Positions 1-27,892 of a stretch of DNA of 27,892 bases are shown here, piece after piece. Numbering within the stretch: the stretch's first letter is position 1; every line of letters begins with the position of its first letter. The position numbers and the translations under genes are program-made. The notes beneath the pieces were generated by a model. That model did not search any database. It worked only from the letters and a program-made list of their open reading frames with translations, and had not been told where the DNA came from. Source of the DNA: a virus; IMG/VR virus record IMGVR_UViG_3300035698_008087, positions 1 to 27,892 of that record; one strand, 5' to 3'.

Positions 1-2
1 AA

Positions 3-623
3 GCTGATAACGCTAAGTTGAGGGAAGAACTTGATAAGGTAACTAAGGATAGAGATGATTTAAAGTCTAATGAAGAGTTATTGGATTATGTGGGTGAGTG
101 CAAGGAACATGGGTATAGTTGGAATACAAGTGAAGAAAAACTTGGCAAGTGTATGTACTGCTTAATTGAAGAAATAGAAGAAGCTAATGAGAACCTAGAG
201 TGGTGGTGTGAGTTGTCTCGTAGAGGATTAAGGGATGCTAAAGGTAATCAAATACACAATAACCTTAAAGAGTATCTTGCTGAGTTGGTTAAGAGTAAAG
301 AGAAATACGGGTTATTAGAAGAAGCTAATATACTTTTATTGGAGAGGGTTCAATCATTCGAGAAGAAGGAGAATGGTTATTTAGAAAAACTGAGAGAAAA
401 ATATACATTGGTTGAGAAACTAGGAGATTTACAGCACCGATATAATGCACTCAATGAGAGGATAACGGTAGAGAATATAAAAAGTGCTATTAAGTACGCT
501 AAGAATGATGATGGTGAACATAACGCATTTGAAGAAATAGTGAATGGTTTGATATTAAAAGATTATGGTTTGGATTTATTAGCACAGTCGGTAGTCCAAT
601 CAATCAAGGTTAAAGGAGAGTAG
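3..623 (+). CDS. Coiled-coil protein, 5' end probably cut by the window edge
   Basis: The frame is open from the first bases, so the true start is probably upstream; within the window a TTG at 18 is the first possible start and has no convincing ribosome binding site. The product is rich in Glu and Lys and mostly predicted helical, with heptad-like stretches near both ends, as in coiled coils. A Cys-x2-His...Cys-x2-Cys pattern about 30-50 residues in (CKEH ... CMYC) could bind zinc. It ends with TAG at 621-623, four bases before the next start, in a row of co-directional small genes. I do not recognise the family. It may be an accessory phage protein. Confidence 0.6.
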   Translation, partial: ADNAKLREELDKVTKDRDDLKSNEELLDYVGECKEHGYSWNTSEEKLGKCMYCLIEEIEEANENLEWWCELSRRGLRDAKGNQIHNNLKEYLAELVKSKEKYGLLEEANILLLERVQSFEKKENGYLEKLREKYTLVEKLGDLQHRYNALNERITVENIKSAIKYAKNDDGEHNAFEEIVNGLILKDYGLDLLAQSVVQSIKVKGE

Positions 624-626
624 GTT

Positions 627-770
627 ATGGGTAATGAAATAGATAATATTTTTGAACATGAACATGAGGAAGAAGAAAAATGTATTTGCGAAGATTGCGG
701 AGAAACAAAATATTTACAATTTGGGGTATGTATAAAATGTGGCGGGAATGTTATAGAGGTAGAAGATTAA
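627..770 (+). CDS. Small zinc-ribbon protein, 47 aa
   Basis: ATG at 627 follows AAGGAGAG with good spacing and comes 3 bases after the preceding stop. The 47-residue product has an acidic, His/Glu-rich N-terminal third and then a four-cysteine zinc-ribbon pattern, CxCEDC ... CIKCGG, with about 13 residues between the knuckles. It ends in an acidic tail. Such mini zinc ribbons are common in phage early regions and often contact nucleic acid or RNA polymerase, but no specific role can be read here. Support comes from the ribosome binding site, the tight packing and the paired CxxC motifs. Confidence 0.7.
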   Translation: MGNEIDNIFEHEHEEEEKCICEDCGETKYLQFGVCIKCGGNVIEVED

Positions 771-778
771 GTCAATCT

Positions 779-796
779 CTAACAAGTAGTTCTAAA
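779..796 (+). repeat. 18-bp direct repeat, copy 1
   Basis: CTAACAAGTAGTTCTAAA lies in the 39-bp gap just upstream of the ribosome binding site of the gene at 810. An identical copy is at 1073-1090, also just upstream of a ribosome binding site. The copies are 294 bp apart. Confidence 0.9.
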
Positions 797-809
797 TAAG
801 GGGTAGGAT

Positions 810-1076
810 ATGGATAAAAAATTATTAGTTGAAAAAGTAGCAGCAGGGCTTAGAAAGATAAAGCAAATTCCAGATTATATGTTGTTTATAGATAATAGCG
901 AGGATTGGACTTGGGATGAAGCATCAATATTAGATATACCAGTAAGACACACAGGCGGTGATGTGATATTTCGTCCTTATGGTGATAGCGACTGCCCATT
1001 TATTCCTTGTTTTAATAGTCCTGTAGATAGTATGGTTAATGCTAATTTTGCTCGTGGTTATTATGAAGAGGGCTAA
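810..1076 (+). CDS. Hypothetical protein, 88 aa
   Basis: ATG at 810 is preceded by AAGGGGTAGG. The 88-residue product starts with a short amphipathic Lys-rich helix, then an aromatic, acidic middle part (a Trp-x-Trp-Asp-Glu motif) and a C-terminal part with a Cys-Pro-Phe-Ile-Pro-Cys motif. No signal peptide or membrane segment is seen. Its stop codon lies inside the second copy of the 18-bp repeat. I do not recognise the family. It belongs to the early accessory run and may be unique to this phage group. Confidence 0.65.
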   Translation: MDKKLLVEKVAAGLRKIKQIPDYMLFIDNSEDWTWDEASILDIPVRHTGGDVIFRPYGDSDCPFIPCFNSPVDSMVNANFARGYYEEG

Positions 1077-1090
1077 CAAGTAGTTCTAAA
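1073..1090 (+). repeat. 18-bp direct repeat, copy 2
   Basis: This is identical over 18 bases to 779-796. Its TAA (1074-1076) serves as the stop codon of the 88-aa gene, and it ends a few bases before the AAAGGAG of the next start. Confidence 0.9.
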
Positions 1091-1105
1091 CCAAAGGAGT
1101 AAGTA

Positions 1106-1183
1106 ATGGAAAAACTACACGACGATTTAAATAACCATGCTTTACATAAGATGATACATAGGGAGGGAGATGGTGATGAATAA
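1106..1183 (+). CDS. Very small ORF, 25 aa
   Basis: ATG at 1106 follows CAAAGGAGTAAGTA, a good ribosome binding site with nothing else to serve. The 25-residue product is rich in His, Asp and Glu (MEKLHDDLNNHALHK...). Its 3' end carries the GGGAGGG Shine-Dalgarno of the next gene and overlaps it by 8 bases, so it may act as a translated leader coupling the two. Too short for a family call. Confidence 0.45.
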   Translation: MEKLHDDLNNHALHKMIHREGDGDE

Positions 1184-1574
1184 AGAGGAACTAATTAGAG
1201 CTAGAGAGATAGTTAGAAAAGGTAGATATGAAGTCACATGGGATGATGAAAGTAGTAAGAAATATAGAGATGCCCTTCAATTGTTATTAGACCTAGCAGA
1301 CCTCCACATTAAGTGTGGGGAACTATTTGGGGAGAGGGAAGTTGATTACGACCACAATGGAGTAACTTTTGTAGAGAGTTTGACTGATTGGCAAGAAGGC
1401 TCTAATTATAGGCTTGATGAATGCACAGCTATACTAGCTAAGAAGGTAGGAAACTTAGGGGTAGTGGCTCAGGCTTATTGTACTAAGAGGAATGAACACA
1501 AAGTATTAGACCCTGACTTATTAGAGGATATTATCAAGGTATTAACCAACCACTTTCTAGGAGAGGAGGGATAA
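1176..1574 (+). CDS. Hypothetical protein, about 132 aa
   Basis: Two in-frame ATGs exist, at 1170 and 1176. The GGAGG at 1162-1166 lies 3 bases from the first but 9 from the second, so 1176 is preferred. The product looks soluble and alpha-helical and is rich in charged residues. It has Cys at three scattered positions and no recognisable motif, signal peptide or membrane helix. It ends TAATG, overlapping the following start by one base, which implies translational coupling. Family unknown. Confidence 0.7.
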   Translation: MNKEELIRAREIVRKGRYEVTWDDESSKKYRDALQLLLDLADLHIKCGELFGEREVDYDHNGVTFVESLTDWQEGSNYRLDECTAILAKKVGNLGVVAQAYCTKRNEHKVLDPDLLEDIIKVLTNHFLGEEG

Positions 1575-1720
1575 TGATAAGTGATAAAGTAATGGTAGGA
1601 TTTTTAATAGCATACTTCCTATTATCAATAGTGTGCTTGTTTGAGAAGAACTATCCTAGAGCATTATACTGGGTAAGTGCAGGGTTAATCACTAGCTCTG
1701 TGTTATGGGGGATGAAATGA
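1574..1720 (+). CDS. Small membrane protein with two hydrophobic segments, 48 aa
   Basis: ATG at 1574 overlaps the preceding TAA by one base and follows GAGAGGAGGG, a strong ribosome binding site. The 48 residues contain two hydrophobic stretches (about residues 6-22 and 31-46) separated by a short charged turn (FEKNYPRA), a hairpin membrane topology. Its TGA overlaps the next ATG as ATGA at 1717-1720. Small two-helix membrane proteins in phages include holins and superinfection-exclusion factors, but the location among DNA-metabolism genes, away from the late operon, gives no reason to choose. Confidence 0.65.
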   Translation: MISDKVMVGFLIAYFLLSIVCLFEKNYPRALYWVSAGLITSSVLWGMK

Positions 1721-2268
1721 AGAAATATCAAATAATATATGCAGACCCACCTTGGAAGTATCAAGGTAAAATGATGAATAGCTCAGTAACTGACCATTAC
1801 GATTGGGCAAAATTAGAAGATATTTGCAAAATTCCAATTAAAGAAATTGCAGATGATAATTGTATTCTTTTTATGTGGGTAACTATGCCAAAACTCAATG
1901 AGTTTATACAGGTAGTTACTGCGTGGGGATTTGAGTACAAGAGTTGTGCTTTTGTATGGGTAAAAATGAATAAAAAGGCTACTGATACTTATTTTATGGG
2001 GCAAGGTAGATGGACAAGGGCTAACCCTGAGATATGTATTTTAGCTACAAAAGGAAAACCCAAAAGATTGTCAGCAGGGGTTAGACAGTTAATAGCATCT
2101 CCAATAAGAAAACATTCACAAAAACCAGATGAAGTTAAAGATAGAATAATTAAACTTGTTGGAGATTTACCACGCATAGAACTCTTTGCAAGAGAGAAAA
2201 CAGAAGGCTGGGATGTATGGGGTAACGAGGTAGAAAGTGATATAGAATTAACTAAGGAGAAACCATGA
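1717..2268 (+). CDS. MT-A70 family adenine-specific DNA methyltransferase
   Basis: The 183-residue product opens with the signature YADPPWKY. The DPPW catalytic motif defines N6-adenine methyltransferases of the MT-A70 family, which transfer a methyl group from S-adenosylmethionine to adenine. Further family features are FMWVTMP, the FVWVK strand and a C-terminal PEICILATKGKP block followed by SPIRKHSQKPDEV and IELFAR. Start 1717 is chosen over 1705 because it forms an ATGA overlap with the upstream gene and has GGGGG before it. No restriction enzyme is adjacent, so it is probably an orphan phage methylase that masks the phage DNA or alters gene control. Length fits short phage members. The target sequence cannot be predicted. 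Confidence 0.9.
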   Translation: MKKYQIIYADPPWKYQGKMMNSSVTDHYDWAKLEDICKIPIKEIADDNCILFMWVTMPKLNEFIQVVTAWGFEYKSCAFVWVKMNKKATDTYFMGQGRWTRANPEICILATKGKPKRLSAGVRQLIASPIRKHSQKPDEVKDRIIKLVGDLPRIELFAREKTEGWDVWGNEVESDIELTKEKP

Positions 2269-2570
2269 CACAACCAAAGAAGGTTATATTGAGTGAGTTG
2301 TTGGGGAGTGATATGATAGAGCCAATGCCAATAAAAGAACATTTATACGGCAGCGATTACAACTTCCAAGCACATACATATAATGAAGTTATTGACAAAT
2401 TTAATTCTAAAGACCTAGCCCCATACATAGAGAAGTATAATAGAGATAATGGATACTATCATAAAGATGATATAATTAAGATCATCTCACTCAACCAAGA
2501 ATTAATAGATGGTGGCATGGATAGATTAGGGGCGTTAGATTTAGCGTTTAAAAGTGTGAGAAAACAATGA
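2265..2570 (+). CDS. Hypothetical protein, 101 aa
   Basis: It starts in an ATGA overlap with the methyltransferase gene and ends in an ATGA overlap with the next, so it is translationally coupled on both sides. It has an aromatic-rich middle (YGSDYNFQAHTYNEV) and a helical C-terminus ending in basic residues. There are no cysteines, signal peptide or membrane segment. No family recognised. Its position between a DNA methylase and a nucleotide hydrolase makes a DNA-metabolism role plausible but unproven. Confidence 0.7.
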   Translation: MTQPKKVILSELLGSDMIEPMPIKEHLYGSDYNFQAHTYNEVIDKFNSKDLAPYIEKYNRDNGYYHKDDIIKIISLNQELIDGGMDRLGALDLAFKSVRKQ

Positions 2571-2851
2571 AAAATGACGAAGGCAAGTTAATGTATAATC
2601 TCTTCCCTGCTGATGTAATGAAAGAAATCGTTAAAGTATTGACATTTGGCGCCGGCAAATATACGCCTAATAATTGGAAGCAAGTTGTTACTGCGGAGCC
2701 GAGTAGATATAAAAATGCTTTGATGCGGCATTATGAAGCATATAGACTAGGGGAAAAATGCGATCCTGAAACAAAACTACACCATTTAGCGCATATGCTG
2801 TGCTGCGGAATATTTTTATTATGGTATGAACTCAATAAAGAGGAGAAGTAA
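2567..2851 (+). CDS. dATP/dGTP diphosphohydrolase-like protein (DUF5664, MazG-like all-alpha)
   Basis: The 94-residue product matches the family pattern well from memory: an N-terminal 'K..y.LfPadvmkEi..vLtfGA.KY....W' block, then 'RY..AlmRHyeAy..Ge..DpEt.lHHLAHm.c..fLLw'. The Glu, Arg and His-His-Leu-Ala-His residues correspond to the conserved metal and nucleotide-handling positions of small phage dATP/dGTP hydrolases related to MazZ. These enzymes remove pyrophosphate from purine dNTPs, in some phages to supply diaminopurine synthesis. There is no PurZ-like gene in this window, so pool balancing is the safer reading. The start overlaps the preceding stop (ATGA). Confidence 0.8.
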   Translation: MKNDEGKLMYNLFPADVMKEIVKVLTFGAGKYTPNNWKQVVTAEPSRYKNALMRHYEAYRLGEKCDPETKLHHLAHMLCCGIFLLWYELNKEEK

Positions 2852-2852
2852 C

Positions 2853-2996
2853 TTGATAGGAATAATTGTTTTAATGGTTAATAGAGTAGATATAATAAAA
2901 GCTGAATATATTAAAGATGGGAAACGATACAGAGGATATGTTGGGCTTAAAAGTGACAACCCTGATTGGGAAGTTCAACTATGTGAGGAGATTTAA
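2853..2996 (+). CDS. Small hypothetical protein, 47 aa
   Basis: TTG at 2853 lies one base after the preceding stop and 5 bases after AGGAGAAG, so a TTG start is likely; an ATG 21 bases further in is an alternative. The product has a short hydrophobic N-terminus (residues 2-9) and then a charged segment with an alternating pattern (IIKAEYIKDGKRYRGYVGL) like a small beta-sheet. It ends just before the next gene. Family unknown. Confidence 0.5.
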   Translation: MIGIIVLMVNRVDIIKAEYIKDGKRYRGYVGLKSDNPDWEVQLCEEI

Positions 2997-3000
2997 TTAA

Positions 3001-3126
3001 ATGGCTCATAGTTTTAGAAATTTCACAGGGAAGAAAAAAGGGAAAAGAAAAACTCGCAAAGGATTGTCTCGTAAACAACGTAAACTTAAACAAGGAACTT
3101 CTAATGATAAATATAAGGAGAATTAA
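3001..3126 (+). CDS. Very basic small protein, 41 aa
   Basis: ATG at 3001 comes 10 bases after a GGAG. Of 41 residues about 17 are Lys or Arg, mostly in [20 protein letters not shown]. There is no Cys and only two aromatic residues. Such a composition suggests a nucleic-acid-binding or nucleoid-like peptide, or simply a ribosomal-protein-like tail. It fits without a gap between its neighbours (stop 3126, next start 3129), which supports it being a real gene. Confidence 0.55.
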
Positions 3127-3128
3127 TT

Positions 3129-3383
3129 ATGGGACAAGTACCTTGCGCATTATGTAAGCATCCAGAAACAAGGGTGATTGATTCAAGAGTAACCAAAAAT
3201 GGTAGTATAAGACGTAGACGGCAATGCACATTCTGTAAGCAGCGATATACTACTTACGAAGTTACAAAAATGTATCTAGTTAGTATGAAAAAAATATGTG
3301 CCCGCATGCAAAGAACATTAGATTTCATTTTCAAAGAAGGGTTTAAAAAGACTCAGATTGCCAGACTAAATGAAGATAAATAA
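3129..3383 (+). CDS. NrdR-like zinc-ribbon protein lacking the ATP-cone
   Basis: The first 45 residues closely follow the N-terminal zinc ribbon of the ribonucleotide reductase repressor NrdR: Cxx[11 protein letters not shown], the Arg-rich SIRRRRQC, a second CxxC and RYTTYE. NrdR is normally about 150 residues, with an ATP-cone that senses dATP/ATP. Here the protein stops at 84, and the remaining 40 residues are basic and helical, with no ATP-cone. A DNA-binding module without the nucleotide sensor could act as a constitutive competitor or repressor at NrdR boxes, or may have been reused for another promoter. ATG at 3129 follows TAAGGAGAATTAATT. No reductase gene is in the window. Confidence 0.8.
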
Positions 3384-3404
3384 ACAACCAATAAAGGAGG
3401 AGTT

Positions 3405-3659
3405 ATGAAAAAATTCATTTTAACATTAACAGTATGTTTTGTACTCGCAGTATTTTTAGGATTAGCAAATGCAGGGGTAGAAATTAGAGAATTGTGTCCT
3501 AAATGTGGTGGTGAGGTTGGAACGCCTGTTCGATATTACAAGGGAAAACAATCAAAGCAATGTAGGGGGTGTCATACTATTTGGCTTAAAAGTGAAGAAA
3601 TAGAAATAAAAGAAAGAATGTTTAACCCTATTTCAGAAAGGTATAAGGAGGAGTTATGA
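3405..3659 (+). CDS. Exported zinc-ribbon protein, 84 aa
   Basis: ATG at 3405 follows AATAAAGGAGGAGTT. Residues 1-23 form a typical signal peptide: a KK start, a long hydrophobic core and an AlaAsnAla cleavage site. The mature part has CPKCGGE and, about 20 residues later, CRGCHTIW, a four-cysteine ribbon. It would be exported and fold round a metal, or around disulphides, outside the cytoplasm. Its last codons overlap the next gene (ATGA at 3656-3659), which also encodes a signal peptide, so the two probably work together at the cell envelope. Function unknown. Confidence 0.7.
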   Translation: MKKFILTLTVCFVLAVFLGLANAGVEIRELCPKCGGEVGTPVRYYKGKQSKQCRGCHTIWLKSEEIEIKERMFNPISERYKEEL

Positions 3660-4468
3660 TAGTATTAGCGCGGATTGCATTGATTTTAATGATTGCGTTT
3701 TGATTTGTCGCATCATCTATTGCATCAGATTTAAACCCTGATATGAAATGTGAGATGGAAAGTCCGTTTTCAATCGAGATTGAAGTGTCAAAAGGGAGCA
3801 TGGATATTGAGTTAAAAGACCCTGACTTACATTTCTTAGACCAGAACTTCAATGTACGCACATCAGATGCAACATTATCGTATCAAAGGGCGTATGTAGT
3901 ACCAAGTTATTCATATAAGAATTTTAATATAAGTTTGCTTTTAGGCTTGAGTGCCTTAGAAGCAGAGTATGATGTTGAGGGTATTGGTGTCAATTTGAAT
4001 GGCGAGGGTTCTCCATCTTATGCCATAGCAGGGGATTTTCAATGTGATATTGATGCTCTCACATCTATTAAAGTGTCTTGTTTAGGTAGATATGAGAAAG
4101 TAGACGCTGATGGGGATTTAAACTTACCTCTTGAGAAGTGGACTAAACCTTATACATATGAACTCACAGGGGTTGAGAATAAAGAGTTGTTAGCTGAGAT
4201 TGCGATAATTAGAAAGATAAAAGATTTCACTATTTTAGGTGGAGTGAGTTACTTAGAGAATTGGGGAACTTTAGATTATGCCCTGAGAAGTAAGATTGAT
4301 TTTACCGGAATCGACCCAAGAGGAATAACTAATATCTCAATGAATCACGATTACGAGAACAAAGATAAGCTCGGTGTTGTATGTGGAGTTGAGTATAAAG
4401 GGTTCTTAGTTAAAGTAAATTTAGTCAATAAAGATGAAGTAACGGTAAGCGGCAGTTATAGATTTTAA
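3656..4468 (+). pseudogene. Outer-membrane beta-barrel protein with an in-frame TGA in its signal peptide
   Basis: A strong AAGGAGGAGTT precedes ATG 3656. Fifteen codons of signal-peptide core follow, then TGA at 3701-3703, and the same frame continues with FVASSIAS, a fitting cleavage region, and the mature protein. The nearest downstream ATG (3743) lacks a ribosome binding site and would lose the signal, so 3656 is the natural start. The mature part has alternating amphipathic strands and ends GSYRF, the aromatic C-terminal signal used by the Bam machinery for outer-membrane barrels. Size (about 245 residues) would suit an 8-10 strand barrel. Phage barrels such as lambda Lom alter the host surface. 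The TGA could be a nonsense mutation, a sequencing error or a readthrough site. Confidence 0.65.
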
Positions 4469-4494
4469 TGTATTAACAATAAAGGAGGTATGTC

Positions 4495-4800
4495 GTGAGT
4501 GACGCAAAGTTACAGCAAATGCAACCATTAGGTGATCGTGTATTAATCCAAATTGCTAAAAGTGAAGAAGTGTCAAAAGGTGGAATCATTATTCCAGAAA
4601 AAGCACAGAAACGCAATACTTTTGGGATAGTAATTGGTAAAGGAGAAGCAGTACAACGGCCTATTGAAATCGGGGACGAAGTGTTCTTTGATAAGTATGG
4701 TGGTCAAGACATCAAGGCTGCTTCATTAGATAGTGAAGAAAAAACAAAGTTCATTCTTATAGGCGAAGAATCTATTTGGATGAAAGTCAATAAAGAATAA
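4495..4800 (+). CDS. groES: GroES-type co-chaperonin (Cpn10)
   Basis: A GTG start at 4495 follows AAAGGAGG. The 101-residue product has the family landmarks in order: PLGDRVLIQ near residue 11, the GroEL-binding mobile loop EEVSKGGIIIP near 24-34, FGIVIGKGEA, IGDEVFFDKYGG and a final IGEESIWMKV strand. Co-chaperonins cap GroEL and close its folding chamber. Phage versions, such as T4 gp31, adapt host GroEL to fold the major capsid protein. Here it sits at the 3' end of the accessory run, next to the strong terminator and facing the virion operon, and a capsid-folding role is a reasonable inference. No groEL is present, so host GroEL would be the partner. Confidence 0.92.
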   Translation: MSDAKLQQMQPLGDRVLIQIAKSEEVSKGGIIIPEKAQKRNTFGIVIGKGEAVQRPIEIGDEVFFDKYGGQDIKAASLDSEEKTKFILIGEESIWMKVNKE

Positions 4801-4806
4801 TATTAA

Positions 4807-4844
4807 GTAGAAGAGGCCCCTAAACACTAGGGGCCTTTTTCTAC
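4807..4844 (+). terminator. Intrinsic terminator between the two convergent operons
   Basis: AGGCCCCTA (4814-4822), loop AACAC, TAGGGGCCT (4828-4836) then T4: a 9-bp GC-rich stem followed by U residues on the + strand. The stem can be lengthened to about 16 bp, with GTAGAA pairing to TTCTAC. It begins 7 bp after the groES stop. Read from the minus strand the hairpin also forms but lacks a good T run, so it serves mainly the + operon. Confidence 0.92.
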
Positions 4845-4853
4845 TCTATGGCA

Positions 4854-5075
4854 CTACACATCTTTTGTTTTGTCGATTAAGCGATTAATCTTTGTAGAAA
4901 ATGTAAGCAGTCCTATTGGTAAAAGGTACTTATATGCTTGCATAGCAACTTCTGGTGAAATCATAGTCTTATCGACTGCTGCTTCTATTAGCATATACAC
5001 AAACACCACAAGGAATGTTTTCTTTCCCACTAAGAATTTTTTCACCTTGTTAATCATGTCGCCTATTTTAATCAT
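4854..5075 (-). CDS. Small membrane protein, holin-like, 73 aa
   Basis: ATG at 5075 follows CTAGGAGGAAACA and overlaps the upstream gene by 8 bases. It has a basic amphipathic N-terminus, a hydrophobic segment (about 21-35), a short polar turn, a second moderately hydrophobic segment (about 47-60) and a charged C-terminus. It is the last gene of the late operon, after the tail-tip genes, beside another one-helix protein and a lipoprotein: the usual place of a lysis cassette. Holin is the best guess, from size, topology and position only. No conserved holin motif is recognised. Confidence 0.6.
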   Translation of the reverse strand: MIKIGDMINKVKKFLVGKKTFLVVFVYMLIEAAVDKTMISPEVAMQAYKYLLPIGLLTFSTKINRLIDKTKDV

Positions 5076-5367
5076 TGTTTCCTCCTAGTTTTGGCGGAAG
5101 CTGTAGTGCTTCTGCGCTAATAAGGTTACTTAACTTAAATAAAGTATTGTTGATTTTTTTATACTGTTTATAATTCAAACTTCCAAATTCTCTGAGTTTA
5201 GTAAATGAAACGTCCTCTTCATCTATTTCGTATTTTTCTGCTAAGTGCGTAATAATCTTATTCAATGCTAAGTACTGTTTATAATTAAATGCTTTTACAG
5301 CTTTCATTTCTTGCAATAAATAAGCGCAGTCATTATTAGATAAAATTATTTGCATTTCTTCTGACAT
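5068..5367 (-). CDS. Hypothetical protein with an internal repeat, about 99 aa
   Basis: A possible ATG at 5382 overlaps the upstream stop, but ATG 5367 lies 9 bases after a GGAG and is preferred. Two similar helical units are visible, 'FNYKQYLALNKIITHLAEK' and 'LNYKQYKKINNTLFKLSNL', each following a turn and about 40 residues apart, so the protein looks like a duplicated helical hairpin. No signal peptide or membrane helix. It lies between two membrane proteins in the putative lysis region. Family unknown. Confidence 0.65.
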   Translation of the reverse strand: MSEEMQIILSNNDCAYLLQEMKAVKAFNYKQYLALNKIITHLAEKYEIDEEDVSFTKLREFGSLNYKQYKKINNTLFKLSNLISAEALQLPPKLGGNND

Positions 5368-5381
5368 GATATTACGCTCCA

Positions 5382-5648
5382 TTAAGGTGTTTTAACATAG
5401 ATTATATAAGCTAGTATAAGGCCTAATAATCCCCATTGCAACAACACATGTGCAGCTACACGATTATTTTTTGTTGTTAACCCTTCAGTTTCACCGTTTC
5501 CAAAAACTACTGTGTGCATTAAATCTTTAAACTCTTTAATATCTAACATAGCAACTTTTATTTCAGCGATATCAATGCGCATTTCATTAATGGTTGTAAA
5601 TAATCCGCCTATTATTTCGTCATGTTGAGTGCATTTTTCTGGCGCCAT
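5382..5648 (-). CDS. XhlA-like membrane-anchored coiled-coil protein, 88 aa
   Basis: The N-terminal part starts with a Cys-x2-His-Asp-Glu motif and a coiled-coil stretch (about 8-45, IGGLFTTINEMRIDIAEIKV...). It ends with one transmembrane helix (about 67-84) and a short tail. This cytoplasmic coiled coil plus C-terminal membrane anchor is the layout of XhlA/haemolysin-type proteins that accompany phage holins. ATG at 5648 follows GTAAGGAGAAGTT. With the neighbours on either side it suggests a lysis or membrane-docking function. The family assignment rests on architecture, not on a firm motif. Confidence 0.6.
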   Translation of the reverse strand: MAPEKCTQHDEIIGGLFTTINEMRIDIAEIKVAMLDIKEFKDLMHTVVFGNGETEGLTTKNNRVAAHVLLQWGLLGLILAYIIYVKTP

Positions 5649-5665
5649 AACTTCTCCTTACGCTT

Positions 5666-5914
5666 TTATTTCTTGGTTTTTTTTTCATAACACTCTCTTA
5701 AATAAGATGGTAGAACCCTATATTCTTGTGCAGTAATTTCATTTTTTAAATTATAATATGCTGGATGGTTTGAAATAAAAACAAGATTCTCCTTTTTAAA
5801 ATAGTGCCTATTTTCAAAACTGAGTCGACTTTTGAAATCGTTGCTTCTTACAGGAGTAGAAGTGACACATCCGGAACAAAAAACCAACACTAAAATTATG
5901 ATTACTTTTTTCAT
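5666..5914 (-). CDS. Small lipoprotein, candidate outer spanin (Rz1-like), 82 aa
   Basis: ATG 5914 overlaps the preceding TGA by one base (TGATG). A longer frame to 5962 exists but starts inside the upstream gene, without reason. The product begins MKKVIIILVLVFCSGC, a lipoprotein signal with the modified Cys at residue 14, followed by Val-Thr-Ser-Thr-Pro. The mature part of about 68 residues is polar and basic, with several aromatic residues. A late-operon lipoprotein next to holin-like genes may be the outer-membrane spanin component. No partner inner-membrane spanin is clear, though the XhlA-like protein is a possible companion. Confidence 0.6.
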   Translation of the reverse strand: MKKVIIILVLVFCSGCVTSTPVRSNDFKSRLSFENRHYFKKENLVFISNHPAYYNLKNEITAQEYRVLPSYLRECYEKKTKK

Positions 5915-6612
5915 CAGAAAAAAGCCTTTTTTACAGTTAAAACTGTCCATGTCGATGGCCAACTTCCAAATTGTCCACCTAACTCTCCCGGTATATGTGT
6001 ATTACTATATATAACACCTCCAAAACTCACAGTAGTTGCACTTAATTCTTTTAGCATAGGCATATAATAATTCATATCTGACCCAACAGGAGGAGGATTT
6101 GAATTGTACCAATCCTGTATAAATCCATGAGGGGTTATTATGTGATAAGCGTCTGCATCAGACGGATGAGTTATCGTAGTCACCGCATTATAGGCAGGCG
6201 TGACAATATTGACATCAGTAATTATCATAGGAGCGTGCCCGCTATCAAAAACTAAAGCAGGGGTATCATCATAAACTCTTAATCCATAAGCTTCTCCACT
6301 TTCATCTATTCTTGGAGCAAACGCTTGCCAGTCAAATGTAACAACTTTATCTTCTGAAAGAACCCAGAAATCAGTATAATTTGCTCCAGATTTAGTATAA
6401 TAAGAAAATCCACAATAGTCATCCGAAGCTGGTTTAATAGCAATTAAAGGAGGTCGGGGACAAGGAGTAGAAAAAGTTATTTGTACGCCATGCCAACCTG
6501 TTTGGTCAACTGTGTCAACGGATTCTCCATGCTCCCATAACGATATATTTGGATAAAGAGAATCTATTATTAAAACTACATCATCATTATATACTTTTAA
6601 ACCATACGACAT
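5914..6612 (-). CDS. Tail tip or fibre protein with duplicated YGL motif, 232 aa
   Basis: ATG 6612 follows TTAGGAGAATTT. The protein starts MSYGLKVYNDDVVLIIDS, and around residue 108 this unit recurs as AYGLRVYDDTPALVFDS. The same motif starts the preceding gene (MVYGLRIKDASGNVLLNT), and a related one ends the gpJ-like protein (VIKVFDASANLRVEL). The pattern is seen at the N-terminus of small phage tail-fibre or tip proteins (DUF6453-like, from memory). The rest is beta-rich, aromatic and Gly/Pro-rich, as in receptor-binding proteins. Placed directly after the tail-tip genes, it may contact the host surface. Confidence 0.65.
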   Translation of the reverse strand: MSYGLKVYNDDVVLIIDSLYPNISLWEHGESVDTVDQTGWHGVQITFSTPCPRPPLIAIKPASDDYCGFSYYTKSGANYTDFWVLSEDKVVTFDWQAFAPRIDESGEAYGLRVYDDTPALVFDSGHAPMIITDVNIVTPAYNAVTTITHPSDADAYHIITPHGFIQDWYNSNPPPVGSDMNYYMPMLKELSATTVSFGGVIYSNTHIPGELGGQFGSWPSTWTVLTVKKAFF

Positions 6613-6620
6613 AAATTCTC

Positions 6621-6917
6621 CTAATCAAGAATTATTACTCCAATAAGTGAACTACTACTACTTACGGCTGGGGGACCTGAATCTGATTTTGCCGTCCAAC
6701 TAAAAGTTGTTCCGCTAATACTTACTTCATGAGCTGACTTAGCAGCCTCTAATGGCATAGAAAAACCATAAACAGTTTTACCCGACATAGCTGCTATCGT
6801 GGTAGAATCTGTATCGTCTGCTGCCACTTCGTCAAAATATATAATCCTACCAATTAAATCAGCAGTATTCAATAACACATTACCACTTGCATCTTTTATT
6901 CTTAATCCATAGACCAT
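6621..6917 (-). CDS. Small tail tip protein with YGL motif, 98 aa
   Basis: The start overlaps the gpJ-like stop by one base (TAATG), so it is coupled to it. The first 20 residues, MVYGLRIKDASGNVLLNTAD, are the same unit as in the next gene. The remainder is a beta-rich domain with Ser-rich linker (AVSSSSSLIG) and no cysteine. It ends with TAG at 6621. It is probably a minor tip or fibre subunit and a paralogue of the N-terminal unit of the downstream 232-aa protein. Function inferred only from neighbours. Confidence 0.65.
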   Translation of the reverse strand: MVYGLRIKDASGNVLLNTADLIGRIIYFDEVAADDTDSTTIAAMSGKTVYGFSMPLEAAKSAHEVSISGTTFSWTAKSDSGPPAVSSSSSLIGVIILD

Positions 6918-9900
6918 TATGAAAATTTCCCCAGCTCTACACGCAAATTAGCCGAAGCGTCAAAGACCTTTATTACCTCATTTGCCCCATCTATTACGAC
7001 TTTGCCCGCTACCCCAACTGTTATAGATTCATCTACATTAAGACTTCCAGTATTTACCTGTATTGCGTCTAATTGAGTTGCCGTTATTTTATCGGCAGTT
7101 ACTGAGCCTGTATAAATATCTCCACCATCTATTTTAGTCGTATCGGAAGCATGAGCCCAGCCCGTAGCTTCTGCGGTACTAATTAATTCCCATTCTCCCG
7201 CGGTTATTTGGTCATCTCCTATATTGGTGGCACGGTACATTTTGTCCCCATCATTAGTGTCAATCCATAAATCTCCAACCGCTGTAGATGTCGGAATAGC
7301 ATCTTGACGAAAGACAGTTATTCCGCCAGCAGCACTAGCAGAAACTTCTACCCAAGAGCCACTTTCATAGATATATAATTTATTACTGTCATTAGTGTCA
7401 ATCCAATAATCGCCTTCGTTGTCAGCTTCTCCACTAGGTTCTGCATCCTGATAAAAACTTTTAGGAGGGACTGCATCAGCAGCTAATTTACTTAATACAA
7501 TAGAAGCTGCGCCAATTCTATCTGCATTTATCGTTCCAGCATTTATTTTTTCGGCTGACAAATCAGAGATTTTTGCATTATTAATAATCGCATCTTTTAT
7601 TTGTGCTGTTAAGGTTATTACCTCGCCGGCAATGAGTTTTCTTGCAGAAATAATAGCATCACCTATTTCGGCTTCTGCTAAAGGAGTAAAATTAACTGTT
7701 TGAGCTGCACTAAAATCTCCTGCTCCATAAGTATCTACTCCACGAACTTTAAAATAAGCTCTATCTTTTATAACAAATTCATCTCCAATAGAAGGTGTGC
7801 CAGAAGTCCAACTCGCTACTGTTACGACACCTGTAGCTGTATTGTATCCTGTAATGGTTTCAGATTGCCCTTCATAAACACCTGATATTTGCAGTATTAT
7901 GTCGCCTACTAAGAAATCAGCTCCTAACCCTATTATGGTAGCATCTGTCATTGTAGTAGCGTCAGCAGCATCAGCCACAGCGTCAACAGGGGCATTGCCT
8001 TGCACAGTTGCTTCGGTTCCTGATACTTTAGACTCTAAAGCTTCTTCACCTGCCCATGCATTAGTAGCAGATTTGTATACTTCATAATAAAGTAAATCCA
8101 CATCAGCGGAGTCTGTCCATTCTAATTTAGCGAAACCAAACCATTGAGTGTTTGTAACTGTAGGTGCAGCAGGTGCGGCATTTGTAGGAGTGGTACTTAC
8201 AGCATTTGTCGAATAGTTGCCTGAACGATCATATACTTTAATATAATATGTTCCCGTAGCGCGAGAAGCAGGTGTTACAATAGTATAATTTGTTGCGCTA
8301 CCTCGCCAAATTAAGTTCCCGTTTTGTACTCCCCAATTAGCATCTTCTGTTCTTATTTCATACCCTGCAAAGTCACCATTAGTATTTTTATCCCAAGTAA
8401 ATTTTATTTCATCAGTAAATGTATTAGCGAAATTTGTTACATCGTCAGGAGCAGTGCTTTGTCCACCAATTGCTATTTCTGCTGATTCTGCGCCACTTGA
8501 TTTTAAACCTTCTTTATTAACAGTTTTGATTTTTACCCAATACGATTTACTTGCTTCTACAGGGTCAATTGTAAATGAAGTTGCTTCTGCTGAAACTAAA
8601 TTATAATCTTCATAAGTCCCCCCTGCCTCTTTTTTGAGCTGTATAAGTTGAGAAGCTAATAAATCTTTATTCGTAGCAAGAGCTGTCCAAGATACTTCAA
8701 TAGTTGAAACGTATCGGCCATCTTTATCAAGATAACCTCCTTCAGATACTTGAACATCAGTAACATCACTTAAAGCTTGCCAAGGGTTAGGGGGAGAACC
8801 ATAATCCCAATCTTCAAAAGAAGATCCATACGTATCGTTTAATACACTAGAATTATATGCTTTACAAGAAAGTTTTATTTTACTTCCATTTTGAGCTTCG
8901 TCCATTTGAATAACTCTAAATGTAGCAGCAGTCCAATCAGGACGTGGATGTGTAACTGTAATAATATCTCCCGGCTCACATTGAAGTCCGAAATAACCTG
9001 TTTCAAATGTACAATAAGCGTCATTTAACTTTGCGTCATATAGAATTTTTTTCGCAATACGTGATGCTTGTGATTGCCTCATAATCCCAACTAACGATAC
9101 TGTTTGTTCTTGTACTCCATTTTCTTCTTGATCTATTTCATTATCAGCAAAAGCAACTCTTTTAGCATTTTTTCTTTCTAATGGAGAAATCCATTCAACA
9201 CCTACTTTATTCGGTGTTTCATTAGATTTGCCATAACCGTATATGAATGTATCAGTAGCACTTTTTTCTGAAGTAAGAGTTATATTGTCAGTATTAAATG
9301 CTTGAACAACAGTTTCACCTTCTTGCTCAACAATAAGTTTATACGTTGAACCACTTGATATTAATCCGCCATTAAAAGTAGACAGCATCATTTGAAGGTT
9401 ATCTAAGACAGGTCTTTTTTGATCTATTGCTATATCTAATTCATATCTCGCTTCAGTTCCACCTGCACCATCATCTATTTTTTCAGCACAAACATCGTAT
9501 GCTTCTCCAAATGAAGTAGAATCTATATTAGTTGAAGATAATCCTGCACCACCTAATTCTTTATCTAAAAGAAGGTAATCACGCACTATAGCAGCAGGGT
9601 TTTTTGAAGATGTACCGCCACTCCATGTTGATCCATTCCACGTTTGAATTTTTCTTGCTGTTACTTCACCTGTTATGATTTGTACTTGTTTTAAATCTTC
9701 GGAAGATTGCGCTGTTAAAGCTATATATGCTATTCCTCGAAGCCCTTTTACATCGCCACTAGCTCTATCATCAGGCGTTTGTGTTTCTGTCCCAGTATAA
9801 ACAGTAGCAGAACACCCTGTTAAATCTCCTATTGCGATATCGTTTATTTTAATATTTGATATAGATGAAATTTCTCCTATAGATATCCCTATAAAGTAAC

Positions 9901-10594
9901 TAACTGTCTCAGCTGGATCTGATTGCCATATTATATTACCTGCGACCACAAACGACCCTCCATATACAATAGGAACAACTCCTTCATTAGACCATGTATT
10001 TTCAAGAATATTTTTGTTGTATGATGTACCTATATCTGCTTTAGGTATAGGACTCATCGCTACTCCAACAGAATAACCTATAGCAGCATATTGAAGAGCC
10101 ATCCATATAGGAAATCCTCCAACAGGAGTTAAAATAGCACCAATAATAAATCCTGCTACAGCGCCAATAGAAGGAAGATGTTTTCTTCCACCGGGAGGAA
10201 TAATAATAGATGTTTTATTTTGTGTTGAAATTCCACCTACATAACAGTCACGCCACCTATCATCAATTCTACTAATACAACTACTATGTCCTTCTGGTGA
10301 ATGTAATATTTTATTGTATCCCCGATACAATGTTATATGTAATTCATCTTCTATGAGAAAAATAGCAATATCATCTTCTTTAAGTTTTTCTATAGGAATT
10401 TTTTCTATGAAACTATTAATCCATTCAGGATTATTTTTTGTTTTGTCAATAGCAACTTGAGTATCTTCTGGGATTTCGACTTGTATCTTTTTCTCTTTAG
10501 ATAAATACTCTGCTACAAGCCCCATACAGTCAAAACCTTCTTTAAGGTTTCGGCCATTTAATTTCCAAGGAACTCCTATGTATTTATTTTTCAC
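6917..10594 (-). CDS. Tail tip protein: NlpC/P60 peptidase (gpK-like) fused to gpJ-like central fibre, 1225 aa
   Basis: A GTG start at 10594 overlaps the previous stop (GTGA). Residues 1-110 are an NlpC/P60-type cysteine peptidase: Cys23 in GFDCMGLV, His86 in LHITLYRG and a later His98. The gpJ-like core follows, with hydrophobic Gly-rich segments (about 136-175), a VVPIVYGG...VAGNIIW block near 205, and a 'PVLDNLQMMLSTFNGGLI' block near 395. Fibronectin-III-like beta repeats come next, then an insert with a GD-I-L/GV-V pattern, then two 'GDxWIDTND' units near 1085 and 1135, and a terminal coiled segment. In lambda gpK and gpJ are separate proteins. The fusion would place a wall-cutting enzyme at the tail tip, which contacts the host receptor. 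Confidence 0.88.
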   Translation of the reverse strand: MKNKYIGVPWKLNGRNLKEGFDCMGLVAEYLSKEKKIQVEIPEDTQVAIDKTKNNPEWINSFIEKIPIEKLKEDDIAIFLIEDELHITLYRGYNKILHSPEGHSSCISRIDDRWRDCYVGGISTQNKTSIIIPPGGRKHLPSIGAVAGFIIGAILTPVGGFPIWMALQYAAIGYSVGVAMSPIPKADIGTSYNKNILENTWSNEGVVPIVYGGSFVVAGNIIWQSDPAETVSYFIGISIGEISSISNIKINDIAIGDLTGCSATVYTGTETQTPDDRASGDVKGLRGIAYIALTAQSSEDLKQVQIITGEVTARKIQTWNGSTWSGGTSSKNPAAIVRDYLLLDKELGGAGLSSTNIDSTSFGEAYDVCAEKIDDGAGGTEARYELDIAIDQKRPVLDNLQMMLSTFNGGLISSGSTYKLIVEQEGETVVQAFNTDNITLTSEKSATDTFIYGYGKSNETPNKVGVEWISPLERKNAKRVAFADNEIDQEENGVQEQTVSLVGIMRQSQASRIAKKILYDAKLNDAYCTFETGYFGLQCEPGDIITVTHPRPDWTAATFRVIQMDEAQNGSKIKLSCKAYNSSVLNDTYGSSFEDWDYGSPPNPWQALSDVTDVQVSEGGYLDKDGRYVSTIEVSWTALATNKDLLASQLIQLKKEAGGTYEDYNLVSAEATSFTIDPVEASKSYWVKIKTVNKEGLKSSGAESAEIAIGGQSTAPDDVTNFANTFTDEIKFTWDKNTNGDFAGYEIRTEDANWGVQNGNLIWRGSATNYTIVTPASRATGTYYIKVYDRSGNYSTNAVSTTPTNAAPAAPTVTNTQWFGFAKLEWTDSADVDLLYYEVYKSATNAWAGEEALESKVSGTEATVQGNAPVDAVADAADATTMTDATIIGLGADFLVGDIILQISGVYEGQSETITGYNTATGVVTVASWTSGTPSIGDEFVIKDRAYFKVRGVDTYGAGDFSAAQTVNFTPLAEAEIGDAIISARKLIAGEVITLTAQIKDAIINNAKISDLSAEKINAGTINADRIGAASIVLSKLAADAVPPKSFYQDAEPSGEADNEGDYWIDTNDSNKLYIYESGSWVEVSASAAGGITVFRQDAIPTSTAVGDLWIDTNDGDKMYRATNIGDDQITAGEWELISTAEATGWAHASDTTKIDGGDIYTGSVTADKITATQLDAIQVNTGSLNVDESITVGVAGKVVIDGANEVIKVFDASANLRVELGKFS

Positions 10595-11457
10595 GCTAAG
10601 GCATCCTTTTTAAGAGGAATTGTATGAAAACCTCTGTAATTAGCTGTATTTGAATAAGTATCATCGCAAGTATCAAGTGCTTTATCGCAACCTCTATATA
10701 TAGTATATCTATCATTAGCTGAAGGAGTTGTTGTAAAAGCATAATCTAATGTTACTACACCTGCAGCAAAATCAAGTACTTTTCTTTTCTGGCTAATTCC
10801 ATCGCCAGAAGTAATTTCTATTTCGCCGTAATTCCAATAATCATTTGCTTGACTTAAATTAGTATCTGTTATTGTTGTTGTAGTAGCAGAATCACATCTT
10901 CCTGAATATTTGTTAGCAGCAGAATCTTTATCAACACCACAACGAGTGCTACCAAACTTTGTATTACAATTTATTTGATACATCCATCCACATTCAATAT
11001 TAAGAGAACCTAATGAAGAAACACAACTAATTTGTGCTTTTTGAGGAGGAAATAATATATATTCTATTCTACCATCAAACACTATTTTAGCGTCATTAGC
11101 AGAAGTTAAATATCTTCTATCAGCCCATCTAATTACTATACGTTTATTTCTAAAATCATACTTAGCTGCGTAAGCAGACATTCCTTGATTTACATTATCA
11201 ACTTCTACAGATACTCTATTTATTTCAGTGCTAGTTATTCTCTTCACCGCATTTCTTACTATTGCTAAAGCCCAATAACTTTGAGCATCGCTATCTGTAT
11301 CGAAAAAATTAATGTCTTCTATATAATTAACAAAATGAAGAGTTTCCGAATCAGGGGATGTTTGACTTGATCCTAAGAAGATATCATAGAATTCAACAGG
11401 GTGAATGGAAGTTGAATTTTTAACATTAGTAATATTCTTTGAAAGGTCATAACTCAT
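10591..11457 (-). CDS. BR0599 / gpL-like tail tip protein (DUF2163 type), 288 aa
   Basis: The C-terminal GCDKALDTCDDTYSNTANYRGF is the hallmark of the BR0599 family, and the middle has further paired cysteines (CGWMYQINC, TRCG). Lambda gpL, with a similar role, holds an iron-sulphur cluster through conserved cysteines, so metal binding is possible here. ATG 11457 overlaps the DUF2460 stop (ATGA) with GAGGTGG ahead. It lies between the DUF2460 protein and the gpK/J-like fusion, the usual order at the tail tip. Length is normal. Confidence 0.85.
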   Translation of the reverse strand: MSYDLSKNITNVKNSTSIHPVEFYDIFLGSSQTSPDSETLHFVNYIEDINFFDTDSDAQSYWALAIVRNAVKRITSTEINRVSVEVDNVNQGMSAYAAKYDFRNKRIVIRWADRRYLTSANDAKIVFDGRIEYILFPPQKAQISCVSSLGSLNIECGWMYQINCNTKFGSTRCGVDKDSAANKYSGRCDSATTTTITDTNLSQANDYWNYGEIEITSGDGISQKRKVLDFAAGVVTLDYAFTTTPSANDRYTIYRGCDKALDTCDDTYSNTANYRGFHTIPLKKDALA

Positions 11458-12170
11458 GCGTTGCCACCTCTAGGAGTGTATCCAGAAGGCCAACGTACTT
11501 CTTTAAAAGTAAGGCTACCATTAAGAAGTTGATATGCAAACAATTCTCTTGTCATTGCATCGCTATTGAACCGTACCATAAAATAGAATTCATAACTAAC
11601 TGTTAAAGCAGTGCTTCCACCGGGAGCTGCACCATATACTACATAAGATTTTTCAGTAGCGAAATTATTTGTTAGGGTTGCCGATACAGCGCTTCCAGCG
11701 ACATAAGCAGTGAAATTAGCACTCGTATCTACAGGGAATTCATCTAATAAAAAAGTAGTTTCAGCAGCATCGCCTGTGCCAACACTTTCAGTAGTTACTT
11801 CGTATTCTTGAGATATCTTAATTAAAAATACTCCTTCACGACCTTTTTTAGAAATAAACTTATTCCATAAAGTATCCATATCAGTAGGAGAAAGATATTC
11901 AGCATCAGCATTAAATGTTCTAAGCCCTGAATCCCATATAGAAGCACGTTGTTCTTTTCCACTTATATACGGCGTTATTTCAGTTACAAAATTTATCCCT
12001 TCTTTCATACCAAATTTTATTCCACCAGTAGGAAAAGATAAAATATCATGCGCTAATGTAGTAGTAGTTGATGTTGACGTGGTTGAAGTCGAAGTCGTTG
12101 AAGTCGATGTAGTCGATGTCGAAGTCGATGTAGTTGAAGTACTTGTTGTACTAGTTGAAGTAGTGCTCAT
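11454..12170 (-). CDS. DUF2460-family distal tail protein with N-terminal Ser/Thr tract, 238 aa
   Basis: From about residue 43 the protein matches DUF2460 (TIGR02217-type) tail proteins: FPTGGIKFGMKEGINFVTEITPYISGKEQR, then W, then a 'Y.....MDTLWNKF..KKGREGVFL' block and a C-terminal 'VRFNSDAM.RE..AYQLLNGSLTFKEVRW'. These proteins form the distal tail ring next to gpL. Residues 2-38 are purely Ser and Thr in ST and STT units and are not part of the family. ATG 12170 overlaps the tape measure stop (ATGA), so the tract begins right at the start codon. An insertion-like loop (about 112-180) has the beta-hairpin style seen elsewhere in this phage. Confidence 0.82.
   Translation of the reverse strand: MSTTSTSTTSTSTTSTSTSTTSTSTTSTSTTSTSTTTTLAHDILSFPTGGIKFGMKEGINFVTEITPYISGKEQRASIWDSGLRTFNADAEYLSPTDMDTLWNKFISKKGREGVFLIKISQEYEVTTESVGTGDAAETTFLLDEFPVDTSANFTAYVAGSAVSATLTNNFATEKSYVVYGAAPGGSTALTVSYEFYFMVRFNSDAMTRELFAYQLLNGSLTFKEVRWPSGYTPRGGNA
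12057..12167 (-). repeat. Ser/Thr tract 1 (37 codons)
   Basis: Residues 2-38 of the DUF2460 protein contain only Ser and Thr, in ST and STT units with no adjacent serines. The codons are mixed (TCG, TCA, AGT for Ser; ACT, ACA, ACG, ACC for Thr), so the pattern is kept at protein level. Confidence 0.95.
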
Positions 12171-14392
12171 GCGTACCTCTTTATTGTATGTCGAAATGGT
12201 GTATTATATATTATTGAAGCTTGATTATTAGCGTCTACTATATCTATATTTTCAGCCATAGCGTCTCTAAAAGATTTAACATCTATTGCATCAATATAAT
12301 AATTATTTGTTACATTACCACCACCTTCGTTAGGTGTAATTCCCTGATTGATTGAATTAAGTCCTTTTCGACCTAACGCCGCCATGCCAGTACGATTAAT
12401 ATATCCTTCTCCATCGTGGGCCATAACAGGGACAGCACCGATATCTCCACCAAAAGCACGACTTGTAACTTTGCCGCCGAACCTTTTCATATCGATTAAA
12501 AGATTTGAAACTGCTGCTGCTGATGTTGAAGCTGTATTTGCTACACTTGCTGCTGCACTTGTGGCTCCACCTCCACCAAAAACAGTGCCTATTATATTTT
12601 TAAATCCAAGGTTCTTAAGCCCTTCAACTACTACTAATTTAGCAATAACATCAGCAAGAACACGTAAAACTGTTTTTCCGAAACTCCTAAAATAATCTTC
12701 TAAACTATCTAATTCACCTGTCATTGCATCAAAGAAGAAATCGCTGAAATTCTGCGTCATAGCTTTAGGTAATTTAACAGCTAAAGTAACCAATTCTTTT
12801 CGCCATCCATCCCAATCTTTGAGTTGTTTTAATAAAAGAGATTTAGTTTCTTCGTCACCTGTTTTACTTAAACCTTTCATCATTTTTTGCATTGCTTCAT
12901 AGATTTCTTGAGTTTGTTTTTTAAATCCTTCTACATTTATATCAAGATCTAACTTACTATCAAGAAGTTCCTTTTCTATTTTTGCTTTCGTATCTTTAAT
13001 GCCTTTTAAAATTGAGTCTAAAGTGTCTTGCCAAGTTTCTTGATCTATCAAGTCAAGTTTAATTGGTTTTACTCTTGACTCTAACCCTGCTAATTCAGAT
13101 ATAAAGTTAACGACTTCTACTGCCCAATTTCGCGTCCACGATACAACATTTTTCTGATAAAATAAATCTATTGTATTGCCTAAACTAATAAGTTTTACTT
13201 CGAGTTGACTTACCGTTAAAATCAAATACAACATTCCATTCCAAGTATCTTTTACTATTTGCGAAAAAGTCATAAAGTTGACTATTAAGTTTGTTGTTTT
13301 AGTATTAACACCTTCCATACTATCATTAGCTAAATCAAAAGAAATAGCTAATCCTATCAAAGATTTTTGTATTGATATAATAACAGATAGCACAGCAGCG
13401 TTTTGAGTAATAAAAAATCCCATTTCTTTTGTTACATCGCCCCAGATTTGTTTTAACGCATCTGTTTGATCAGCGAAGTCCATTTGTCTTTGTGACATAC
13501 CTTTATAATTTTTATCTACTTCTTTTAGTATCTCACTCATTTCACCTGATTTCTTAGCTGAATCAGAAATCATTACGCCATAACGAGTTAAAGAACCCAC
13601 GTTGCCGGTAACAGCTTTTCCAAACAACTTAAATGCCATATCCAAATCTTCAGTTGTAGATTTAAGATTCTCACTTCCACGAACCATGTCTAAGACGCGC
13701 GGAGTTATTTCTTTTATTTGGGCAGAAGAAAGTTTGAAGGTGGCAAGCTGAGCCATACCTGCTTTGATTTGATCTTTACCGAAAGTCGTTGTTTGTTGTA
13801 ATGCACCTGCGTATTCATCTAAATTTTTAACTTGTGCTTTTGTAGCCATGCCGCTACCTCTAAAAGCAGTGACAAGTTTTCGATGTGCTTTTTCAGCTTC
13901 TAAGGCAGGTTCAATAATAGCGCGCCAAGCTTTTTGGAGTGGCCTTAATGCAAAATAATACAGCAATAACATGTTTCTTAATCTTCCTATTTGATGTTGA
14001 ATGCCACCTAAAGCCAACCGCATCCTATCGCTCTCTTTAACAAATCGTCTCTTAGCATTAGTAGTTTTTTGAGTTGCAAGGCGCATTTTAGTCATTTCTG
14101 CATTATGTGCTAAAATTTTCTCTGAAAGTCTTTCAAGAGCAGGTGTCATTTTTCCGTTTATTGCAAGGTTCATTTCTCCGTATTTACTAGCAGTAAGCTT
14201 AATAGTTCCACCAAGCTTCTTCATATTAGTAATCATATCTTTTGTTGATAGAGCGATACCTTTACCTACTGCTGTGTACTTTACACCCATAGCCTCTAAA
14301 TTCCGCTTCATATCAGTAGCGGCAGCACGAAATACGCCACTAGCTGTATCTTTTGCTGTTATATAAAGGATAGTTTCATTTTGTTTAGCCAT
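12167..14392 (-). CDS. Tail tape measure protein, about 741 aa
   Basis: The longest mainly helical protein among the tail genes, it sits directly after the G/GT chaperone pair and before the tail tip, the classical tape measure position. The N-terminus (KQNETILYITAKDTASGVFRAA) is typical of lambda-like tape measures, followed by a 'FGKDQIKAGMAQLATFKLS' block. Several long hydrophobic segments (for example AVLSVIISIQKSLIGLAISF) suit membrane insertion during DNA injection. The C-terminus is Gly/Ala-rich. ATG 14392 is preferred over 14401 because AGGGAG lies 10 bases before it. It overlaps the GT frameshift extension by 8 bases. Its length suggests a tail of roughly 110 nm at about 0.15 nm per residue. 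Confidence 0.9.
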   Translation of the reverse strand: MAKQNETILYITAKDTASGVFRAAATDMKRNLEAMGVKYTAVGKGIALSTKDMITNMKKLGGTIKLTASKYGEMNLAINGKMTPALERLSEKILAHNAEMTKMRLATQKTTNAKRRFVKESDRMRLALGGIQHQIGRLRNMLLLYYFALRPLQKAWRAIIEPALEAEKAHRKLVTAFRGSGMATKAQVKNLDEYAGALQQTTTFGKDQIKAGMAQLATFKLSSAQIKEITPRVLDMVRGSENLKSTTEDLDMAFKLFGKAVTGNVGSLTRYGVMISDSAKKSGEMSEILKEVDKNYKGMSQRQMDFADQTDALKQIWGDVTKEMGFFITQNAAVLSVIISIQKSLIGLAISFDLANDSMEGVNTKTTNLIVNFMTFSQIVKDTWNGMLYLILTVSQLEVKLISLGNTIDLFYQKNVVSWTRNWAVEVVNFISELAGLESRVKPIKLDLIDQETWQDTLDSILKGIKDTKAKIEKELLDSKLDLDINVEGFKKQTQEIYEAMQKMMKGLSKTGDEETKSLLLKQLKDWDGWRKELVTLAVKLPKAMTQNFSDFFFDAMTGELDSLEDYFRSFGKTVLRVLADVIAKLVVVEGLKNLGFKNIIGTVFGGGGATSAAASVANTASTSAAAVSNLLIDMKRFGGKVTSRAFGGDIGAVPVMAHDGEGYINRTGMAALGRKGLNSINQGITPNEGGGNVTNNYYIDAIDVKSFRDAMAENIDIVDANNQASIIYNTPFRHTIKRYA

Positions 14393-15097
14393 TAGGTTCA
14401 TTCTCCCTACGGAATTCTAATAAAGTATCATCTAAGAGTTCAAAAGTTTCAACGAGTTTGGCAGGTTGTTCTAAAATAGAACCAGAAAAAGGGAGGAACC
14501 CCTTTTGGTAGAATGTAAATAATCTTATATAAGCAAAACATTGAGTGCCTACCATTGACATTGGACACCTCTCTAATTGCTCACCATCAAAAATAAATGG
14601 GCTTAAAGCTTTATTTTTGCAACCTCTGTATTTTTGTTTATGTTCGTTACAAGTATTACAGTTTATCCCTTTAAGTAACGCTACAAATGCAAGTCTTAAC
14701 TTTTTTTTTCTTCGGTACTGATACCACTAAGCTCAGTAACAAATTTAGCTAATTCTGGAAGTATCTCTAAAGGAATCTTTTTAATAACATCTAAACTTAC
14801 TACATCATATTCAACTGCACCTAATTTACTTTTCTCTGTTTTAATAACGTACTCTTTTGCTACACCGAAATTATCTATTTTTTGAAGTGAGTAACGGATT
14901 AAATCTATTTGAACATCAAAAGCTAATTCAACATTTCCATCTTTTTCATTTAATTCACTGTCAGCGAAAATACGAGAAAAAATCTTGCCCTTTAAAATTG
15001 AATCTAAGGGCATCATATAAAAAATTGTTTTTGGTTCTTCTATATCTAACGCACTACTCCATGCCTGCACTTCACCTAATTCTATTGGTGATAACAT
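14385..15097 (-). CDS. Tail assembly chaperone GT fusion made by -1 ribosomal frameshifting, about 237 aa
   Basis: Slipping back one base at A-AAA-AAA (14708-14702) skips the G stop and continues KLRLAFVALLKGINCNTCNEH..., open for 105 codons to TAA at 14387-14385. The T-like part has four or more cysteines, CNTC near its start, YRGC, RCPMSM and GTQC, compatible with a metal site. It ends with an acidic helical segment. Lambda uses the same arrangement, with gpG and gpGT made in a fixed ratio from a slippery site, gpGT recruiting tube protein. The T frame has no start or ribosome binding site of its own. The stretch 14388-14695 would otherwise be a 300-bp gap in an operon with no others of that size. 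Confidence 0.85.
14696..15097 (-). CDS. Tail assembly chaperone, gpG-like (unshifted product), 133 aa
   Basis: ATG 15097 follows AAAAGGAGGAACTT. The product lies between a tail morphogenesis protein and the tape measure. It is acidic and helical, ends TEEKKS, and stops with TAA at 14698-14696. These are features of the lambda gpG family, which coats the tape measure during tail assembly. The end of the gene contains a run of nine A residues that serves as a frameshift site (see separate entry), making a longer G-T fusion in a minority of passes. Function rests on position and the frameshift. Confidence 0.8.
   Translation of the reverse strand: MLSPIELGEVQAWSSALDIEEPKTIFYMMPLDSILKGKIFSRIFADSELNEKDGNVELAFDVQIDLIRYSLQKIDNFGVAKEYVIKTEKSKLGAVEYDVVSLDVIKKIPLEILPELAKFVTELSGISTEEKKS
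14702..14708 (-). promoter_or_regulatory. Slippery heptamer A-AAA-AAA for -1 frameshifting
   Basis: In frame the codons are GAA GAA AAA AAA AGT TAA. The last A of GAA plus two AAA codons gives X-XXY-YYZ, allowing both tRNA-Lys to re-pair one base back. The stop codon follows one codon later. I did not identify a clear downstream stimulator structure. Confidence 0.85.
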
Positions 15098-15110
15098 AAG
15101 TTCCTCCTTT

Positions 15111-15632
15111 TTATCCTAAATAGGACATTTCTAATTTTATCTTCTGCCTAATCTTCTTGACAGTTTTATTTAATGAAGCATTCATTATTCTAGCGAGAAT
15201 TTTGTTTCCTTCTAACATATCACCCTTTGTCACACCAAAAAATTGCCGCCTTGTTTTTGTGTGTTGGTTCACACCTTCAATCATATGATAAGTTGCCTTT
15301 GTTTCTTGCTTTGTATCTCTTGCATAATAACCTACTCTGTATTGCCCTCGAGCAACTTTTATCGGTCTTATTGCAGCTATCATCTTACCTGTACGAATCA
15401 ATGCTTTCTTAGCATTAACTCCAAAACCTAACCTTTTTTTATCAGCTATAGTTTTTTCTGCTAAATGTTTCATCTGCCGGCCGTCACCTCTGTATCCTTT
15501 ACGCACTCTTTTCTTCATGTTAGTTGCATAAAGAGTCGCTACAGATAAAGCAGCTTTATTCAATGTTGCTGTCATATCTTGTGGCACATCAAAATTAAAA
15601 TCAATATCAATCCCAAAAAGTGGTATTCCCAT
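15111..15632 (-). CDS. Tail completion / virion morphogenesis protein (gpG of Mu or HK97 gp10-like), 173 aa
   Basis: It contains 'ALIRTGKMIAAIRP' (a Leu/Ile-x-x-Thr-Gly-x-hydrophobic motif followed by basic residues) and 'RRQFFGVTKGD', both typical of the phage virion morphogenesis or tail-completion family that joins tail to head. It is basic, with a helical C-terminus. It starts at ATG 15632, three bases after the tail tube stop. The upstream DNA is the Ser/Thr tract of the tube gene, so there is no Shine-Dalgarno, and translation probably depends on ribosomes ending the previous gene. Order after the tube protein differs from some phages. Confidence 0.65.
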   Translation of the reverse strand: MGIPLFGIDIDFNFDVPQDMTATLNKAALSVATLYATNMKKRVRKGYRGDGRQMKHLAEKTIADKKRLGFGVNAKKALIRTGKMIAAIRPIKVARGQYRVGYYARDTKQETKATYHMIEGVNQHTKTRRQFFGVTKGDMLEGNKILARIMNASLNKTVKKIRQKIKLEMSYLG

Positions 15633-15634
15633 AA

Positions 15635-16651
15635 TTACGACGTTGTTGATGTTGTTGACGTTGTACTCGTTGATGTCGTTGATGTTGACGTACTTGTTGT
15701 TGTTGTTGTATCAGTAAAAGCAATACTTAATTCATCATCACCTGAACTCATATTCAATTCTGCTGTACAGTTATATACTCTTACACCGTCTCTGTCGCCT
15801 TCACCTACAATTGTATACCTTGCTTTTGGCATACTTAACACACATTGCAAATAATCAGCCGCAACTAATGTGATTGAAATAGCTGCCTCTGTTGTAGAAT
15901 GCAATTTCCCAATAAAATCATGCGTAGCTACAAGCTCTGCTTCAGGGTCAAATGTGGCAATTGGATTCCTTTCTGTAACTTGAGAATGGTATATCCCTGT
16001 TGAATCTCCGAAATATGGCTTTGCGATTACTGTGTTTTGTAAATCTATTTCAAAATTGTCTATATACAAAGTATCAGTGAATACTGTGACTTGGGCATTC
16101 TGGAAAATAAAAGGCACTGAAGCAGGGTAAGTAGGTGACAACATAGCTTCATCTTCACAAGTTGAATATTTCCCTGTGAAAGTGAACTCTATCATTACTG
16201 GTTCGCCTGTCTTACCAATTATCTTAGCATTACCCATTGCGCCACAAAGTAGCTTTTTAACACCGTCTTCCCAAATTCCAATAGATAATGTCTTCATCGT
16301 ATCAGCATCACTCTCAGGAGTGTATGTCGACGATGTACTACCACTTAAAGCTTCTTCCATCCCACATCCTTGCAATAACGTACCTACAACAGAAGTTATG
16401 CCTAAAGTGGCATATGGTGGCCCCATAAACTCAACTCTAAACGTAACTTCAGCTAATTGCGTTCCCGGAATAGAGTTCATTCGTGAAATGGTTTTCCTAA
16501 AAGCATTACGCTTAAACTGAGCTGTATTGAAATTAAATGTAGGTTCATAAGCTAAAACAGTAGCTTGTGCTGCCTCTAAAGTTTCAACTGTACCTTTAGC
16601 GTCCTCAACCTTTACTGCCATTTGACATCTGCGTGTTAACATATCTCCCAT
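15635..16651 (-). CDS. Major tail tube protein with C-terminal Ser/Thr tract, 338 aa
   Basis: ATG 16651 lies 5 bases after AAAGGAGG. Features fitting a tube subunit are: the 'FKRNAFRKTISRMNSIPGTQLAEVTFRVEFMG' N-terminal block, a beta-rich centre, 'ERNPIATFDPEAELVATHDFIGKLHS' around 230-255, and a C-terminal beta segment 'RVYNCTAELNMSSGDDELSIAF'. Its place is after the tail terminator and before the chaperones. Residues 315-338 are Ser/Thr-only, ending at the stop, so hundreds of copies per tail could each display a flexible Ser/Thr tail if the C-terminus faces outward. Confidence 0.78.
   Translation of the reverse strand: MGDMLTRRCQMAVKVEDAKGTVETLEAAQATVLAYEPTFNFNTAQFKRNAFRKTISRMNSIPGTQLAEVTFRVEFMGPPYATLGITSVVGTLLQGCGMEEALSGSTSSTYTPESDADTMKTLSIGIWEDGVKKLLCGAMGNAKIIGKTGEPVMIEFTFTGKYSTCEDEAMLSPTYPASVPFIFQNAQVTVFTDTLYIDNFEIDLQNTVIAKPYFGDSTGIYHSQVTERNPIATFDPEAELVATHDFIGKLHSTTEAAISITLVAADYLQCVLSMPKARYTIVGEGDRDGVRVYNCTAELNMSSGDDELSIAFTDTTTTTSTSTSTTSTSTTSTTSTTS
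15638..15709 (-). repeat. Ser/Thr tract 2 (24 codons, C-terminal)
   Basis: Residues 315-338 of the tail tube protein are Ser/Thr-only and run up to the stop codon. This is the one complete tract at a C-terminus. Confidence 0.95.
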
Positions 16652-16662
16652 AATTTCCTCCT

Positions 16663-17112
16663 TTAACCAAAAACTACTCGTTCTCTTATAGATACTTTAA
16701 TATCAGCACGGTGACATAAGACGTTTCCATACATCTCATTAGCAAATTCACACGTGATCGGGTATTTTACTACCTCCGCTGTATTCTCTAATTTAGGCTT
16801 ATCTCTAAATGCCTCACCTACTAATGCAGCAAGAGATTGAAAAGTTTTTTCAGTAGCTAATGAATCATCTACTGCGTACCTTCCTATAATTAAAAAATCG
16901 TATGTAGTTCTTTCTGTAGCGTCAGAACCCATAACAGCTTTTTCGTAATTTTCTACTGTTAATTCCCAAAGATGTATTTTTCCACTTTTGACATTTTCTT
17001 TTTTATATGTATCCCAATTAGTAATATGCCGTTTATAATCGTGAACCACCCCTATACCAGAAACAGCTTCAACGATGGTTTTCACCTGTGCTCTAATCGT
17101 AGACATACTCAT
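16663..17112 (-). CDS. Tail terminator-like / neck protein, 149 aa
   Basis: ATG 17112 follows AAAAGGT at normal spacing. The N-terminus 'STIRAQVKTIVEAVSGIGVVHDY' is an amphipathic helix followed by a beta strand, and the C-terminus 'CHRADIKVSIRERVVFG' is a beta strand pair. This alpha-beta layout and its size fit gpU-like tail terminators, which cap the tail tube at the head. Position between the connector and the tube gene agrees. The stop is TAA at 16663. Assigned mainly from order and secondary-structure pattern. Confidence 0.6.
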   Translation of the reverse strand: MSMSTIRAQVKTIVEAVSGIGVVHDYKRHITNWDTYKKENVKSGKIHLWELTVENYEKAVMGSDATERTTYDFLIIGRYAVDDSLATEKTFQSLAALVGEAFRDKPKLENTAEVVKYPITCEFANEMYGNVLCHRADIKVSIRERVVFG

Positions 17113-17153
17113 ATTGTAGTACCTTTTATATTAACTTCTTTGTATCCCCCGGC

Positions 17154-17972
17154 TTATCTTTGCCTAGAAGGATGCGTTAAATAGTCTCCGCCACAAGGGA
17201 AAGTTAGATCGAGGTCTTTAAAGGCCATGCCTGCAGATGGTGCTATTTCACTAGTACCACCTTTAACGCCTTTGCCCATATGTGAATTGTAGAAATCCAG
17301 ATATGTATTGGCTAATGCCTCACACTCATCTCGTTTCGAGAGGTAGTCTATTGAATCAGCACTATAAGTGGACTCAATAGTTTGAGTGTAGTATGCAGCG
17401 AGGGCCTTGAAGCAGAAAGCAGTTGCTAAATCACTAAACGCACCCAAATCTCTTTCATAGATCGTACAAGCTTCTTGATCTATGACATGAGCAATACTAT
17501 ACTTATACTTTAAAATGGCACTACTCGCAGGAGTAAATCCTGTGAGTCTTAATTTTTCTGTGTCAGTAGCGTCTCTATAAATAACCCAATCATTATCATC
17601 AACTAATTGAATTTGCTGATATACATCAACATCTACAGGATACTCTATTTGCCCGTAGATTTGAGAGAACCCTACTTCCCAATCCGAGGGAAGGTCAAAC
17701 TGAAAAGTTGAGCCATCCCCCGTTTCGGTCTTAATTTTTATATAAGGCCTATCTCTATCATAAGATATCTTAGCTTTTTGAATATACGTTTCGTGATCAT
17801 CTATTTCAAGAAGCTCGGCCTTATCTTGTAAGTTAGTTCTTATACGTCTTAACACATCACCTATTGTAAGATGTGGAGCAAGGCTAGTCGTAGTCGAAGT
17901 TGTAGAAGTCGTCGATGTAGAAGTCGTTGATGTACTTGTTGTTGACGTACTTGTTGTACTGGTCGTTGACAT
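17154..17972 (-). CDS. Head-tail connector / adaptor-like protein with N-terminal Ser/Thr tract, 272 aa
   Basis: ATG 17972 follows AGGAGAAAAGG. Residues 2-30 are Ser/Thr-only. Then comes 'LTIGDVLRRIRTNLQDKAELLEIDDHETYIQKAKISYDRDRPYIKI', a helical start followed by a beta-rich region, and a helical C-terminal half with 'DLATAFCFKALAAYYTQTIESTYSADSIDYLSKRDECEALANTYLDFY'. The helical bundle end resembles phage head-completion adaptors. Placed between the capsid and tail modules it is most likely part of the neck. Confidence 0.6.
   Translation of the reverse strand: MSTTSTTSTSTTSTSTTSTSTTSTTSTTTSLAPHLTIGDVLRRIRTNLQDKAELLEIDDHETYIQKAKISYDRDRPYIKIKTETGDGSTFQFDLPSDWEVGFSQIYGQIEYPVDVDVYQQIQLVDDNDWVIYRDATDTEKLRLTGFTPASSAILKYKYSIAHVIDQEACTIYERDLGAFSDLATAFCFKALAAYYTQTIESTYSADSIDYLSKRDECEALANTYLDFYNSHMGKGVKGGTSEIAPSAGMAFKDLDLTFPCGGDYLTHPSRQR
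17883..17969 (-). repeat. Ser/Thr tract 3 (29 codons)
   Basis: Residues 2-30 of the connector-like protein are Ser/Thr-only, directly after the start codon, in the same ST and STT unit pattern as tract 1. Confidence 0.95.
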
Positions 17973-17992
17973 CCTTTTCTCCTATACGCTTA

Positions 17993-18460
17993 CTAAGCTT
18001 TATATATCAATACTTCACATCCTGCTGATAATCTACTTATAAACATACCTCTTGAGAACGTAGCCGGTGCTGCAAAAGTACGTTCTTTTGTATATCCATA
18101 TGCTGATACATCACCTAACTTCGCATATCATATTCTATGTATTTGCGCTTCGTCTCTATCTATTTCACATTCATCATTATCGGCAGTACCTATAAACTCA
18201 AACCCTAATACTGTCATTGGTTTATTCGATACTAATCCAATTTCTCTACATCTTATAGGATTCCCTGCTGTGTAAATACCTGTAGAAGTAGTCGTACTTG
18301 ATGTCGTTGATGTCGAAGTCGTAGAAGTCGAAGTCGTAGAAGTCGAAGTCGTTGACGTAGAAGTCGAAGTCGTCGAAGTAGAAGTCGTAGACGTTGAAGT
18401 CGAAGTCGTAGACGTAGAAGTCGTTGACGTTGATGTGCTAGTAGTAGAAGTTGTAGACAT
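17993..18460 (-). CDS. Ser/Thr-tagged virion protein with an in-frame TGA (110 aa, or 155 aa if read through)
   Basis: ATG 18460 follows AAAGGAGATTTATT. Residues 2-60 are Ser/Thr-only, the longest complete tract. About 50 residues of ordinary sequence follow (GIYTAGNPIRCREIGLV ... EIDRDEAQIHRI), then TGA at 18130-18128. The same frame continues for 44 codons, YAKLGDVSAYGYTKERTF...AGCEVLIYKA, to TAG at 17995-17993. The extension has the composition of a normal protein and starts without any ATG or ribosome binding site. If TGA is obeyed, the product is 110 residues and 155 bp (17973-18127) are non-coding. Located between the decoration-like protein and the connector, it may be a capsid decoration or neck component. 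Family unknown. Confidence 0.6.
18281..18457 (-). repeat. Ser/Thr tract 4 (59 codons)
   Basis: Residues 2-60 are Ser/Thr only, mostly in ST and STT units, with a single adjacent Ser pair near the end. This is the longest complete tract in the window. Confidence 0.95.
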
Positions 18461-18488
18461 AATAAATCTCCTTTATGTTTAACCTCTA

Positions 18489-18833
18489 TTAGCTACTAGC
18501 GGGTGAAGCACCAACTACGTGCCAGTATGTTCCGTCACATTTAAATAAAAGACTTCCATAATCAGGAACATCTACATGATCATAATTAGCTCCGCCACCT
18601 GCAAAGCCTGCAGCGATTGTTACTTTATGACCAGTACCTATCGAAACAACACGAATTGCTTTACCCTTCATTGCAGCAACAACAGTCGGCAACGTAACTA
18701 CTTTAGTTGTTGCAGTCATTGTCACTTTGTCATATTTCTTTAAATTGGCATTAGTAACTGTATAATCATCAGTCTTTGCTAAATTACGTTCTACAATTCT
18801 AAAACCTTTTGTAGCTCTTGAACCATAAGGCAT
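18489..18833 (-). CDS. Capsid decoration-like beta protein, 114 aa
   Basis: ATG 18833 lies 5 bases after AGGAGG. After a short basic N-terminus the sequence is beta-rich: 'TATTKVVTLPTVVAAMKGKAIRVVSIGTGHKVTIAAG', then 'DYGSLLFKCDGTYWHVVG'. This 'VTLP...GK.irV..iGtg..VTI...G...L.....cDGt.W.vvg' pattern recurs in phage fibre and decoration proteins. Encoded straight after the major capsid protein, it is probably a decoration subunit. An upstream structured RNA (18848-18927) may control its translation. Identity inferred from position and pattern. Confidence 0.6.
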   Translation of the reverse strand: MPYGSRATKGFRIVERNLAKTDDYTVTNANLKKYDKVTMTATTKVVTLPTVVAAMKGKAIRVVSIGTGHKVTIAAGFAGGGANYDHVDVPDYGSLLFKCDGTYWHVVGASPASS

Positions 18834-18847
18834 TTTAACCTCCTGTT

Positions 18848-18927
18848 TTGTTTAATGGCAGTTGAGGAACTGCGACGATAGAGGTTACTCCCCAGTGTAG
18901 GAAAGTAACCTCATCGTCCTTAAACAA
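18848..18927 (-). ncRNA. Three-way-junction RNA element between capsid and decoration genes
   Basis: Three nested helices can be drawn in this gap. The outer stem pairs TTGTTTAA (18848-18855) with TTAAACAA (18920-18927), and G18857 with C18919. Hairpin B is GCAGTT, loop GAGG, AACTGC (18858-18873). Hairpin A is GACGAT + GAGGTTACT (18874-18889, one bulged A) with AGTAACCTC + ATCGTC (18904-18918) and a 14-nt loop. Bases are given on the + strand; the transcript is the complement. It starts 12 bases after the capsid stop and ends 4 bases before the Shine-Dalgarno of the next gene. There is no U run, so it is not a simple terminator. Confidence 0.7.
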
Positions 18928-18939
18928 GTTGAAATTAGA

Positions 18940-20871
18940 CTAAGCAACTATTCCTGCAGCATAAGCTCTATAATCAGGAACAACGCCACCATACTCATGT
19001 CTTACTTTATATCTGATTGTATCGTAAACGAACACGTTCCCGACAGTAGGCTGATCCTGTACAAGAATCTCAGGATTTTCTTTTCCATTCAAGAAACCTA
19101 TTTCAATCAGTTCGATCTGCTCTTTCATTGCTGAAAGATAATAGTTATTCGTATCGCCACGAAGATAAGGAGACACTTTTGTTTGGAAAGCACCCTTCAA
19201 AGTATTGATACCATTCTCAACATTTTCAGGATGAAGCTCTGAATTCTCTATTTTTAATGCAGTACCTTGTCGTCTTTTAGGAACCCAAAGATTAGGACTA
19301 TCTAATCCAATGATATCTGTAATTTTATAAACATATGAACTTACTGCATGTTGAGCAGCCGTTGTTCCCATGATACCTCTTACAATTGTTAAGGCATCGG
19401 TTGCAACACTATCTACTCTCATATACTCACCAAATATCTCAATAATATCTCCGGCTTTGAAATATTGGCCAGTTCCACCTGTTACATTCAAGGTAGTTGC
19501 ACTATCAGTTAAAGGACTATCTGTGCTTAATGTTTGATTACCCTGTTCACCTTGGTTATACATTTGTGACAATATCTCGTCAATAGCATCGAAATCCAAC
19601 GCATCAGTGCTATAGTTATTATGTGCAGCAGCAAAAAGAGCTGTAGAATTAGCTGTGCCGTCTTTAGCAGGCCATTTAACAGCAGTATTAATACCTGTAA
19701 CCGTATAACCCATCATTAAATCAAATACGAACTGATTCAATGTTCTACTTGCGGCACGACTAAGTTTAGAAGGTATCTTTTTCAAGCTACGAAGATCATC
19801 ATTGATGATTGCGCGTCTTGTTACAGTTACCAACCCACCCTTAGTAGCAACAGCGTATGTCTGCTCAGTATCAACAGGGAAACCGAGTTCTGGATAAGTA
19901 GGAGTAGCAGTATCAGTAGAAGTTCCTTGAGTCGTTCTTGCAGCTACAACTTCAGGAAGAACACCAAACCCGCCCCACTTAATCAACTCAACCATTTTGA
20001 AATCTTTAACGCCAACAACATTAGCAATCTCTTTCCATAAATAGCCTAGCGTTTTATACTCTTTCTGCATCTTTCTGTTAATCGAATAACCAAGCATATA
20101 ACTAAAACTTCCGCTAGTGGCTTCCTGCAGACTCTTTTTTGAGTACTGGCCAACCACTTCAATGTCACCGGTTAGATTAACATATGCTTCTCTTAAACCT
20201 TCAAAAGCTTCTATACCGTCATAGTCAGCTTTTTCATCATCTGCTATGTCACCGTCAAGCATTAAATCAAGAGACGCCTGCAACTTTTCTACAGGAGCTT
20301 TTGTACCTTCAAAGCGAAATGTCTCTTCGCCAATATCAAAACCTGCATCACTTTCTACCAATTTAGCTAAAGTTGCTTTTTCAGCTTTAAGATCTGCTTT
20401 CAAAACTGCTTCAGTAAAAATGGTATTATGATACTTGGCTTTAATTTTATCTTTGATTGGCTGCGGCAATTTACTTTCAGCAAGGTGTGAAATTAAAATA
20501 CCATTACATTCTCTTAGCGATTCTTTCTTTTCAAGACGTGCCATTTTTTTGTTTAGGCCATCAATCTTTGCATTAGCTTCTTTTAATGCTCCATCGTCTT
20601 TCTTTTCATCATCTTCTTTCTTTTCATCATCTTCTTTCTTCTCATCATCATCTTTCTTCTCATCGTCGTCTTTCTTCTCATCGTCGTCTTTCTTCTCATC
20701 ATCATCTTTCTTCTCATCGTCGTCTTTCTTCTCGTCGTCGTCTTTCTTCTCGTCGTCTGGAATAGACTCAAATATCGTCATTACTTCCGCTTCTGTGAGA
20801 TTCTCAAGGTCTTTGCCTTCGAGTAAATCAGGGTGGCGTTTCTTTAAGAAATCAAGCACTTTCTTAAACAT
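18940..20871 (-). CDS. Internal in-frame start giving scaffold-major capsid protein, 643 aa
   Basis: Met205 of the fusion (ATG 20871-20869, MFKKVLDFLKK) is preceded by GGAGG at 20883-20879 with a 7-base spacer, an ideal ribosome binding site inside the coding frame. It lies exactly at the end of the protease domain. Independent initiation here would make scaffold plus capsid without protease, in excess over the full-length fusion, as lambda Nu3 is made from within gene C. Inferred from sequence; not shown experimentally. Confidence 0.7.
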   Translation of the reverse strand: MFKKVLDFLKKRHPDLLEGKDLENLTEAEVMTIFESIPDDEKKDDDEKKDDDEKKDDDEKKDDDEKKDDDEKKDDDEKKEDDEKKEDDEKKDDGALKEANAKIDGLNKKMARLEKKESLRECNGILISHLAESKLPQPIKDKIKAKYHNTIFTEAVLKADLKAEKATLAKLVESDAGFDIGEETFRFEGTKAPVEKLQASLDLMLDGDIADDEKADYDGIEAFEGLREAYVNLTGDIEVVGQYSKKSLQEATSGSFSYMLGYSINRKMQKEYKTLGYLWKEIANVVGVKDFKMVELIKWGGFGVLPEVVAARTTQGTSTDTATPTYPELGFPVDTEQTYAVATKGGLVTVTRRAIINDDLRSLKKIPSKLSRAASRTLNQFVFDLMMGYTVTGINTAVKWPAKDGTANSTALFAAAHNNYSTDALDFDAIDEILSQMYNQGEQGNQTLSTDSPLTDSATTLNVTGGTGQYFKAGDIIEIFGEYMRVDSVATDALTIVRGIMGTTAAQHAVSSYVYKITDIIGLDSPNLWVPKRRQGTALKIENSELHPENVENGINTLKGAFQTKVSPYLRGDTNNYYLSAMKEQIELIEIGFLNGKENPEILVQDQPTVGNVFVYDTIRYKVRHEYGGVVPDYRAYAAGIVA

Positions 20872-21483
20872 GGTTAATCCTCCATTTTCAGTTTGTTGTG
20901 AAGCCAATAAATTAAGTAGCCGTCCGCCTGCGGCAGGATCGGTAACAAGATCAACCGAATCTACTGCTTTGATAGCACTAACCCATTCGACTGGTTTACC
21001 ACCTACTAGTCTATACTGAGTTTCGCCACCTGCATTGATTGATAATCCTAGGAATTGTTTTTTACCTTTTTCCCATGTATTTTTTAACATACTCTTTAGC
21101 CATTCAACGCCTTCGTGTAAATTAAGATTTCCGGTAAGACCTTTAATGGTTTTACCTTCGTACTCAATTTCTTCATACTGTACGTTTTCTAGCCACCCTG
21201 CTATTTGTCTAGGGAACCCCGAAGGATTCGTTTGTTGTATAGCAGGGGAGAGATGATTGAAAAAGTTTTTCTTAAACTCATAATAACAAACTTTTGCACC
21301 TTCGAATAATGAGATTGTGTTTTGTAGGAGTTCTGAGGAATAGAATTTGCCATTCTTAGAAAGTCCGTTTTCAATAATCATAACTTTCCAAGATTTGCCA
21401 CTCGTAGATGATTCTAATAACTTTAGGGAATAATTGCTAAAAAATGAAGATTGTTTGGTAGGTTGTTTTTTCTTGCGCTTCAT
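18940..21483 (-). CDS. Fused prohead protease - scaffold - major capsid protein (HK97/Mu gpT-type), 847 aa
   Basis: Start ATG 21483 (a TTG at 21498 is possible). Residues 1-195 look like a prohead serine protease: His77 in FFNHLSP, Ser148 in FLGLSINAGG and a conserved VDLVTDPAAGG near 178-187. Residues 205-240 precede an Asp/Lys linker (243-296). A coiled-coil scaffold-like segment (about 300-380) follows, then the capsid domain with 'VTRRAIINDDLRSLKKIPSKLSRAASRT' and 'LFAAAHNN', as in Mu-gpT-like capsids. A 65-residue insert (SPLTDSATTLNVTGG...AAQHAV) resembles surface beta domains of other phage proteins. Protease and capsid are usually separate. Here maturation would involve self-cleavage within a mixed shell, with an internal start supplying the bulk of capsid subunits. 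Confidence 0.85.
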   Translation of the reverse strand: MKRKKKQPTKQSSFFSNYSLKLLESSTSGKSWKVMIIENGLSKNGKFYSSELLQNTISLFEGAKVCYYEFKKNFFNHLSPAIQQTNPSGFPRQIAGWLENVQYEEIEYEGKTIKGLTGNLNLHEGVEWLKSMLKNTWEKGKKQFLGLSINAGGETQYRLVGGKPVEWVSAIKAVDSVDLVTDPAAGGRLLNLLASQQTENGGLTMFKKVLDFLKKRHPDLLEGKDLENLTEAEVMTIFESIPDDEKKDDDEKKDDDEKKDDDEKKDDDEKKDDDEKKDDDEKKEDDEKKEDDEKKDDGALKEANAKIDGLNKKMARLEKKESLRECNGILISHLAESKLPQPIKDKIKAKYHNTIFTEAVLKADLKAEKATLAKLVESDAGFDIGEETFRFEGTKAPVEKLQASLDLMLDGDIADDEKADYDGIEAFEGLREAYVNLTGDIEVVGQYSKKSLQEATSGSFSYMLGYSINRKMQKEYKTLGYLWKEIANVVGVKDFKMVELIKWGGFGVLPEVVAARTTQGTSTDTATPTYPELGFPVDTEQTYAVATKGGLVTVTRRAIINDDLRSLKKIPSKLSRAASRTLNQFVFDLMMGYTVTGINTAVKWPAKDGTANSTALFAAAHNNYSTDALDFDAIDEILSQMYNQGEQGNQTLSTDSPLTDSATTLNVTGGTGQYFKAGDIIEIFGEYMRVDSVATDALTIVRGIMGTTAAQHAVSSYVYKITDIIGLDSPNLWVPKRRQGTALKIENSELHPENVENGINTLKGAFQTKVSPYLRGDTNNYYLSAMKEQIELIEIGFLNGKENPEILVQDQPTVGNVFVYDTIRYKVRHEYGGVVPDYRAYAAGIVA
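20596..20757 (-). repeat. Nine tandem DDEKK(D/E) units, Asp/Lys linker in the capsid fusion
   Basis: An 18-bp unit is repeated nine times, encoding DDEKKD with E in place of the last D in two copies, at residues 243-296. It is strongly charged and probably helical or extended, and joins the protease part to the scaffold coil. Third-position changes between copies show age rather than recent slippage. Confidence 0.95.
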
Positions 21484-21581
21484 ATTTATTCTCTGCAAAA
21501 GTGAGATTATTCCTTTGCATCAACATATTAATACTCCACAAAGAATAAATATTTAAAAATAATTTGTGCTTCTATAAATAT

Positions 21582-21611
21582 ATTATAAGAACAGAGAATA
21601 AAAAAAGTCAA
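21582..21611 (-). promoter_or_regulatory. Sigma-70-type promoter for the capsid gene
   Basis: On the minus strand TTGACT (21611-21606), an 18-base spacer, then TATAAT (21587-21582). It lies in the 143-bp AT-rich gap after the ligase-like gene and about 100 bp before the capsid start. The gap holds no gene; a 29-codon ORF from ATG 21526 overlapping the capsid start out of frame is not supported. A dedicated promoter would raise capsid transcription relative to terminase and portal. Confidence 0.75.
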
Positions 21612-21641
21612 GTAAAATCTTTTAATAACTAATAAATAAGC

Positions 21642-23570
21642 TTACTTAGCAACTTGCGATAGTTCCCAAATAGAAGCTTTTGGAGTAGCTCTTTTTAAGT
21701 TTAATGTTTGTTTTAGCTTCGTACCCTTAAACTCAAATGTCTTAATGAGTTGCGAATTTTCTACGATAATTACAGCCCCTTTATCTAGTAAATCTATCCA
21801 AGCAGAGACGTTTTTATCCAAGCTAATACGCTCTACACACTCCCCTTTATTCATAAGTTCTTTGTTTTCACATAGTTTCGTATATGCAGACATACTACTT
21901 GTTTCCAAGGGATTACTCTCTAGGATCAATTGTAAGGCACTATTATCTTTATCTGATACAAAGATATGCCAATTCATCTGTCCACCTTTTTGCCATTGAT
22001 GCTGTAAAGTGAATATGCCTTCTTTTATACATTTAACAAAATCAGTTTTCTTTACTTTTTCTACTAAGGCGTTTCTTTTTTCTTTTGCTTTTATTAGAGT
22101 CTTTGCTTCCCAGAAACGCATCTGGATCGGCAAACCTTCTCTTATACTTTGAGGAAGGGTGGAAACTCCTAGTGGCGGCATCCAATCTTCTTCGATAGCT
22201 TCTTTCGAGAGCACCATAGGCTTTTGGGTTATTGGAAGTATCATTGCCCATTGTTTATCCCTCCCATACTTACATACGATCTGTTTTGATTCTTGAACTA
22301 AATCAATACTTTTAATGTAATCTTCTGGGTGCAATTTGGCATCTTCTACTATAAAATCTAAATCCTCCTTAAGTATATTAGACAAGAACACAGTCTTTAA
22401 ATAATTGTCTTCTAACAATTTTGATGAAACATTGGTCTTTCTAAATAACACGCGCATACTTTCGTTTGACGTATGGCAAAAAAACTCTTTTATATATGCT
22501 TCTTGTATTCCTAACTCTATAAATACATCTTTATCCTTTATAAGAGTGTCTTTATCTAAAAATGCTAAATCAATGTCTTTAAGTTTATGAAAACTACTTT
22601 CATTCAAATAATCTGCTTTATCTTTAGCTATAAGCTCTAAGGCACTTGTGAATTTAGGCTTTAGTTCAGTGCTGATATCAATTGCTTCAGAGATTTTCTT
22701 AACTTCTTTATTAGAATCAAACATGAAGTGCGACATTCCATATAAAGGATATACCATAGTATTTAGTTTAAATATAGATTCAGAAAACATCTTACAAACA
22801 TTATCCACTTCTTCTTTATTGTTTGTTATCATTATAGGTATTAAATTAATATGGAATTTTTCAAAGTCAACATTTTCTGTGAGTGATTGCGGAAAACTCA
22901 ATTCGTCAAAATATTGCATCCGTTCTTTAAATGTCTTCTTATGTAGATCTTCTTTTTTATACCATAAGATATCTGATATATGAGCACACATTTTATCTTC
23001 TATTATTTCTATAGTAGCTTCTAGTATAAAATCATGGGCACTTAAATCTTGTACTGATTCAATTATATCTTTATACTTAGAAGTAACTTTTTCACCTGAT
23101 TCAGAAAACATTATTACATTGTTTTGCTTACTTCTTTTATTTTTATGGATTTGAATGTATTCACCAGAGAACTTCTTCTGTGCAAACACTTCCTGTTCTG
23201 TTATAGACATTACATTACCCATAGGAGTAGCACCAATAAAAAACTCATTGAGTTTAATAGAATCTTTTTTATATGCGGTTTTAGCAGAAAGCCTAGATTT
23301 AAAATCCTTTATTTTATTATTGATGGTGAAACTTTCAAAGAACCACTTTGCTCTATTTGTTTGAATCGCGCAATAAAAATCATTTGTTTCAATTGCAATA
23401 TTTCTATTATCTATTTCCTCAATTAAAGGCATACCCTTATTAATAAGAAATCCTCTTTCAGTAACAATTGACTCTAGCATATAGAGGCTGCTTAATTTTT
23501 GGAATGTATCTTTTAATTGTATGTCAGACAAGTTTTTTGCTTCGTTAAGCGTAATGTCCGATATCCTCAT
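21642..23570 (-). CDS. DNA ligase adenylation-like + LigD phosphoesterase-like protein, probably catalytically degenerate, 642 aa
   Basis: Residues 128-225 follow ATP-dependent DNA ligases: FAQKKFSGEYIQIHK (motif I, normally KxDG, here K133-F-S-G), MFSESGEKVT, FILEATIE (motif III) and ISDILWYKKEDLHKKTFKERMQYFDEL (motif IIIa). Residues 518-642 resemble the LigD 3'-phosphoesterase fold: IFTLQHQWQKGGQMNWHIFV, ESNPLE, KGAVIIVENSQLIKTFEFKGTKLK. The usual His-x-Asp-x-Arg in that domain reads Asn-Trp-His-Ile-Phe-Val, so the active site looks lost. The middle 230-440 is helical and unknown. ATG 23570 follows TAGGAGG and overlaps the portal gene by 26 bases. Between portal and capsid it may serve in the head or at packaged DNA ends. 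Confidence 0.6.
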   Translation of the reverse strand: MRISDITLNEAKNLSDIQLKDTFQKLSSLYMLESIVTERGFLINKGMPLIEEIDNRNIAIETNDFYCAIQTNRAKWFFESFTINNKIKDFKSRLSAKTAYKKDSIKLNEFFIGATPMGNVMSITEQEVFAQKKFSGEYIQIHKNKRSKQNNVIMFSESGEKVTSKYKDIIESVQDLSAHDFILEATIEIIEDKMCAHISDILWYKKEDLHKKTFKERMQYFDELSFPQSLTENVDFEKFHINLIPIMITNNKEEVDNVCKMFSESIFKLNTMVYPLYGMSHFMFDSNKEVKKISEAIDISTELKPKFTSALELIAKDKADYLNESSFHKLKDIDLAFLDKDTLIKDKDVFIELGIQEAYIKEFFCHTSNESMRVLFRKTNVSSKLLEDNYLKTVFLSNILKEDLDFIVEDAKLHPEDYIKSIDLVQESKQIVCKYGRDKQWAMILPITQKPMVLSKEAIEEDWMPPLGVSTLPQSIREGLPIQMRFWEAKTLIKAKEKRNALVEKVKKTDFVKCIKEGIFTLQHQWQKGGQMNWHIFVSDKDNSALQLILESNPLETSSMSAYTKLCENKELMNKGECVERISLDKNVSAWIDLLDKGAVIIVENSQLIKTFEFKGTKLKQTLNLKRATPKASIWELSQVAK

Positions 23571-25071
23571 CGTAATCGCCTCCTACTTTTTTTCTCCCTT
23601 TTCGTTTCTCTTTAACTGGAAGTTTTTCTTTCTTTACAGGATTAACTTTTTTAGGAACATTTTTCTTTTTATCAATAACGACTTCATCTTCGTCTTTATC
23701 ATTTTTATCATCATCATCAACATCTTCATCTTCTAAATCTAGTTTATCTATTTCGACACCAATCTGTCCCATGAAAGTGCTGAAAGCTTTTTTAGCTCCT
23801 TCTTCAGTTATCCATCCTGCATTTTGCGCATTAGCTAAAGCATCTACATAGTTACTTAATGCGTATGATGTTGTTTTCATATCTTTAGCAACTAACGGTG
23901 AAGGAATGATTACAAATGTCGTATCTTCTTCATCTGTTAATTCGTCATGCAAAATGGCTTGGTCAATAACAAATTTAATAATGAATTCTAACATATGCTT
24001 AACGTATCTCTGCCTAGTCTTAAGCTTCTTTAGCGTCGGAACTGACATCTCCAAAGCAGTTGCTCTGGTAGTTCCACCACCTTCACCAAACCAATGCTCA
24101 GGATACCCTGCACCACCGATTATTATATTTCTAAACATTGATGCTTCATTTACAGCGTCAGCACCTTCTAACTTAGGAGAAACTGTGTCCCATTTAATTA
24201 ATTCGTTATGTACTCTTACTGAACCAGATTGCGGCACAGCTAAATTCTTAGCAAACGCTGTCAGTTCATTAGCTGCCATTCCAGTACATTCAACATCCCA
24301 AATAAATGTATTTAATAAAAAGGCTCGTTCTAATCTAGCAAATAAGAATTGGTCGTATCCATCTATCCAATCACAAAGCGTTAATAAATCACTTCTTCCT
24401 CTAGTAGCAGTAGAAACTGAGTTAATAAAGAAATAAAATGCTTCTCCTGTTAACTTACCAAAGGATTCAGATTTAACGTCATTATCTACATTAACTATTT
24501 CCATTTGAGCTGTAGTGCGTTCTCTGACATTCTTGTAATAAACGATTTTTTCTAATCTTTGCGAATTACGACGATTACACTTAATACTTTTCACTCTGGA
24601 AGGATCTAAATAACCTAGCTTCACAGAACCATTAACTTTATTAACCCATACAGGATAAGTTTGTTCTCCCCATAAAGAAAGCTCTAAAACTTTCTGATCA
24701 ATGGTAATATCAATATTATTATCTGGGTCATGCCAAAATTTATCTATTATCTCTTTTACTTTTGGATTCTTAGCATTATATGAAAATCCGTCTCCAACAA
24801 CAAAGTCTCTTGTTATTTCAATCATTCGATGTGCAATAGGATTAGAATCAAATAAATAAAAAGCGATTTCTTGCATCCTAGTTTGCGTAACAGTAGGCAA
24901 ATCTCGTGGCTGTTCATTACCAGATAAAGACCGCCATTGAGCTTCTTCTTTGTTGATGCCTATCATAGGAAAATTCTCTTGAAGTTTCTTATTCAATGCT
25001 TGAGCGTCTGTTCTGCGTTCAGAAAAACTTTTTTGTTTCATTTCTTTTTTTACTTTCTTTACTTTTGCCAT
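23545..25071 (-). CDS. Portal protein, 508 aa
   Basis: ATG 25071 follows GAAGGAGTTCAAT and overlaps TerL by 13 bases. A helical and beta-mixed protein of normal portal length, it has 'FYLFDSNPIAHRMIEITRDFVVGDGFSY' near residue 70, 'QKVLELSLWGEQTYPVWVN', 'LGYLDPSRVKSI', 'STATRGRSDLLTLCDWIDGYDQFLFARLER', and 'GGGTTRATALEMSVPTLKKLKTRQRYVKHMLEFI' near 335-370. These fit SPP1 gp6-type portals, the dodecameric ring through which TerL packs DNA. It ends in a strongly acidic block (DDDDKNDKDEDE) followed by a Lys-rich tail. The order TerS-TerL-portal supports the call. Confidence 0.88.
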   Translation of the reverse strand: MAKVKKVKKEMKQKSFSERRTDAQALNKKLQENFPMIGINKEEAQWRSLSGNEQPRDLPTVTQTRMQEIAFYLFDSNPIAHRMIEITRDFVVGDGFSYNAKNPKVKEIIDKFWHDPDNNIDITIDQKVLELSLWGEQTYPVWVNKVNGSVKLGYLDPSRVKSIKCNRRNSQRLEKIVYYKNVRERTTAQMEIVNVDNDVKSESFGKLTGEAFYFFINSVSTATRGRSDLLTLCDWIDGYDQFLFARLERAFLLNTFIWDVECTGMAANELTAFAKNLAVPQSGSVRVHNELIKWDTVSPKLEGADAVNEASMFRNIIIGGAGYPEHWFGEGGGTTRATALEMSVPTLKKLKTRQRYVKHMLEFIIKFVIDQAILHDELTDEEDTTFVIIPSPLVAKDMKTTSYALSNYVDALANAQNAGWITEEGAKKAFSTFMGQIGVEIDKLDLEDEDVDDDDKNDKDEDEVVIDKKKNVPKKVNPVKKEKLPVKEKRKGRKKVGGDYDEDIGHYA

Positions 25072-26684
25072 ATTGAACTCCTTCTGTTATTATGAGAGTT
25101 TAATTGTATAATACTCATTGGTGATGTAACAACTTTTTCGAGTTTATTTTCTTTTTGTTTCTTATCTAAATCATCCCCAAACAAACCACGCTTTCTCTCT
25201 GTTGGTTGAGGATTTTTATTAATTGCAATATCAATACCGACTGCTTTGATTATAGGAAAAATATTAATAATAATATATTCAAAAGCATTTGTTCTATGTG
25301 TTGACCAATCATCAATATGGTCTGTGCGATGCTTATTTAATCTGCAATTTGATAATGCTCCAAAGAACTTCTCACAAGTCGGCTCTTTTGAAACAATTAC
25401 TTTAGGAATACCTCCGTGCTTCCCACGCAATGCAGTCTTTACTGCTCTCATCTTATCTCGATTACTTATTTCTTTAGTCTTTATTTTTAACTGTCCTTTT
25501 GTTAAAGCAGCGTATTCTTGTATGACATTAGTCTTTGTTAATCTGGAACGATGCTTCCCTGCTGGGTCGCCATAAGCCTCTAAGTCACTTAATTCACCTC
25601 TGAAACCTAATTGACCGAGTATTCGAAGCATGTTTTCTATATGGTCTTTCGTTAATAAATCTTTCCCTGTATAAGAATGCAATAAAACAAATCTTTCAAA
25701 AAGCCCTAATCTAATTTTCTGACCAAACAAAATCACTTCTTCAGATAAACCAAAATCAAATCCTAATATTAACGGTTCATTAGGGTCATAATATAATTTA
25801 GTTCGTGAAACATGAACATCTTCTTTTGCTTCAGGATAAGACTTTTCACTATCTTTAGTTGAATAACTTATTTCTTGTTCTTGCTCCCATTCCTCTTCCG
25901 TCATAGTTAACTGTTTCTTCTTCATCCAATCTTCATCTTTATGAGGGTTTTGTGACCAGTGAAACCTTATTATTTTAAAAGATTTATTTTTTAATGCACG
26001 TTCTTTAATCTCGACATATTTATTGTCATTAGGATTAGACGGTGGCGTTGAGTTAACACATAAAGATTCTGTTGAATTAGAACATCCTTTCCACATTTCT
26101 CTGAGTACACCTTGGTCTATATGCGCTGCTTCATCAATAAGAATAAATTTATATTGTGTATCTCTACCGGCTTTAGGATTAGCTGAAGAACCTTTAATAA
26201 CAGAATTAGTCGACATCACATTAAAAGATAGTTTTGGATTGTGCATTTTTAACTGTAAGAAGAATGGTAATCTCGTATACATAAAATCTAATCTTCCAAA
26301 CAAAGAGTGATATGTCTTTCCAGTATCTTCAACTTCGTTCTCTTTTAAAGATATATTCAAAGAAGCAAAAGCGTTAGTAAACAATGCTTGATGAAGCTGC
26401 CACGCCATTATTGTCCATGAAACACCCATAGCACGTGATTTTTCTATGAAAGTATTATTAAACTTCGTTAAATCATCCACTAAATCGCAAAGATACGGCC
26501 ATGGCTCCATAATGGCAATAGCCGGCTTTAAGTTTGGATTTATATAATGACAATAATTATATATAAAGTATTTAGGGTCAGCAGCGCATTTCTGATACTC
26601 AGAAATAGCAAAATCTTTCTGGTCAGCTCTACTGAGGCTGTCCCAACCCAGCAATATCTTCTGCGGAGAATCCTTGCTTTTCAT
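25059..26684 (-). CDS. terL: Terminase large subunit (ATPase/nuclease), 541 aa
   Basis: It has a Walker A-type KSRAMGVSW near residues 82-90 (a deviant P-loop as in many terminases), Walker B FILIDEAAH near 180-188, and a C-terminal nuclease with Asp310 (LGFDFGLSE), Asp373 (YGDPAG) and Asp459 or 460 (HIDDW). It is the motor that cuts concatemers and drives DNA into the head through the portal. ATG 26684 overlaps TerS by 56 bases, with GGAGG 14 bases upstream; a later start is possible but would remove N-terminal residues. The C-terminus ends in a basic, Asn/Ser-rich tail. Confidence 0.93.
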   Translation of the reverse strand: MKSKDSPQKILLGWDSLSRADQKDFAISEYQKCAADPKYFIYNYCHYINPNLKPAIAIMEPWPYLCDLVDDLTKFNNTFIEKSRAMGVSWTIMAWQLHQALFTNAFASLNISLKENEVEDTGKTYHSLFGRLDFMYTRLPFFLQLKMHNPKLSFNVMSTNSVIKGSSANPKAGRDTQYKFILIDEAAHIDQGVLREMWKGCSNSTESLCVNSTPPSNPNDNKYVEIKERALKNKSFKIIRFHWSQNPHKDEDWMKKKQLTMTEEEWEQEQEISYSTKDSEKSYPEAKEDVHVSRTKLYYDPNEPLILGFDFGLSEEVILFGQKIRLGLFERFVLLHSYTGKDLLTKDHIENMLRILGQLGFRGELSDLEAYGDPAGKHRSRLTKTNVIQEYAALTKGQLKIKTKEISNRDKMRAVKTALRGKHGGIPKVIVSKEPTCEKFFGALSNCRLNKHRTDHIDDWSTHRTNAFEYIIINIFPIIKAVGIDIAINKNPQPTERKRGLFGDDLDKKQKENKLEKVVTSPMSIIQLNSHNNRRSSIWQK

Positions 26685-27135
26685 GGACTTTTGTTTCGCC
26701 TCCCATTAAGAGTAGTTCAAGTTTTACCAATCTCTCAAATTGATTAAGATTAGCTTTCATTACTAATTCGCCATTATCAACACGCTCTTGAAATTTACCT
26801 ATTACTTTTCGTACCATCACCAACAATTCTTTCCTTCTAGTCAATATGTGTTCATCTAGCATCGTATAAGTTTTATCTTGTAAAAATTCTAGGCGCACCT
26901 TCAAAGGTTTAATACTTCTTTTTATATCACCTTTCTCAAAGTACTTCTTACCAGTATCATAAGAAATCTCAACTCTATTACATGCCGCTTTTAAACTAAG
27001 CCCTTCCGTTAACGCTTCGTATAAATCCTCGATTTTGGTTTCAGGTAGTCGATACTGATATCCGTACCCTTCCTTTTTATTTTTCGGAAGAGTTAAATTT
27101 GCTAATGAATTTGGATTCATTTGTCTTTGTGTCAT
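26629..27135 (-). CDS. terS: Terminase small subunit, 168 aa
   Basis: ATG 27135 follows GAGGAGATTAATTGTA. Residues about 34-66 form a helix-turn-helix of small terminases (EDLYEALTEGLSLKAACNRVEISYDTGKKYF), followed by long charged helices for ring assembly (about 80-145). It lies directly before TerL. Small terminase subunits recognise the packaging site and regulate TerL. The C-terminal tail is acidic and Gly-rich. The packaging site itself cannot be identified here. Confidence 0.82.
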   Translation of the reverse strand: MTQRQMNPNSLANLTLPKNKKEGYGYQYRLPETKIEDLYEALTEGLSLKAACNRVEISYDTGKKYFEKGDIKRSIKPLKVRLEFLQDKTYTMLDEHILTRRKELLVMVRKVIGKFQERVDNGELVMKANLNQFERLVKLELLLMGGETKVHEKQGFSAEDIAGLGQPQ

Positions 27136-27140
27136 TACAA

Positions 27141-27440
27141 TTAATCTCCTCTCTTTTTTCTAACAACAAAATCTATTCTACCTGTACGCTCATCTGCGCC
27201 AGTAGAAAATTTCGCTGTTAAGAATGCACTATATGAGCCTGCGGCTAAATCAGATATTTTATAATATACTACCGTCCCAGAAATACTCGCTGTAGTAGAA
27301 CTTAATATTGACCTAGAATTGCTTTTTCTTTCCCATATTTCAACTAACCCTGAATTTGCATCAGGCGTTTGCGCTACATTCTCAATTTCCCATTGACCTC
27401 GCAACGTTACATCATCATTCACATAATATTCATGCCGCAT
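27141..27440 (-). CDS. Small Ig-like beta protein, 99 aa
   Basis: ATG 27440 follows AAAGGGGGTGAAATA. The sequence alternates beta strands with short loops: 'DVTLRGQWEIEN', 'GLVEIWERKSN', 'SGTVVYYKISDLAAGSYSAFLTAKFSTG', 'RTGRIDFVVRKK'. The pattern 'G.v.y...DL..G.Y.a.....G......g...f.V' is common in phage Ig-like beta-sandwich proteins, such as baseplate or fibre-associated domains. Its place between the Ser/Thr-repeat gene and TerS gives no clear role. It may decorate the capsid or a fibre. Confidence 0.6.
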   Translation of the reverse strand: MRHEYYVNDDVTLRGQWEIENVAQTPDANSGLVEIWERKSNSRSILSSTTASISGTVVYYKISDLAAGSYSAFLTAKFSTGADERTGRIDFVVRKKRGD

Positions 27441-27455
27441 TATTTCACCCCCTTT

Positions 27456-27892
27456 TTACGGGTTATCATTAAAATCGTAATTATACGTTTTATCTTTAAA
27501 TTTATAATCATTTGTCTTATCAACAAAATCGTAATCATAAGTTTTTTCTACAAAAATATATTCAGCAGGAGCGATAGTTGTTGTAGTCGATGTTGTACTC
27601 GTTGATGTCGTAGACGTAGATGTCGTTGAAGTACTTGTTGTTGACGTAGTACTAGTTGAAGTTGTAGATGTACTCGTTGTACTAGTCGTACTTGTTGATG
27701 TTGTTGAAGTCGAAGTAGTCGACGTACTTGTTGTACTAGTCGTACTTGTTGATGTTGTTGACGTAGAAGTAGTCGACGTACTTGTTGTACTAGTCGTACT
27801 TGTTGATGTTGTTGACGTAGAAGTAGTCGACGTACTCGTTGTAGAAGTTGTACTCGTTGATGTTGTTGAAGTCGAAGTAGTCGACGTGCTCG
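27456..27892 (-). CDS. Ser/Thr-repeat protein, 5' end beyond the window
   Basis: The frame is open to the right edge, with TAA at 27458-27456. At least 105 residues next to the edge are Ser/Thr only, in ST and STT units, then TTTTIAPAEY. It ends in three 9-residue units, KTYDYDFVD, KTNDYKFKD and KTYNYDFND, and DNP at the C-terminus. The start is not seen, so whether more domains precede is unknown. It shares the tract with three head or neck/tail proteins and the tube protein, which suggests a virion protein. Confidence 0.65.
   Translation of the reverse strand, partial: STSTTSTSTTSTSTTSTTSTSTTSTSTTSTSTTSTTSTSTTSTSTTSTSTTSTTSTSTTSTSTTSTSTTSTTSTSTTSTSTTSTTSTSTTSTSTTSTSTTSTTTTIAPAEYIFVEKTYDYDFVDKTNDYKFKDKTYNYDFNDNP
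27576..27892 (-). repeat. Ser/Thr tract 5 (at least 105 codons, cut by edge)
   Basis: The coding strand is a run of ACN and TCN/AGY codons. On the + strand it reads as GTN-GAN-like 15-18 bp units, including near-identical copies such as GTACTTGTTGTACTAGTC at about 60-bp spacing. It is the longest tract in the window. Confidence 0.95.

Follow-up and report, generated by a model that had tools for sequence, protein, structure and literature searches.

Serine/threonine-only terminal tails on unrelated virion proteins of an uncultured phage as probable O-glycan acceptors

The window analysed here is an entire 27.9-kb IMG/VR fragment of an uncultured phage, and it is cut inside a tract that encodes nothing except serine and threonine (S/T). 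A six-frame search found exactly five such S/T-only runs, all on the minus strand, with lengths of 24, 29, 37, 59 and at least 105 residues made of Ser and Thr only. The tracts and the genes that bear them are listed below.

27456..27890, minus strand: 3' part of a fibre-like gene, tract-bearing; its C-terminus (KTYDYDFVDKTNDYKFKDKTYNYDF) resembles fibre genes of relatives
27576..27890, minus strand: S/T-only tract of at least 105 residues in the fibre-like gene, cut by the contig end, with 54-bp internal repeats
17993..18460, minus strand: gene for a putative head/connector-region protein with an N-terminal 59-residue tract and a C-terminal domain conserved in relatives
18281..18457, minus strand: S/T-only tract of 59 residues, directly after the ATG
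18128..18130, minus strand: in-frame TGA, aligned with a Trp codon of relatives
17154..17972, minus strand: SU10-adaptor-like head-tail connector protein with an N-terminal tract (Pfam below cut-off; alignment)
17883..17969, minus strand: S/T-only tract of 29 residues, directly after the ATG
15635..16651, minus strand: major tail tube protein with a C-terminal tract (alignment, structure model, Foldseek)
15638..15709, minus strand: S/T-only tract of 24 residues, with the stop codon at its end
11454..12170, minus strand: DUF2460 distal-tail protein with an N-terminal tract (Pfam; homologues have the tract at the other end)
12057..12167, minus strand: S/T-only tract of 37 residues, directly after the ATG

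All five tracts described in the initial annotation, at 24 to over 105 residues, are real, and they lie as it had placed them, three after a start codon, one at a stop codon and one cut by the edge. A plausible Shine-Dalgarno sequence precedes each of the three tracts that adjoin an ATG. The tract codons are mixed synonymously, with all four Thr codons in use and Ser drawn from both codon boxes, TCN and AGY. SS dipeptides were observed 0, 1, 0, 0 and 0 times in the five tracts, taken in the order listed above, versus 14.8, 9.3, 3.8, 2.3 and 5.0 expected from shuffles, respectively; the serines are therefore spaced by one or two threonines. The pattern has order beyond composition and is not due to chance. 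The opposite strand near 20.6 kb also shows a Ser/Phe run, but this is an artefact of reading an (EKKDDD)n linker antisense. A first scan for the pattern MSTTST gave mainly poly-Thr or antisense repeat noise, although it did yield the contigs L005 and L010.

The domains adjoining the tracts come from unrelated families, as had been claimed: DUF2460, an SU10-like adaptor and a tail tube of the T5/P74-26 type. The protein at 11454-12170 matches DUF2460 (PF09343) at 78.4 bits (Pfam cut-off 30.4, E 6.6e-22). The match of the 17154-17972 protein to the SU10 adaptor (PF24175) reaches 20.9 bits against a Pfam gathering cut-off of 27 (E 5.6e-4), and the position of its gene, between the major capsid protein and the tail tube, agrees with an adaptor; the body of this protein, used as sole query, found no relatives in viral contigs. 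The tail tube assignment is backed by Foldseek matches to the tubes of T5 (pb6), P74-26 and SH-Ab15497 (E 6e-10 to 2e-8), obtained with a model of moderate confidence (pLDDT 72). This model alone does not show that the C-terminus lies outside the tube. There is no tract on the major capsid protein. For the gene with the 59-residue tract, the tract stands as annotated; the gene end at 17993 does not, since in the standard code the reading frame stops at the TGA at 18128, and the homologous sequence runs on to the next in-frame stop, a TAG at 17993. Recoding of TGA was considered and rejected: TGA is an ordinary stop elsewhere in the window (the ATGA overlap at 11454-11457), which leaves a nonsense change or a sequencing error as the source of the one at 18128.

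In tractless relatives, which comprise Omnitrophota prophages and isolated phages, the homologous proteins end where the tract begins, with domain boundaries unchanged, and no tract occurs in 14 control stretches (262 kb) of isolated phages and tractless relatives. The tracts are terminal additions to conserved domains. In DUF2460, the tract is N-terminal in the window and in one relative, L051, whose gene keeps the ancestral start codon behind the tract, and C-terminal in other relatives, which suggests a demand for a tail and not for a particular end. The initial annotation had held that absence of a tract at an unchanged domain boundary would speak against its reading; such absence is observed, and it counts against tracts as recombination joints and not against appended tails.

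The relatives form two clades, each with its own tract dialect. The 12 genomes of the window's clade (the ST clade) have tracts of about 37% Ser and 63% Thr (Ser fraction 0.33-0.38), whereas the 13 genomes of the sister, poly-Ser clade have tracts of 91-96% Ser (Ser fraction 0.91-0.96) punctuated by F, L, E or Y. The relatives include one complete poly-Ser phage of 63.8 kb. The dialect is bimodal between clades and uniform across unrelated genes inside one genome. In a tail-tube tree, each dialect falls on one side of one branch (89/88 and 94/99), with tractless relatives outside; L073 (29% identity), a distant, tractless, GC-rich phage, was rejected as a source of orthologues. Restriction of the tracts to non-virion proteins, which would have told against a role on the particle, is not what we found: across the eight contigs checked, the virion module holds 61 real tracts, and replication and host-takeover genes hold none. 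One further tract gene in G011 lies at the contig end, just past the annotated virion module.

Between the relatives L045 and L047, the tube and adaptor tracts are identical over 42 S/T residues despite 24 synonymous codon changes, with no exchange of S for T (P about 2e-4); their adaptor bodies share only 54% identity. That codons vary while the protein pattern is kept, an earlier claim, is thus borne out in relatives as well as in the window, and conservation of the register during codon drift suggests selection on the protein. These data bear on the proposal that slippage and recombination have spread the tracts as low-complexity DNA, kept as in-frame joints for gene swapping, with no role for their protein sequence. 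Such an origin would fit the tandem repeats (36 and 54 bp) inside tracts, the many contigs that end inside tracts and a stretch of 57 bp that is identical in two tract genes of G005, the last of which shows that tracts can recombine now and then. However, the repeat copies of the longest window tract differ at 29 synonymous versus 3 nonsynonymous codons, Ser codons come from both boxes, tracts are found only in virion genes, and the same domain boundaries exist without tracts. DNA shared by tracts of different genes in one genome is little above codon-shuffled controls, and sharing between genomes is not above the null. Concerted evolution by gene conversion was accordingly rejected as the main cause, with G005 as the one exception, and the suggestion that the tracts serve as recombination joints is left mostly unsupported; we regard this already disfavoured origin as very improbable.

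Genes for sugar chemistry accompany the tracts in the relatives. A cassette of glycosyltransferases, sugar-nucleotide enzymes and O-methyltransferases lies upstream of the tract-bearing fibre gene, and the fibre genes that resemble the window's fibre C-terminus (KTYDYDFVDKTNDYKFKDKTYNYDF) are directly downstream of it. Cassettes beside tract genes in L271 and G006 encode GT2 and GT1/GT4 enzymes; G006 also has RmlD, GDP-mannose dehydratase, a DegT aminotransferase, a sulfotransferase and RmlA/RmlB, and further sugar genes are RmlB in G005 and UDP-galactopyranose mutase in G002. For the ST clade, a single 8-kb contig, L271, shows the adjacency directly, although cassette and terminase have no tract fibre gene between them there; in G006 the adjacency is deduced from contig ends only. 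Directly upstream of the poly-Ser fibre, phages of the poly-Ser clade encode a GT8-like enzyme that has a DxD motif, another GT-like protein and O-methyltransferases. The GT8 fold is backed by a structure model and a fold search, with GlyE among the matched GT8 folds. O-methyltransferase genes (Methyltransf_24, Methyltransf_3 and RMNT_CmcI) beside tandem glycosyltransferases occur in the relatives' cassettes, and in L103 a different cassette, with a rhamnosyl O-methyltransferase (E 1.8e-56), occupies the same place beside poly-Ser. With the GT8-like gene as sole query, a search of 2.9 million viral contigs returned 13 distinct contigs, every one with poly-Ser tracts. Three of these (L248-L250) have only the cassette in common with the clade over the stretches compared, with no virion genes recognisable as those of the clade, and their own genes bear poly-Ser tracts. 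No tract occurs in the 18 kb examined of L269, which encodes a relative of the second cassette enzyme (40% identity). The window fragment, cut inside the fibre gene, has no family-2 glycosyltransferase, and no glycan gene is present among the ORFs examined.

Taken with the sequence patterns above, the cassettes lead us to propose that the tracts are probably O-glycan acceptor tails written by phage enzymes. The tracts would be disordered, solvent-exposed tails, to whose Ser and Thr hydroxyls phage-encoded glycosyltransferases would add sugars during or after late-protein synthesis; O-methyltransferases, plus the sulfotransferase in one relative, would decorate the tails further, with sugars supplied by host pools and phage-encoded sugar-nucleotide enzymes. 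Each phage's enzyme set would prefer one acceptor dialect, either serines set one or two threonines apart or poly-Ser punctuated by hydrophobic residues, and for this reason all tracts of a genome would keep one dialect. The cassette enzymes may act on the tracts, the tract termini may face outward, and the window's own phage may carry a cassette beyond the cut end. Fibre, connector, tail tube and distal tail would then give the virion a glycan brush resembling that of mucins, and the benefit may be shielding, hydration or glycan mimicry. Because sugar-transferring and sugar-making genes lie beside the tails in such phages, the particles are probably sugar-coated, much like mucus proteins. The initial suggestion of O-glycosylated or otherwise modified tails on head and tail thus gains good indirect support from the virion-module tracts, the conserved S/T register and the tract-linked cassettes.

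The tails could instead be unmodified, acting as a flexible hydrophilic entropic brush, spacer or direct adhesive, with the adjoining sugar genes serving something else. In the structure model, the tail-tube tract lacks order (pLDDT below 50), internal S/T linkers occur in many unrelated viral contigs, and polysaccharide-binding bacterial proteins often have Ser/Thr-rich low-complexity stretches (PMC6821194). A plain spacer, however, would tolerate Gly, Pro, Ala, Asn and Gln as well as S/T exchange, whereas the tracts hold almost only hydroxyl residues in a register that survives codon drift and in one dialect across genes; nor would it predict a GT8-like gene that retrieves only poly-Ser phages. 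We therefore consider unmodified tails unlikely. Alternatively, the cassettes may modify the host surface (receptor masking or superinfection exclusion) or phage DNA, their closeness to tract genes being an accident of the late operon. Glf, Rml and GMD genes are also used for surface polysaccharides. Phage glycosyltransferases of both kinds are known (discussed in PMC12619734). Set against such an accident are the sharing of a cassette with phages that are apparently unrelated and likewise bear poly-Ser tracts, the co-occurrence in 13/13 contigs and the different cassette at the same place in L103, and there is little chance that it explains the arrangement.

For acceptor tails written by phage enzymes, the closest known system is the glycosylation of mycobacteriophage virions, which Freeman et al. 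in 2023 reportedly described for Che8, Corndog and Myrna. That work is cited in PMC12619734, PMC12363180 and PMC11600133. In cluster O mycobacteriophages, three tandem glycosyltransferase genes adjoin an O-methyltransferase gene, and capsid and tail tube are modified (PMC11600133); capsid and tail tube subunits carry the glycans at their C-termini (PMC12619734). Both systems belong to tailed phages and place glycosyltransferases beside an O-methyltransferase, here known from genes of relatives alone, and the C-terminal position of the tail-tube glycans would match that of the S/T tract on the tail tube here. In contrast, the text consulted describes no genome-wide S/T-only tract dialect, and in our phages connector, fibre and distal tail carry tails while the major capsid protein does not. 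A tblastn search of 50,697 deposited phage records at 1e-3 with the GT8-like and second GT-like proteins of the poly-Ser cassette gave no match, so these two show no homology to the mycobacteriophage enzymes. By analogy, the proposed system is likely to operate in the same way as the glycosylation of mycobacteriophage virions, but with enzymes that are unrelated and tract dialects that extend over several proteins.

Bacterial serine-rich repeat glycoproteins (PsrP with GlyE, GtfA/GtfB) likewise combine long Ser-rich acceptor stretches with linked glycosyltransferases, and GlyE is matched by our GT8-like model, among other GT8 folds; unlike the mostly terminal tracts of virion proteins here, they are adhesins that Gram-positive bacteria export. 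Eukaryotic mucin-type O-glycosylated tandem-repeat domains offer a functional analogy, with disordered hydroxyl-residue repeats as a glycan brush, but here there is no Pro-Thr-Ser repeat, no homology, and assembly is in the prokaryotic cytoplasm. Siphophages of the Mae-JY22, JP1 and P24 types and Omnitrophota prophages have a homologous tail tube of the same family, and Mae-JY22 has the protease-MCP and an adaptor-like gene in common as well, but no homologue compared has a tract. No description of Ser/Thr or poly-Ser tails on phage virions was found in the literature searched, which included few subscription papers.

On balance, we lean slightly towards 'mucin-coated' phages being a widespread uncultured class, in which unrelated virion proteins were independently tagged and the dialect of each lineage fits its cassette of glycosyltransferases and sugar methylases, which moves horizontally; this would amount to a glycan-coat module for virions that is transferable and occurs with different virion backbones. 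If true, uncultured phages would have glycosylation of their particle proteins as a modular trait that genome sequence alone reveals, with tract dialect predicting cassette and cassette predicting tracts. It would also explain the assembly breaks at tract genes, and would provide an acceptor code for a new glycosyltransferase set on simple S/T or poly-Ser peptides, which would make these useful enzymes. Surface sugar chemistry would then enter models of the stability and adsorption of environmental phages.

The window, which takes up the whole of a 27,892-bp virus record, carries a siphophage-type late region on its minus strand, with the genes arranged as follows.

Gene order in the late region of the window
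Minus strand, first part: fibre-like gene, Ig-like protein, small and large terminase, portal, 642-aa protein, protease-MCP fusion
Minus strand, second part: small head protein, '17993' protein (17993-18460), SU10-like adaptor, neck proteins, tail tube
Minus strand, last part: tape measure, DUF2460 protein, tail assembly protein, J-like tip

Five of these late-region proteins contain runs in which every residue is Ser or Thr, and plausible ribosome-binding sites precede the start codons of the three N-terminal runs. The runs are ordered, with one or two Thr between Ser residues, so that SS is nearly missing (0-1 observed versus 2.3-14.8 expected). They are written in a mixture of Thr and Ser codons, Ser being drawn from TCN as well as AGY, and the best self-alignment of the 105-residue run (18 codons) has 29 synonymous versus 3 nonsynonymous codon differences.

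Several other features of the window were observed. An in-frame TGA in the '17993' gene (18128-18130, minus strand) is Trp in the relatives L040 and L041, with homology running on to 17993; because TGA is a normal stop elsewhere in the window, it is probably due to a nonsense mutation or to an error in sequencing. The protease-MCP fusion gene contains an (EKKDDD)n linker encoded by an 18-bp tandem repeat (20594-20757, minus strand), whose antisense frame resembles a Ser/Phe tract. The 642-aa ORF between portal and MCP (21642-23570, minus strand) has a weak match to an ATP-dependent DNA ligase domain (E 3.5e-6); the start of the gene at the same place in the poly-Ser relatives G008, G009 and G011 resembles, by eye, a D12-class adenine methyltransferase segment. 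A phage GroES (Cpn10, E 2.6e-17; 4495-4800, plus strand) adjoins an ORF without a family match (3743-4468, plus strand) that has an outer-membrane barrel-like look.

Using tail-tube and protease-MCP profiles, we found approximately 25 viral contigs related to the window. All 17 aligned tail tubes end in an S/T-type tract, placed immediately behind the conserved ...GDDE-x-S-x-x-F sequence that closes the fold, at a C-terminus that presumably faces outward, as in T5-type tubes in general. The tract is mixed S/T in ten (the window included) and poly-Ser in seven. Each genome keeps to one dialect throughout all its tract genes, with a Ser share of either 0.33-0.38 (12 genomes) or 0.91-0.96 (13 genomes), the latter punctuated by F, L, E, Y or other residues. 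In the tail-tube tree each dialect occupies one side of one branch (support 89/88 and 94/99) with tractless relatives outside, a pattern that would fit either one switch or two separate gains. Outside these two dialects, the 141-kb phage G003 (IMGVR_UViG_3300032018_000001) has a third, with mostly Thr tracts in about six genes between 97 and 128 kb. Contig L133 (IMGVR_UViG_3300002460_002255), unrelated to the clade by blastp, encodes a protein of 1606 aa in which two stretches, of 616 and 624 residues, are S/T only.

Judged from the alignments, the tract is an addition rather than a domain. Tail tubes that lack it stop at the same region in L104, a phage from an Omnitrophota MAG, in further genomes of that phylum, and in the isolated Agrobacterium phage JP1, Alteromonas phage P24 and Microcystis phage Mae-JY22. 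Likewise, poly-Ser clade adaptors start at the point where the tract of the window adaptor ends. The tract of the DUF2460 protein is N-terminal in the window and in the related locus L051, where the ancestral start (MAN...) persists behind it, and C-terminal in four others (L045, L065, L071 and L103). Since it sits at either terminus among relatives, the recurring trait in this comparison is having a tail, at whichever end of the protein. Among 285 sampled Omnitrophota genomes, about 13 to 15 also carry relatives of the tail tube (L281-L292), two of these relatives lying in one 1.9-Mb contig of G107; all are tractless where read and may belong to a prophage family of the phylum.

The relatives L045 and L047 have the same tube tract and the same adaptor tract in protein (21 S/T residues each), with 24 of the 42 codons changed, four of them by two or more bases and 15 by single synonymous transversions. 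There are zero S/T exchanges, all of which would be transversions and which make up 43% of the transversion opportunity (P about 2e-4); the adaptor bodies share just 54% identity. At its end the adaptor tract reads STTSTTSTSTT (11 residues) in all seven ST relatives compared, and the window differs. Within a genome, tracts of separate genes share codon runs slightly longer than those of codon-shuffled controls (4.8 versus 4.2), one G005 tract pair having 57 bp in common; between genomes, no sharing above control was found. The dialect is thus upheld mainly at the protein level.

The virion module holds 61 tracts across eight contigs (a script count of 62, less one antisense artefact in the window), and early genes hold none; one further tract gene, at the extreme end of G011, probably represents another piece of a fibre. 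Contigs that start or stop inside an S/T tract include the window, G002, G006, G010, L067, L068 and others, and such breaks bias the observed picture. Since assemblers break inside these tracts, tract-bearing phages are probably recovered too rarely and often split in error.

In poly-Ser contigs reaching that far (G007, G008, G009 and more), a sugar cassette lies upstream of the tract fibre gene. It encodes a GT8-like protein with an LDADM (DxD) motif, several methyltransferases, and a second glycosyltransferase-like protein without a Pfam match. A structure model of the GT8-like protein (pLDDT 82) supports this fold through its matches to LARGE1, glycogenin, LgtC and pneumococcal GlyE (E from 3e-8). 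The cassette of L103 differs, with a DegT aminotransferase, a GT1-like domain, a rhamnosyl O-methyltransferase (E 1.8e-56) and more methyltransferase genes; the L103 and L104 MAGs are apparently of one phylum, MAG-based host assignment being weak.

On the ST side, contig G006 encodes four GT2 proteins, GT1/GT4, RmlD, GDP-mannose dehydratase (with an intein), DegT and a sulfotransferase between 49.9 and 63.3 kb. This cassette reaches the contig end, and the G006 fibre gene starts at base 1. The order in L271, where the Ig-like gene and terminase follow 290 bp after the last of the GT genes homologous to those of G006, supports a cassette-fibre adjacency in G006, albeit with the tract fibre gene absent in L271. 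Sugar genes also lie behind the tail genes: RmlB and RmlA in G006, RmlB in G005, and UDP-galactopyranose mutase in G002. No family-2 glycosyltransferase was found within the 27,892-bp window; because its contig breaks off within the fibre gene, any cassette of its own would lie outside the record. The intein in the G006 GDP-mannose dehydratase gene has a LAGLIDADG domain, and intein-like sequence also occurs in a G006 GT2 gene (G006 positions 55216-57288 and 62568-63263 for the two cases; L076, L077) and in the L271 portal gene.

The GT8-like profile alone, searched against 2.9 million viral contigs, had matches at 24 loci, which belong to 13 distinct contigs or genomes, including the near-identical pair G008 and G018. 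All 13 have poly-Ser tracts, usually 2-5 kb downstream (over the whole record for those cut by contig ends). One of them, 63.8 kb long, recurs with shifted starts in about ten samples and is therefore circular or permuted. Three loci (L248, L249 and L250) have no blastp similarity to the clade's virion genes in the stretches compared and have a different capsid-like gene set; they have five to seven cassette genes in common with the clade (38-60% identity), and their own genes bear poly-Ser tracts. In L272, also without clade virion matches, a GT2/DegT cassette is followed by genes with S/T tracts. Fourteen control stretches totalling 262 kb, taken from isolated phages and from relatives that lack tracts, contain zero tracts. 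One exception is L269, which encodes a relative of the second GT-like protein at 40% identity and is tract-free over the 18 kb read. For the ST clade, the match of dialect and cassette is based on few closed loci.

Taken together, the tract, selection, location, cassette and association results make a putative acceptor/writer pair the best reading of tract and cassette. The nearest known gene arrangement is that of cluster O mycobacteriophages, in which an O-methyltransferase gene has three tandem glycosyltransferase genes downstream (PMC11600133). We set the poly-Ser GT-like proteins apart from the mycobacteriophage glycosyltransferase family, because neither has a match in 50,697 deposited phages or in PHROGs. 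Mycobacteriophage glycans protect capsid and tail tube from antibodies, according to two reports (PMC12363180, PMC12619734). By analogy, shielding is a plausible role for a glycan coat on the tract phages. An environmental phage is exposed not to antibodies but to proteases, surfaces and polysaccharides, and for this reason hydration, anti-aggregation or host-glycan mimicry may be offered as guesses at what such a coat would do.

Follow-up and report, generated by a model that had tools for sequence, protein, structure and literature searches.

A three-way-junction RNA is present in the mRNA at the boundary between the capsid gene and the next gene of the window, the whole 27,892-nt stretch of DNA analyzed here, which is a virus record represented by a single contig. 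Junctions with the same position and architecture, and with the compensatory changes that the preliminary description had asked for, were found in related phages. The chances are about even, in our judgment, that such intercistronic junctions couple the synthesis of a spike or decoration protein to translation of the preceding gene.

The capsid gene boundary and its RNA fold

The structured RNA is held in the gap of 106 nt between the capsid gene and the next gene on the minus strand. The locus has the following features.

18940 to 21498, minus strand: upstream gene, fused head-maturation protease / major capsid protein, with stop codon UAG at 18942-18940 (open reading frame, PHROG matches)
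18920 to 18927, minus strand: outer stem, 5' strand UUGUUUAA (fold; the same strand sequence occurs in group B relatives)
18874 to 18918, minus strand: hairpin A (H1), with 19 bp, a single bulge and a loop of 6 nt, carrying GAGGUUA at 18912-18906 (fold)
18858 to 18873, minus strand: hairpin B (H2), 6 bp, with loop CCUC at 18867-18864 (fold)
18848 to 18855, minus strand: outer stem, 3' strand UUAAACAA (fold; the group B model aligns here)
18839 to 18844, minus strand: Shine-Dalgarno (SD) sequence AGGAGG of the next gene (sequence)
18489 to 18833, minus strand: downstream gene, 114 aa, capsid-spike/decoration-like, with its start at 18833 (alignment, AlphaFold, Foldseek)

The product of the capsid gene has PHROG matches to head maturation protease and to major head proteins. 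An 18-nt tandem repeat in nine copies (20594-20757) encodes a DDEKKD repeat inside this fused gene. The downstream 114-aa protein is homologous to the product of the gene located 3' of the group A element described below (26-46% identity, alignment A11). A Pfam search with this protein gave no match and a PHROG search gave weak matches only, while its AlphaFold model (pLDDT 79.8) was matched by Foldseek to a phage tailspike (24qj, E 3e-4) in the first place and to a phage capsid spike (9ny6, E 4.5e-3) in the third. On the basis of these PHROG and fold matches we use 'spike or decoration protein' as a working name; the gene, which had been called a decoration protein gene, is better described as a candidate for a capsid spike or decoration protein.

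Counted from the first base of the UAG that closes the capsid gene, the outer stem begins at a distance of 15 nt, and its 3' strand stops 3 nt short of the SD. The outer stem and the two hairpins after the capsid gene, together with every named feature, were recovered at their previously assigned places on the minus strand. The fold was also far more stable than expected from its composition: the region 18927-18848 has a minimum free energy (MFE) of -45.2 kcal/mol versus a mean of -22.45 (sd 3.42) for shuffled sequences (z -6.65), and none of 200 shuffles was equally stable. In a scan of 408 minus-strand segments the junction region provided two of the four lowest z-scores. The outer stem is predicted with a probability of 0.97 when the flanks are local, and of 0.6-0.87 when they are longer. 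When hairpin A was fixed and its flanks were shuffled, 13 of 1000 sequences folded as well as the native one, and an 8-bp outer stem arose in 2.7% of them; thus the junction stands above chance, less dramatically than hairpin A does, and most of the signal of the branched structure comes from this hairpin. There is no U-run 3' of the structure, where the sequence is AACAGGAGG. The structure folds on the opposite strand too, and the group B model scores 14.6 bits there. A slipped outer stem, CUUGUUU/AAACAGG, which covers part of the SD, is the MFE structure in a short context but has a probability of 0.01 with the natural flanks, and was rejected.

The preliminary description had further proposed that the 3' arm of hairpin A leaves the hairpin to pair with the SD. 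The repeat behind this idea exists, as GAGGUUA occurs both in hairpin A (18912-18906) and in the SD region (18842-18836), and a shared 7-mer of this kind has p ~0.02 when the arm alone is considered and 0.125 when it may lie anywhere in the element. However, the pairing of the 3' arm (18881-18887) with 18842-18836 has an equilibrium probability of ~1e-11, costs +17.1 kcal/mol, requires the opening of a 19-bp hairpin that forms first, and is unconserved. Across the gaps of ~46 relatives, the longest complement to the SD was not notably above that in shuffles (lowest p 0.05 and 0.07). The CCUC loop of hairpin B, named earlier as another partner of the SD, has no counterpart in the relatives. A switch of this kind is therefore extremely improbable, and if anything contacts the SD in the relatives, it is the outer stem together with the nucleotides immediately 5' of this stem, and not a hairpin arm. 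From the original idea of a translational switch tying the decoration protein to capsid translation we retain the geometry, which suggests a link between upstream translation and the next start, and drop the exchange between arm and SD.

A conserved junction in related phages

Group A consists of 17 distinct loci with related capsid genes. Capsid searches yielded one close relative from the single sequence and many from alignments, and alignments A7 and A13 were built from excerpts of the listed loci. A tblastn search for capsid relatives in genome_contigs gave none, and annotated phages provided distant capsid matches only, the nearest being Microcystis phage Mae-JY22 (~33% identity), which has a different gap. 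The relatives are all metagenome contigs, the E-values of the covariance models reported here are rough, and the family has at least the range described here.

The 17 distinct gaps of group A have the form UUAAUGGCGAUGG-(H1)-CACAGCUGUUAAGCUGAAAAAUGCUUAAUGUUAAGGAGG, a three-way junction in the same gap as in the window, with conserved loops and strong covariation. When 12 sequences were aligned with MAFFT, the paired cells amounted to 99.6%, in comparison with 31-48% in slid-structure controls, and seven pairs include 25 cells changed on both sides; the covariation score is 0.346 versus 0.122 +/- 0.018 in shuffles (0 of 500). Alignment of 29 copies to the model, a procedure that leans towards the structure, brought the number of doubly changed pairs to 12 and that of doubly changed cells to 63. 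The covarying changes are confined to H1 and H2. The outer stems of both groups A and B are nearly invariant and thus contribute no covariation; they are backed by conservation, position and thermodynamics.

Unpaired residues conserved in group A include the H1 internal loop (GGC-GA-UG / CA-CA-GCU) and the H2 loop UGNAAAAU, and their conservation suggests a specific fold or a binding site. A G-U pair is kept in 28 of the 29 copies, which favors a transcribed, sense-strand RNA over a palindrome acting at the DNA level; the latter explanation is disfavored in this group. The RNA of group A is a conserved structure, and it appears to represent a family that is missing from Rfam 15. In one phage record of this group (L119, 4798-4874) a tmRNA model gave a sub-threshold match (36.7 bits, gathering threshold 47, E 2.8e-11), and ARAGORN detected no tmRNA in that record.

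Second copies and the position of the stop codon

In group A the element is placed exclusively before spike/decoration genes. With the model of this group, R1, ten distinct loci were found to have a second copy farther downstream (E 2e-5 to 2e-14), always immediately ahead of the second paralogue of the spike/decoration gene; the genomes are related to one another, so these are fewer than ten independent cases. The larger records, of 8.5-71 kb, contain one or two R1 copies and none elsewhere. The H1 hairpin is long and GC-rich in the first copies and short in most of the second ones. A different hairpin precedes the next gene in the gap that comes 3' of the second spike paralogue in L082 (2619-2673) and L081 (3952-4025).

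The outer stem (UUAA) of the group A copies begins between -1 and +19 nt from the first base of the stop codon. The first copies begin 5-19 nt past that base. Among the second copies, six of ten contain the stop codon (UAA) of the preceding gene inside the outer stem, the remaining ones begin 5-9 nt past its first base, and the SD follows the opposite strand of the stem. Of the six genes whose stop codon is part of the stem, five have UCU as their last sense codon, after GCC, UCC or UCU; in five genomes without the second element the last sense codon before UAA is AGC, AGU or ACC. For an Ala-Ser ending this amounts to a synonymous switch, with GCC UCU in the presence of the element versus GCU AGC/AGU or GCA AGC in its absence. 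Through this switch the last codons can form pairs with the UUAAGGAGG strand.

Group B and the place of the window element

The outgroup, group B, includes L032, L033, L034, L066 and L068, as well as the divergent L130. Its junctions have the form UUGUUUAAC-(H1)-(H2)-GUUAAACAA directly before the SD, and since some of the loci were found by searching for that outer stem as a pattern, the frequency of the stem in this group is partly selected. Nine pairs with double changes were observed in five sequences, and none of 500 shuffles did as well on any measure. Pattern matches in L064 and L065 belong to other gene contexts and were set aside. The gene after the group B junction encodes a protein of 306-336 aa that is not a spike homologue (L126 2796-3713, L122 2790-3800, L130 548-1519), and the L126 protein has no significant Pfam or PHROG match.

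An outer stem UUGUUUAA/UUAAACAA that surrounds two hairpins and lies immediately 5' of the SD is common to the window and group B; the sharing of its 5' strand has p ~0.02-0.03 as estimated with a shuffled window flank. The group B model, R2, which was built without the window, finds its best match in the whole window at 18931-18843 on the minus strand, although the match is weak (17.7 bits, E 0.016, or E 0.17 over all loci searched), and it also touches the group A second copies (E 0.007-0.7). The best match of model R1 in the window, with filters off, has 7.5 bits and lies elsewhere than the junction, so the element fails the group A model. The conserved H1 internal loop and H2 loop of group A are absent from the window, where the base of H1 is fully paired and the H2 loop is CCUC. 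The location of the window element is that of group A, with the stop codon of the upstream gene on its 5' side and the SD of a spike/decoration-like gene on its 3' side.

In the capsid tree the window joins a clade characterized by terminators and hairpins (100/99), without resolution of its position inside this clade, which in turn is sister to group A (100/99), with group B outside. Given this topology, a single ancestral junction is possible; it is plausible that this junction was kept in the window and replaced in its neighbors, and an independent origin is also possible. The nearest capsid relatives of the window have U-run terminators or plain hairpins in the gap, and all close relatives have a strong hairpin there, of several unrelated designs (terminators, long hairpins, junctions); thus a strong hairpin alone may be what the gap needs. 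An apparent junction in L003 (GUUUAA...UUAAAC) is missing in its relative L019 and was for this reason treated as a plain hairpin. The window element would be an outlying member of the RNA structure conserved in the related phages, and the reading as an intercistronic coupling element is convincing for group A and plausible for the window.

Accessibility of the SD and the proposed mechanism

In a simple model of a terminating ribosome, pairing was forbidden for every base as far as 15 nt beyond the beginning of the stop codon. In seven of the ten second copies, the SD is predicted to pair with upstream sequence with a probability of ~0.5-0.94, and in most of these the pairing is largely abolished under the ribosome at the stop, decreasing from 0.91 to 0.07 in L082 and from 0.94 to 0.16 in L087, with L117 as an exception (0.89 to 0.78). 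The effect is variable in the first copies of group A. For the window, the upstream pairing of the SD decreases from 0.11 to 0.00, and overall accessibility is unchanged (0.25 to 0.26). Hence a structure that includes the upstream stop region is predicted to hide the SD in many group A second copies, in comparison with the value of 0.11 for the window, and coupling by release of the SD is well motivated by the model for the second copies and unproven for the window.

One strand of the outer stem begins at the stop codon or immediately 3' of it, and the opposite strand runs up to the SD, so that the folded RNA brings stop and start close together and keeps the next ribosome-binding site (RBS) at the base of a stable structure. 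According to the proposed mechanism, a ribosome that reaches the end of the upstream gene would open the outer stem, which in many relatives would also release the SD, and most of the downstream protein would come from RNAs whose upstream gene is under translation. The coupling could proceed through RNA unfolding or through handover of the terminating ribosome, and a folded bridge would shorten the gap of 60-110 nt. The anatomy of the element (the stop at one foot, the SD at the other, repeats before paralogues, and codons adapted to the stem) fits initiation tied to termination. From this anatomy we infer an effect on translation, and by extension the window element would act in the manner of its counterparts in the relatives.

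In tailed phages, control over the proportion of capsid protein to accessory head proteins is usually ascribed to promoters, terminators and the strength of the SD. A more far-reaching proposal, which we regard as tentative and rather doubtful, is that the junctions form a new family of branched RNAs with specific conserved loops, bridging a stop to the next start, in which the terminating ribosome would be handed across ~60-110 nt; a clade of tailed phages would set its capsid-to-spike ratio in this way, and the element would have been copied with the duplicated spike gene. A conserved, covarying RNA spanning the region from stop to SD would offer a compact system for asking whether the terminating ribosome opens the structure or is itself passed on, a choice left open in the coupling literature (PMC12548453).

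Alternative explanations

The same gap could carry an element for RNA stability or processing, which would either protect the 3' end of the abundant capsid mRNA or provide an RNase III-like cut separating the capsid and downstream messages. The unrelated designs of the strong gap hairpins in every close relative are in line with it, as are the 19-bp H1 of the window and the distribution of H1 lengths in group A, where the long GC-rich form in first copies and the short form in most second copies look as if the gap after the capsid gene needs extra stability. However, the group A element is also found between two spike genes, its loops are conserved beyond the needs of stability, and the last codons of the upstream gene are adapted to the outer stem; as the principal function, this role seems unlikely, if worth keeping in mind. 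The conserved unpaired residues of group A, both in the internal loop of H1 and in the H2 loop UGNAAAAU, and the presence of copies before both paralogues would also suit an operator, to which a putative phage or host protein, e.g. the spike/decoration protein itself, would bind and repress the next gene (autogenous control). This is improbable, as the conserved loops are missing from the window and from group B. Both of these roles are possible and may coexist.

Partial termination of transcription, which would fix how much downstream product is made per capsid, has precedents in the window's own clade, where six distinct relatives have a hairpin followed by a U-run in the gap. In the window, as in groups A and B, the structure lacks a U-run on its 3' side, and such a function is very improbable for the junctions.

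Comparison with known RNA elements

No Rfam 15 family matched the window at the gathering threshold, and with lax settings no match was obtained at the element in the window or in the elements of seven relatives. Our literature searches gave no description of the junction element. The pairs MS2 coat/lysis and E. coli rpmI-rplT, and f1 gene VII, are cases of translational coupling by RNA unfolding (review PMC12548453). They resemble the present element in that upstream translation is proposed to open a structure near the next RBS; in contrast to them, here a junction with conserved loops spans the gap from stop to SD and recurs before paralogues, and its coupling function is one that we infer. 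Coupled gene pairs operate by unfolding or reinitiation, with the highest efficiency at short intergenic distances (PMC12548453), and in one library screen structure just 3' of the stop codon correlated negatively with coupling (review PMC12548453), which counts against the coupling reading.

Similarly to the junctions, manA, wcaG and the c4 antisense RNA are covarying structured RNAs in phage genomes, and the first two are cis elements upstream of genes (PMC2864571). Unlike these motifs, the present element is located between two genes inside a structural operon and has no match in Rfam 15. Intrinsic terminators after major capsid genes occupy the same genomic position and are found in close relatives, whereas the present element is branched and without a U-run.

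Other features of the window

Another strong fold was observed at 27111-27220 on the minus strand, at the end of the gene 27141-27440 (z -6.5 with 40 shuffles; z -3.6 with wider flanks). A 54-nt tandem repeat of 4.4 copies (27654-27892) reaches the end of the record. Several structural genes (11454-12170, 15635-16651, 17154-17972, 18128-18460) have Thr/Ser-rich tracts (TTSTSTTSTST) at one end, which are encoded by related tandem DNA repeats; their group A homologues possess long poly-Ser tails instead.
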